64,000 bases of DNA from Scilla litardierei (lineage: Eukaryota; Streptophyta; Magnoliopsida; Asparagales; Asparagaceae). The DNA lies in assembly GCA_030789695.1 (NCBI GenBank), contig JAULAV010002416.1:609212-673211 (forward strand), given 5' to 3'. The notes beneath the pieces were generated by a model. That model saw nothing but the letters and a program-made list of their open reading frames with translations, had not been told where the DNA came from and ran no database searches. The position numbers and the translations under genes were made by a program. Positions 1-64,000 of the stretch are shown piece after piece. Positions within the stretch are counted from its first letter, which is position 1. Each line of letters opens with the position of its first letter.

Positions 1-1595
1 TCTGTATTGGAATGTCTGAATAGGGTGTACATAGTTGGAGATACTTATGATGGTTGAAATAATATGATTGGTGAAACTATATGTATGCTGGGGGTGATAA
101 TAATGGGTGTACGTATAGTTAAAGTGGGTAGGCCTATTATGTGACCTATGTGTTGTACGTGTGAGTGTGTGCTCGTACGTAGTTACGTATTGTGCGTAGA
201 CGCGTGCAGTTATGAAATTGCTGCGTGAGTATATAGGTGATGTATATGGTAGTAGGAATATAATTTTGATTGGTATTGCTTACTATCGTGGCTGTCGTAT
301 GCGTGTATACCGTGAGGTATACACGGCTATTGCATATCTTGACGAATGGGTGAAGTAAGTGTATTGGTGTGCCAATTATGGGTGGATGGGTATGGTATGA
401 AGATATACGATGCTTCGGTGTGACTATGGGTAAATACTTTTATTAGGGAGAATATTGTAATTATAGGTGTGCTAATGTTTGTAATAATATCATGGTATAT
501 GAAGTGATTGAAATATGCGATATTACCTGATTAGATATTAAGGGTGTTGACATTTAGATATGTATGTGGTTATGTTGGTAGACGTGTATGCATTAGATAG
601 TATTGGCATATGTATGGATGCTATGTTATGTATATGAAATTATTCTGCTATGATTTTGAGTCTCACTCAAGCTTGAGTGGGTATACTCTATGTACGTGGG
701 TGTATTTGTATGTGGTTGGTGTATAGTGATGGATGATGTATGTATAATGTTTGGATTGTTGTTTCCGGTTGTGTTACGCACATGATTGTGGGTCACTAAC
801 CAGTATATAGCTATAGGTGTTGGTCTTGTGGTATAGATATTTACTAAGGACTGGCCCGTGTGAACGTATGTGTGCTAGCTAAACTAAGCGTGTCAATGTA
901 CTGAGTTTGTAATTGCATGATTGGTATACATGGATGAAATGTTAGCGTGTATGGGTATGCACCATGCATGGGTAAGTATGTGCCTAGTTATAAGTTTTGG
1001 TGACTATGATATGTTTGGCGTGTCGTGAGTATAGTTATAGGGCTGTATGTGATGCGAAGATATGGTGAAATATTTACATGCACTTTGAATGGCTATGTTT
1101 GTGAAGTTATAGTAATGGTGAATGTGTATTAGATATAGTAAGACTTGTTTGAATAATGGCGTGGTGCGACTACATGTGTCGATGTGTTGGGTATCGGATG
1201 TATACTAGGAGATATTAGGGAGTAGTGTATCCTTATTATTTGGTTCATGGGTAGTTATCTAAATGTGGCGTGAACTATTTGGTTGTTTGTGAGTATGTGC
1301 ACCATGGTATGTGATAAGTATTTAATAGTTCTATAAGGATGTTGTAACTATATGAATGAACGAAATACGTGAATGAAATTGTCTGGCCATGATAGGTATA
1401 GGAGTATAATGTGCGTGAATAGATACATGATTGTAGAATAAATGATTGACTACCTAGTGTATATGTATAAGCGTTTGAAATGAATATACGTGGTTGAATG
1501 GTAATGTGATATTGATTGAGGGTAGTTACTAGGGTGACTAGATATAGCTATAGTTAGAAAGTCCGAGGACGGACTTTATTCTAAGGTGGGTAGGA
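1..1595 (+). other. Non-coding 3' internal end of gypsy element L, with polypurine tract
   Basis: This stretch is rich in T, G and TATG/GTAT words and has no open frame of useful length on either strand. I saw no gag or pol motif. The only landmarks are a perfect palindrome CACTCAAGCTTGAGTG near 666-681 and, at the right end, a purine-rich tract AAGGTGGGTAGGA (1583-1595) directly before an LTR starting TGTAACG. The same tract precedes an LTR of element G in this window. I therefore read the stretch as the untranslated 3' internal region of a Ty3/gypsy element whose coding part lies left of the window. Confidence 0.55.
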
Positions 1596-1884
1596 TGTAA
1601 CGACTGGTTTTCGTGTAATTGGATTATTGATATTATAATATATGCTTGGTGGATTTTCTCCTTGGATGTGTGGTTTTCGTCGCCATAGCTTTCACTTTCG
1701 ATCGCTTCATCATGATTTTTCTATCTTCTTCCTTCGATCGTCGATTTCGGAGTAAGTCCTTCGTGACGAGCTTCAAATCGCTCATATCTTAAAGTATAAA
1801 TCGATCCTAGAAGCCATAGAAATCTTCCCGAAGCTTCGCGCTTCGAATCGACACTTTTCGTGCTCGTTAGTTGGTTCAAGAAGG

Positions 1885-2290
1885 GGAACTAACCGACTAG
1901 ATTGAGATCTAGTCGGTCGGCAACTCTACTCAAACCGACTAGTTTCTTGGATTAATTTTACCTAAGTTACTGTATCTGTTTAGTCGGTCTAAGTTCATCT
2001 TTCGACCGACTAGTTGTCAAACTAGTCGGTTAAGTTTTGTACTCAGACCGACTAATTCCTAGTTCTCCTGTACAGCCGAGTTACTGTTCACTCTTAGTCG
2101 GTCTAAGAACGTTCATCGACCGACTAGATGCTAAACTAGTCGGTCAGTATTTGTTCATGGACCGACTAACTCTAAAATCCTATTTTCGTTCAGAAGTTAC
2201 TGTTTGCACTTAGTCGGTCTGCGTTGGTCGACCGACCGACTAGTTGCCAAACTAGTCGGTCAGTGGTTGCTCTTTGACCGACTAACCAGT
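1885..2290. repeat. Palindromic motif array ACTAGTCGGT/ACCGACTAGT in the U3 of LTR L
   Basis: About 14 copies of a 10-bp motif alternate in orientation. Three units of roughly 120-130 bp (about 1975-2060, 2095-2170, 2210-2290) share one plan: TTAGTCGGTC, a spacer of about 15 nt, GACCGACTAG, a loop of about 8 nt, CTAGTCGGTC, a spacer, then GACCGACTAA. Each unit therefore contains an inner hairpin and an outer inverted pair. An incomplete unit lies at 1885-1950. Every motif carries RCCGAC, the known core of the plant DRE/CRT element bound by DREB/CBF factors. The array ends about 45 bp before the TATA box. Confidence 0.9.
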
Positions 2291-2328
2291 GTTGAAACCC
2301 TAATTTCTGGGCAGCCGCCAGCTTAACC

Positions 2329-2337
2329 TATTTATAC
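2329..2337 (+). promoter_or_regulatory. TATA box of LTR L
   Basis: TATTTATAC lies about 45 bp downstream of the palindromic array and about 65 bp before a pyrimidine-rich leader. This is the expected place for the U3 promoter of a plant gypsy LTR. The transcription start itself cannot be seen. Confidence 0.6.
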
Positions 2338-4305
2338 CCAACCCAAACGATTTCTTCTTCCCCAACACGACCCAAAACCCTAAAATCTTCCCCCTTGAGC
2401 CCCCATCTTCCTCCAAGCTTCATTTCTTCATTCCAAGCCCCAAATCCATCATCCAAACCATCCATCCACTCTATCTACCTCTCATCTTCCCCAAAATCTC
2501 ACCAAATCCATCAAAATCCCCAAATCCCCCAAAACCCTAGTTTCCCCAAACTTCTCCAATCTTTTCCAGATCTGATCCTAGGGTTCCCCGGAGTGTTTCT
2601 TCCGCTTCCTCTCGGTAAGAAATAGATTCCTCTATGTTTTCATAGCTTATTGGTATTTTTATGAAACCCTAATATAATTTCATGTTGTTTGATGATAGTT
2701 CCCCCAAAACAGCGATTTCCCCGTAGTTTGGCATCCGTGTGACGAAGTGGTCGTCATCCCCGGTGCTAGGCAAGTGAAACTTGCCACTTAGGGTTTAGGC
2801 CATGTTTTAGGCCATTTGCTTGTTGTAGGCGTAAAAGAGGCTAGGCGACGAAATGATACTCGCCTAGGCGCAAATTGGGGAACTAGCTTGACAACGAAGC
2901 TAGTTCCGACATTTAGCATGTTGCACAATTACCATGTCATGTTTACTTTCCATTACTGTACGCAAATTAATTGTCATGTCATTGCATTCTTTAAGTATTT
3001 CTGTGATTGCTTAGCTTTGCTACAAATGCTTGTGTTCCTGGCTCGTGTTCCAGAAGCGGGCCATGTGTTGGTCGATAGCCAATGCCCGAATTGCATGTTT
3101 CCGGCTAGGTGCACCCCTACGCCAAATGTTTAAGAATGTGAGCTCATGTGCGGGGCAACCCCAGGCTCACTAGCTGAGCTCATTGTGCAGGGACCCTGGC
3201 TCCATTACGTGTGGGTATTGGGGGTAAGAGTTAAGCGACCATTCAACTGGGAGTCTGCCTGATCCGCAACTGCAGTTGTAAGGCGTAAACTCTGGGTTTG
3301 GGGTAGTTGTTAAGCGGCCACTCAGCGAATGGGAAACCATTCAGCTGTAAGGCGTAAACATCTATACAACAACGTGAATAATGAATTGATTGAGATTGAT
3401 AGTAGCTTGGCTACTCTTGTCTTGTCCTGATAATTGTTCCCTTGTACAAAATTGTCTTGACATGTCGTAAATTGTGCACTCATGTTATAACTGCCATGTC
3501 ATGCATACTATAACTGCTAGGTTGCTAGTTGCCTTACTTTCAGTTTCCTTGCCCAGGTCTTTTAGACTTGCTGACATGTGCCCCTTTACTCTTTTGGGTG
3601 ACACATGTTAGATCTCGAGCCTGAGTACCTTGTTGAGGACGAGGTGTTTGCTGTCGCCGAGCCCGAGCCCGTGTTTGGCGGGGTGTACGTGGACACTGGG
3701 GACCAGTCCTAGTGTCTTCGTAGCGTTTTACTTTTGTTTAGACAGTTGTTTTGTTAACGGTGCGTAGCACCCATACCTTGTTTCGTCGTTGTTGCTTTTG
3801 TTGGCCTTGTTCTGGGCCTTAGACTCTTTTCCTTTAGCCTGGTGGCTTTTCTGGATGTTGGACTTATTTTCTTGTTGGACAATTTATGAGGTGTGAGATT
3901 TTATTCCAGTCTCTCCTTGTGTTATTATTGTTATTCCGTTGTGGTTACAGGGACCTGCTTATGTATTTTTGACGCTTATCGGGTTTGGGGCTTCACAGCT
4001 CCACTCTCGTGCGGACCTTTTCACGTCTCGCCTCCATTTTAGGGAAGCGGGTCGTGACAATTAATCATGGCAATTGAATTTGTTTTCATAAATGGCATAT
4101 TAATGATTAATTACATGAAGGAAAAATAATTAATTCGGGCCAAAAAAAATTTTAGAATCCAATCAATGCATGATCATCCGATAAAATGATATGTGAATGA
4201 GTTTTAAATGATGAGAATTGGTGACCGATTCTTTTTCTCTCATATTTTTTTAAAAAAAATCCTAAGGTCTCATACACTCTCCCCAATTAAAGATGGACAT
4301 TGTCC

Positions 4306-4858
4306 TCAATGTCGAAAAGGGTACGTGTTTATTCAAGAGCAAACATCCTAAAAGGCATATAAAATTCTACGCTAATGGAAAGAACACACTGTGGTCAAAT
4401 GGCGGATCACGGATCTTTAATGATGGAGGAAGTCGTTCTAGTTGTTCCTTGTGCTCCTCGTCAAGCCTTCTCCCTCCACAAGCTAAATTGGACCCCAGCA
4501 ACACAACTCCAAGCACCTCCATAAATTGTTTACCTATGTCCTACAAGAGATGAGTTATGTCAGTCCAATTTAGTCTAAAATTCTTCGCAATAAACATATT
4601 CCAAATATAGTCATCAAAGTAAGTAAAATAAAGTAAGGCATGTTGATGACTACTCCCTGAAATATTTTCACTACTCTCGGTATGATGCTCAGCCATGGGG
4701 GAGAGGAATGAGTGATTTTGGTAAAAAAAAACTGGTGAAGAGAATGGTTCGGGCTCCATATTAATGTTCTCTAAATTCATGTCCCTAGATGTCTCCTCCT
4801 CATGTTCATCCAAAATTGCTAGCTCGTTCTCTCCTTCTTTGCACACGCTTCCAGCCAT
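4306..4858 (-). pseudogene. Fragment of a small conserved ORF of the J/I family
   Basis: The minus-strand frame opens at 4858 and reads 105 codons to a TAG at 4541-4543. The same frame then continues for about 60 codons to a stop before the ACATTGAGGACAATGT block. Its C-terminal part matches the ORF at 8638-9093 of element I: an aromatic-acidic segment with WN.FI, a stretch of about 30 residues, then KEQLERLP and IRDPPF (KEQLEQLP and IVDPPF in I). The sequence after the stop codon (TAGAATTTTATGC-like, then AATAAACA) is also shared. I do not recognise the protein. Sharing between two elements suggests that it once was selected. Confidence 0.55.
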
Positions 4859-5229
4859 GTTAATATTCTGATTTGTGCTTTCATCGTGATATGGCTTGCT
4901 CGTTATACCTGCAATAGAACATGAACTCTATTATATTCTTGAAGTTGAATTTCAAAAGAATTATTTTCTTTTAAGCAAGTGGCAATCAGAGTAAGATTTT
5001 CAATGGATTGCTGAATTTTTCGACTCCGAGCAAGGAAATTTTCTCAGAATTGGTGGGATTTAGCCTCCTGTGTCTGAATGAGTAATTAAACTTCCTCTTT
5101 CAAGGGTTACAAGGGTACATCTACGCTTTGCTCTCCTTGATTAAGGCATGCCCTAGTGTCGTCGCAAGAAGGCTACGTTGAATCACGCTCTGAAGTCTCA
5201 TTAATGGTCTGATCATTCTCTTGTAAGGA

Positions 5230-5658
5230 CTCCATGTACTTTCATGCCTCTGGCGGCGTCATGACTCCCAAAAATTTCTGCAGCTATGGTCGTAGTCCAA
5301 ATAAAAAGGATACCATAAGCTCTTTCTTTATGTACCCATGCTGCAGATAGCTCAATACTATGTCTATGAACCTCCTCCAGGCCTGATAGAATGTTTCACA
5401 GTCTCTTTGATTGAAATTAATGATCTTGAGCTTCTCCATCCTATGGTTATGTGCAACAACATACTCTGCATCATGCCAATAATTTGTGCTATAGAATTTC
5501 ATATACTCCATTTTTTTTTTGAATTTTTTAAAGAGAAAAGAAAACAAAAAAACTAATAAAACTCCTAAGATATAAGATGGATGGATCTCACCGAATATTC
5601 CTCCATACAAACTGAAATCGTAGATCGCACGTACTGTTGTCCCTAGAAACGACGCCAA
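5230..5658 (-). pseudogene. Gag fragment of element J
   Basis: The minus-strand frame opens directly after the primer site and reaches a TAG at 5284-5286, with similarity continuing past it. The segment IINFNQRDCETFYQAWRRF followed by a region ending GLRPQLQKFL resembles the retrotransposon gag region of Athila/Tat elements, where a Q.(D/G)ESLYEAWERF-like block precedes a cysteine-histidine stretch. The N-terminal part is a lysine and phenylalanine rich run that looks like low-complexity filler. The upstream half of gag is missing. Confidence 0.55.
5641..5657 (-). other. Primer binding site of element J
   Basis: The minus strand reads TGGCGTCGTTTCTAGGG, six bases after the LTR end at 5664. 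It resembles the TGGCGCCGTTGCC... primer site of Athila/Tat elements, which pairs with the 3' end of tRNA-Asp, with a few substitutions. Confidence 0.65.
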
Positions 5659-6269
5659 AAACTTGACTCGTCTTAAAAGATGTGAGCGCTACTCCCAAGT
5701 GTAAGAGATCAAACATGTAATAATCATGGTGAGTCCAGGTATCGTATCCACGGGAAAACTGACCTGCAAAATTACGAATTTCAGTTTATAAAGAGTACTA
5801 AAACGATATTAAACAACCACCTTTCAGAGATATAAGTAATGGTTTCGAAGGTTTTAAATACAAAAACAAAATCCTACAATAATTACGGTGAATTCGGTAC
5901 TAGAGTACTAATGTGGAGATATGTGTCGGTTGTGGTTTCGTTAGGGCATTTGCAATTGATGATTATTAATATCTTTTCTATAGCTCAACGTTTCATCTGG
6001 CTAGGGCACAAGAACGTCGAAAGGTATGGCGATAAAGCGCCCAAGATTTGGAAACTACTCACTAATCATGGCATTATATGCAACAAAACAAATTTCAGCC
6101 ATTGAAATGAAAATCAAGCAATAGATAACCAGAGCAAACGGTATTATAAGCGCAATATTAAAGTATTAGAAAGATCAAAGAACTTGCAAAGTGAGTTTAA
6201 TTGAAAGCAGCCAAAAACCCCTAAAAACAGCTTAAGAAAATGGGATTCGTTTTCTGGGAAACCTAGGGC

Positions 6270-6278
6270 TATTTATAC
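6270..6278 (-). promoter_or_regulatory. TATA box of the J/I LTR
   Basis: The minus strand reads GTATAAATA followed by GCCC. It lies about 55 bp downstream of the CCGATCGG array in the direction of transcription. In the other LTR the matching place (about 11330-11340) reads CTATTAATAAA and looks decayed. Confidence 0.6.
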
Positions 6279-6330
6279 ATTTTGGCAAGATGCCAATGAA
6301 TATTCCCACTAAAAGACAAAAATAAATGCT

Positions 6331-6650
6331 CAGCCGATCGGTTGAAATATCAACGGATCGGGTGAGGCAGCGGTTGGACTTGGTCTTCAGCTTCTGAAAA
6401 TCCTCACCCGATCGCTGAACCGACCGGATGAGCCGTTGGGTTCTTGAGCTGGGGAAGCATCTGCTACAGATGACCCGATCGGTTGACAAGTCAATCGATC
6501 GGGTGGAGTTGGCACACAAAAACAGAGAGTTGTGTCGGATCCACCCGATCGCTGAACCGATCAGGTGGGGTCGCTCCTTCTTCGGGTCTGATACGTCTGC
6601 ACGAACCGATCGGGTGGATCTATCTACCCAATCGGTTGAGAGCTGATACA
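6331..6650. repeat. Palindromic motif array ACCCGATCGGTTGA in LTR 5664-6879
   Basis: At least nine copies of a motif built on CCGATCGG occur in both orientations, often as pairs, for example CCGATCGGTTGA, a few bases, then a TCAACGGATCGGGT-type partner. Variants such as CCGATCGCTGAACCG also occur. The array lies just upstream of the TATA box when read on the minus strand, the same position as the arrays in L, H and K. Confidence 0.85.
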
Positions 6651-8637
6651 TGATATGTCCTTAAAGACTGGCTCCCAGTGGCTCGTGCGACACCTCCCGT
6701 TGCTCCGGGGACTCGTGATGTTAGCGTTGTATGTCCCCTGCGCCAGCAATCCTGCAAAAACACAAAACCACAACGAAAGTGAAAAGGAACTAAAAATCAC
6801 AAAAAGACGGACTCAAAATAACGAAAAACGAAGGGAAATCACGGAGAAGATGTGCGTGAATATATAAAATATAAATGCACTTAAAAATCCCCAAGCTGAA
6901 CTCTTCCTCGTCCTCGAGGAAGACAAACGAGAATCGGAGCTCGGAGGAGAAAATAGAAAGGAAGAAACAGAAAAAGAAAAAGGAAATCCTAGATTACCCG
7001 TCAGAGCCAACGAAAACAAACACACCACACTAAGCAAGCATGCGATAAGCATCGCACTAAACTCATGAATATGAGTCCCTACGAGTGTCGTGGGTCCACG
7101 CGGTGAAGCGCAAGTGAGTGAGGTCGTGAGCTAGCAGACGGTGTAACTATCTAAATTGTGCAATCAAGCTCCATATACACATATCTATGGAATGACCCAA
7201 ATACCGAATCAATTCGAATAAGCGGTGAATAATTGTTCAAGCATGCATGAGAATAGTGAAAGAATAGAAACATATCACATGTCAGGGACTCTACCGCTAG
7301 AAACTAGGGAATCACCGCACGATTGTGTAGATGATTGCTAGAAAGCTCCTATGCCAAATGTGTTCGAAAACGAAGGGGGTTGAGTAGGTGTGGAGGAGAG
7401 CACTCGGTGCAAATTCTCGCATTCCCTTTATTCACGGCGGATAGGAGTAATATTCACAACAGGAATTTTTTTTGGGTTTTGGATATTTGGATATTTTTTG
7501 GATTTTGGCTATACATGTTCTTTCTTTTCTCTCTTTTTTTCCTTCACTTTTTTTTTGGATTTTTGGATTTTGGCAAAATTGTGTACTCTCCCAAGTGGAA
7601 GAATACATGATGAGGGGATTTGCACCAAGTAAAACAAAAAAAATTCAAATTCTAAACACTTGGGCAAAAGGAAATTTTTTTTGCGAATCGGAGCATAAGC
7701 AAAATGGGTTATCCTAGTCCTATTGGTAGAGTCCCGACACATGCGAATTGAAGCGTAAATAAATAGATAATTCATGCATAAAGAAGCAGACAGTGGAGGC
7801 AAAATACCGCATATTTGAAATGAAGCATGATATTCTAGGGGTCATCCAAGGACAGGCATATAAAACAAAATCACAACGTAGAAGCACACCAACTAGCTAG
7901 TCACAACACACAACTCATACAAAAGCAAAGTGAACCCACGGAGCATAAAATGCAATAGGACTAGGCTTCCTAGGGTTAGTGAGAATGATTATTGTAGCTA
8001 AGCTACGTGTGTGTTGTTCCGTGGCAGTTCATCATGTGGGGTCATCTCTAGGAGAGGGAGAATAAAAGGATGGAAAGAAAGAAAAAAGAAAAACACGACG
8101 AAAAACGACGAAAAACGGTGAAAAAGACAAGACTGACGCACAAAGTGCGACTCCCCCAAGCTGAACGTTGCATTGCCCTCAATGTAATAGGAATACATGC
8201 GGGATGGCAACAAAAGATAGGAGGGAAGTACACACCGACAAATAAACGGGAAAAACATGAAAAACACACAAGAAGAGATATATAAAAATAAAGAAAATAA
8301 ATACCAAGATGAACTATATAAAAGACATACACATGAGCACAAACAAAACAAACACACATCAAACAAGTGACAACACGACAATCACAAAATATTGATTTCT
8401 CCCAAGCTGATTTCAATAATACCAAAAAAGGATATGATCATGGTAAATCAGAAAATTGGCTAGGGAAAAATCAAAAAAAGGGAAATCATGGTGCAGGAGC
8501 GGGAGGCTCCTCATCCTCCTTGGAAGAGAGTGGCACAGACAAAGAAAAGGAAAAATCATGAAAAACAAACAAAAAGATGTATCTCTCACTGTCGAGAGGA
8601 TTCATGTTTATTGAAAGCATAAAATTTTACGCTATTG

Positions 8638-9093
8638 CTACACTACTGGATTGATATCACCTATAGCGAAAGGCGGATCCACTATCTTTGCATGTACAGG
8701 CAACTGCTCCAACTGCTCCTTCCGTGGCTCCGCCGGGCGCGTGTGTCCACGAACACCTACGAACTCTAGCAGTGCATCCTCCAGCATTCCCACAAGGACT
8801 CCACCTATACCCTGCAGACAATAGGATGCATCAGTTCGCTGCAAAAATTTCACCCTCATAATAAAAGTATTCCAAAGAGGATCGTCTATAGAAATATAAG
8901 AAATAAATAGTGGTGGACGATACTTCCCTGAAAATAATTCAATATCATCTTGTGCTGTGATAGCTATCTTTGTAGTGTCCTCTCTCATCTGCTCAGGTAA
9001 ATATGGATCACAGGTGTGGACTTCCTTGAAAGGTTCGTTTAGATATGACACGTACAAGCATACCTCCGATACATGATCGTGTGTGTGCTGCAA
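8638..9093 (-). pseudogene. C-terminal part of the small conserved ORF of element I
   Basis: This minus-strand frame of 151 codons ends just before the element's 3' untranslated region. It contains YISIDDPLWNTFIMRVKFL, a glycine-rich GIGGVLVGMLEDALLEFVG stretch, and RKEQLEQLP followed by DPPF. Element J has a diverged copy (4306-4858). I cannot name the family. The frame differs from the upstream fragment 9366-10025, so at least one frameshift separates them. A role in packaging or regulation is only a guess. Confidence 0.5.
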
Positions 9094-9365
9094 AAGGTAC
9101 GACTTGTCAAGAATATCTGAATCAAAATAAATATCAAATGGGATACATGATTCAAAAATGGAATGTGTAGAAATATCTCCCTGGATGGGAGCAGTAAGCT
9201 CTGTGGGATAGTCCTCGGCGTCAGTGGAAGGATAAGGTGGCTACGGAAGCTCTAATGGAGGAGGGTAGTGCTCGGGATCCTCATGAATGGTTGTGTCCTC
9301 GTCTCGATGCACGACCTCCTCATCGATAAGCTCTGGCTCCGCGTGTAAGGCCTCCTCATCAACTA

Positions 9366-10025
9366 TCAATGTAGGCTCTCTCTGAAATGGCGATGTTGGC
9401 TGCTCATGTGTGTCAACTTGTGGGGATGTATCGTGTGGAGGAGAACGCCCGCAAGCAATCCAAAAATGTAGTCTATCCCCAAAAGATCAAGACTGACAAG
9501 GACGTCTTCCTCAAGTGTTCTTGCAGCCAAAACATGGTTCATAACAAAATCTGCAAAGCGTAGCTCAAATGCATCGCCTATTGTAACGCTAACTGAACCG
9601 GTGAACCTCACTAACTCCAAGAGGCCCTCCAATAAGTTCTGAAATGTGTCCTCCTCTAGCGGCGCATATGATTCAATTTCTGCTTCCTCCACTGCCTCTT
9701 CGTCCATCCACTCTTCATATGCAATAGTTGTATCGTAGGATGTGGGATCGACGATAGCACATTCTGACTCTGATAATATGACAGGCTATGATTCTTGCCC
9801 GTAAGATGAAGAAGTAGAACTGATATCTTTGGAAATCATTGCAGCCTTAAGCCTGAGCGCATTGGTTTCAAGGTCTCTTTTCACCGATTCCAATAGAAAA
9901 TCACCCCGTTCAATCTTGGTTTGCATTTCAATCTGATGTGCAAGCATCTTATCTAGAAGGTGATCTCCCATCTGAGCATTCTGATCAAAATATGTGGTCC
10001 ACATGGAAGCATGCATCCCATCCAA
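9366..10025 (-). pseudogene. N-terminal part of the element I ORF, with one in-frame stop
   Basis: The frames 10025-9786 and 9707-9366 lie in the same register and are separated by a TAG at 9786-9788, so they probably form one original ORF. The first half has a heptad-like, lysine and leucine rich stretch that could form a coiled coil, then a serine-rich linker. The second half is acidic, with repeated E.EE and LL.G motifs. No zinc knuckle and no gag signature can be seen. The start near 10025 is the first ATG of the longest frame; an upstream start is possible. Confidence 0.45.
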
Positions 10026-10361
10026 AAGGTATTCTCCCGTCTAAGCACTCTCATCAAAATAGTATCGTCCCATCTGAGCGCTCTGATCAAACTCTATGGT
10101 CCATACAGTATAATCCATAACACCTGATCAACAAAGATACATACTTGGAGAAAAATATCAGTGGTACAAAAGAATATGAAATGGTAGTAATTGTGGCGAG
10201 TGTGAAAATTCTCCGGTAATAGTCTACCAACCCTCTACAACGAATATGTACAATATGTCCATGTAAAATTAAAAAGTGTGTAGAAGGTGAAAATTATCAC
10301 GGGTAAGGATATGAGCTAGTCTCAGGATGACAGGGTCCTAAATGTAACAAGCACATTGCCT

Positions 10362-10378
10362 CCCTGGCAACGGCGCCA
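10362..10378 (-). other. Primer binding site of element I
   Basis: The minus strand reads TGGCGCCGTTGCCAGGG, seven bases after the LTR end CA at 10386. It matches the tRNA-Asp type primer site used by Athila/Tat elements nearly perfectly. Confidence 0.8.
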
Positions 10379-10385
10379 TAAAGCT

Positions 10386-11916
10386 TGACCACCCGCCCGT
10401 TTGGCACTCAAATCGGGATGGGGATACTAGAATTAAAATTTGTAACCGCAAGCACACAGTGTCGAGGTGTGGCTTGGGGTCGAACACAGGGAGGCATGTG
10501 TTGTGCTAGTGAGCAATTGGGATCCTGATCACCCGGTGGGTGAGCTAGCTTAATCACTTGATGGGTTGTCACAATAGAAAATTAATGCAAAAGGGTGTAA
10601 GATATAAAAAAGGCAACCTAGGACCTTGGCTTCCGTCCTATCATAAGTTCTCACTATTACGACCGACGGATAGGAATGTGATCAGATTCTAGGGTTTAGC
10701 AGTGAGACGTTGCCTCTAAAAGTGGTACCAAGCGTCCCATGGGCCTGATATTCCGGTCGATGCCCGGGATGATACGTTAGGTCTACCCAGGTTCGGACGG
10801 TGGACATTCCCATGTCCAGCACCGACCGACTCCGGGAGCACTAAGCTCGCAACGATTGCTCCTGACATTTCATCCAAGCCGTTCTCACGCGCGAGGAATC
10901 AATGTCTACGCTAGGGGTGTGAGCTGAGGCTAGGGGATCAAACTCCCGTTTTATTTCCCCTTGGCCTGACGGTCAAAGGCGGTCTTTCTCCCGCCAGAGA
11001 CAATAAAACACCCTGTGTAACCATCTAAATCCCTATATTCTATCGAATCCCTAATCCTATTGTCGTTCTAGGGAGAACCCACGAAGGGGCTTCCACCAAT
11101 GTCCCAGATCTGGAAACTACTCACTAATCATGGCATTACATGCAACAAAACAAATTTCAGCCATTGAAATGAAAATTAAGAAATAGATAACTAGAGCAAA
11201 CGGTATTATAAACACAATATTAAAGTATTAGAAAGATCAAAGAACTTACAAAGTGAGTTTAATTGAAAGCAGCCAAAACCACCATAAAACAGCTTAAGAA
11301 AATGGGATTCGTTTTCTAGGAAACCTAGGGCTATTAATAAATTTTGGCAAGATGCCAATGAATATTCCCACTAAAAGACAAAAATAAACGCTCACCCGAT
11401 CGGTTGAAACATCAACCGATTAGGTAAGGCATCAGTTGGACTTGGTCTTTATCTTCTGAAAATCCTCACCCGATCGCTGAACCGATCGGATCAGCCGTTG
11501 GGTTCTTGAGCTGGGGAAGCATCTGCTATAGGTGACCCGATCGGTTGAGGTGAAGTTGGCACACAAAAACATAGAGTTGTGTCGGATCCACCCAATCGCT
11601 GAACCGACAGGTGGGGTCGCTCCTTCTTCGGGTCTGATACGTCTGCACGAACCGATCGGGTGGATCTGTCCACCCGATCGGTTGGAAGCTGATACATGAT
11701 TTGTCCTTGAAGATTGCTCCCAGGGTCTCGTGTGACACCTCCCGTTGCTCTGGGGACTCGTGATGTTAGCGTTGTATGTCCTCTGCGCTAGCAATCCTGC
11801 AAAAACACAACGAAAGTGAAAAGGAACTAAAAATCACAAAAAGACGGACTCAAAATAGCGAAAAACGACGGGAAATCTCGGAGAAGACGTGTGTGAATAT
11901 ATAAAATATAAACGCA
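10386..11916 (-). repeat. 5' LTR of element I
   Basis: On the minus strand it starts TGCGTTTATATTTT (11916) and ends GGTGGTCA (10386), giving 1,531 bp. The U3 half matches LTR 5664-6879. The U5 half (10386 to about 11100) differs from it and contains a region where the plus strand reads like the tail of Tat-type LTRs (GGTCGAACACAGGGAGG). A second CCGATCGG array lies at about 11393-11690. The right flank (11917 onward) is copia RNase H sequence, so I inserted into element D2. Confidence 0.75.
11393..11690. repeat. Palindromic motif array CCGATCGG in LTR 10386-11916
   Basis: This is the counterpart of the array at 6331-6650. It has CACCCGATCGGTTGAAACATC, CACCCGATCGCTGAACCGATC and similar motifs in both orientations. 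One pair present in the left LTR (around 6478-6505) is shortened here, so copy number differs between the two LTRs. Confidence 0.85.
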
Positions 11917-11923
11917 CGTCAGT

Positions 11924-12130
11924 GGCTACATCAAAGATGACAGGACGAAGCACATTTCCCTCAAACTCTTCTGGATGCATGAACAACAAGTAGACAACCA
12001 GATCGATATCTAGCCGATCCAGTCTTGCAACAACCTGGCAGATCTTTTTACTAAAGCTTTACCTCGCTGTACCTTTAGAAAACTTGTAATATGAATCGGT
12101 ATGAGACAGTTGAAAGATCTACAAGCCTGA
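11924..12130 (+). pseudogene. Copia RNase H C-terminal fragment of D2
   Basis: The plus-strand frame reads GYIKDDRTKHISLKLFWMHE, then NNLADLFTKALP and IGMRQLKDL, which is the conserved C-terminal end of copia RNase H. Two in-frame stops (one TAG after QIDI, one TGA before IGMRQ) show that it is dead. It ends with TGA at 12128-12130 and is followed by the typical 3' module. The N-terminal part lies beyond the junction with element I. Confidence 0.8.
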
Positions 12131-12486
12131 AGCTTGTACGCAACAGGGGGCGTTAATGTTGAGTTGTACTCTTTTTCCCTTAGCTACTGGTTTTTCCCAC
12201 TGGGTTTTCCATATCCAAATGTTTTAACGATGCAACCACATCAACTCTGGATCTAGAAGTATACACCTCAGATGATATCCATCGATCAGGGAAAGTTACA
12301 GAGACTTGTACTCTTTTCCCTTAGCCACTGGTTTTTCCCACTGGGTTTTCCATGGCAAAGGTTTTAACGAGGCAAGGACTCTTAACTTAGGATCCAAAAG
12401 TATCCATACCTCCATGGTCAGATAAGCCATATGAACCCTGAAGCGCTCATACACACGGCTTACAACAATGGATGGATAAGGAGAAG

Positions 12487-12599
12487 TGTTATGAGCTGGC
12501 TTTTGTAGGCCCATTAGTGTATTGGATATCAACCTATTATGTAACCCTACTACTATAAATACAGGGCTACGGGGTTCCGTAGCCGCCAAGCTTACAACA
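12487..12599 (+). repeat. 3' LTR of D2 (113 bp)
   Basis: TGTTATGAGC...CTTACAACA closely resembles the 112-bp LTRs of element D, including the TATAAATACAGGGCTACGGGG core. It directly precedes X copy A. Confidence 0.8.
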
Positions 12600-13306
12600 G
12601 ATTTTCTATTTTAAAAATTTTCCTTATTAGATTGAAATACAAACAAAAAGAGTTTCTATTTGTCTAGAGCTATTCAATGGAATATTTTGTTATATTATAT
12701 TTGTTCAAGCAGATATGAATTCTATGTTAATTTGAATATCTATATATTTCATTTAATTTCAATCAAATTAGAATACTATTTTCACATTAATTTCTATTTT
12801 TGTATTATTAATTTATTTAGGGACAATAAAATATTTATAATTATACATACTTAAAAGCATGAAACGTTTGTAAGTGACTTCCTAAAACCGGACTTCATGC
12901 GGCTGGTCCATAATTATGGCTCATAAATCCATTCTATTTACTAAATAAACCCCCACACACGCTCGCATAATGACGCGGATTTTCCCTTTGAACACACGCT
13001 CGCATAATTACGCGGATTTTCCCTTTGAATCCCCATTTTGACCATTTTACTCTTCTTTTTCATCCATCCATCACGCGCTGTCATACTCCATAAAGCCTAC
13101 AAAAACCCTAATCCCGCCTTCAACTCAAAACCCCTAAAAAGAAAAAAAATCCTCTTTTTATATCACTCTTTTGATCACATCTCTCTCGTACGATGCCTGA
13201 ATCCTCTTTTTATATCACTCTTTTGATCAAATATCATTTTTATGAACTCAATGGAGAACTCATATCCATTACACGCATTGATTGCATTAAAAGCATATAA
13301 TGCAGT
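12600..13306. repeat. X repeat copy A, left part (5' truncated)
   Basis: It matches copies B and C from TTCTATTTTAAAAATTTTCC onward but lacks their first roughly 140 bp. It contains AT-rich sequence, two ACGCGGATTTTCC words, a telo-box-like AAACCCTAA near 13104, and a duplicated CCTCTTTTTATATCACTC word. Copy A is closed by copia C1 and continues at 50101. No coding frame is supported. The promoter-like words suggest the unit derives from a gene 5' region, which is inference. Confidence 0.75.
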
Positions 13307-13787
13307 TGTTGGAATTATGGACTTCATGTCATTGTATGTAACTCGTATTTGCATTTAGACGTGTGGACGCACACGTGATGCATTATTTATCACATATATA
13401 TTACTAAAGAATTAATTTAGGACTTAATTGTAATGATCAAATTAAGTTTTATGGTCCTATTTAATTAATAAAAAGTGTGGGGACTTATTTGTAAATGTGT
13501 GGAATTCCTGATGTAATTACTAATTTGTGATGGGCTAATTAGTAAAATGCAAAATCTATAAATAAGGGGGTGTGGTCCCTTGTTGATTCTTTTACACTCT
13601 CATTTAGAAAAGTGTGTAAGACAAAAGAGAGAAGAAAATGGCTTCTCATCTCCCTCTCTCCATTTGTACGATCAATAAGAAGATCTACATCCGGATTTCT
13701 TCTTCTTCTTCATGGATTCTGGTAATGTTTCGCACTCAATTCAAACAATTTCTAGACAAGATTCTTCAAGAATTTCAAGTTCTTTCA
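13307..13787 (+). repeat. 5' LTR of C1
   Basis: TGTTGGAATTATGGAC...AAGTTCTTTCA, 481 bp, with a TATAAATA box at 13557-13564. The 3' copy (49612-50100) is 489 bp, has a small insertion around 49891-49905 (GACGTACGCTAT), and otherwise matches closely. Confidence 0.95.
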
Positions 13788-13789
13788 AT

Positions 13790-13802
13790 TGGTATCGGAG
13801 CC
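13790..13802 (+). other. Primer binding site of C1
   Basis: TGGTATCGGAGCC follows the LTR by two bases and differs by one base from the TGGTATCAGAGC site that pairs with initiator tRNA-Met, standard in plant copia elements. Confidence 0.85.
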
Positions 13803-14017
13803 ACTTGTTCTAGAATTGTTTGGATAACAATCAATAATAATTTTCGAAATTTTAATCCATGAATTCAAGCCAAATTCGGAAAATTTTTGATTAAAAATGT
13901 GTTCATTTTTTTCCCCGTTGTTGCGCGTTTTGGGGCGACATTTCGCGTTTATGGGTCGAAGCCGCGAAGCATTTTCACGTCTGGCCATTCTCTGCAACAA
14001 ATTTTTTTTTAAAATCA

Positions 14018-14545
14018 CGCAAATCAGCGGACTCAAACCCACGTTACTTGGCCTCAAGCATATTGCTTTACCACTAAGGCATGTTCTCATTTGAAAAATT
14101 TTATATACTTTGTTTATATGTAGTTTTCGGTGGCAGTTATAACTGAAGTTTTATTAAACAAAATTTATTGTGTCTATTGGGTTTTGATCCCGGGACCTCA
14201 GGCTGACATCAGTTTTGCTCAACCACTGGGCTATTACAACCTGTATGGTTCAGTGGTGTAATATATTTATTTGAAGAAAACTGTATTGGTTAAATATTCA
14301 TAAACGAAAATATTTAGTTTTTTGAACTTGTCGGGATTCGAAACCGCGACTACTCTGTTGCGGGGACTGGACCTTTTACCATTGGGCTAATGATCCTGAT
14401 ATTTTGGAAAACAAATTTTACTTACCTAAAATTTATGTTGATTTAATTCATATACAAAAATAAAGCAAGTGTTTGCATTCATTAGGATTTGATCCTGCGA
14501 CCATTGGGTAGTGAGGAGAGAAGTCAACAACTAGGCTTTGTTTTT
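14018..14545 (-). repeat. Four antisense tRNA-like modules in the C1 leader
   Basis: On the minus strand four segments each show an A-box-like word followed about 30-45 nt later by a B-box-like word. Module 1: A near 14069-14080, B GGTTTGAGTCC at 14029-14039. Module 2: A TAGCCCAGTGG at 14223-14233, B near 14179-14190. Module 3: A TTAGCCCAATGG at 14379-14390, B GGTTTCGAATCCC at 14333-14345. Module 4: B GGATCAAATCC at 14484-14494, A degenerate near 14526-14538. They do not fold into full tRNAs by eye, so I do not call tRNA genes. Confidence 0.55.
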
Positions 14546-14640
14546 CTAATGTTTTAATCGTGTAATTCTTTTATTTATTTGAATTACTTCAGCAAGTAAT
14601 TATTATTATTTTAATTACAGTTTATCTAGTTTTAATTATT

Positions 14641-14990
14641 ATGCTCTACTCTATACGAGACTGGTTTTCATGCCCTACTCTATAAAGATTAGCCTTAATA
14701 GTGTGCTCTACTCTATAAGAGATTGGCTTTCATGCCCTACTCTATAGAGATTAGCCTTAATATTGTGCTCTACTCTATAAGAGATTGGCTTTCATGCCTT
14801 ACTCTATAGAGATTAGCATTAATATTGTTCTCTACTCTATATGAGATTGGCTATCATGCCATACTCTATAGAGATTATCCTTAATATTCTGCTCTACTCT
14901 ATATGAGATTGGCTTTATGGCTCTACTCTATAGAGATTAGCGTTATAATTATATTCTACCTTATATGATATTACTTTTAATGTATAATAG
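14641..14990 (+). repeat. 62-bp tandem repeat in the C1 leader
   Basis: Five clear units and a decayed sixth share TGCTCTACTCTATAAGAGAT...CCTACTCTATAGAGATTAGC. Each unit is made of two half units of about 31 bp, both containing CTACTCTATA(A/G)GAGATT, itself partly palindromic. The array lies about 600 bp before gag. The stretch 14990-15580 is AT-rich with no feature. Confidence 0.9.
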
Positions 14991-15579
14991 GTAGAGATGT
15001 ATGTTTTTGAATTCAAAGATCATATTTCGCTTTGACTACAGTCAACTAATCTGTAGGTAAAGGCGATGTTCTATGGTCTTTGCAATTACCATACTTACAA
15101 CTATGTGATTATATGAGTAATAACATAAAGTTGCTTGCATAAGCATTCTCGGTTTTTCACTTTAATTAGCAAAACAGTATTGTCACCCAAGTGACCTCTG
15201 CTGTGAAACTTTTTAATTTATGAATAACTAAGTTAATTTTATTTGCATTATTTCATGCGAGCAACATGTTGGCCCAAAGGAAAATTGTTGTTTGGCAGAA
15301 ATTAATGTGTACATGTGATATTGAATATTGATAACTATTAGATGTACCTTGTAAATACTTAACTGGACCAAAGAAAGCTAGAGTATTTGGATGTACAATG
15401 TTATCTTTCTCGATTACTACAACAAGTTGATAGCTAGCGAGTCGAATTTTAGTCCAAAGAATATATTTGATGTTGCATTAATCAACTTGCAGATGTGTTG
15501 TTATTATTCATTTAGCTAATCACTAATTTTTAATAATTAATTGTGAGCTAACTTACATTTTTTGTTCTCTATACAGCTA

Positions 15580-16256
15580 ATATTATAAATGCAAGTTCGG
15601 TTTCTGCTTCCATCAACAGCATTCCCATGTTGAATGGAACTAATTTTAAAACTTGAAAAAATAAGGTGAAAATGGTTTTGGGCTGCATGGATATTGATTA
15701 TGCATTAAGTGTTGATAAGCCATCACCACTTACTGCATAAAGTACTTCTCAAGAGGAGAAAACTTTCGAACGGTGGGAACGGTCCAACCACATAGGTCTA
15801 ATGATCATGTGAAATACAGTGGCCGAAGCTTTTCTGGACACTATGACTGAGAATATGGATGCTAAGAATTTCCTTCAGACCCTTGAAGGACGCTTTGCAA
15901 AAAGCGATAAGGCGGAGACAAGCACTGCACTTAGAAAGCTTGTCTTCATAAGGTATAATGGTAATGGAAGCATTAGGGAGCACATTCTAGAAATGTATAA
16001 TCTCTCTGGGAAACTTAAATCACTTAAAATTGAGTTACCAGAAGATTTTCTTGTTCATTTGGTGCTGATATCCCTTCCTCCTCAATTTAGTCAATTTGAA
16101 GTGAGCTATAATTGTCAGAAGGACAAATGGACAATGAATAAGCTCATTTCTCATTTGGTGCAAGAGAAAGATAGGATGAAGCAACAAAAGACACATAGTG
16201 CTCACTTAGCTTCAACATCTTCTTTTGGTAAAAAAGAAGAGGAAAGGAAAAAATGA
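15580..16256 (+). pseudogene. Gag of C1 (UBN2-type), broken
   Basis: The frame can be read from about 15580 (SVSASINSIPMLNGTNF) with stops near 15654, 15738 and 15811, then opens at 15819 for 145 codons. Recognisable blocks are the N-terminal LNGTNFK, then ERWERSN, LQTLEGRF, LSGKLKSLKIEL and SYNCQKDKWTMNKLISHLVQ, the usual course of copia gag proteins of the UBN2 type. The frame ends in KKEEERKK before a zinc-knuckle region where CFFCK and a shifted HVKKDC half can still be seen (16318-16370). Confidence 0.8.
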
Positions 16257-16634
16257 TTACGGCATCGGGATCGCAGAAAAAGCAAAAGGTCCCCAATAAG
16301 GGGAAAAAGAAAATAAAGTGCTTTTTCTGCAAAATGCTTCTCATGTTAAGAAAGACTGTGCAAAATATCACGCCTTGTGCGTAAAGAATGGTAAGTCTTT
16401 CTCTCTTGTTTGCACTCATATTGCAATGGTTTCAGTTCATAGATATACTTAGTGGTTTGATTCGGGTGCCACACTCACGTAAGTATATCTATGCAGGGTT
16501 GCCTGAACTACCGAAGGCCTAGCGAAGATGAAAAACACATCTATATGGGAGTTGGAGACCCAGAGGAAGTTGTAGGCATATGGACTTTTAAATTGTTATT
16601 GTGTACTGGTTTTTATTTAGAATTATAGAATATT
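16257..16634 (+). pseudogene. Zinc knuckle and protease remnant of C1
   Basis: The CCHC half-sites lie in two frames around 16318-16370, so a small deletion broke the knuckle. The protease is marked by WFDSGATLT at about 16448-16474, the DSGAT active-site motif of copia aspartic proteases, with stops on both sides. The remainder up to 16634 carries the decayed protease C-terminus with several stops. Confidence 0.7.
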
Positions 16635-17748
16635 TTGATTGTACCGTCATTTAGACGGAATTTGGTTTCAGTTCATGTTCTCGACAATGAAGGTTATATT
16701 TTATCTTTTGGAAACAGGAAAGAAAATTTGTTTCTTAATTCTAAATGTGTTGGAACTGGTACTTTATATTATAATGATAATCTATATATGCTTGATATGG
16801 TTGGCACAAACCATGAGTCCCAAACCGCTGAAACTAGAGGCATAAAACGTAAATTACAAAATGAGAATTCTTATTCATTATGGCACAGGCGTTTGGGACA
16901 TATACCCAAAAGGAGAATTGACAGACTTGTGACTGATGGAATTCTCGATAAACTTGATACAACAAATAATATGAAAATATGTGTTGAATGCATAAAGGGC
17001 AAAATAACAAACAAGAGATAGATAGGGGCGGAGAGAGCTAAAGATGACTTAGAACTAATACATACCGATATTTGTAGACCATTTCCTACCGCTGCTTGGA
17101 ATGGTCAACGGTATTTTATTACGTTTATAGACGATTTCTCTCGCTATGGTTACCTCTATTTAATAAATGAGAAGTCACAAGCTCTGGATGTTTTTAAGTC
17201 TTTTAAAACCAAAGTTGAAAATCAACTTTGTCAGATCAGATCCTGGTAGTGAATACTATGGTCGATATGATGGATCAAGTGAACAACGTCCATATCCGTT
17301 TGCGCAATACTTAGATGATTGTGGGATCGTCCCTCAGTATACCATGCCAAGCTCTCCTAGCATGAATGGTGTAGCCGAAGGACGAAATAGAACCCTTAAG
17401 GATATGGTAAGGAGTATGATTTCTCATACAACATTACCTCAATCACTTTGGGGTGATGCGCTAAAAACTGCAGTCTATATCCTCAATCATGTGCCAACTA
17501 AAGCTACTAACAATACCCCTTATGAGTTATGGACAGGTACAAAAACATGTCTTAAAGTATTTACGAGTATGGGGATGTCCAGCTGAGGCTAGACCTTAAA
17601 GGCCAAACGAGAAAAAGCTGAAATCAAGAACAGTTAGTAGCTATTTTGTGGCATACGCTGAAAGATCACGGGGTTATAGATTCTACGATCGTAATAGAAA
17701 AACATTCTTTGAGACGAGAAATGCTCGGTTCCTTGAGGATGCTGAGTT
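16635..17748 (+). pseudogene. Integrase of C1, broken
   Basis: The first frame (16635-17021) holds the pre-integrase zinc-binding region with LWHRRLGH and CVEC. After a TAG at 17019-17021 the same frame continues into the catalytic core with HTDIC and FITFIDDFSRYGYLYLI. A frameshift near 17200-17220 moves to the next frame (17167-17586) with [11 protein letters not shown] and [12 protein letters not shown], the second aspartate and the glutamate of the D,D-35-E triad. The rest (SYFVAYAERSRGYRFYD) is in a third frame. It is catalytically dead as it stands. Confidence 0.85.
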
Positions 17749-19209
17749 TTGGGAGAAGATAAGGATAATGAATTCACTTTTGAGGAGGATTCAGTAATAC
17801 TTTCTCTTTTAGTTGTTGCAAATTATGACCAGGTTTTCATTCCTGATGTACTTTTCCCGCAATATCCAGTAAGTGAAGTTGGCAAACCTTCCACCCATCA
17901 AAAAGAAGTTCCTCAAATAGTGACTCATGAGGAACCTCAAAATCAAGCTCAACCTCAAGATCAAACTCAACACCCTCAAACTCAAGAAGAACTAGTGCCT
18001 CTACGGAGATCCACAAGGGAAAAGAGAAGTGCAATATCAAGTGACTATATTGTATTTCTCAATGAGCATGAATTAAACGATGGTTCAGTGGGAGATGACC
18101 CAATCACCTTTCACGAAGCGATCGAATGTTCAAACTCTCAGAAATGGATCAATGCCATGGGTGAGGAAATTCAATCCATGAAAGACAATGATGTTTGGGA
18201 CCTTGTCCCATTACCTAAAGGTGTGAAATCAATTAGTTGTAAATGGGTTTACAAAACCAAAAGAGATTCACAAGGTAATATGGAAAGATATAAAGCACGT
18301 CTTGTCGCAAAAGGATTTACTCAAAGAGAAGGTATCGATTATAAAGATACTTTCTCTCACGTTTCGTCGAAAGACTCCTTTAGGACCATAATGGCACTTG
18401 TGGCACATTTTGACTTGGAGTTACATCAGATGGACATAAAGACGGCCTTTCTTAATGGTGACATTGAGGAAACCATCTATATGGTGCAACCAGAAGGGTT
18501 ATCTCCAAAAGAAGATAACAGTTTGGTATGCAAACTAAAAAAGTCTATCTATGGGCTCAAGCAGGCATCTCGTCAATGGTACCTTAAATTTCATCAAATT
18601 GGTCTCTCATTTGGTTTTGAGACCAACATTGTTGAAGATTTTGTGTACCATAAGTTCAGTGGGAGTAGGTTTATATTTCTCGTATTATATGTCGATGATA
18701 TTTTGCTTGCCAGCAGTAATGTGAAACTTCTTCATGATACCAAGAAATTTCTATCAGAACATTTCGATATGAAAGATCTTGGAGAAGCATCATATGTGTT
18801 AAGAATTCAAATTCATCATGATTGTTCACGAGGAATTCTTAGATTATCACAAAAGAGTTACATCGAAAAGATATTGCAAAGGTTTGGCATGCAAAATTGT
18901 AGACCACATGACACACCCGTGTCAAAAGGAGACAAATTTAGTCTTAAGCAGTGTCCAAATAATAATATTGAAGCCAAGTATATGGAGAATATCCCATATG
19001 CATCTGCAGTGGAAAGTCTTATGTATTCACAAGTATGCACTCGACCAGATCTTGCATTTATAGTGGGAATGCTAGGCAGATACCAAAGCAATCCAGGAAG
19101 AGAACATTTGGGTAGCAGCTAAAAGAGTCTTTAGATACTTACAGAAGACAACATGTTATATGCTCACATATAGGAGGTCGGATAATCTTGAGATCGTTGG
19201 GTATTCTGA
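17749..19209 (+). pseudogene. Reverse transcriptase of C1
   Basis: One open frame of 457 codons (to 19122) covers a glutamine-rich linker, then KWINAMGEEIQSM, WVYKTKRD, RYKARLVAKGFTQREGIDY, QMDIKTAFLNGDI, KKSIYGLKQASRQWYLKF and the catalytic YVDD at 18688-18699, all standard copia blocks. The end of RT (RPDLAF, then ...GRYQSNPG) runs into a 1-nt shift near 19105; the neighbouring frame continues with KRVFRYLQKTT and EIVGYSDS up to the H insertion. This is the best preserved part of C1. Confidence 0.9.
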
Positions 19210-19519
19210 CTCCGTGATCACTCCATATTTTACACCCTTTTTCTGCATGTTTACATGCCACTGTGATCGCTCATATCGCGTTTTCCACGATTATTTGACA
19301 ATATTGCGATTCTTTTCAATATTTCTTTTTTTTGTCGTATTTCAGGAGATATGGAGCGATTTGGAGTGATTTTGAGATCAAGAGGATTTGCACCCACTCC
19401 GGAGTGTCACCCACAGCTCTTTTAAGGGCCATTCAGCGATGGACGATGAGTGGAAGAAGAAGGAACTTTGTAGGAGCGACGAGAAGGAGAAACGAAGAAG
19501 ATTGGGCATCTACAGCATG

Positions 19520-19886
19520 TCACTCGGCCGAGTGAAGCACTCGCTCGGCAGAGCAAAGAAGCTCGCTTGGCCGACCAGACCGGACACGCACAACAGAAGA
19601 ATATCAGCGTGCTCTCGGCCGAGTGACGATAGACCACTCGGCCGAGTATGGAGATCCCCTCGCCCGAGTGGCACGGGAAAATCCATCCAAAAAAGAGGCC
19701 GACTTACTGGAAATTTACAGTCGACCTGAGAGTTCCGACTCGGCCGAGCATGGAATGCCCCTTGGCCGAATGAGTAAAGCCACTCGGCCAGTCATCTCCG
19801 AAGACAGACCCCCGAAAACCCCCGACTTACTGGAAATCTACAGGGTTTGTCACTCGACCGAGTGAAATTTGTCACTCGGCCGAGTG
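19520..19886. repeat. Palindromic motif array CACTCGGCCGAGTG in the H 5' LTR
   Basis: About ten copies or near copies of a perfect 14-bp palindrome or its halves, for example at 19522-19535, about 19642, 19738 and 19872-19885. Variants such as CTCGACCGAG, TTGGCCGAAT and CTCGCCCGAG differ by one or two bases, mostly transitions. The array lies about 85 bp upstream of the TATA box. Confidence 0.9.
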
Positions 19887-19970
19887 AGCCGTTCCGCCTG
19901 CTGCGTAAGTTGCGATTTCTGGGCTGCGCAGGGGCATTTTGGTCACGATTTTCTGGGCGATTTTGAAGGG

Positions 19971-19978
19971 TATTTAAA
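19971..19978 (+). promoter_or_regulatory. TATA box of the H 5' LTR
   Basis: TATTTAAA within GAAGGGTATTTAAACCC, followed by a leader with CCTAGTTAAGGGGGAC. The copy in the 3' LTR lies at 47671-47678. Confidence 0.65.
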
Positions 19979-21034
19979 CCCAGTTTTTGCCCTAGTTAAG
20001 GGGGACTTTTTAGAGCTTTTTGGCAGCCTTTTTGAGAGCTTTTTAGATCATTAGATTTAGCTTTTCTTTTGGGGATTAAAAGGCTACTCGTGTTGGATGC
20101 TATTGGATTCTCATTGGTTTGTCTATTCTCTTACCAAAACCCCTATTTTTATTAACAATTTCTCTATTGCAATGAATTGTGTTGATTTTATTATTGATTT
20201 TCCTAAGTATTGCATGATGATTAGTGAGTAGTGCCTTCGTCTTAAGGCGTAGGGATGAACCCTATAGACCATATTTTTAAATTGTGATGAATTGGTGAAA
20301 TTCTTGCTAGAATTGATTAGGGTTAGGTTGGGATTAATTAATTACAGATAGATATGGATTCATATCGATTGAGATTTGCAAGAGATTGGGTCCCAATTGA
20401 TAGGAAGCCCTAGAAATTCGATTTAGATTTACGATTGGACTTCTTTAGAATTGGTTTGCAAGAGATTGGACCAAAGCTAGGATTTTTAATCGTGTTTCTA
20501 TACCAATATCCGTTTGCAAGAGATTGGACGGGTAGGAACTATCTCAACCTAGGTTGTAGCTCAAGTTTGCACGAGAGTGGGCTCGAGATAAGATTGAACG
20601 ATGATGTCGTTCTTCACGCTAGCGGCTTAGGGTAGGGTTTGCAAGAGATTGGGATCTATCCTAGGTTTGCTATAGACCGGCAATAGCACGAGAGCGTGAG
20701 CTTGGTTCTACATTTAGTTGCGACTAGTTCACCTAAAATTCAAGTCTAGCAATGATGAAACCTATGAACCACAACGATGAGATACGGTCCATAGCGGGGA
20801 TTCCCTATCCCTAGGCGCTTTGTTTTATTGATATCTCTATCGACATTTGAACGATTGTGACTAATTTACCCCAAATTATTCTCGACCCTCTTGATAGCTA
20901 GGTGATTGGAAGAAGACACTGTCATTTGTTCCTCCCTGAGTTCGATACCCGCTCGCCGCTACACCGTGCGCTTGCGGTAAGACTACGAGTCGCTTGCCCC
21001 AGGTGTGTGTACTCCCGGGGCCCGACCAAGTTTT

Positions 21035-21051
21035 TGGCGCCGTTGCCGCGG
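21035..21051 (+). other. Primer binding site of H
   Basis: TGGCGCCGTTGCCGCGG begins six bases after the LTR end, the tRNA-Asp type site of Athila/Tat elements. A second copy, TGGCGCCGTTGTCGGGGA, lies inside the rearranged segment at 21223-21240. Confidence 0.85.
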
Positions 21052-21174
21052 AGGCGACAGTGTGTTATTATCTTCTTTTACTTAGTATCTTCTTTTGTTT
21101 TATTATTTTTATCGTTATACTCTTTTTTCATGCTAACAATTCCTTTGAAACTCTGTTTCTCTTTGCATGAACAC

Positions 21175-21894
21175 GAGTCGCTTGCCCCGGGTGTGTGTAC
21201 TCCCAGGGCCCGACCAAGTTTTTGGCGCCGTTGTCGGGGATTTCGGCCGAGTGACAAACCCTGTAGATTTCCAGTAAGTCGGGGGTTTTCGGGAGTCTGT
21301 CTTCAGAGATGACTCGACCGAGTGGCTTTACTCACTCGGCCGAGGGGCATTCCATGCTCGGCCGAGTCGGAACTCTCAAGTCGACTGTAGATTTCCAGTA
21401 AGTCGGCCTCTTTTTTGGACGGATTTTCCGATGCCACTCGGGTGAGGGGATCTCCATACTCGGCCGAGTGGTCTATCGTCACTCGGCCGAGGGCACACTG
21501 ATATTCTTCTGATATGCGTGTCCGGTCTGGTCGACCGAGCGAGCTTCTTTGCTCGGTCGAGGGAGTGCTTCACTCGGCCGAGTGACATGCTGTAGATGCA
21601 CAATCTTCTTTGTTTCTCCTCCTCGTCGCTCCTACGAAGTTCCTTCTTCTTCCACTCGTCTTCCATCACTGAATGGCCCTCAAAAGAGCTGTGGGTGACA
21701 CTCCGGAGTGGGTGCAAATCCTCTTGATCTCAAAATCACTCCAAATCGCTCCATATCTCCTGAAATACGACAAAAACAAGAAATAGTGAAAAGCATCGCA
21801 ATATTGTCGAATAATCGTGGAAAACGCGATATGAGCGATCAAAGTGGCATGCAAACATGCAGAAAAAGGGTGTAAAATATGGAGTGATCAAAAT
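21175..21894. repeat. Rearranged LTR insert in the H leader, with inverted LTR head
   Basis: The segment has two parts. 21175-21240 repeats the LTR tail and primer site in direct orientation. 21241-21890 is the reverse complement of LTR positions about 19215-19868, ending exactly at the LTR terminus (GGAGTGATCA). The word CTTTGCATGAACAC is present on both sides (21161-21174 and 21895-21908), so the insert sits at the start codon of gag. The inverted part carries its own set of CTCGGCCGAG palindromes. Confidence 0.85.
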
Positions 21895-21900
21895 CTTTGC

Positions 21901-22950
21901 ATGAACACAAGATCGACGGCAGATCCAGAGGATATTATATTTGATCCGGAGATCGAACGTACCGAGAGGAGGATCAGAGCCGAGAGAAGGCACGCTACGG
22001 ATGATAATTGTATGAACCACACGGAGACACCAGAGGAAATAGCGGCACGTATGGCGAGGATCATATCCATCAGAGATAGGCTTTGGCCTAAGACTTCTTC
22101 CACCACTTCATCCATCGCCATGCCAGAATTGGCTGCGGAGAAGAATTTTGAGCTAAAGACGGGATTGGTAGTATTGATGCAACAAGACCCGTTTCATGGG
22201 AACTCCCATGAGAATCCGCATTATCACATCCAGCTCTTCTTGTCCAAGTGCGCCACCTTCCAAATGCCGGGCTTTTCCGTTGATGCAATCCGACTGTGGC
22301 TCTTCCCCTTTACACTCAAAGACAAAGCTTTATATTGGTTGAGGACGTAGGTGAAAGGTATATTCACTACTTGGGATGAGTTGGCTAGCGCCTTCGTTGA
22401 CAAATTCTACCCGCCATCCAAGACGATGAAGATATGGAGTGCTCCCATGTCCTTTAAGCAAGGACCGCAGGAGACCCTATACGAGGCATGGGAGCGCTTC
22501 AAGGATTTACAGCATCAGTGCCCCCATCACAGTATAGAAGATTGGGAGCTTGTTCACAGTTTTTATAATGGACTCCAACCGGGCACGAAGCAAATTATAG
22601 ACGCAACCGCCAATGGAGCCATACTATCGAAGACCCCGGATGAAGCTATGGCCTTACTAGAGGAGATGGCCTCTAATAACCAACAATGGGGCGATGAGCG
22701 AGGTCATTCTTCTTCCTCCTTGAAGCCCACTAGCATATATGAGGCCAAGGCTGTAGCGAAGCTTTCAAACAAATTTGACTCTCCCCACAAGGTAGTGGAA
22801 AGATTGGAGAAGTATATCACCGAGCCACATGTAGCACCCTCTACGTATACGCCGATAAGCAATATGAGTGATTGGCAAGACCAATCTCAAGTCATGCATG
22901 TAGGAGGAGAGCATGGAGATGGGGCCTTGGAACAAGTGCAATATGTTGAA
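21901..22950 (+). pseudogene. Gag of H
   Basis: The frame starts at ATG 21901 (MNTRSTADPED), right after the rearranged insert, and is interrupted by TAG at 22348-22350. Blocks: NPHYHIQLFLSKCATF, AIRLWLFPFTLKDKALYWL, TTWDELASAFVDKFYPPSKT, ETLYEAWERFKDLQHQCPHH, FYNGLQPGTKQIIDA, PDEAMALLEEMA. This is the retrotransposon gag domain of Athila/Tat elements. A one-base shift near 22945 leads into the frame of the protease ORF. Confidence 0.85.
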
Positions 22951-24511
22951 GGGGAACTCCGGATATTGGGCCAACCCGGCCACAAGAAACCATCTGGGCT
23001 TTTCGTATGCAAACAATGATTATGCTTTAAACCCGCCGCCACAAAAACCTCCTCAAGCTCGGCCTCCACTACCACAACCTCGGTATCAACCGAGGGGGCC
23101 ACTGCAACAAAGTTACTTGCCTAGGGAACAAGCGGGACCGTATAGACCGCCCGGTTACAACCAAGGTTGGAGAGCTCCCAACCCACCTCAAGCTCAACCA
23201 CGATCGGACCATGAAGCTAGGGTGGAGGAATTCATGGTGGAGCAAAGAAAGATTAATGCTAGGTTGACGGCGGGACAAGATTCACTAAATACCGTCGTCG
23301 CTCAACTTGAAGAGCAACTTGCGTTGCTAAACAAGAACACCCAACAATTACCGGCTCAACCCGATCCCAATCCACGAAGCAACACCGGCCACATTAATGC
23401 GGTGGTGACGGTTACAACAAGGGGCGGGAAGGATACCACTCCCGCTATGACCCAAAACAAGCAACCTTTGGTAGAGATTTTGGAAGAAAAAGAGCCGGCG
23501 ATTGAGGAGGAGAGCCAAAAAGAACCGCTGGGAGGAGGAAATTCTGAAGTGGCGAAGCCTAATGACGAGCACCGCTACATGCCACCGGTACCATTTCCAC
23601 AACGGCTAGCTAGAGCCAAGATAGAGAAAAGGCTCGCCAAGTTCCTTGAATATTTGAGGGGAGTAAGCCTCAATATTCCTTTCCTAGATGCTATAGTGGA
23701 AATCCTGTCGTATGCAACGTTCTTGAAGGACTTGATATCGGGAAAGAAAAGGAAGGAGAAAATCATGCTTGCCGAACAAGGAGCTTGGTTTACCCGGAAG
23801 GAAAAGGAGCCTGCGAAATTCAAGGATCCCGGGAGTTTTCGAATCCCTTGCACACTTGGAGGCGTCCCGTTGCAAAAAGCTTTAGTTGACTTGGGCACGA
23901 GTGTGAGCTTAATGCCCCTTAGCATGTTCCAGAAATTGAACACGTGCACCGACTTGAAGTTGACCGACATGAGAATTCAACTTGCGGATGGTCGGATTAC
24001 TAGGCCGGTAGGGATTGCGGAGAACATTCCACTTCAAGTTCCGGGAGGAATATGCTTACCTTGCGATTTTATTATCATGGACATCAAGAAAGTGGGCGAC
24101 ACTTCACTTATACTTGGACGCACGTTCCTTGCCACCGCCGGTGTTATAGTCGACATGCGGGAAGGAACTCTATCCTTGAATGTCGGGAACATCGAGGTCG
24201 AGCTTCACATACCCAAAGCCATGAAGCATATGCCCTATCACGAGGAGTTGGACTATGTGGATCTCCTCGATGAAGTGATTGAAGAAGCTATTCCCCACTC
24301 TATTGGCGCCCTCCATGACGATGGCTTTGAGGAAAGTCAACCTTCTAGCAAAGGAGAGAATTTGGAGGACCTCCAGATAGCTCCACGGCCGATGATGAAG
24401 GCGACGCTGATGTCGCAAGAATACGGGAACTTTGTAAGCTCTCGGCGGCCAAGAATCCAAAGGAAGCTCCACCGAATAGCAGATCGCTGTCACCGGCCAA
24501 GAAGAAGATAG
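22913..24511 (+). pseudogene. Gag C-terminus and protease of H
   Basis: The 532-codon frame starts with the gag tail: an asparagine, proline and glutamine rich region to about residue 100, then a coiled-coil-like stretch with VEEFMVEQRKINARL. The aspartic protease follows, with GGVPLQKALVDLGTSVSLMP. The active-site motif reads DLGTS (23888-23902) where Athila-type enzymes usually have DLGAS. ILGRTFLATAGVIVD is the second conserved protease block. No zinc knuckle is visible. The frame ends in the region where RT should begin, so the protease has no downstream enzyme. Confidence 0.85.
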
Positions 24512-25868
24512 GAATGAGCTCTAGCTTGGGGGACTTATCCCCCAACATTACCCATGATGAAGGGGCACCGAGGAAGACCAATGATCATCACGACCCAAAT
24601 CCAAGTGGCCTTCCCGGCAAATTTGACGGGCGTATCTCGTATGCGCCCAACATCACGAGCTAAACGAATATCTAAAGGGGTCAAGCTCATGACCTTAAAC
24701 GAGCGCTTGTCAGGAGACAACCCGACGGTTTTTGCATTGTTTTTATTTGATTTTCATTTTTGGTTTAGATTTTTATTAGTGTTTAGAGTCTAGAGTCTAT
24801 GAAAATCGTGACAACGGGTCCTAATTTTCATGACAGAAGATGGAGAAAGAGAGATCACTCATATGGAGGATGATCGAGGCAAGGGAGAGCGCTCCAAGAG
24901 TGCGCTCAGGCCTTAGGAGGAGGAAGAAACTGACTGGAGGAAGAAAAACAGAGACTGGAGCGAAAACGGAGAGCCGTTGCAGAAAACGACATGTCACTCG
25001 GCCGAGTAGCATCTGCCACTCGGCCGAACAAAGACTCCACTCGGCCGAGTGGAGCACCAATCAGGGAAGTTTCTACAGACCAACTCTCTGTCACTTTCTG
25101 TAAGTTTTAGTCTTAATTGCCATTCGGGCAAGTGACTTGTCACCCGGCCGAGTGAAACAGATACCCTCCCAGTTCTATAAAATTGCTGAGTGGCAGAGCC
25201 ACTCGGCCGAATGGAGTTTCTCCATTTGGCCGAGTAAAGCAAAGCCACTCAGCCGAGTCGTAAGTGGCGAGGATATTTTCAAATTTTTTTAGTTTACGCC
25301 CCTCGGCCGAGTGGCGTTCTCACTCGGCTGAATCGTAACAATCATATATACGCAGCAGCGGCAGAGGCGCGGTTTTTGAAACGCAAAAAAACCCAAATCA
25401 CGCCCGAGCCACTGCCGCTTCATCTCCCCTCACCCACTGCGATCGTCCCTCCCTCGCCCGAATCGACGTCGCCGACTCACCGTCGACGCCGACGTCGACG
25501 ACGCCGACGCCCACCGCCGGCACCGCCCCCAAGCCGCCGATCACCCCTTTTTTGCCCCGAAATCCCCATTTCTCCTCATTTCTCTTGATTTGTATGCATG
25601 TTACGCCCCAAATTCAAATTAATTTCCATATCTATCTATTATCCCTTATCTCCCCCATACGTATTGATTATTATTCATTGATTCTATCGTTTTCGTTTCA
25701 GGCTAGCTTGGGGGAGCTTTGGGAAGTTTTAGGACATGTACGGAGCTTCGCAGAGGAGGCATCTCTTCACACGCACTGCTGATTGCTCTCGCGGCGTGTT
25801 CAGGTATACTCGTTCCATTATTTTGTATGTCGCATTACTTATTTGGGTGAGCACGTCTCGCGGCACAT
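24512..25868 (+). other. Pol deletion junction and leader of the H env-like ORF
   Basis: AGCTTGGGGGACTTATCC at 24527-24544 is followed at about 24697-24730 by AACGAGCGCTTGTCAGGAGACAACCCGACGG-type sequence, which in Athila/Tat elements normally lies after integrase. RT, RNase H and integrase would have to fit in a few tens of bases, so they are deleted. 24990-25345 holds another CACTCGGCCGAGTG array. 25430-25560 is C-rich with CGACGCCGACG repeats. A second AGCTTGGGGGAG lies at 25705-25716. Confidence 0.75.
24990..25345. repeat. Second CACTCGGCCGAGTG array of H, upstream of the env-like ORF
   Basis: About ten copies or halves of the same palindrome as in the LTR (for example TCACTCGGCCGAGTAG near 24992 and CACTCGGCCGAGTGG near 25028). 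It lies 500-900 bp before the env-like ORF, so it may belong to an internal promoter. That is inference from position only. Confidence 0.85.
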
Positions 25869-27854
25869 ATGCCGTCGCGCACTAGGCCACGTACACGGGA
25901 AGCCGCTGCCAAGCGGAAGAGGACCGATGATCCTGGTCCCTCTTTCACTAGGGAGGACTCCCCTCCACCTAGACCACCACCACCCACACAGCCGCTTCCT
26001 GCCGATCCCGTTCCACCACCCGCTCCCGCCGTCGGGCCGATGGGGATTACGTTTCAAAACGACGCACACCGCGCCAGATTCGAGCGTATCTACCATCGCT
26101 CGGTAGTACCCTCTAGGTTTGCACACCTATCTGACCTAGACCACCTAGGAGTACTTAAGGGGCTTCTCACGTTGTACGACAACGTGGGATGGCGTGATTT
26201 TCTATCGGTGTCGGCGGATACTTACATCCATCCGACACTAGAGGTCCTTAGTTCCATTAACCGAACCCCTGGAGGATGCTCCTTCCGTTTGATGGATCGA
26301 GAGTGCGAGATCACTCTCGACATGCTTAGAGCATTTTTCCAGTGGCCCGCCGTCCCTGACCCAGACCGTGTCTACGCTCCCACGCACATCCCACCCTCGT
26401 CGTTCGACACCCACACCTTCTGGACCCGGATCACGGTATCCCCACTCGCCTTTGACCCTAGTAGGGCCAAGGCCTCAGCTATCCTCCACCCCTGCCTCCA
26501 CATTGCGCAGTGCCTTATGGCGACTACTTTTCTCGCGAGGTACGAGCCCGGGACCATGTCTACGTCAGAGCTCTACATGCTCTATGCGATGACTCGCCCT
26601 AAGGTTCTAGATAGGGGTAGCGACGTCATGGTCCCCGCCGTCGAGATTGACATTACCAGCTGGTATTTGGACCGCATCATTATTTCAGTGAGCGCTCGCT
26701 CACCTATCTGTTGCGGCGGTCTGATCACCCTTTTGGCCCTTATGACCGGCATGAACCTACCTGATGACTTGCGCCGACCTCCAGGCCCCACCACACTTTC
26801 TATAGATGTTATGGCCCGGATGAAGATGCTTCGTCCCCACGGTCGTCAGCACTGGGTGTGGTTGCACGGTCCCTTCAGCGCTGATTATATGGTTCTCCCG
26901 AGCCCCGCTCGGACACAAATTGGACCGGCTCACGGGGACTGGATTCCAGCGATGGATCTCCTTATCCCCTCCGCCTACGTGCTTGAGCCCGAGGATGCTG
27001 AGCAGGCACCCCCTGCACCACCTGTCAACCCCGTGATCCCTCAGCCTGCACCTGCACTGTCTGCACCTCCCGACACCTCTGTCCACACGTCTGTTAGTGT
27101 CGGGAGCACTTTAGCTGAGTCATCCACCACCACCACCACTGCGCCTATCTCTGTTGAGCCAATTACCACACTGAGCCCCGAGCGTCCACCCACCATTCTT
27201 GAGAGCGGTGAGTCTTCCTTTACCGCTGCCGTGGAGACCCTCTCCCGATTGCTGTTCTCGACTCCTGGAGAGTCATCTTTTGTGCCCTTCACAGCCTCCC
27301 CAGTCGTCGACCTTTCGGTCTCTACCGCCCATGTCTTTACTGAGAGCATCGTGACATCTGTCCCCACGTCTGCGTCACTGACCTCTCACACCACCTCGTC
27401 GTCTGTTTTCACTTCCACTTCTGATGCTGCTTCCACTTCGACCTTTCCTGCGGCCCAGCCTCGCACAGAGGTCGGGCATCACTTAGTGAGCACAGCACCA
27501 CTACCCCACTTCCCTGCTGGACCCATCCTCTACACTGCCCGCGTGAGACAGCCTCGCACTTCCCCTGTTAGACTTGTGCGTCCCTCTACTCCACCACCCC
27601 CCGACACTCTAGTTCAGAGCATTCGTGCTCTTGAGGGGGCTGTTAGTGGACTTTGAGGGGACTTTAGGGCTCTCTCCGCCACGATCAGTGCCGTGCAGAC
27701 CCGCGTCGCCATCCTTCCCAGTATTCAGGCTTGCCTGAACCAGATTCTGGCGTGTCTACCTCCACCACCGACACCCACCCAGCAGCTACCACGCCCACCA
27801 CCTCCACCTCCACCTCCGCCACAGGATGGTGCTGGTGCACCACCCCCAGCCTAG
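25869..27854 (+). pseudogene. Env-like / Athila ORF of H
   Basis: The frame opens at ATG 25869 and runs 595 codons to TGA at 27654-27656; beyond it the frame stays open to TAG at 27852-27854, and the TGA is one C-to-T change from CGA. Residues 1-60 are basic and proline-rich. Residues about 60-370 form a globular region (SDLDHLGVLKGLLTLYDNVGW, FRLMDRECEITLDMLRAFF) like the plant Athila ORF family placed where env lies in retroviruses. The rest is serine, threonine and proline rich. There is no clear signal peptide; a weak hydrophobic stretch lies near residues 275-295. Its function is unknown in this family. Confidence 0.75.
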
Positions 27855-29785
27855 ACACACACTGGATTCCTTCTATATTTCTGTTGTTTTGCTGGTTGTT
27901 TTTGGAGCCTGATGATTTTTTCCCCCCTCTTCCACATACTATTTTGGTACCTATTTGGTCATATCTTTTTATCTCTTTTTGGGAGTGAGGGAGAGTCTTT
28001 TGGGGACACTTTTATCTGCATCATTCTGATCTCTGCATGCATCATTTACATTCACCTCATATTTTCTTTTTCTTTTTCTTTTATTTTCATCATGCATGCA
28101 TCCTCACCCACCCCACCCATTTCGCGTCTCTCGGTGTGCCACACTTTGCACATTGAGGACACTGTGCACTTTAGCTTGGGGGAGTGAGTTCTCACACTTT
28201 TTGCTTTTTATCACCTTTTATTTTTATTTTTTCCACCTTTTCTTTGTTTTTACACCATTTTCACTCACTTTTTTCGTTTTTTATCATGCATCACATTTTC
28301 TTATCTTTTTGAGAGTGCTGCATTTCGTAGTAGTTTCTATTTTCTTTTATCCTTATTTCTTTCATCTTTTGCTAGAGATGACTTTTCTATGATGATGATG
28401 ACGTGGTGATTAGCTTATCTCTGTTTGCATGCTATTTTGTCACGCCATAGTTTTTATTTCAGTTATCATATGCTTTGTCATACTACGCATTTGAGATAGT
28501 GACCAACCTTTTCGTAAATGAATATGGATGAAATTCTGTTATTAGCTGAAGTCTGATAATTCATATGTATGCTTTTCGTAGAAAACACACCAAGCTTCAC
28601 GCATTGATTGCTTATATCTGGAGTATTGCTTTCCTTTCTTATATCACTTCTTATTGCATGAAAAATGTACACCTCACTTTCAGGTTGAATGAATGAATGT
28701 TAGGGTGATATAACTGGACTAGTTTACTTTCTGAGATCAAACTGAGTAGATTACATTACTCTGCTGAAGTTGTTGTGCACGTCTTATAGAGTGAACCGAG
28801 TGTTACATTTATTTCTTTCTCCACATATCTTGAGCATTAATTCTCTATTTATATTCATTGGTGAATCTCCCTTTAGCGGATCCTATATTGGCAATTCCCC
28901 AACTTTATAAAGTTCATGCTCCACTACCCCAAAAATCAAAAAAAATTTATATATATATATGTATATCTTTCTATCTTTTGATTTGGGATCACAGTTGTAT
29001 ATAGATATCTCTTGATATTAAAAAAAGAAAAAGAAAAAAAGAAAGAAAAAAGAAAAAAAGAGAGAAAAAGAAGAGAAAAGAAGTTTATACATGATCCCAT
29101 CTCACATTCTTTCTCTCTTTCTTCCCTCTTTTGTTTTTATTTTATCATGGAGCTTCAGAAATGGGGAATATATTTATTGATTTATCTTATGCCACCACGC
29201 TTATAGATAAGATTGGGGAAGAGGAACCAATGATGTGTGTGAGAGTGACTACCTGACTGTGCATAACAACCTAAGCTAGGTAATTTTCTATACTTGGTGA
29301 GATCACTAAAAGTTTGCGAAATCCAGGAATTGACACTTAGCATACATTTCATGAAAACCACTCTTTTCTATTCTTATTGCTCAATATTGTGTGATATCTC
29401 TTATACTCCAGATAGAAAGCATTCAATTGAAAAGTGTGTGGTCTATGATTATGCATACCGCTTTAGATGCTTCAGACGATGTTAATTCTAGAATGATTCC
29501 GTATCTCATATTATTTTGCTATTCTGGGGTTTTCTATTTTGAATGCATCCACATACGATGGTATCGAGATAAAAATCTTTGGCGTGAATTTTACATTTGC
29601 TTGTGATACATGAGTAAGCAAAACCCACGTCCTGAGAAAATGATCTAGCACCTCTCCCTTTGCTTGCTTTCTTTATTTTCTATCTCTTCCATCTTTCCTT
29701 TTTGTTTTTATTATTATTTTTTCCATCGGGCTCGCCTTTTACTTAACTTCCTCGAGGACGAGTAAGAGGCAAGCTTGGGGGATTT
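27855..29785 (+). other. 3' untranslated region of H with polypurine tracts
   Basis: It contains ACATTGAGGACACTGTG and AGCTTGGGGGAGTGAG at about 28148-28189, a T-rich part, a short TA repeat near 28948-28960, an A/G-rich simple repeat (about 29018-29081), and the final tract AAGCTTGGGGGATTT (29771-29785) after CCTCGAGGACGAG. The last tract primes plus-strand synthesis at the 3' LTR. No coding frame is convincing. Confidence 0.8.
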
Positions 29786-29984
29786 TGATCACTCCATATT
29801 TTACACCCTTTTTCTGCATGTTTGCATGCCACTTTGATCGCTCAAAACACGTTTTCCACGATTATTCGACAATATTGTGATCCTTTTCACTATTTCTTGT
29901 TTTTCTCGTATTTCAGGAGATATGGAGCGATTTTGAGTGATTATGAGATCAAGAGGATTTGCACCCACTCCGGAGTGTCACCCA
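29786..29984 (+). repeat. 3' LTR of H, first part
   Basis: It matches the first 199 bases of the 5' LTR (from TGATCACTCC to GTGTCACCCA) and is cut by F. The last five bases, ACCCA (29980-29984), are the target duplication of F. Confidence 0.95.
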
Positions 29985-30967
29985 AGTTGGATCTGGATCC
30001 TAGCCTAGAGGGGGGTGAATAGGCTTATAAAAATAATTCGTGCAACCCACGAATAAGCACACGCAGTTATAGCAGCAACAGGGTAAATAAAAAGCAGACA
30101 CAGAGTACACAGTAGATTTACCCTGGTTCGGTCGACCCTTCGACCTACTCCAGCCCCCAAAGCAGATACTAGTATTGAATAGCGCAATAGGTACAAAACC
30201 ACAAGTTAGAGAACGCTCAGAGCACCCTCTACGTCTCTACACTCGCCAGACTCTCAGTACCCCACACACAGTGTTTCCTCTCACTACCAATCCTAGTAAT
30301 GCTTTCTACCAGCTAGTCCCAAAATAGCTGGGTCCCACTTGTCTAGCCCCAACCAGACAAGTCCCAAAATAGTCACAAAATAAATGGTAAAGTTTTCCCC
30401 TACGAGGATCTAACACAACAACTACACAAAATAATAATAAATAGAGTTTAGGAATCTTAGTTTGTGTAGCGGCATGTCCTCGTCAATCAGCGCGGGTCAG
30501 ATCAATCTGACAAGTAGTAGTCTCTGATGTCCCCTCAATAGTTTGCCCCCCGCTCTATGAAACTTGCACCCTCTGCGTGAGTCGAGATTTAATTCCTTTG
30601 CTTGCTGCTCTTTGATGAAGTGCTCTTTGATGAAGGCACCAAAAATTCGGCTGTGTGCTTTTCGTTTTGGACATGCACAACAAAAACAACCAGTGAGGAG
30701 AGAAACAATTAATGAAGCAAGGTTCGCCCTGGGGAAATATGATTGGTAGGGCAAAAAAATATTGTGCGGCCTCTTGATTTAAACAAAATTTCGGCTACCT
30801 GAGGATTCTCTTCGGCACCATCTTTTTTTTGTGCGGCAGATCCCCTGAGATTTCTTTTGTGCGGCTGCTTCAAGGTTGTGTAGCTTTTCCCTTTTGGTTC
30901 TCCTTTGATGGCCGGTGCTTTGAGATCAAGGGGAAAGCAATAAATAATAATAAGAAGAATGTTTAAG
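29985..30967 (-). repeat. Left LTR of F, first part (3' LTR on the coding strand)
   Basis: It starts AGTTGGATCTGG where the other LTR has TGTTGGATCTGG, so the terminal T is mutated. The word CTAGAGGGGGGTGAATAG follows. It ends with TTAAG (30963-30967), one copy of the target duplication of G. Confidence 0.92.
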
Positions 30968-33458
30968 TGTAACGCCCCGCTTCCCAAAAGACACCGGAAG
31001 CGAGAACGTTACGCGGTCCGCTTGAACTGGAGCGGTGAAGCTCGAGTTCAATAAGCGTCTGTGATAAAAACACAGAAAAGGGTCCTTGCATTTGCGTATC
31101 AGAACAATCAGAACACAACAATGATATAGAGATAAAAGCCACATCCAGAGATTAAAAGTTCGTACATGAAATTAAACAGCCACAGCTGGGCTTAAAGTAG
31201 CAACAAAGAAACGTACATAACTACAACAAGTGCCTGAAAGTAAACTAAGAAAACTGGAAGTGAGGGGTCCTCTAGTCCTCAGCTGGAAGAGGCACTGCGT
31301 CAGGTGCGAACTCCTGACTCTCCAAGTCTGGCGTCTCGTACGGGTCCTCCGGGTACTCAAGCGCTGGATCTGACATACATCCACAAACAATGAATGTATG
31401 TCAGCTAGGGTCTGCAAGAAAGTGTTAGCATCCCAAGATAAGATATTTGATATATATGAATTTTAAAAGCATTAATAATTTAAGAAAGCGACTGCAGTAA
31501 TTTAATATTGAACAATTTTGTTGAAGCATGATAAGCACTCCTAACATGCAGTTCTAGACGTTTGCAAGATTAAAGTTGGGATTTTCTCTGAGTTCATTAG
31601 CATGACGATATTCCAAGAGACCAAAGTTAGCGTTGTAATTTCCATGTCAAGAGTTAACATTCTAATCTAGGGTTCACGCCTTTAGGTCGTGTTAAGAAGG
31701 TCGTTCCTCTCACGGAGGCTTACCGTGATTGACGCTAACCCACCGCGTGCGGGTGGTGCTCTTGAGGAGAGTACCCTCCATACGCCCAGTGGCCGCTCAA
31801 CCCTAACCCCACCCAAAAGTTTGCCGGAGCACGAGACGGCCTAGTCGACTCACACGACATCACGATATCACGATACCGCCTTCGAGGCGCACGATTGTCG
31901 CGATGTCAAAATTTGTTAATCATGTCCGGATAAAAGAAATTTGGTGTTATCAACATTATTACATTATGGTGACGGTTCTACACCGCAAAAGTGGGTTAAA
32001 CGATTTTTATGGCAATCTCAAAAATAATGACGAACACGGTTTCACTAGACTTGCTACAGAAAACATTTTTTTCTCATAATTGTTTTAAATTAAGGTATAT
32101 CATACGATATACCGTTGGATCCCAAATTTCGTCCTAGTCATTATGATGTCAATTTTGTACATCATTTCACGCCTAGTTTTTGAGTTACACCGCAATACAT
32201 AAAGATGGCGCAAAAGTGTCAAAACTTCAGAAATTCATATAAAATCAAATACTCGCCTGTTTTCGATGTTCTTGGTGTCGTTGGAATCGTCTCGACGTGT
32301 AATACGCTGCGGAGGGCTTGGTTCACTGTTTTGGCAGAACATAAAATCAGAATATGTGTTTCTTGTTCAGGACAGATTTACAAAAAGCCCCTACGACGTC
32401 TAGCGATTCTTTTTTATTAGGTTTTCTGTCCTATGATGGGGGTTAAGAGTTGTTAAAGGGGTAGATCTACTAACCGTAAGTGCAGAGGAGGATCGGAACG
32501 TCCTGATGGTAGCGACGACGCGTCGGGTGCTCTATAGACGGTTGCGACGCTTGGAGGAGGAGGTCCCGGGTTGTTTCCGAGGCCATGGAGGGTGGCCAGC
32601 GTTTCTGGGCGTCAGTGAGAGGATGCCGCGTCATTGGCCCAGGCTGCTGTTGCATGGATGAAGGGCTGCCGGCGGCTGTGGAAGAGGCCTGCGCGCGCGG
32701 ATGGTGGCTACAGGCGTGGCTGGGAAAGGAGGAGGGGGAGGCCGTGAGGGGGATCTTGGGAGAGGGGCTGCAGCTCGTTTGCAGGCCGTTGCGTGGAGGA
32801 GGGCGGAAGAAGGAGGAGGCTGTCGGGGGGATGAGGCCGTGACCTGGGGTGCGGGAGTGCAGGCGTGAAGAAAGGAGGAGGGTGGCTCACGGGTTGCGTG
32901 GAGAAATTTGACAGGGGCGGCTGCAGATGTTAGGTGGGGAGAGGAAGAATATAAACTAGGGTTTTATAATGACAGTTGTAGGTTGGGTGCCCTAGGGTTT
33001 ATTATTATAGAAAGAGAATAGGGTTAGGTTGCGGCTGGGAAATGGGCTTAGGGTTATATCTCTAGTGTTTTATTATAAAAGTGTTTGTAGGGTTTGTGAT
33101 GGGGATAGGGCTTGGGTAGGCTGTGAATAGCTTGGGGTTTTATTTGTTCATACTCCCTTTTTTGTGTGTTAACGTTGTGTTCGTGAGTTGTGTTTGTGTG
33201 GGTACGTTGTGATTGCGGCTAGGTTAAAGGAGGATCCCATTTTGGAAAATAATTAAGGGTTTTAAATATTATTAATAGGATTTTTTAATGGGTATAAACT
33301 AGGAAACATTAGCTATTCAATAGGTTTACAAGAGTTTTTAATATGAAGGCTATTTAAACATTTAAACAGGGTTCAAAATTCGAAATTCGAATTTTGAGTC
33401 AAAAATTTTAAAACAATTTTAAGAAGAGCCCCTTTAAAATAATTTACTAAAAGAGAAA

Positions 33459-33507
<49 letters not shown>

Positions 33508-33623
33508 GTGGGAATGACAAAAATGGATATGGGTACGGTGACAGAAGCATCGGACTACGGATACGGGAAGAAATACACAGGAGAAAAATACAGATAACGT
33601 AATGATGAGAACCGGTCGTTACA
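30968..33623 (-). repeat. Left LTR of G (3' LTR on the coding strand)
   Basis: 2,656 bp, TGTAACGCCCCGCTTCCC...CCGGTCGTTACA on the plus strand. It contains an AAT/ATT simple repeat (about 33463-33507) that is partly self-complementary and a GC-rich segment near 32480-32880. Open frames inside are not conserved as genes. Confidence 0.93.
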
Positions 33624-33661
33624 TCCTACCCACCTTAAAGAAAATTCTGCCCTCGAAATTC

Positions 33662-35423
33662 CTAACAATCACCGATCGGGAACAAAAGTGGGTAACGCTC
33701 TCTCATCTCGTCCTCTCTCTCCCAAGTGGACTCTCATGGCGAGCCGTGTCGCCACATCACCCTAACAAGATCGACAGTCTTGTTCCTGAGTGTCTTCTGA
33801 CGACTGTCAAGAATCTGCACTGGCTGCTGGTCATACATCAGATCTGGACAAACCGTGATCTCAGAGTAGTCAACAGCGTGAGAGGGATCGCTGATGTACC
33901 GACGGAGCTGTGACACATGGAAGACATCGTGAACTCCTTCCAAAGATGGTGGCAAGGCTAAGCGATAGGCTACCTCGCCAACTCTCTCCAGAATATCGAA
34001 GGGTCCGATGTATCTCGGGCTGAGCTTACCACGTTTCCCAAAGCAAATCACTCCACGATTCGGCGAAATTTTCAGGAACACATGGTCACCCGGCTGAAAC
34101 TCCAGGGGACGTCGTTTAGTGTCAGCCCAATGCTTATAACGGTCCTGGGCAATCCGAAGCTTGTCTCTGATATCTCGAACAACGTCCAATGCTTCAACTA
34201 TCAACTCCGGTCCCAATAACTCTCTATCTCCAATGTCGTCCCAGCTCAGTGGCGAACGACACTTCCTCCCGTAGAGAGCAGCGAATGGCGCCATGCCAAT
34301 GCTTGCCTAGTAACTATTGTTGTAGGAGAACTCCACCAGGTGTAGATGATCCTCCCACGAACCCTTGAAATCTAGCATGCAAGCTTTCAGCATGTCCTCC
34401 AGAATCTGAATGGTCCGCTCCGGCTGGCCGTCCGTCTGCAGGTGATACGCAGTGCTGAACTTCAGACTGGTACCAAGATTGGTCTGCAGACTCTTCCAGA
34501 ACTGAGAGGTGAACCTCGTATCATGATCAGACACGATGCTCACGGGGACTCCATGCAAGCGCATGATTTCCTACACGACATATTTCACATCACTATCGGT
34601 ACGGGAAAGAGAAATATGAGGAGATGAGTCAGATCATTACCTCCATATATTTTCTTGCCAGTATCTCTGTGGATTGTCCTACTCGGAATGGTATGAAGTG
34701 CGCAGACTTGGTCAGTCGATCGACGATGACCCAGATTGCGTCATTCTGTTTGGTGCTCCGAGGTAAGCCAGTCACGAAGTCCATCGTGATGTGCTGCCAC
34801 TTCCACTCCGGAATCGACAGAGGTTGTAGTAGTTCGGTAGTGCGATGATGTTCAGCCTTCACTTGCTGACACACTAGACATTTGGCAACACTCCGTGCCA
34901 CGCTTCTCTTCATGCCATGCCACCAGAAATTCCGACGAAGATCCTTGTACATCTTCGTGCCTCCAGGATGAATGGAATAAGGCAAACTGTGTGCCTCATT
35001 CATCAACTCTTCTCTGATATCTCCTACAGGCACGCAGATCCTACTGCCATACCTCAACGATCCGTCCTCATGAATCAGAAAATCTATCCAGAGGCCGGTT
35101 TCGACTTGCTCTCTGATCTTCATCAACTTAGCATCACCTGCTTGAGCACTCTTGATCCGATCAACAATTGTCGACTGAATCTGCATGCTCATCAAAGACG
35201 AAGTGACTCCCGAAAGAACAGCTTCGACATCTAGCTCTCGTAGGTCCTGCTGTAATCTCCACTGAGTCGTGAGCATCATTACCTCTGGCAGTCGACTCAA
35301 GGCATCCGGCACGACATTCACCTTCCCTGGGTGATACTGAAGGTCGATGTCATAGTCTGCCATCAACTCCAACCATCTGCGCTGCCTCATATTCAGCTCC
35401 TTCAGAGTAAATATGTATTTCAA
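33662..35423 (-). pseudogene. RNase H end, integrase and chromodomain-like tail of G
   Basis: The frame resumes with the end of RNase H (RQRRWLELMADYDIDLQYHPG, VPDALSR). The integrase has the HHCC zinc-binding region (HPGGTKMYKDLRRNFWW ... CLVCQQVK), WQHITMDFVTGLPRS (first D), then after a gap [10 protein letters not shown] and [11 protein letters not shown] (second D, E). A TAG at 34307-34309 interrupts it. The C-terminal GPF/Y domain (LSPRYIGPFDILERVGEVAY) and FHVSQLRRYISDPSH follow, then after a TGA at 33734-33736 a chromodomain-like end with TWEREDEMRERYP, stopping at 33662-33664. Confidence 0.88.
34571..34640 (-). other. Candidate intron 2 of G (70 nt, in the integrase core)
   Basis: On the minus strand GTAATGATCTGACTC begins at 34640 and ATGTCGTGTAG ends at 34571. 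Its 70 nt include stops and shift the frame. Skipping it joins the two integrase frames in register at the place where the family has no additional residues. The T-rich middle fits a short plant intron. An insertion without splicing is the alternative. Confidence 0.55.
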
Positions 35424-36613
35424 CGTTTATGATCAGTGAAAATTTTCACTTTCTCACTCAGTAAGAAATGTCGCCAGATCTTCAGTGCAAATATGACGGC
35501 GGCGTGCTCCAAATCATGTGTTGGGTGGTTCTTCTCATAGACCTTCAACTGTCGCGAAGCATATGCAACTACATGGTTGTGTTGGTGCAGAACACAACCT
35601 AGTCCCTTCCCCGAAGCATCACAGAAAATTTCAAAGCCTCTGCTTCGGTCCGGAATAGCTAAGACCGGTGCGGTTGTCAGTCTCTTCTTCAAGGTAGAAA
35701 ATGCCTGCTCACAAGAATCTGACCAACTGAACTTGACATCCTTCCACGTCAATCTCGTCATCAGCTCAGCGATCCTAGAGAAGTCCTTGATAAATCTGCG
35801 ATAGTAGCCAGCCAATCCGAGAAAACTCCTGATGTCTGAAGCCGATCGCGGTGTAGGCCATTCACTGACTGCTTTGACCTTTTCCAGGTCCACAGAGATG
35901 CTGGCTCCTGATACTACATGTCCAAGAAATGCAACTCTGTCTAGCCAAAATTCGTATTTGCTAAACTTGGCATATAGTTTATGATGGCGGAGCATCTCCA
36001 ATACCAATCTCAAGTGCTCTGCATGCTCTTCCTTGCTCTTCGAGTACACCAGGATGTCATCTATAAAGATCACCACGAACTTGTCGAGAAAGTCGTAAAA
36101 GATGAGGTTCATGAGATTCATGAACACAGCAGGAGCATTGGTCACACTGAACGACATGACAACGAACTTATAGTGCCCATACTTAGTCCGGAAAGCTGTC
36201 TTGGGCACGTCATCCTTCTTGACTCTGACCTGATGGTATCCGCTCCGAAGATCTAACTTCGAAAACACCTTCGATCCACCAAGCTGATCGAAGATATCAT
36301 CAATATGGGGCAGCGGGTACTTGTTCTTCACAGTGATCTGATTCAGCTCCCGATAGTCAATACACATCCTCCTCGATCCGTTTTTCTTCTTCACCAGCAA
36401 GACGGGTGCACCCCAGGGAGACACGCTGGGATGAATAAAACCCTTCTGTAATAGCTCATCCAACTGCTTCCTCGGCTCCTCTAGCTCAGCTGGAGCCATA
36501 CGGTACGGCGCCTTAGAAATCGGTTGAGCTCCTGACATTAGATCAATGCCGAACTCCAATGCTCGATCAGGCGGCAAACTGGAAATGTCCTCAGGGAAGA
36601 CATCCTCGAAGTC
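35420..36613 (-). pseudogene. Reverse transcriptase and RNase H of G
   Basis: Blocks in order: [75 protein letters not shown], the catalytic [30 protein letters not shown], then the RNase H part [16 protein letters not shown] and FTDHK. The fingers motif [15 protein letters not shown] differs from the usual FVVMPFGLTNAPA at three positions, so the enzyme may have been weakened before the frame broke. A one-base deletion near 35422 shifts the frame just after TDHK. Confidence 0.9.
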
Positions 36614-37065
36614 TCACACTACAGCTGGCTTCTCTGACTCTGCTATCATAGATGCAACAGTCAAACTGTACGGCTGGGCCCGGAACTTGACAGGTTCAAG
36701 CGAACGTCCTCTGCTGACGAACTCAAAGATTGGATGGACAGGGATTTCAAACACCACTTTCTTCTGGTGACAGTCGATCGTGGCATAAAAAGCTCCTAAC
36801 CAATCAATGCCAAGGATTGCATCGAAATTGGTTAGGTCGTGGACGATGAAATCAGCATACAATTCATGTCCACTAACTACCAATGGGCAAGGTCTACACC
36901 CAAGTGCAACCTTCACTACACCATTCCCAGTCGTGATGTTCCAACACTTAGGAAGTGTGTAGGTGGGTATTGAGTGTTCGACTACGAACTTCCGTGACAG
37001 GATGCACATGGAAGCTCCAGAGTCGAACAGGGTCAAGGCTGGGTGAGAAGAAACTATGATAACAC
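36614..37065 (-). pseudogene. Protease of G
   Basis: The frame contains SHPALTLFDSGASMCILSRK, the DSGAS active-site motif of gypsy aspartic proteases, then DFIVHDLTNFDAILGIDWLG, the second conserved block. It stops at TGA 36614-36616 (one C-to-T change from CGA) and the register continues unchanged into RT. Confidence 0.88.
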
Positions 37066-37151
37066 CTAAGGGAATCATGCAACTATATCAAACAAGGAAA
37101 CTAACTAATCAAACATAAATGCAGAAAAGGAAAGACTAGGTTAGGAGTTAC
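37066..37151 (-). other. Candidate intron 1 of G (86 nt, between gag and protease)
   Basis: On the minus strand GTAACTCCTAACC begins at 37151 and ...GATTCCCTTAG ends at 37066. The inside is T-rich with stops in the gag frame and an 86-nt length that is not a multiple of three. Removing it puts gag and protease in one frame without loss of residues around the junction. The GT and AG ends and the T-rich composition fit a plant intron. Confidence 0.6.
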
Positions 37152-38286
37152 CTGCAATCACGTCGTCAGCAGCTTCAGCCTCAACGGCTGTCATGGTGTA
37201 AGCTCGACGCACCGGGGGGTTGGCCTGCTGAAAGGCTTGCTTCTGTGGTATCAAAGGTGGTCCTCACTGTCCAGGTGCAGGCACTGGTCTCTGAGCGGAT
37301 CCAGATGCTCCAGCAGGCATAGGTCGAGTGCCTTTGGGGCAGTCCCTCGCAACATGGGCAGGCGATCCACAGACCAAACACTGATTCAGCATCCTCCTAC
37401 AGTCCTTCTTCACATGGCTAAGCTTACCGCAGAAGTGGCAAGTCAGCTCAGCTCGGTTGGGTACAGGTGCAGCTGGCCTCGTAAACTGGGTGGTCTGAAC
37501 TGGACGTACACCAGGCCTAGGTGCACTCCTCAGCATCTCCATCGGGCGCTTGCCCGCTTAACGTGCCCTCTTCAGATTAGCTATCTGCTCCTGGTTCTTC
37601 ACAGCTACCAGGACTTGCTCATGAGTAGAGAATGTGTTCCCGGATAGAACACTCTGAATATCTAGGTCCAAGCCCTGTAGGAAATGATGTGCACAGTCCT
37701 CAGGTTCTTTCACCATGGCAGGAGCATATCAACTCAGCATAGTGAACTCCACCTCGTACTCATCAATAGTCATAGTACCCTGCTCTAGGTTGATGAAGCG
37801 ACTCTCCATCATTTGCTTCGCAGACTTGGGAAAATACTGGGCGTCAAACCTCTTGCAGAAGGTATCCCATGAAATCGGCTTGGTCAGCCTGGCCTCTTCC
37901 GCAGTCCACCAGCTGCGGGCATTATCTGTTAATTGCTTCCTGGCAAGCTCCACCCATTCATCTTTATTGATCCGGGCAAGGCCCAAATCATCCTCAGTGC
38001 TCTGACGCCACTCTTCGGCCGCTAGCGGGCCCTCTCGTCCAGAGAAACTCTTCAGACGCATCTCTCTGAACTGCTTGGCTCCCGGAGCTGGTGCAATTGG
38101 TGGAGCTGGTGCAATTGGTACGGCTGGCGCAGCTGGCGTAACCTGGCGTCCCTGCTGGACTAGATGATGCTGAACCTCCAGCATATCTCTCATAACTCCC
38201 AGCATCTGGCGGATGTCGTCGTCTCCGCCTCCAGCAGCTCCGGCTCCGGCTCCAGCTCCGTGTCGGGTGATGCGTCTTCCGGCCAT
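37152..38286 (-). pseudogene. Gag of G
   Basis: It starts at ATG 38286 (MAGRRITRHGAGAG). The capsid-like region has FSGREGPLAAEEW, WVELARKQLTDNARSWW, SWDTFCKRFDAQYFPKS and LEQGTMTIDEYEVEF, the standard Tekay/chromovirus gag. Two knuckles CHFCGKLSHVKKDC and CLVCGSPAHVARDC follow (37330-37450). Stops lie at 37729-37731 (TGA), 37558-37560 (TAA) and 37264-37266 (TGA), all in one register; each is one C-to-T change from CGA or CAA. The frame ends at an apparent splice donor (37151). Confidence 0.88.
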
Positions 38287-38417
38287 CCTGCAAAAGAGAA
38301 AGAAAGCCCGAGTTAATCTCGTGTACACGATTACTCCGGATGTTTGGCTAAAGAAGGTGTTCTCATTGTTTTGAATTTCGCAGTTGCAATGGACCTGCAT
38401 GGGTCACCAATAAAACC

Positions 38418-41101
38418 TGTAACGCCCCGCTTCCCAAGAGACACCGGAAGCGAGAATGTTACGCGGTCTGCTTGAACTGGAGCGGTGAAGCTTGAGTTCA
38501 ATAAGCGTCTGTGATAAAAGCACAGAAAAGGGTCCTTGCATTTGCGTATCAGAACAATCAGAACACAACAATGATATAGAGATAAAAGCCACATCTAGAG
38601 ATTAAAAGTTCGTACACGAAATTAAACAGCCACAGCTGGGCTTAAAGTAGCAACAAAGAAACGTACACAACTACAACAAGTGCCTGAAAGTAAACTAAGA
38701 AAACTGGAAGTGAGGGGTCCTCTAGTCCTCAGCTGGAAGAGGCACTGCGTCAGGTGCGAACTCCTGACTCTCCAAGTCTGGCGTCTCGTACGGGTCCTCC
38801 GGGTACTCAAGCGCTGGATCTGACATACATCCACAAACAATGAATGTATGTCAGCTAGGGTCTGTAAGAAAGTGTTAGCATCCCAAGACAAGATATTTGA
38901 TATATATGAATTTTAAAAGCATTAATAATATAAGAAAGCGACTGCAGCAATTTAATATTGAACAATTTTGTTGAAGCATGACAAGCACTCCTAACATGCA
39001 GTTCTAGACGTTTGCAAGATTAAAGTTGGGATTTTCTCTGAGTTCATTAGCATGACGATATTCCAAGAGACCAAAGTTAGCGTTGTAATTTCCATGTCAA
39101 GAGTTAACATTCTAATCTAGGGTTCACGCCTTTAGGTCGTGATGAGAAGGTCGTTCCTCTCACGGGGGCTTACCGTGATTGACGCTAACCCACCGCGTGC
39201 AGGTGGTGCTCTTGAGGAGAGTACCCTTCATATGCCCAGTGGCCGCTCAACCCTAACCCCACCCAAAAGTTTACCGGAGCACGAGCCGGCCTAGTCGACT
39301 CACACGACATCACGATATCACGATACCGCCATCGAGGCGCACGATTGTCACGATGTCAAAATTTGTTAATCATGTCCGGATAAAAGAAATTTGGTGTTAT
39401 CAACATTATTACATTATGGTGACGGTTCTACACCGCAAAAGTGGGTTAAACGATTTTTATGGCAATCTCAAAAATAATGACGAACACGGTTTCACTAGAC
39501 TTGCTACAGAAAACATTTTTTTCTCATAATTGTTTTAAATTAAGGTATATCGTACGATATACCGTTGGATCCCAAATTTCGTCCTAGTCATTATGATGTC
39601 AATTTTGTACGTCATTTCATGCCTAGTTTTTGAGTTACACCGCAATACATAAAGATGGCGCAAAAGTGTCAAAACTTCATAAATTCATATAAAATCAAAT
39701 ACTCACCTGTTTTCGACGTTCTTGGTGTCGTTGGAATCATCTCGACGTGTACTAAGCTGCGGAGGGTTTGGTTCGCTGTTTTGGCAGAACATAAAATCAG
39801 AATATGTGTTTCTTGTTCAGGACAGATTTACAAAAAGCCCATACAACGTCTAGCGATTCGTTTTTATTAGGTTTTATGTCCTATGATGGGGGTTAAGAGT
39901 TGTTAAAGGGGTAGATCTACTAACCGTAAGTGCAGAGGAGGATCGGAACGTCCCGATGGTAGCGGCGACGCGTCGGGTGCTCTGTAGACGGTTGTGACGC
40001 TTGGAGGAGGAGGTCCCGGGTTGTTTGCGAGGCCGTGGAGGGTGGCCAGCGTTTCTGGGCATCGGTGAGAGGATTCCGCGTGCGTCTGGACTATGCGTGG
40101 AGCTGGTTGCGCGCGCTCGTCGGCCCGGGCTGCTGTTGCGTGGATGAAGGGCTGCCGACGGCTGTGGAAGAGGCCTGCACGCGCGGATGGTGGCTGCAGG
40201 CGTGGCTGGGAAAGGAGGAGAGGGGAGGCCGTGAGGGGGATCTCGAGAGAGGGGCTGCGGCGAGTTTGCAGGCCGTTGTGTGGAGGAGGGCGGAAGAAGG
40301 AGGAGGCTGGCGGGGGATGAGGCCGTGACATGGGGTGCGGGAGTGCAGGCTTGAAGAAAGGAGGAGGGTGGCTCACGGGTTGCGTGGAGAAATTTGACAG
40401 GGGCGGCTGCAGATGTTAGGTGGGGAGAGGAAGAATATAAACTAGGGTTTTATAATGATAGTTGTAGGTTGGGTACCCTAGGGTTTATTATTATAGAAAG
40501 AGAATAGGGTTAGGTTGCGGATGGGAAATGGCTTAGGGTTATATCTCTAGTGTTTTAATATAAAAGTGTTTGTAGGGCTTGTGATGGGGATAGGGCTTGG
40601 GTAGGCTGTGAATAGCTTGGGGTTTTATTTGTTCATACTCCCTTTTTTTGTGTGTTAACGTTGTGTGCGTGAGTTATGTTTGTGTGGGTACGTTGTGATT
40701 GCGGCTAGGTTAAAGGAGGAACCCATTTTGGAAAATAATTAAGGGTTTTAAATATTATTAATAGGATTTTTTTAATGGGTATAAACTAGGAAACATTAGC
40801 TGTTCAATAGGTTTACAAGAGTTTTTAATATGAAGGCTATTTAAACATTTAAACAGGGTTCAAAATTCGAAATTCGAATTTTGATTCAAAAATTTTAAAA
40901 CAATTTTAAGAAGAGCCCCTTTAAAATAATTTACTAAAAGAGAAAAAAATAATAATACTATTATTATTAATAATAATAATAATAAGTGTGAAGGACAAAA
41001 ATGGATATGGGTACGGTGACAGAAGCATCGGACTACGGATACGGGAAGAAATACACGGGAGAAAAATACAGATAACATAATGATGAGAATCAGTCGTTAC
41101 A
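38418..41101 (-). repeat. Right LTR of G (5' LTR on the coding strand)
   Basis: 2,684 bp, matching the left LTR throughout. The AAT/ATT repeat is shorter (about 40948-40985). A segment of about 30 bp near 40080-40110 (GTGCGTCTGGACTATGCG) is absent from the left LTR. Confidence 0.93.
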
Positions 41102-41106
41102 TTAAG

Positions 41107-42041
41107 TGCCCTCCCGAGATTTAATGCGCCATTCAATGTGCTCCTCTGCAAATAAATTCGGCCTTCTCAACAATTTTGTGTTTGAACGAAACAAAAGACA
41201 ACTCGGTCCCTCCTCTATGCGTGAGCGGCTCTTGATTTAATGCGGCTGCCTCTTTCACGTGGGCTTCCTTTGAATGAGCCGAACACAATTTTTTCTGCTC
41301 AGATTTTTGGTGGCCGCTGTACCCTGCAAAACAAAAGAGTCGCTTCTTGTCCTGCAAAAAAAACAAGGCTCTTATTGAATGAAAGAGAGAGCAATAAAAG
41401 GTGCCAATTTTGATAATTTTGCATGCCCCTCTTACAAGTTGACGTGGTGCCTCTCAATTGCCAAGGCAAATTAATTTGGCTCTCCTCATGGCTTTGAAGA
41501 AAGTGACATGCGGCCTGCCCTTAAAAAAATTCGGCCTGTTTTTGTTTTGCTTTTCAACAGGGTGTTGCGACTCTCCCTTTGATGCATGCGGCTTGGAGCC
41601 GATAGGAGCCGAATTTCTCCTTGGTTTGTATATGTCGCGGGCCTATGCAATTGATGAAGGGGGTTTTTATAGGAGGGAAGCACGGGTTGTTTAGAGGGAT
41701 ATGATCAAATAGAATTCCTAGAGTTAAGGAATGGAAAATTTGTATTGGGATTGAATTGAAGTTTGAAAAGGAAATGGGTAGCAACAAATCTCCCTAATTG
41801 ATTTGACCAGATATCAAATAGATTTCATCTCCCATTATATTGACCAAGTCAAACTTCTTTGAGCACACACTTTCTTTCTCTCCTAGGATGCTATATGAAT
41901 AGCGATTTCTCCAACACGTTGACTTAGTCAACTCCTCAAGATTTACCCATTTGTCAATCCTGAAATACACATAGCACACACGTTAAATAGTTCGCACGTT
42001 TGTCATCATCAAACCAAGATCCTAGATCATTGCTTCCAACA
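41107..42041 (-). repeat. Left LTR of F, second part
   Basis: It continues after TTAAG (41102-41106) with TGCCCTCCCGAGATTTAATG, identical to the right LTR at about 46230, and ends CATTGCTTCCAACA. A minus-strand TATA-like CTATAAAAAC lies near 41661-41671. Relative to the right LTR it has an extra segment near 41510-41590. Confidence 0.92.
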
Positions 42042-43341
42042 ATCTCCCCCTTTTGGTGATGACAAACCCATAAAAGATTTGAGCAATAGATATGAGTGTG
42101 TGAAGTGTGTTGAAGGGTGTAATGCAATATGATGTATGAATGAGTCATTCAAGCATTGCAAAGCATGCACGACAAATAGTAAATATAAAAGCATGCTCCC
42201 CCTTCTCTCATGCTCCCCCTTCAACATATATTCAAGTACGTTACATGCTCCCCCTTCAACAAATAATTCCCGACATCAAATCTGCAAAATCTTTTCTTTC
42301 TCCCCCTTTGTAATCACCAAAAGTGGATTAATGAAGTCACACGAATATTCCATGCAAAACTAAACCATTATTAAAAGTGGCGTGCAATTTGCATGAGTTT
42401 TCCAAAGAATAGACCATTCAAGCTCATAGAATTTCATAACAAGACTTCTCCACCTTTGTGTAAGTGTAGTGATATAGACAATAAAGTACAAGAGGAGATT
42501 CAATTTCAGAAAATCAACTAACTCAATCCACATTTTTCAAGTTTCATGAATATCGTGAGGATTGAATTTTCCCACCTCATCAAGGATGAGTTCAAGTTAC
42601 CGAACCCCAAAACATGGCCTAAAAGGACTTTTAAATGTGGGGTGGAATTGCTTGACGAGTTATATACACCAACACTAATGATTACCCATTTAGCATAAGT
42701 TGGATACTCGTGGGTTGTGTATTAGCTATGAAGTGTATCCATTTTCATACGGAGCAAATATAGTTTTTTTTTTCAATTCTTTTGGGCTCAATTTTAATTC
42801 ATGGCTAAACACTTCGTATCCCTTAGAAAATTCAGAAATTAATCATTCCTACATTCACTTTCCATTATTCTTCAAAAGAATCTCCAAAAGCACTAAAAAG
42901 TCAATTATCGTGAAAGTGCAAATGTAGGTGTAGAAGTCAAATTCGAAATTTATGAGACATGTCATGGCTACTAAAAAGAGAACAACATGTTCATGTAGCT
43001 ACAACAATAATGAATTAACTTCTACAAGGAATAGACTTGAACATTCATACAATACCACATAAGATAAATCATAAAGGGTATTCTTTTAAGCACATTTTTT
43101 TTATTTTTGGTTTTTCAATTTTTTTTGTTTTTTCAGAAATAAAAACATTAAAAATCATGCATGCAAGCACACAAAACAAAATAAAAACAAGCACACAAAA
43201 CAATCTATGAAGGTATGCAATGGAATGCAAAGAGGGATAAAAATTATACCTTCACGTCGCTATTTGACGAAGGAGCTAAAAGAATGAGACATTGAAAAAT
43301 TTGCTCCTTGACAAATCTCCACCTTACCTACATGAAAGGTG
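42042..43341 (-). other. 3' untranslated region of F with repeated purine tracts
   Basis: On the minus strand the LTR is preceded by AAAAGGGGGAGA. Further GGGGGAGC or GGGGGAGA tracts lie near 42200, 42220, 42250 and 42302. The rest is AT-rich. There is no trace of protease, RT or integrase. Confidence 0.8.
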
Positions 43342-45198
43342 TTAAGTGTGACCTTGGAATCCAACAAGGTCCACTAGTATAGCCATTATTGTTTTAGGAA
43401 CCCACACTTGTTTAAACTTGATATTTCTGTTCCTAAATTTACAATAATATGAAGTGTGGCCTACACTATCACAAGTAAAGCACTTTGCATATTTGTTTTT
43501 TGCAATAGAGGGTACATTGTGGAATTTCTTGAATTTTTGCTTTTCAACGTTTTTCAGACCAAAACCAAGTCCTCTTCTATAATTGCCATATAATTGATTC
43601 TCTAAAATAGTGTCCAACGATTGTTTTCCCATAGAGAATTTCTTAATGGCCACTTCAAGATGAGAGACTTTGATTTTTAATTGTTTATTTTCTTCCACAA
43701 GCATCGTGCATTTACTAACGAAAGCCAACTTGTTTTCTTTTTCCTTCTTTTCATATTCAATTGTTTTCTTTTTAAGATCGTTATCTAGCATGCAAAATTT
43801 ATCCTTAAGCTCTCTTATTTCATATTCTTTTTCAGCTTCGAGCTTCATTAAATCTTGTTTAAGCATGCTATTTTGTTTTAATAATGAGGAACAAGAAATA
43901 CAAGGAGCAGTTTCATCAAAGCTAGCTTTTTCCTTCTTCATGATTTCAATAGTAGACTTACATGCATTAAGTTCAATTTTAAGCTTTTCATTCTCTTTAA
44001 ACACCTTATCATCTCTAACTTGCATGTCATAGTTCTGATTTTGGAGACATTCAATAGTGAACTCATGATCTACTATTTGATTTTTCATTTCTTCACAAAT
44101 TTTAAGAAGTTCAGCTTTGCTACCTGACGGTGTCACGTCTTGGATCCCCATCAAAGCCATGCAAGAATGGGCTTCATGTTCCTCCTCGCTTTCAGCTTCG
44201 CTATCCATGTCCCATGTTAATACCTTCGCTTTTTCTTTTACTTTAGCGAGCTGAGCAGTTTCATTTGGGCAATCCTTCATCAGATGTCCTCTTCCCTTGC
44301 ATTTATAACATTGCATTCTATCAGTAGATTTCTGATCATTAAATTGCTTGGAAGAATTATTAAAGTTAGAACGATTAAACCTGGGTGCCATTTTGTTTCT
44401 CTCATGCTTGGTCTTGATGAACTTTCTGAAGTTTCTCACCATTAGCGTTATGTCGTCGTCGTCATCCTCTTCTTCGCTAGCTTGCAAAGCAAGGGGCTTT
44501 ATGGCTTTCTCTTTCTCCTCAGGTTTCTCTCTTGCTTCAACATTTTGCAGTTCCAACTCATGGGACATTAAATTACAAATAAGGTCCTCCACCTTCAATT
44601 GAGACAATACCTTTGCTTCCTGGATGGCAGTGAACTTTGGTCTGAAAGAGCTTGGCAATGCTCTTAGGAACTTCCTCACTTGATCGAGGCTATCATATGG
44701 CTTTCCAAGCGAGCTAGACTTGTAGACTATGTCGGTGAACCTTGCATACATCTCTGATATGCTCTCTGATGGTAGCATGCGAAATCCCTCGAACTCTGCA
44801 CTCAAAAGAGACAGTCTAGACTCCTTTACCTGTGACGTTCCCTCGTGTGTCACCTCCAAAGTATGCCATATTTCCTGCGCAGTTAAACAATGTGAGATTC
44901 TATTATATTCAGATTTATCAAGTGCACAAATGAGAGCATTCATAGCTTTAGCATTTAAAGAATAAGATTTCCCATCATTCGCATCCAATTTATCATTTGG
45001 TTTATCAATCTCAACACCATCTACTTTAATAACAGGCAGCTTATAACCTTTTTCAATTATTTGCCAAGCTTTATAATCAACAGAAATGAGGAAAATTTTC
45101 ATTCGATTTTTCCAATATGCATAATCACCTCCATTAAATCTAGGAGGACGGGAAACAGACTGACCCTTTGCAAAAGCACTATCCATATGGTTATTCAT
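43342..45198 (-). CDS. Gag protein of F, intact frame
   Basis: Gag would form the particle that packages the element's RNA. The frame is open from ATG 45198 (MNNHMDSAF) to 43342, 618 codons. It is also open upstream through the primer site, but the first ATG is at 45198. Residues about 1-235 are a UBN2/DUF4219-type gag (FNGGDYAYWKNRMKIFL, LTAQEIWHTLEVTHEG, LRALPSSFRPK). An acidic linker follows, then a CCHC knuckle CYKCKGRGHLMKDC near residue 297. A long lysine and glutamate rich region (about 360-560) looks like a coiled coil. A second knuckle CFTCDSVGHTSYYC lies near residue 580. It is the only long undamaged ORF in the window apart from short domains. Confidence 0.9.
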   Translation of the reverse strand: MNNHMDSAFAKGQSVSRPPRFNGGDYAYWKNRMKIFLISVDYKAWQIIEKGYKLPVIKVDGVEIDKPNDKLDANDGKSYSLNAKAMNALICALDKSEYNRISHCLTAQEIWHTLEVTHEGTSQVKESRLSLLSAEFEGFRMLPSESISEMYARFTDIVYKSSSLGKPYDSLDQVRKFLRALPSSFRPKFTAIQEAKVLSQLKVEDLICNLMSHELELQNVEAREKPEEKEKAIKPLALQASEEEDDDDDITLMVRNFRKFIKTKHERNKMAPRFNRSNFNNSSKQFNDQKSTDRMQCYKCKGRGHLMKDCPNETAQLAKVKEKAKVLTWDMDSEAESEEEHEAHSCMALMGIQDVTPSGSKAELLKICEEMKNQIVDHEFTIECLQNQNYDMQVRDDKVFKENEKLKIELNACKSTIEIMKKEKASFDETAPCISCSSLLKQNSMLKQDLMKLEAEKEYEIRELKDKFCMLDNDLKKKTIEYEKKEKENKLAFVSKCTMLVEENKQLKIKVSHLEVAIKKFSMGKQSLDTILENQLYGNYRRGLGFGLKNVEKQKFKKFHNVPSIAKNKYAKCFTCDSVGHTSYYCKFRNRNIKFKQVWVPKTIMAILVDLVGFQGHT

Positions 45199-45227
45199 GG
45201 TTAATCCTAGGCTAGATCCTAAAACCC

Positions 45228-45239
45228 GCTCTGATACCA
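45228..45239 (-). other. Primer binding site of F
   Basis: The minus strand reads TGGTATCAGAGC, the exact complement of the initiator tRNA-Met 3' end, two bases after the LTR. Confidence 0.95.
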
Positions 45240-45241
45240 CT

Positions 45242-47089
45242 TGTTGGATCTGGATTTGGATCCTAGCCTAGAGGGGGTGAATAGGCTTATAAAAATAATT
45301 CGTGCAACCCACGAATAAGCACACGCAGTTATAGCAGCAACAGGGTAAATAAAAAGCAGACACAGAGTACACTGTAGATTTACCCTGGTTCGGTCGTCCC
45401 TTCGACATACTCCAGCCCCCAAAGCAGATACTAGTATTGAATAGCGCAATAGGTACAAAACCACAAGTTAGAGCACGCTCAGAGCACCCTCTACGTCTCT
45501 ACACTCGCCAGGCTCTCAGTACCCCACACACAGTGTTTCCTCTCACTACCAATCCTAGTAATGCTTTCTACCAACTAGTCCCAAACTAGCTGGGTCCCAC
45601 TTGTCTAGCCCCAACCAGACAAGTCTCAAAATAGTCACAAAATAAATGGTAAAGTTTTCCCCTACGAGGATCTAACACAACAACTACACAAAATAATAAT
45701 AAATAGAGTTTAGGAATCTCAGTTTGTGTAGCGGCGATGTCCTCGTCAATCAGCGCGGGTCAGATCAATCTGACAAGTAGTAGTCTCTGATGTCCCCTCA
45801 ATAGTTTGCCCCCGCTCTATGAAACTTGCACCCTCTGCGTGAGTCGAGATTTAATTCCTTTGCTTGCTGCTCTTTGATGAAGTGCTCTTTGATGAAGGCA
45901 CCAAAAATTCGGCTCTGTGTGCTTTTTGTTTTGGCCCTGCACAGCAAAAACAACCAGTGAGGAGAGAAACAATTAATGAAGCAAGGTTCGCCCTGGGGAA
46001 ATATGATTGGTATGGCAAAAAAAAATAATGTGCGGCCTCTTGATTTAAACAAAATTTTGGCTGCCTGAGGATTCTCTTCGGCCCCCTCTTTTTTTTGTGC
46101 GGCAGCTCCCCTGAGATTTCTTTTGTGCGGCTGCTTCAAGGTTGTGCAGCTTTTCCTTTTTGGTTCTCCTTTGATGGCCGGTGCTTTGAGATCAAGGGGA
46201 AAGAAATAAAAAATAATAATAATAATGTTTAAGTGCCCTCCCGAGATTTAATGCGCCATTCAATGTGCTCCTCTGCAAATAAATTCGGCCTTCTCAACAA
46301 GTTTGTGTTTGAATGAAAAAAAAGACAACTCGGCCCCTCCTCTGTGCGTGAGCGGCTCTTGATTTAATGCAGCTGCCTCTTTCATGTGGGCTTCCTTTGA
46401 ATGAGCCGAACACAATTTTTGCTGCTCAGATTTTTGGTGGCCGCCGTACCCTGCAAAACAAAAGAGTCGCTTCTTGTCCTACAAAAAAACAAGGCTCTTA
46501 TTGAATGAAAGAGAGAGCAATAAAAGGTGCCAATTTTGATAATTTTGCATGCCCCTCTTGCAAGTTGACGTGGTGCCTCTCAATTGCCAAGGCAAATTAA
46601 TTTGGCCCTCCTCCTGGCTTTGAAGAAAGTGACATGCAGCTTGGAGACAATAGGAGCCGAATTTCTCCTTGGTTTCTATATGTCGCGCGCCTATGCAATT
46701 GATGAAGTGGGTTTTTATAGGAGGGAAGTAAGGGTTGTTTAGAGGGATATGATCAAATAGAATCCCTAGAGTTAAGGAATGGAAAATTTGTATTGGGATT
46801 GAATTGAAGTTTGAAAAGGAAATGGGTAGCAACAAATTTCCCTAATTGATTTGACCAAATCTCAAATAGATTTCATCTCCCATTATATTGACCAAGTCAA
46901 ACTTCTTTGAGCACACACTTCCTTTCTCTCCTAGGATGCTATATGAATAGCGATTTCTCCAACACGTTGACTTAGTCAACTCCTCAAGATTTACCCCTTT
47001 GCCAATCCTGAAATACACGTAACACACACGTTAAATAGTTCGCACGTTTGTCATCATCAAACCAAGATCCTAGATCATTGCTTCCAACA
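45242..47089 (-). repeat. Right LTR of F (5' LTR on the coding strand)
   Basis: TGTTGGATCTGGATTTGG...GATCATTGCTTCCAACA, 1,848 bp. On the minus strand it ends next to the primer site of F. The minus-strand TATA box is near 46710-46720. Confidence 0.93.
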
Positions 47090-47094
47090 ACCCA

Positions 47095-48728
47095 CAGCTC
47101 TTTTGAGGGCCATTCAGCGATGGAAGACGAGTGGAAGAAGAAGGAACTTCGTAGGAGCGACGAGGAGGAGAAACGAAGAAGATTGGGCATCTACAGCATG
47201 TCACTCGGCCGAGTGAAGCACTCACTCGGTCGAGCAAAGAAGCTCGCTCGGCCGACCAGACCGGACACACACAACAGAAGAATATCAGCGTGCCCTCGGC
47301 CGAGTGACGGTAGACCACTCGGCGGAGTGATGATAGACCACTCGGCCGAGTATGGAGATCCCCTCGCCCGAGTGGCACGGGAAAATCCATCCAAAAAAGA
47401 GGCCGACTTACTGGAAATCTACAGTCGACCTGAGAGTTCCAACTCGGCCGAGCATGGAATGCCCCTCGGCCGAGTGAGTAAAGCCACTCGGCCGAGTCAT
47501 CTCCGAAGACAGACCCCCGAAACCCCCGACTTACTGGAAATCTACAGGGTTTGTCACTCGGCTGAGTGACATTTGTCACTCGGCCGAGCCGTTCCGCCTG
47601 CTGCGTAAGTTGCGATTTCTGGGCTGCGCAGGGGCATTTTGGTCATGATTTTCTGGTCGATTTTGAAGGGTATTTAAACCCAGTTTTTGCCCTAGTTAAG
47701 GGGGACTTTTTAGAGCTTTTTGGCAGCCTTTTTGAGAGCTTTTTAGATCATTAGATTTAGCTTTTCTTTTGGGGATTAAAAGGCTACTCGTGTTGGATGC
47801 TATTGGATTCTCATTGGTTTGTTTATTCTCTTACCAAAAACCCTATTTTTATTAACAATTTCTCTATTGCAATGAATTGTGTTGATTTTATTATTGATTT
47901 TCCTAAGTATTGCATGATGATTAGTGAGTAGTGCCTTCGTCTTAGGGTGTAGGGATGAACCCTATAGACCCTATTTATAAATTGTGATGAATTGGTGAAA
48001 TTCTTGCTAGAATTGATTAGGGTTAGGTTGGGATTGATTAATTACGGATAGCTAAGGATTCATATCGATTAGGATTTGCAAGAGATTGGGTCCCAATTGA
48101 TAGGAAGCCCTAGAAATTCGATTTAGATTTACGATTGGACTTCTTTAGAATTGGTTTGCAAGAGATTGGACCAAAGCTAGGATTTTTAATCGTGTTTCTA
48201 TACCAATATCCGTTTGCAAGAGATTGGACGGGTAGGAACTATCTCAACCTAGGTCGTAGCTCGAGTTTGCATGAGAGTGGGCTCGAGATAAGATTGAATG
48301 ATGATGTCGTTCTTCACGCTAGCGGCTTAGGGTAGGGTTTGCAAGAGATTGGGCTCTACCCTAGGTTTGCTATAGACTGGCAATAGCACGAGAGCGTGAG
48401 CTTGGTTCTACATTTAGTTGCGACTAGTTCACCTAAAATTCAAGTCTAGCAATGATGAAACCTATGAATCACAACGATGAGATACGGTCCGTAGCGGGGA
48501 TTCCCTATCCATAGGCGCTTTATTTTATTGATATTTCTATCGACATTTGAACGATTGTGACTATTTTACCCCAAATTATTCTCGACCCTCTTGATAGCTA
48601 GGTGATTGGAAGAAGACACTGTTATTTGTTCCTCCCTGAGTTCGATACCCGCTCGCCGCTATATCATGCACTTGCGGTAAGACTACAAGTCGCTTGCCCC
48701 GGGTGTGTGTACTCCCGGGACCCGACCA
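47095..48728 (+). repeat. 3' LTR of H, second part
   Basis: It continues from CAGCTCTTTTGAGGGCC to CGGGACCCGACCA, matching 5' LTR positions from about 19414. It contains the third CACTCGGCCGAGTG array (about 47200-47590). In that array one motif unit (GGCGGAGTGATGATAGACCA, about 47323-47342) is present in addition to those of the 5' LTR. The TATA box is at 47671-47678. Confidence 0.95.
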
Positions 48729-49194
48729 CTCCGACCTTGCTGAATGCCAAGACAGTAGAAAATCCACATCTGGCTACATTTTTCTACTAGCCGAAGGTAC
48801 AATTTCATAGAGAAGCACTAAGAAAACTCTCATTGCTTCCTCTACTATGGAGGCAGAGTTTGTTGTGTGCTACGGGGCATCAAATCATGCAAAATGGCTG
48901 CAAAACTTCATTGCAGGACTGCGAATTGTCAACGGCATTGAAAGGCCACTAAAATTATATTGTGACAATAGAACAGCAGTCCTATATTCCAATAACAACA
49001 GGAGTTCGTCTAAATCTAGGCATATAGATATCAAATTCCTAGTTGTGAAAGAAAGAGTTCAGAATGGTTTAATAAGTATTGAGCATATAGGGACAAACTA
49101 TATGGTTGGAGATCCGCTCACTAAGTCGTTAAAGCCTTCAGCTTTTCATGAGCATGTAACTCATATGGGTGTTATAGATTTAGATGCCATTTGA
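48729..49194 (+). pseudogene. RNase H of C1, part after the H insertion
   Basis: After the CTCCG duplication the frame resumes with ECQDSRKSTSGYIF, one stop in place of the tryptophan before RSTKKT, then SSTMEAEFV, KLYCDNRTAVLYS and SRHIDIKF. These give the DED-type active site of copia RNase H. It ends with TGA after DLDAI at 49192-49194. The DSD of the first catalytic aspartate straddles the insertion point, with GYSDS at 19193-19209. Confidence 0.9.
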
Positions 49195-49611
49195 AAAGTG
49201 AGAGTATATTATGTTTGTCCAGCTTAATACATATTGTAATGTAATGACACTATTCGACTATTTAATAGTATTTAGTTCATTCAGTTATTATTATGATTTG
49301 AACTCCGATCTCATAAGTTTACTTTCAGTTGGACCAGTTGGAAATAAGCATGCATAGATCACTTAGCATGTAATTTCCATGCCACACATCCACGCTATCT
49401 ATGTCATTTAGTTGAATTGATACTTGTAATCAATGCGAGTTTAGTTGCATGAAATTTGGCAACAACTGCTCCTTTGGTTCCTGTATCAGTGAGACCAATG
49501 GACGCGATGTTTTAAATTCAGTTGTGTACATACATTCAGTTTTACAAAGTAATTTATGTATGATCAAGACGAGTTATTTATACACATGGCTATGTAGTCC
49601 AAGTGGGATAT
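49195..49611 (+). other. 3' untranslated region of C1
   Basis: AT-rich sequence without a supported gene. It ends in CCAAGTGGGATAT (about 49599-49611), the polypurine tract next to the 3' LTR. Confidence 0.75.
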
Positions 49612-50100
49612 TGTTGGAATTATGGACTTCATGTCTTTGTATATAACTCGTATTTGCATTTAGACGTGTGGACGCACACGTGATGCATTATTTATCACAT
49701 ATATATTACTAAAGAATTAATTTAGGACTTAATTGTAATGATCAAATTAAGTTTTATGGTCCTATTTAATTAATAAAAAGTGTGGGGACTTATTTGTAAA
49801 TGTGTGGAATTCCTGATGCAATTGCTAATTTGAGATGAGCTAATTAGTAAAATGCAAAATCTATAAATAAGGGGGTGTGGTCCCTTGTTGACGTACGCTA
49901 TATTCTTTTACGCTCTCATTTAGAAAAGTGTGTAAGACAAAAGAGAGAAGAAAAGGGCTTCTCATCTCACTCTCTCCATTCATACGATCAATAAGAAGAT
50001 CTACATCCGGATTTCTTCTTCTTCATGGATTCTGGTAATGTTCTGCACTCAATTCAAACAATTTCTAGACAAGATTCTTCAAGAATTTCAAGTTCTTTCA
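49612..50100 (+). repeat. 3' LTR of C1
   Basis: 489 bp with the same ends and TATAAATA box (49862-49869) as the 5' LTR. Followed by GCACT and the right part of X copy A. Confidence 0.95.
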
Positions 50101-50195
50101 GCACTTGCACCAAAATCTTTTTTTTTGTTTCCTATCACATGTTTTTATGCATCGGTGTTCGAGAACTTCAACAATTGGCTATAAAATGATGATTA
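50101..50195. repeat. X repeat copy A, right part
   Basis: It continues copy A after C1 from GCACTTGCACC to GATGATTA, where copy B follows without a gap. This A/B junction shows the uninterrupted sequence GATGATTATACATTTCC. Confidence 0.9.
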
Positions 50196-51140
50196 TACAT
50201 TTCCATCTTCAAGATTAGTTTGTTTTTTGTTTTTATTTTATTTTTATATAGTTGTTAGTTGAGATAAAGACGATAATGTAATTAAATACGAGTATTAAGC
50301 ACATGTCGTGGATATGAAGAAAAAACAATCTACAAAATTGATGTTCTATTTTAAAAATTTTCCTTATTAGATTGAAATACAAACAAAAAGAGTTTCTATT
50401 TGACTAGAGCTATTCAATGGAATATTTTGTTATATTATATTTGTTCAAACAGATATGAATTCTATGTTAATTTGAATTTCAATATATTTCATTTATTTTC
50501 AATCAAATTAGAAAACTATTTTCACATTAATTTCTATTTTTGTATGATTAATTTATTTATGGACAATAAAATATTTACAATTATACATACTTAAAAGCAT
50601 GAAACGTTTGTAAGTGACTTCCTAAAACCGGACTTCATACGGCTGGTCCATAATTATGTCTCATAAATCCATTCTATTTACTAAATAAACCCCCCACACA
50701 CGCTCGCATATTGACGCGGATTTTCCCTTTGAACACACGCTTGCATAATTACGCGGATTTTCCATTTGAATCCCCCCCTTGGCCATTTTCCTTTTCTTTT
50801 TTCATCCATCCATCATGCGCTGTCATACTCCACAAAGCCTACAAAAACCCTAATCCCTCCTTCAACTCAAAAACCCTAAAAAGAAAAAAAAATCCTCTTT
50901 TTATATCACTCTTTTGATCACATCTCTCACGTACGATGCCCGAATCCTCTTTTTATATCACTCTTTTGATCAAATATCATTTTTGTGAACTCAATGGTGA
51001 ACTCATATCCATTACACGCATTGATTGCATTAAAAGCATATAATGCACTTGCACCAAAATCTTTTGTTTTTTGTTTCTATAACATGTTTTTATGCATCTG
51101 TTTTCGAGAGCTTTAACAATTGGCTATAAAATGATGATTA
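50196..51140. repeat. X repeat copy B
   Basis: 945 bp from TACATTTCCATC to GATGATTA. It is closely similar to copy C over its whole length and slightly less so to copy A. It shares the ACGCGGATTTTCC words, the telo-box-like AAACCCTAA and the duplicated TTTTATATCACTC word. Its last five bases (GATTA, 51136-51140) are the left target duplication of element D. Confidence 0.9.
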
Positions 51141-51252
51141 TGTTATAAAGGGGCTTTTGTAGGCCCATTTGTATATTGGGTATCCACCCATTATGTAACC
51201 CTACTGCTATAAATACAGGGCTACGGGGTTCCTAGTCGCCAAGTTTACAACA
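51141..51252 (+). repeat. 5' LTR of D (112 bp)
   Basis: TGTTATAAAGGGGC...CCAAGTTTACAACA with TATAAATA at 51208-51215. This is unusually short for an element with coding capacity. Confidence 0.92.
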
Positions 51253-51574
51253 CGTTATCAGCACGCTCGAAGCTAAGCCGAACCTCTGCCGACGGATGAA
51301 CGCGACGCGAACGGGCTTCCTTCACCGAACGTCGCTAGATCCGGCGGGTAGGATCTAGAGATCTACAAGATAAATAGACCTTTTAAATGATAAATCGACG
51401 TTTTATCTCTAAAAATCAAATTTTTACGATGAAAACGCTGTTTTGAAGACTAAAATTTTTTAATAAAAATCATGTTTTTATAGTCTTCTTCCCCAAATTT
51501 TTTTAAACCCTAGAGGGATTTCTTTGTCACCGCGCGGCCAGCAACCGCGCACACGAAAACCCTCCCCCCTTCGT

Positions 51575-51800
51575 GATTTTCCTGCCGCCTGAAGCGGCGG
51601 CGTGCGACTGTCGCCTCCAGCAGTAGGGCTGTCGCCCGAAGCGGTGGACACCGCTGCCACCCCCGGGCAGCAAACGCCGCTACCCAGCCTGAAGCGGCAG
51701 ACACTGCTGCCGCCCCGGGCGGCAGCCGGCGCTGTCGCCTGACGCGGCAGACGCCTGCCGCCCCAGGCAGCAGCCGTCGTCGCCGCCCGAAGAGGCAGCG
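51575..51800. repeat. GC-rich stem-loop array in the D leader
   Basis: At least five units of a GCCGCCTGAAGCGGC type (inverted GCCGC and GCGGC around a short CTGAA or CCGAA loop), for example near 51582, 51628, 51688 and 51738. The surrounding sequence is AT-rich. The units include GCCGCC, the known core of the ERF-bound GCC box. The long minus-strand frames here are composition artefacts. Confidence 0.7.
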
Positions 51801-54800
51801 TCAAACCCCCCTCCCCGCGCGCACGAGACACGAAACCTAGCCACCTGTAGCGGCGACACGCGTGGCAAAACCCTAACTGCCCAAAGCGACGGTCCCTACG
51901 GCGGAAAACTTTTCCGCCCGCATGGGCCCGCACGAACGATCGCCTTCGATTACCCTAACTAGGGGTTTCCTCCAAAAACTTCGTTTTTACAAGTTCTTTT
52001 TTGTTAAATTCTGAATTATTACATGCTTTTTAATTCATCGCATTTTTAGAATATCTGATTATGATACGTTTAATAATTAGGAAGATCATGCGACCGCTCT
52101 GCCGTTAGTTAACTAACATAACGGTGTATGATGTTGCCCAGTGGTCCAATAATTATTAAACGAAAAATTTTCATGTCCATTATAAATTGCCTATGATGAT
52201 TAATTGCATGTGATGATTAATTGTCTGTGATGAAATTAAATGCATGTTGCATTTATCTGCGATGGGATGTTGTATATTTTTATTGCCTCTAGCATGAATT
52301 TACGCTTAAACACTATAAATGCATTGTAGAAAATTATATGTCTGCCGCATATTTAATGTTCTGTGATGAATATTTTATTTAGCATGCTAAAATCTCCATG
52401 ATATATTTTTAATGCCTGTAGCATAAATATATGTCTAAGATGAAATTATTTATATACCTGCAGAATATAACTAACATGTGTATATGTTTCAATTCATGTT
52501 ACCTAAGCATACATTCTAAAGCTCACATGCTTGATTTATTTGCAATGATAATTTAGTTTCTTTCAACTATTTTATTAGCATAACTTTTTAGTTTACAAGC
52601 TTCATATTATGTGTATGATAAATCATTAATTGTTGCATTTTTCACTGTTATATGATCATCCCATGCTTATGCTCATGCTCAAGATATGACGATACTTTAT
52701 GACAACAAACCAATCATGATTTCAAAAAGTTTAACATCATATCCACTTTGACAAAATGAACCTGAAGTTCAAAATCAAATTAAAAGTCAACACCCTTTCA
52801 CCCTAATAAAATAAAAATTAACAAATACGATGGATTATGCGACAACCATTTATGCGATTTCTTTTAGAGATATGCATTTTGCGGTAAAATAGATCTCTCA
52901 GATTTATGATTTATATAAACCAATATTGACACCAGCAGTTGTCATAACACCGCTAAACTCTTTTAGAGTAATCTCACTTTACGATGTATGATTCTTTAAT
53001 CTAGCCTTAAGTGTACGCCAGAAGTCGTGTCTTAATAGAAGGCTGAAAAATAATAAATTTCATACCCACGTATTTGTTTCCCCTTGAGCATGATTCTATA
53101 TCCACGCAATACTTGAATGGATCAATAAAAAATGACATGTAGACCATAATTAAGCATTCAAGTCGACTTTTAAAAGTCTCTCATAAATTATAAAAAGTGG
53201 AAATATAAAAACTAACTCATTTCCCTTGTATATGTCTACTTCGTACGACCAATATTCATTCTTCCTTATAAATGATAATAAGGAAGACTGAAAATATGGG
53301 AAGTCTTGAATAAAATGAGAAAGGGAAGATATGATATACCTCGACATGGAGTATGCAATGGCAACCCAATATTAGACCAGAAGTTCTAATAAGACCCATA
53401 ATGCTTTTTGCAACATGAATGGGCATTCACTTATGCCGTATAAAATATATACATATCTAGTCTAAATGACGAAAGTCAATTGACCTTATGTATATTTAGC
53501 TACTCTCCTAGGACAAATAAACTTTGAAAACAAATTTGATCTGTTGTCATAACATAATTCTAAATGAGCATAATTGTGGACGTAGGTTTTCTAGAGCATA
53601 CATCATACTATGAAACTTGTTGTTGTAACATAATTATCAGTCGTATTCTCTTGCAGTATATATGTGTTTAAAGGCATTACCACAATATTTCTTATTGATT
53701 TCATACTTTTTTACGCATTTTATTTTACTGTGAATGATTTGTTATCATGAATACTCCTAAAATAAGGATGCCATTTACTCTCTAAAACTTATAAAGTTTC
53801 GATGGATATTCGTTAAAACGAAATCCCTAATGACTCAAGAAATCAATGAAGCCTGAAGCTTTGTCCCATAATGATCCGCATAATAGTTAATGCGAAGATG
53901 TAATCCTTCACAGTTTGAACACAGTTCACCTATTACCGGACAAAATTAACTTGAGCTTTTTAATGGACTTTCAAAAGTCCCATATAAATTCGAACAGAGG
54001 AATTAATTTGGAACACCAGAAGTGTCCACAATCGACCAACGTTGGAACGATGTCACCCTCGATTGATGATGCAAGACATCATTAGTCAATCCCGTAAATT
54101 TGACGAACCCGAAGATTCTTCAAAAAGGGTAAAACTTTCATTGTCCCATTCAAAAGGGAAAAATGATTACGAGATCATCTCCATTCACGTGGACATTGAC
54201 TCTCCTCACTTCCTCAAACGAATTTAAGATGATAAACTATCATCATTAGAAAAATGAGACCTTTAGGCCTCTTAAGAGTATTTGAGGGATAAAAGTGGAC
54301 TCACACACTCCCTACATATGGCTGATGATGTACCTTAGAGTACTCATCTATATATCCTATTAAAATGGTCATAATCAAAACCTTGTTATCCAACCGCGGT
54401 CCAGATTATTATTAATCACAACAGACATATTACCTTACTGGGATACTGGTTGGGCTTTTACTTACCCTCATACCACCCTCAAAAATGCCGCAGTGGAACT
54501 TATTCATCGGGATTAACCATCCTGGATGAATATATTCCGAGATCCCCAAACGGGGGAGGCATTATTACACATCTTATAGATCGTGCCTTGACGGGTTCAT
54601 ATCCCCTGTTCTATGCTCAACCCCGTTGAAGTCGAGCTTATTGCGGAGTTTTTTTGGATAACACTTGGAATCAATTATATTTAACAACTGGAAGAAAGTT
54701 GAACACCCTGAAGTTTTGTGTTCACACACAGAGAATGGTTATATGTAAATCATTAAAATGATTTAAATGAATTACTTATCCATTAAAAATCCAGTTGTAG

Positions 54801-55654
54801 GTGACCATGCGGAAACATGCAATTACAATGCAAACCATCAAAATGCCTCCTTAGAACATATTTATATGAGTCTGTCATATAAACAGTTTCCGAGAACCCT
54901 TAACAGGGGAAGCGTTTAGAGCACATCTTATTGATGGTGCCATGATGAGTATACATCTCAATATCACCACTATAGACCATCAAAACGCAGAACTATTTAT
55001 CGGAAGATAAATAGATTCTAAGCACTCTGAACAGGAGAAGCATTTAAAATTACTTCTACTAAGACGTGCATTGATGGGCCCTCTTTTAAAGACTTTGATG
55101 AGATCCTGAAGATCCTTCACATCTTTAATTTCCTAGTATTAGGTTCAATAGAAGTATTATAATCATCCATGAGCCTGAAGCTCAATTGACCATTTAAAAA
55201 CATTAATACCTATGATCTGATTATCATAAATTGTGGTGAGATCCCAAAGAGCCACACTCATGAAACTGTTAAACAGTTACCAGACATAGCTACTGACAAT
55301 ATAAAAATTGTCAAATTCACATGTCCCTGCTACTAAAAATCCAGCTAGGATTGACATACCAAATATAATGGATGCAATCCACCAGTAGCAGAAGTGGATA
55401 TCCTCAATGGATGAGAGGACATACCACGAGGCTCCAAAGTGAGAAATAACTCCTGAAGACCCTAAAACAATACCACCACAGGAAAGTGAGCTCATCTCCA
55501 TATCCTCTCCCTTTCCAGAACCGCCAGAAGAGATGAATTTGGAATTAATTTAATATTGTATGTACATGGAGAGGTATTTGGATAAAACACACTTGTCGAC
55601 AATTACTCACATTTCATTTTGCCATTGATATCGTTCCCAATCTCCGTTTCCTGA

Positions 55655-55885
55655 AGCAAACACAGAAAGTTGGCCAGATTATGTGGAACGAGGCAATAAT
55701 AAGTTGATCGGGACTCATTTATGAAATGTGAAGTGTTTGGCCCTGAAGTCCTGATATCAAAAGATATCAAAGCTGTGGGTTACCGAGTATTGTATAAATA
55801 AATAAAATCGTATGTTATAAGTAAAACGCTATAGCATTAAAGGTTTATTTCGCAGAAACCAGGAAATAACCATGTAAGATAAGCT
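55655..55885 (+). pseudogene. Copia RT N-terminal remnant of D
   Basis: In one frame SWPDYVERGNN precedes a shifted frame EVFGPEVLISKDIKAVGYRV, which resembles the EVFGP...KPVGYKWVF block that opens the copia RT domain. After it several stops follow, and a third frame has the word QKPGNN where Q(R/K)PGIDY is expected. It is heavily decayed. I base the call on these blocks in the right order. Confidence 0.6.
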
Positions 55886-56013
55886 TAACTCACTTACAAA
55901 ATTATTTAAACTGATGCATCAGGCTCCCTGGTCATGGTTGCGAAAACCATTCGATTGGCAAAGAAAATTTTAGGCTATGTTGCTATGGATGATGAGACAA
56001 CATACCCGTACGA

Positions 56014-56190
56014 ACTACCATCCTGAAGATGAAACTACCATCCTGAAAATGAAACTATCATCCAGAAGATGAAACCATCATGCTGAAGATGAAACCATCA
56101 TCCCGAAGATGAAACCATCATCCAGAAGATGAATAATCATCCAGCAGATGAATTATCATCCAGAAGATGAAAATGTCATCTAGTTGATGA
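56014..56190 (+). repeat. 20-bp minisatellite in D
   Basis: Eight to nine units of an ACCATCCTGAAGATGAAACT type, the last ones 18 bp long. A 20-bp period would shift the frame in each unit, so the array arose after coding was lost or in non-coding sequence. Confidence 0.85.
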
Positions 56191-56909
56191 AGAAACATAG
56201 ATAATCGCAATCCACTAACACACCTGCTGGTTGTATGGATGCACATTAAGACCCCTTCCGTTCGATGGAAGAGGAGAATGATATCCTAGGTCATGAAGTG
56301 CCGTACTCAAGTGTCTTATGTACACTCCATTATCTAGTTAACTGCATGCGACTCTAGAAAGCATTGGCAGTAAACCCCTTAACCAGATACAGTGCAGCGC
56401 CTGCAGCGCAACATTGGACCAGAGATATGTAGCTTCTGCGCTACCTTCAAGGGTCAAGGATTATCCAACATGTTAAATGTATTTGCAGATACAGGTTACA
56501 GATCATCGCGATGACTACAACAAAGGAGCGACCAACTCCTGGCGACCAGCAAAGCATGCTTCCAAGGCAACATCAATCCCACCATCCCGAGAGGCTCATC
56601 GATCCAAGAAGCAAATCATAAGTATGCACAGCCAGGTCCTACAATACCTCGCAGACACAGTGACGATTGGGTCAGAGACGTGGTGCTACCTACCGAGTCT
56701 GCAGACCACTCCTCTTCAGAAGAGCTCCCTCAGATTCAGTAGCTGCCATAGATGAGCGATACTTGTATAGATGAGCGATGTCTTGTATAGATGAGCGATG
56801 CCTTGTACTTTGCACTTATTATCGAAACACTGTAAGAGATTGATGTATAGTTGCCTAGGAGATCTGCAAGCCTGCAGCTTGTACAGATCAAGGGGAGTCA
56901 AATGTAGTG

Positions 56910-57330
56910 TTGTACTCTTTTCCCTTGGCTATTGGTTTTTTCCACTGGGTTTTCCATAGCTAAAGGTTTTAACGAGGCAACCTCATTGACTCTGGATCCA
57001 GAAGTATCCACCCCTAAATACTTCCACTATCAGGAGAAGTTATGGAAAACTGTACTCTTTTTCCTTGGCTATTTGTTTTTTTCCACTGGGTTTTCCATAG
57101 CTAAAGGTTTTAACGAGGTAGTTATCCCTAACTTAGGATCCAGAAGTATCCACCTCTGATGATATCCATCAATCAGGGGATGTTATAGAGACTTGTACTC
57201 TTTTCCCTTAGCCACTAGTTTATCCCACTGAGTTTTCTATGGCAAAGGTTTTGACGAGGCAAGAACTCTTAACTTAGGATCCAGAAATATCCATACTCCC
57301 ATAGTCAGATAAGCTCTATGAACCCTGAAG
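56910..57330 (+). repeat. Three tandem copies of the copia 3' module in D
   Basis: Each copy (about 56913-57050, 57052-57185, 57190-57325) has TGTACTCTTTT, CACTGGGTTTTCCATAG or a variant, GGTTTTAACGAGGCA and GATCCAGAAGTATCCA. D2 has two copies at 12166-12430. The word pair is common in plant copia 3' ends; the triplication is specific to this element. Confidence 0.85.
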
Positions 57331-57371
57331 CGCTCATATACGGTTTACACCAATGGATGGATAAGGGGAAG

Positions 57372-57483
57372 TGTTATAAACGGGCTTTTGTAGGCCCATT
57401 TGTATATTGGGTATCCACCCATTATGTAACCATACTTCTATAAATACAGGGCTACGGGGTTCGTAGCCGCCAAGTTTACAACA
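57372..57483 (+). repeat. 3' LTR of D (112 bp)
   Basis: TGTTATAAACGGGC...CCAAGTTTACAACA, TATAAATA at 57439-57446. Its only clear differences from the 5' LTR are scattered substitutions and a GTAGCCG versus TAGTCG change. Confidence 0.92.
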
Positions 57484-57488
57484 GATTT

Positions 57489-58430
57489 TACATTTCCATC
57501 TTCAAGATTAGTTTGTTTTTGTTTTTATTTTATTTTTATATAGTTATTAGTTGAGATAAAGACGATAATGTAATTAAATACAAGTATTAAGCACATGTCG
57601 TGGATATGAAGAAAAAACAATCTACAAAATTGATGTTCTATTTAAAAAATTTTCCTTATTAGATTGAAATACCAATAAAAAGAGTTTCTATTTGACTAGA
57701 GCTATTCAATGGAATATTTTGTTATATTATATTTGTTCAAACAGATATGAATTCTATGTTAATTTGAATTTCAATATATTTCATTTATTTTCAATCAAAT
57801 TAGAAAACTATTTTCACATTAATTTCTATTTTTGTATTATTAATTTATTTAGGGACAATAAAATATTTACAATTATACATACTTAAAAGCATGAAACGTT
57901 TGTAAGTGACTTCCTAAAACCGGACTTCATACGGCTGGTCCATAATTATGTCTCATAAATCCATTCTATTTACTAAATAAACCCCCCGCACACGCTCGCA
58001 TATTGACGCGGATTTTCCCTTTGAACACACGCTTGCATAATTACGCGGATTTTCCATTTGAATCCCCCCCTTGGCCATTTTCCTTTTCTTTTTTCATCCA
58101 TCCATCACGCGCTGTCATACTCCACAAAGCCTACAAAAACCCTAATCCCGCCTTCAACTCAAAAACCTTAAACAGAAAAAAATTCCTCTTTTTATATCAC
58201 TCTTTTGATCAAATCTCTCCTGTACGATGCCCGAATCCTCTTTTTAGATCACTCTTTTGATCAAATATCATTTTTGTGAACTCAAGAGTGAACTCATATC
58301 CATTACACGCATTGATTGCATTAAAAGCATATAATGCACTTGCACCAAAATCTTTTTTTTTGTTTCCTATCACATGTTTTTATGCATATGTGTTCGAGAA
58401 CTTCAACAATTGGCTATAAAATGATGATTA
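57489..58430. repeat. X repeat copy C
   Basis: 942 bp, TACATTTCCATC...ATGATGATTA, closely similar to copy B. It ends at the same base as copy B, where a different LTR (element E) begins. Confidence 0.9.
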
Positions 58431-58938
58431 TGTTGTGAGTTGAGGGAGGCCTTTGGCCTCCCTCCCCTCTCTTCATCTCACCATTTACTCCTCACTAACT
58501 TAGTGGGGAGTCCCTTGGACTCCTAATCTATTAAGGAAATGAATATATATACAGTGCCATGGCTAGTGCCATGGCTACTCATAATTGAGACAATTTTATT
58601 CTTCTCTAAATTCCTTCAACACGTTATCAGCATGTTTGCTCTAACTTCGTTGAGCTTTTTCTCCCGTATCCCCTCAAATCTACGCGCTGAGGAATCTATT
58701 TGTTGCGGATTTTCGTTGTGGCGTTTTATAGACATTCGGGAGCGGGATATTATATCTACAGATTTTATATCACGATCGTCCCTATATCTTTGATCTAGAG
58801 GTAAATCTTATCAATCCCGTAGATAATTACAAACAAATAATTTGATATGATATTGTTTGCAGCTCTCTTTTGGGCTTATTTAAATCAATTATATCATGTT
58901 TTATACTGATTAAAATACAAAAAAATGGGGGCTTTCTG
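58431..58938 (+). mobile_element. 5' LTR and leader of short-LTR copia element E, truncated
   Basis: LTR 58431-58621 (191 bp) runs from TGTTGTGAGTTGAGG to CCTTCAACA and contains a GAGGGAGGCCTTTGGCCTCCCTC palindrome-like start and ATATATATACAG as a TATA region. It is followed by CGTTATCAGCATG, the same primer-site type as in D. The leader (58622-58938) is non-coding. No 3' LTR lies in the window; the element is cut off at the C/G repeat. Confidence 0.75.
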
Positions 58939-59356
58939 TCCCGGCGCCGACCACCCCAGATATTGATGAGATGAGAACACATTCAAAACATTAGATATCA
59001 TGTATCTCTGTTCAGACCAAACTAGTAGGTTGCTAGAGATTGATTTTAGGTAAGGATATGATATCAGAATGCTCAAGGATCAAGTTAGATTTCAGCCTAA
59101 CTCTTATCTGTCTCCTACATTTATGTTTCTATTCAAAATGGACAAGTTATCTCCCCATAAATCCTGTCCCTTCCATTTTTGATGGCAATGGAAATATGTG
59201 AGCTTCAGGCCAATATGAGCCAAAAGGTCCCCTGCTGGAACCTCTAATAAATTTTCAGTTTTACTGCATACAAACGACAGAGGATTTTGTAATGTGGTGC
59301 CATAGAAAAGCTGAATGCTGATAAAAATTTCATTATTTTCAATCCCGGCGCCGACC
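58939..59356. repeat. Insert of about 390 bp between 14-bp direct repeats
   Basis: TCCCGGCGCCGACC occurs at 58939-58952 and 59343-59356, and the GGGGGCTTTCTGTC(CC) word of the flanking C/G repeat occurs on the left of the first and right of the second. The 390 bp between them are of ordinary composition and hold a minus-strand frame of about 75 codons (59104-59330) that looks coding in composition (PAGDLLAHIGLKLTYFHCHQ). I do not recognise it. It may be a captured gene or transposon fragment. Confidence 0.5.
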
Positions 59357-59603
59357 CTGGGGGGGTTTCTGTCCCCCGCCCCCCAGACGGGGGGGCGCTT
59401 TTCCGTCGCCAGCCCCCCAGAGGGGGGCTCTGTACTCGCCCCCCCCCCCCCCCCCCCCCCCCGAAGGGGGGGCTCTTCCGTCGCCCCCCCCCCCCCCCCC
59501 GAAGGGGGGGGCTCTTCCGTCGTCGGCCCCCGGAGGGGGGCAATGTCGTTTCGGACCCCCCCCCCCCCAACAGCGGAGGAGGGGCTCCGACATCTGGTGA
59601 ACA

Positions 59604-59634
<31 letters not shown>

Positions 59635-59999
59635 GCCCTAGAAGGGGGCTTTCGCGAGTCAAAACCCCCCCTCCCCCCCCCCCCCCCCCCCCGCTCGACG
59701 GGGGGCTCCGACGATCAAACCACCACCCCCCCCCCCCCCGTGCGACGGGGGGGCTCCGGCGTCAACCCCCCCCCCCGAAGGGGGCTTCCGCGAGTCAAAA
59801 CCCCCCCCGCTCGACGGGGGGCTCCGGCGATCAAACCCCCCCCCCCTCGACGGGGGGCGCCGGCGTCAAACCCCCCCCCCCCCCCCGAAGGGGGCTTCCG
59901 CGAGTCAAACCCCCCCCCCCCTCCCCCCCCCCCCCCCCCCCCCCCCCCGCTCGACGGGGGGCTCCGGCGATCACCCCCCCCCCCCCCCCTCGACGGGGG
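59340..59999. repeat. C-tract/G-tract higher-order repeat
   Basis: Units of 35-55 bp consist of a run of 8-26 C, a short GAA or CTCGAC, a run of 5-8 G, and a unique tail. From 59636 three tails alternate as a-b-c: CTTCCGCGAGTCAAA (59645, 59783, 59893), CTCCGACGATCAAA or CTCCGGCGATCA (59706, 59820, 59957), and GCTCCGGCGTCAA or GCGCCGGCGTCAAA (59750, 59856). Before 59600 the units have CTCTTCCGTCG tails. Each C-run can pair with the next G-run. Long homopolymers are prone to sequencing error, so run lengths are uncertain. Confidence 0.8.
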
Positions 60000-60745
60000 T
60001 GTAATGCCCTGCTAAGCTACTGCACAAGTACTAGAGGGGGGTGAATAGTACTTTAAAATAATTAAGAGGATAATTCCTAATTATCTTGCAAACTCTACCA
60101 ATAATGCGGAAATGCGGAAATGTAAATATTAGACAATAAAGACAAACAATCGCAAACAAGCAATTTAACGGGTTTGGATCCACCCAAGTCTCCCCGACTT
60201 GTTCCCGGTGATCCTACGTCCCAAACACCCGGATCCCCCCCCCCCCCCCCCCCCGGATACTTGAGTTAGAAACCCTAACTCAAGATTTCCACTATGAAAT
60301 ACTTGTGAAAAACCTTCACAAGTCAAATCATACACAAATGAAATTGTGACTCCCACAACCCGGGATCACAAACAAACTCTCACAACCGAGAGTGAAACAC
60401 TTACAATATCGAAAGTAAATGAAATAGAAATGCTTACCATAAAATACCTATGCCTTGAGTAAACTTACAAATTAGGGCAAAGATGATTTTGGGGAAGATG
60501 AAGAGGCACCAAACCCTAGCTCCAAGATGTAGATCAGCGATGGAGAGCTATGAGGTTGTTGGTGACCTAGAATCAAGCACTTGGCTTGGAAGGCTCACAA
60601 TCAATGAATCTCTCTTTTGAAATAAGAGTGAGAAGAGATTCAAGATTGGAAATGAATGAGCTTTGAATGAGAGTAAATGCTTTCTCTTTGATCTCTAAAC
60701 TTCTCTTAAAATCAGCCTTGAGTGCAATGAATGCAGCACACCAAG

Positions 60746-60754
60746 TATTTATAG
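60746..60754 (-). promoter_or_regulatory. TATA box of the K LTR
   Basis: The minus strand reads CTATAAATA followed by CTTGG, about 65 bp downstream of the palindromic array in the direction of transcription. Confidence 0.6.
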
Positions 60755-60819
60755 GTTAGAGGAAAAAGAGAGAGAAACCTGTTTCAATTAAAGCTCCAAC
60801 GGCTCTATTCTGAACCAAA

Positions 60820-61345
60820 CTAGTCGGTCAAAGAACAACCACTGACCGACTAGTTCATCAACTAGTCGGTCGGTCAATCAACATGAACCGACTAAGAGGT
60901 GAACAGTGAATAGGTCGAAGTTCAGACTAACAGAACTAGTCGGTCAAAGAACACTTGCCAACCGACTAGTTTCACAACTAGTCGGTCGGTGAGTGAACTT
61001 AGACCGACTAAGAGATAAAACAAATAGTCTGACAACAAATTGAATTAGTCGGTCCAAGAACAAATGTTGACCTACTAGTTCATCAACTAGTCGGTCGCCA
61101 AATGTACATAGACCGACTAACGATAAACAGTAGCTCAGGCTCAAAAATGGAAGTTCAACTAGTCGGTCCAAAAAGGATTCCTAACCGACTAGCTTCACAA
61201 CTAGTCGGTTGGTGAACCTTCTTTGACCGACTAACTGTAAACAGTAACTGAGCTAGAAATGAATGAGGCAAACTAGTCGGTCCAAGAAGCATTGTCGACC
61301 GACTAGATCACCATCTAGTCGGTTGGTTCTTCTTCTTAAACCAAC
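60820..61345. repeat. Palindromic motif array ACTAGTCGGT/ACCGACTAGT in the K LTR
   Basis: Five units of about 105-120 bp, each with four motifs in alternating orientation, the same plan as in LTR L. Beyond the array the two regions remain alike: GCGCGAAGCTTCGGGAA at about 61372-61388 is the reverse complement of the word near 1832-1848 in L. One unit has CCTACTAG for CCGACTAG. The match includes array and flank although L is gypsy and K appears to be copia. Confidence 0.9.
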
Positions 61346-61750
61346 TAACATGCACAAGAAGTCGCTAATCGAAGCGCGAAGCTTCGGGAAAGTTCGTATG
61401 GACTTCTACTAAGATCCTAGATCTAAGACATGATCGTTATGAAGATAAAAACATTAGACCTACTCAAGGCTTAACATTCTACGTAAACGAAGCTAGAAGA
61501 CAATAAATAAACTTGACGAACCGTCTTCAAAAGCTTCGATCGAATCTTCATGACTTCTAAATTGGTCCTTGAGCTTCAACGAAGCTTTAGGCATACGATC
61601 ACGTGCTTTGAGAAGTCTTGAGACGTCACTTTGGATGTTCATATAAGTTTGGCGACGATCTCCATAACTGCGCTCACAAAGTGTTAGTTCACGATATATT
61701 TATGTTTGTTCATCATCCAAAACCAAATTCGGAGAGTCCAATATCCAACA

Positions 61751-62688
61751 TTCTCCCCATTTTTGGTGATGACAAACCAAATAAATAATATTCAAAAATA
61801 ATGACTCAAATGTAATTTACTTACTCCCCCTGCATTGATGACACGTTAGTTCCAAATTAAACAATAATCATATGCATCAAGCAGACGAGGAAAGTAAAAA
61901 ATGAGAATTCAATTATTGCAATATCGGATTTGAAATCCATTTTTATATCTTAACTCCCCCTGAATCTAACATATCAAATTAGATTCTTGGAAAAAATGCT
62001 TTAAATTATCATTTAGCTCATCGTCATTAGTATATCTCTCCCCCTTTGGCATTAGCAAAAAGAGTGGGAGGAGATCAACGACAACAACAATGGCTTCAAA
62101 TAAAAGCAAGGGAGTCGTAGAATATGACCACGGTCCAAATGACACCAAAGGAAAATACGAACTAAATCAAAGCGTGTCAATGAGACCAAAGTCGAAAATC
62201 GATAAATAAAATCATCAAAACTCAAATTAATTTAACGACTTGAGTTATGGAATATACTCTCCAATATCAACATTCTTGGTTAATTTAGTGCATGGAAAAC
62301 AATTCTATGTTTCCATAGAAATAATTTCTATTTAACCAAGTTATTATCGTCGAGCGACGAAATCAAACATCAGAGACATAAAAATAGAATGTGCACAAGA
62401 GAATGAAATGTCAACATCGATGTATATATATATATAAAGCATGAGTACTTCAAGAAGATACATCGACAACATACATAAGCGATCCAACAATCGAAGCACA
62501 AAATACATCATATCACACAGCTAATATCAGAGTATCACAAAACATACAAAAAATCTCAAAACATCATATGAGATACATCAAAATACATCAAAACGATCCA
62601 AAAATCATAACCACCCACACTATCCTACCCCACACTCTCACTATAAGATCTATCATCCAAAGTGCACTAAGAGAGTCCTCAGAGAAGC
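61751..62688 (-). other. 3' untranslated region of K
   Basis: On the minus strand purine tracts GGGGAGAA, GGGGGAGTA, GGGGGAGTT and GGGGGAGAG recur (61751-62045), as in F. A TA repeat lies at about 62422-62437. The rest is AT-rich without a supported gene. Confidence 0.7.
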
Positions 62689-64000
62689 TCAGGAGGCAGC
62701 AGGAGGATCTGCAGCAGCAGCAGGCTCTGCAGGAGTGGAGGTGGTCATCGGATCAGCTGAAGTGTCCACGGGAGCGACGGGAGTGGCCTCGGGAGCACCA
62801 GTCGTAGTATCCACCATAGGAATGGTGGCAACAGGTGTGCTCTCGGGGTCACCGACAGACGAAGCAGCAGCACCAGAAGTGCCCGCAGGGGCACGAACAG
62901 CAACACGAACAAGCTCCTCAATCTCATCCTCATCCAACTCCTCCTCGTCAGAAACTGACGGAGGGATCTCAATGCCCAAACGAGAGGCGATACGAGCAAG
63001 TATCTCCTCAGTACGAGCATAACGAGACTCCATACGTCTCACGGAACGAGCGAGCTCATCAAGAGTGGTAGAGGGAGCAGGAGCAGCTGAGGCTGAAGCA
63101 GACGCTGAAGCAGAGGGGGTCGTCCTCTGAACGTGACGAAGCGCCGCAAGAGACTTCTTGACGGCCATCGCATTCAGAGGGGGACCGAGGGGACGCTCAT
63201 CATCAAGAGGCAAAGGGACATGAAAGTGATGAAATACGAGTGTCAGAAGGCATGGATATGGGATATGAGCAGATTTCGTGGACTTTCGGATACACTCGAA
63301 AGAATCCATCTTATCGAGAATGATTCGAGCCCAGTTAATCTCGCTCCCTATGAAGATGGCGTAAATGAGCTTGGGGAATGGCTGGGATGGCAAAGAAGAG
63401 GAGCCGTACTTCGGAAGGAGGCACGACTTCAGAATCAGATTTAGGACCCAGCCATTCGGCTTGAATGACTTCGAGGGCATGCCAATCATGCCATGAGGAA
63501 TCTCATGAAAGATCTCAGAAAGTATGACATGGTCAAGGGAAGAGATGTCATCGACGGAGATATCGCAATGGAGGAGGCCAGACGAGGAGCAACCAATCAA
63601 CTCCCCTAAGATTTCTGCCGTGAGGACAATCGGTGTCCCCAAGACAGTCGTCTCAATGGAGTGGGTCTCGTCATACTGACCTCGGACGCGGTTTGCATAA
63701 AACAGCTTGACCAGATGGGGATATGGGTGTGGATTCGCCTTAGGGTCATATCGAAGATAATCGATAAGACCGGAAGACGACAGAAGATCAGCAAGGCCTG
63801 GGAAGTCAGAAAACTATACGAAATGCTCCAGAAGCAGCGGACAGTGTTCGATACGGTTATATGCCACGAGACACATCGGGTCATCGCGACATAATGAGAT
63901 ATCGACACCGCCAACTGGCATCGGACCCTTTCCCTTAGGCTGACGTGTGGAAGTACGGGGTCGAGAGCTAGACGTAGGTTCCCTAGGAGGGGTGTAGGAT
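62689..64000 (-). pseudogene. Additional 3' ORF of K (plant transposon-protein-like), partial
   Basis: The minus-strand frame enters at 64000, meets one TAG at 63814-63816, and then runs to 62689. The part before the stop has CRDDPMCLVAYNRIEH and the part after it LIDYLRYD, HLVKLFYANR, VLTAEILGELIGC, LYAIF-like IYAIFIGSEINWARIIL and PYPCLLTLVFHHF. This course resembles the domain called putative plant transposon protein, found in additional ORFs of plant retroelements. An alanine and serine rich linker, a heptad-like stretch (LARSVRRMESRY) and an acidic proline and threonine rich tail follow. Its place before the 3' LTR is where SIRE-like elements carry an env-like ORF. Function unknown. Confidence 0.65.

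Follow-up and report, generated by a model that had tools for sequence, protein, structure and literature searches.

Why do several LTR retrotransposons in one stretch of the Scilla litardierei genome carry dense arrays of short motifs at the same place in their promoters, and what could read them? The window (the whole stretch analysed, 64,000 nt) harbors four LTR families with such arrays, L, I, H and K. Each array has 8-20 sites, which are CCGA/TCGG-containing palindromes or inverted half-sites and lie in U3, shortly 5' of the TATA box. An unbiased scan for 8-mer families in both orientations over 319 overlapping 400-bp segments, with 300 dinucleotide shuffles as null, gave at least 8 sites in 15 of the 319 segments, 14 of them inside the L, K, H or I arrays; the highest number in any shuffle was 7. 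The arrays are indeed where the earlier note had placed them and are well above chance, except for the 5' copy of I, whose 6-7 sites fall within the shuffle null. The remaining LTRs in the window, among them those of a nested Sirevirus-like element and of a Ty3 element with an RT, have no array above this null. The 15th high-scoring segment, 14601-15000, is a separate tandem repeat outside the arrays. CpG enrichment extends beyond the arrays: in L and K it is just as high in the U3 flanks.

L is the 3' LTR of a Ty3 element of the Tekay/Del type (1597-4058, + strand), which begins after the PPT AAGGTGGGTAGGA with TGTAACGAC; the window's RT-bearing Ty3 element has this PPT/LTR junction too, and the U3 att sequences of Del/Tekay and L, TGTAACACCC and TGTAACGACT, are alike at 7 of 10 positions. 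The junction of K is of the Sirevirus type (GGGGAGAA-TGTTGGA). Like Sireviruses, K has multiple PPTs upstream of its LTR (61751, 61824, 61954 and 62038, within 61751-62050, - strand) as well as an inverted repeat around the last PPT and the polyC integrase signal CACCCCCCTCTAG, both read by eye. The superfamily was read in a genome relative of each element: an L-type element encodes a PF00078 reverse transcriptase together with RNase H, that is, Ty3, and a K-type element encodes RVT_2, the copia reverse transcriptase.

Despite this difference, the arrays of L and K are homologous. The L array (1868-2284, + strand) consists of 16 half-sites in 4 quartets of TAGTCGGTC with spacers of 14/10/14 bp, the weakest half-site having 2 mismatches; the K array (60821-61347, - strand) consists of 20 half-sites in 5 quartets with the same spacers. 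Homology includes about 95 bp of adjoining flank (within 1703-1867, + strand, in L and 61348-61523, - strand, in K), which align with a local score of 65 versus a maximum of 33 in 500 shuffles. In contrast, the LTR starts of L and K are not homologous, and neither are the sequences 3' of the array. Because L-type elements have a Ty3 and K-type elements a copia reverse transcriptase, the module has crossed superfamilies. A tandem unit about 115 bp long underlies both arrays. Across the 9 quartets in the window the motifs are 90-97% alike and the spacers mismatch at 44%, but spacer length changed in 0 of 27 cases. The conserved core is YTAGTCGGTC. L and K thus share one motif set, which rules out four independent arrays: of the four different motif arrays described before, three motif sets stand. 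Convergent use, as had been proposed, does not apply to L and K, whose module is common by descent, but may hold between the three sets.

The other two sets belong to H and I, which look Athila/Tat-like (Ty3), I being placed in Ty3 by its junction. The 5' LTR of H (19215-21028, + strand) is followed by an Asp-type PBS at 21035 and contains the array of CACTCGGCCGAGTG sites at 19521-19886 (+ strand). H carries a gag (PF03732), an inverted U3 copy in its leader (21243-21890, - strand, with an array at 21240-21584) and a second array (24995-25334, + strand), which lies 5' of an ORF in env position (25851-27656, + strand) of the ATHILA ORF-1 family (PF03078, E 2.2e-11) and is followed by TATATA at 25345. 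The array of the 3' LTR is at 47202-47590 (+ strand), in an LTR split by a nested insertion (29985-47089). I has two LTR copies on the - strand. One extends from 6880 to 6041 and, by inference, further in the direction of a degenerate Asp-type PBS at about 5650 (5660-6880), with CCGATCGG palindromes at 6330-6640 (- strand); the second (11103-11917) has its array at 11392-11686 (- strand).

All three sets occupy a similar promoter position. The arrays start about 271-295 bp (L), 306 bp (H), about 237 bp (I) and 404-427 bp (K) after the PPT/LTR junction. From the array end to the TATA-like box there are 45 bp in L (box 2329-2334, + strand), 68 bp in K (60748-60753, - strand), 84 and 81 bp in H and 54 bp in I (box 6277). 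This agrees with the earlier claim of arrays ending some 45-85 bp 5' of TATA, apart from the I 5' copy, which has no match to the TATA patterns used; at the internal H array the distance is 11 bp. Clustering at one promoter position, another claim of that note, is also seen for L/K-type arrays elsewhere in the genome and for H and I within the window: a TATA-like box lies 44-48 or 67 bp downstream of every one of 15 distinct L/K-type arrays (392-638 bp long; the set includes 13 genome arrays from about 7 elements).

A spacing of 20-23 bp between the centres of adjacent sites, equal to two helical turns, predominates in all three motif sets. Thirty L/K loci were retrieved from the genome by searching for the inner palindrome. 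Every one of their 61 distinct convergent spacers measures 14 bp; the 63 distinct divergent gaps divide into 27 of 10 bp and 36 linkers of 34-51 bp. For H, 7 of 10 gaps of the window array are 20-23 bp long (0.97 expected), and long gaps of 48, 54, 59, 70, 80 and 83 bp fall outside the register. Among the genome matches listed, the 63 distinct H pairs comprise 43 at 21-23 bp, 19 at 42-44 bp and one at 38 bp, in a search that permitted 14-44 bp and therefore had 44 bp as its upper limit. The 54 distinct I pairs (one type) among the matches listed are 20 bp (36) or 22 bp (18) apart, where 11-41 bp was permitted; in the window I array the 20-23 bp spacing is not significant (p 0.07 and 0.21), and gaps of 12-13 bp are also present. 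The matches listed, about the first 100 of each search, were all on C1, and since genome copies are related by descent, these counts are not independent events.

Such site pairs are abundant in the 3.68 Gb genome, with 631,408 for L/K (reversed control 174), 39,115 for H (reversed control 1) and about 20,000 for one type of I pair (reversed controls 14-19). An array at the expected distance follows 15,497 Ty3-type and 3,298 copia-type LTR starts (control 0 in each case). Three 10-kb stretches scanned lacked the L/K array; in L035, two H-like sites with a distance of 20 bp lie close to the end. Of two pattern scans of viral contigs, one turned up three stretches, each with a single pair that we attribute to chance, and the other none; prokaryote contigs gave no match.

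What, then, are the arrays for? We lean towards the view that they are enhancers made of phased sites for dimeric host proteins and portable between element lineages, a reading that draws on motif arrangement and distribution. The predicted sites for dimeric host transcription factors, at intervals of two turns, would all face the same side of the helix, so that the factors could bind together. The arrays would act on the genomic promoter and, in H, on a second promoter as well, with the second array 5' of the env-position ORF. Such a working module would have been taken over from one element lineage by another, with template switching between co-packaged RNAs as the probable route.

A structural role fits as well, as the RNA of all five arrays tested folds much more stably than that of shuffled sequences (z -6.5 to -14.9). 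The arrays would then be RNA or DNA hairpins, acting as structured U3 RNA, as hotspots of host small-RNA silencing or in reverse transcription; palindromes of maize Sireviruses are described as hotspots of small-RNA mapping in the parts of the reports consulted (PMC5311732, PMC10760457). However, each H or I site is a short palindrome in itself, and in L/K outer-spacer pairing within quartets barely exceeds that between quartets (6.67 versus 6.24 of 14, p 0.22), which gives no sign of selection for pairing; likewise, covariation within L/K quartets was not detected (p 0.22 and 0.35), both at the low power of 9 quartets. We regard hairpins as rather unlikely.

Short-motif arrays that vary between families are also the targets of VANC proteins (PMC5735166, seen in part), and it is unlikely that a comparable element protein, for example the product of the env-position ORF, binds the arrays and strips silencing marks. 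In favor of this, the H array recurs 5' of the ATHILA ORF, and K has an ORF of PF20167 in the same position (62692-63813, - strand, E 3.9e-16), which comes within 190 bp of the window edge, its upstream side lying outside. VANC targets are, as here, short family-specific motifs in non-coding DNA, but they belong to VANDAL transposons, not LTR elements, their binding protein is known and element-encoded, and the motifs given in the sections consulted (YAGTATTAY, AGTTGTCC and AGTTGTAC) differ by eye from ours (PMC5735166, PMC10398659). Against it, the H and K ORFs have no recognisable relationship in ORF comparisons, their predicted structures are unusable (mean pLDDT 38 and 36), and one L/K module serves two superfamilies. 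Searches for relatives of the two proteins gave 0 matches among about 8,000 candidates each, in a database suspected to be poor in plants. Protection of L/K motif CpGs from deamination looked strong before context matching (1/128 versus 52/489 deaminated) but was gone at matched context (1/118 versus 2/57, p 0.25), and H and I motif CpGs showed no protection.

RCCGAC is the DRE/CRT core, and the earlier note had seen it in L and K. It does occur inside the L/K motif, where the intact half-site includes ACCGAC, but the H and I motifs have a different core and carry GCCGAG and CCGATC, and the conserved L/K core is longer. Stress promoters read by DREB/ERF proteins are quite improbable. A functionless mutational by-product, in which unequal exchange and quasi-palindrome repair keep the motifs alike, would suit the tandem unit underlying the arrays but is very improbable, since the spacers diverge, yet spacer length, motif and TATA distance are fixed.

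The closest known counterpart of the arrays is the palindromic CGG-CCG repeated motif of Sireviruses. As far as the consulted parts of Bousios et al. 2010 (PMC2829016) go, it was reported as Sirevirus-specific, with at least 8 CpG-rich palindromic copies that bear a CGG/CCG signature and precede TATA within the LTR's upper half, extra copies 5' of the ENV gene and no common binding factor identified. The copy number here is the same, and so is the start 200-400 bp after the junction before TATA, with K slightly beyond this range and the I 5' copy without a TATA match. The core CGGCCG fits H, whereas I has CCG-AT-CGG and L/K have separated inverted half-sites; extra copies before an env-position ORF are found in H, the element in which this region was covered. 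Confinement to Sireviruses does not hold, as arrays occur here in Ty3 elements too: L, H and, going by its junction, I. Del (Tekay) LTRs likewise have a variable CpG-rich stretch, a CpG island, in their 5' part, in the portions of Cruz et al. 2014 consulted (PMC4029996), where the eudicot Del elements studied are without one; unlike here, 'palindrom' and 'tandem repeat' have 0 matches in its main text. Arrays in Ty3 LTRs, the spacing rule and module exchange were not found in the literature as far as our searches covered it; the 20-23 bp register and the sharing of an array across superfamilies are described here.

One geometry over three motif sets, a cross-superfamily cassette and phased sites numbering in the hundreds of thousands within a single genome offer a direct handle on the putative binding factor, which could also tell whether such arrays work for the element, for the silencing machinery or for both. 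A further speculation, rather unlikely, is that a helically phased cassette passes between Ty3 and copia elements and is reinvented with other motifs under the 20-23 bp rule, and that a trans-acting reader may exist. Elements of different superfamilies would then be switched on together, possibly by a factor that one element encodes and others exploit.

The window (C2233:609212-673211, in a genome of 3.68 Gb) is made up of nested LTR retrotransposons, of a plant to judge by element types such as the ATHILA ORF and Sirevirus features, and the motif arrays that an earlier note had placed in four of its elements are all present there: in the Ty3-type LTR L (1868-2284, plus strand), the Sirevirus-type copia LTR K (60821-61347, minus strand) and the apparently Athila/Tat-like elements H (19521-19886, 24995-25334 and 47202-47590) and I (6330-6640 and 11392-11686, minus strand). 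An unbiased scan for 8-mers in both orientations returned eight or more sites in 15 of 319 scan windows, against a maximum of seven in 300 shuffles, and 14 of the 15 lie within arrays. The site count of the 5′ copy of I was not above this null. The sole scan window outside an array with at least eight sites falls on a tandem repeat at 14632-14972 that centres on CTCTATAG, present in either orientation. The element at 29988-47090 is Sirevirus-like, having a copia gag, an iMet PBS and several PPTs, and carries a nested Ty3 element in its 3′ LTR; the scan found no motif array above the null in it. Adjoining the K LTR end, at 59400-60000, long C-runs alternate with short GC-rich units, reflecting either low complexity or an assembly problem.

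The same note had treated L and K as separate, different arrays. Both are built from quartets of TAGTCGGTC half-sites whose direction alternates and whose spacers measure exactly 14, 10 and 14 bp (four quartets in L, five in K), and in a self-comparison the two regions, on opposite strands, align at 73.6% over 485 bp. From quartet to quartet the motifs agree in 90-97% of their letters and spacer letters mismatch pairwise at 44%; spacer length is constant in all quartets of the window, with linkers ranging from 35 to 42 bp. The flank of about 95 bp preceding the array is also homologous (score 65 versus a maximum of 33 in 500 shuffles), whereas the stretch after the array has only a 21-bp piece in common, barely over the null (37 versus 36). 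Judged by this homology, L and K arrays belong to one module. Taken together, the 216 half-sites of 54 distinct quartets, those of the window among them, give the core YTAGTCGGTC; its CpG is intact in 204 of the 216, with TG in six and CA in two.

Nine genome loci and both window copies, compared by flank, LTR start and the sequence behind the array, fall into three groups: L-like (L004, L006, L008, L016), K-like (L020, L024, L032) and a third LTR family bearing the array (L010, L028; the PPT junction is seen in L028). LTR start and after-array sequence match inside the L group and inside the K group; between groups, matches are confined to the array, its adjoining flank and one 27-bp piece. 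L shares its junction, TAAGGTGGGTAGGA-TGTAACGAC, with the RT-bearing Ty3 element of the window, and the K junction (GGTTTGTCATCACCAAAA, a G-rich PPT, TGTTGGA) recurs in a nested element with copia-type gag. Open frames of 533 codons lie both between L004 and L005 (99.1% identical; PF00078 and RNase H) and between L020 and L024 (98.9%; PF07727), each pair of which we infer to be the LTRs of one element. Genome-wide, ACCGACTAG follows at the expected distance 15,497 Ty3-type LTR starts ATGTAACGAC (7,792 + 7,705) and 3,298 copia-type starts AATGTTGGATATTGG (1,664 + 1,634), with none in reversed-pattern controls; genome pattern counts, here and below, are lower bounds. On sequence grounds, the module has passed between the Ty3 and copia superfamilies.

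A TATA-like box follows each of 15 distinct arrays of the L/K type, two of them in the window and 13 in about seven genome elements. It lies 44-48 bp downstream in the L-like and third groups and 67 bp in the K-like group, bearing out the position shortly before TATA that had been proposed. This distance is steady regardless of array length (392 to 638 bp), and in copies with a recognised LTR start, 293-295 or 426-427 bp of LTR precede the array. Identity within each of six LTR pairs is 96.9-99.1%, which makes the insertions fairly recent.

A site register of 20-23 bp prevails in all three motif sets. At 30 genome loci, retrieved with the inner palindrome as bait and 0-10 letters allowed midway, all 61 distinct convergent L/K pairs have a 14-bp spacer, and the 63 distinct divergent gaps divide into 27 of 10 bp and 36 linkers of 34-51 bp; measured from CpG to CpG, the quartet spacing is 22, 20 and 22 bp. 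The genome has at least 631,408 occurrences of the pair TAGTCGGTN{2,32}ACCGACTA (174 for the reversed control) and at least 157,002 of the inner pair (control 0), outer and inner pairs having one length each among the matches listed (about 100 per search, read by eye). For H there are at least 39,115 pairs (control 1); among the matches listed, with an upper distance limit of 44 bp, 43 of 63 distinct pairs are at 21-23 bp, 19 at 42-44 and one at 38, and the short gaps in two H relatives (72 and 78% identity) measure 21-23 bp. Pairs of I, of one type, number at least 20,253 (at least 20,275 on the opposite strand, for the most part at identical places; 14 and 19 in the controls), with 36 of 54 distinct listed pairs at 20 bp and 18 at 22 bp; the I arrays of the window also have gaps of 12-13 bp. 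The places listed stand at the head of the matches of each search, all on one contig (C1), and are kin by descent.

The H LTRs lie at 19215-21028 and, split, at 29786-29984 and 47090-48728 (self-comparison). The element has gag (PF03732), a PBS that we take to be Asp-type and, in env position, the ATHILA ORF-1 family PF03078; RT was not found in the five reading frames scanned. The array at 24995-25334 precedes the PF03078 ORF, and its first sites align with those of the LTR array at 80% over 60 bp at low stringency, for which a common origin is likely; the internal array may thus be a copy of the LTR array. In the leader, LTR end and PBS are repeated at 21173-21240, followed to 21890 by an inverted U3 copy (94.4% to 19215-19861); in H transcripts this copy could pair with the LTR as a long hairpin. 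Element I has an Asp-type PBS and the PPT context of H; four reading frames scanned gave no Pfam match, so its lineage rests on junction and PBS. Its LTR copies (6041-6880 and 11103-11917, self-comparison) have U3 and the start of R in common at 90.6% and differ in sequence beyond this as far as their PBSs, which hints for a second time that the LTRs are modular.

Arrays of like anatomy, including extra copies before ENV, are described in PMC2829016 for the repeated motif of Sireviruses, which is called Sirevirus-specific there; unlike that motif, the present arrays also occur in Ty3 elements. Maize Ty3 elements are generally without an obvious peak of such structure, according to PMC10760457, and monocot Del LTRs bear 5′ CpG islands that are absent from the eudicots studied (PMC4029996). 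The array anatomy in Ty3, one module across Ty3 and copia and the 20-23 bp register over three motifs appear to be new; we did not meet them in the literature searched, of which coverage was incomplete.

All five arrays tested fold strongly as RNA, with z-scores of −11.8 (L), −14.9 (K), −7.7 (H), −9.6 (internal H) and −6.5 (I), and spacer pairing inside quartets is not clearly above that between quartets (p = 0.22; with GU 0.35). The CpG observed/expected ratio of the arrays, 0.9-1.2, lies below that of the flanks of K (1.41) and L (1.89). Between LTR pairs, 1 of 128 L/K motif CpGs changed versus 52 of 489 elsewhere (p = 6e-5; 0/90 versus 52/490 without the sites used to find the loci). This apparent protection was lost at matched CCGA/TCGG context (1/118 versus 2/57, p = 0.25), and germ-line occupancy of the motifs is therefore without support; for H (6/35 versus 26/104) and I (2/18 versus 8/27) protection was not significant. 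The spacing, promoter position and sharing of the arrays are direct observations, and the most likely reading of their function, with binding, activation and factor all inferred, is that dimeric host factors would occupy neighbouring sites along a single face of the helix and switch on the LTR promoter, together with a second promoter in H.
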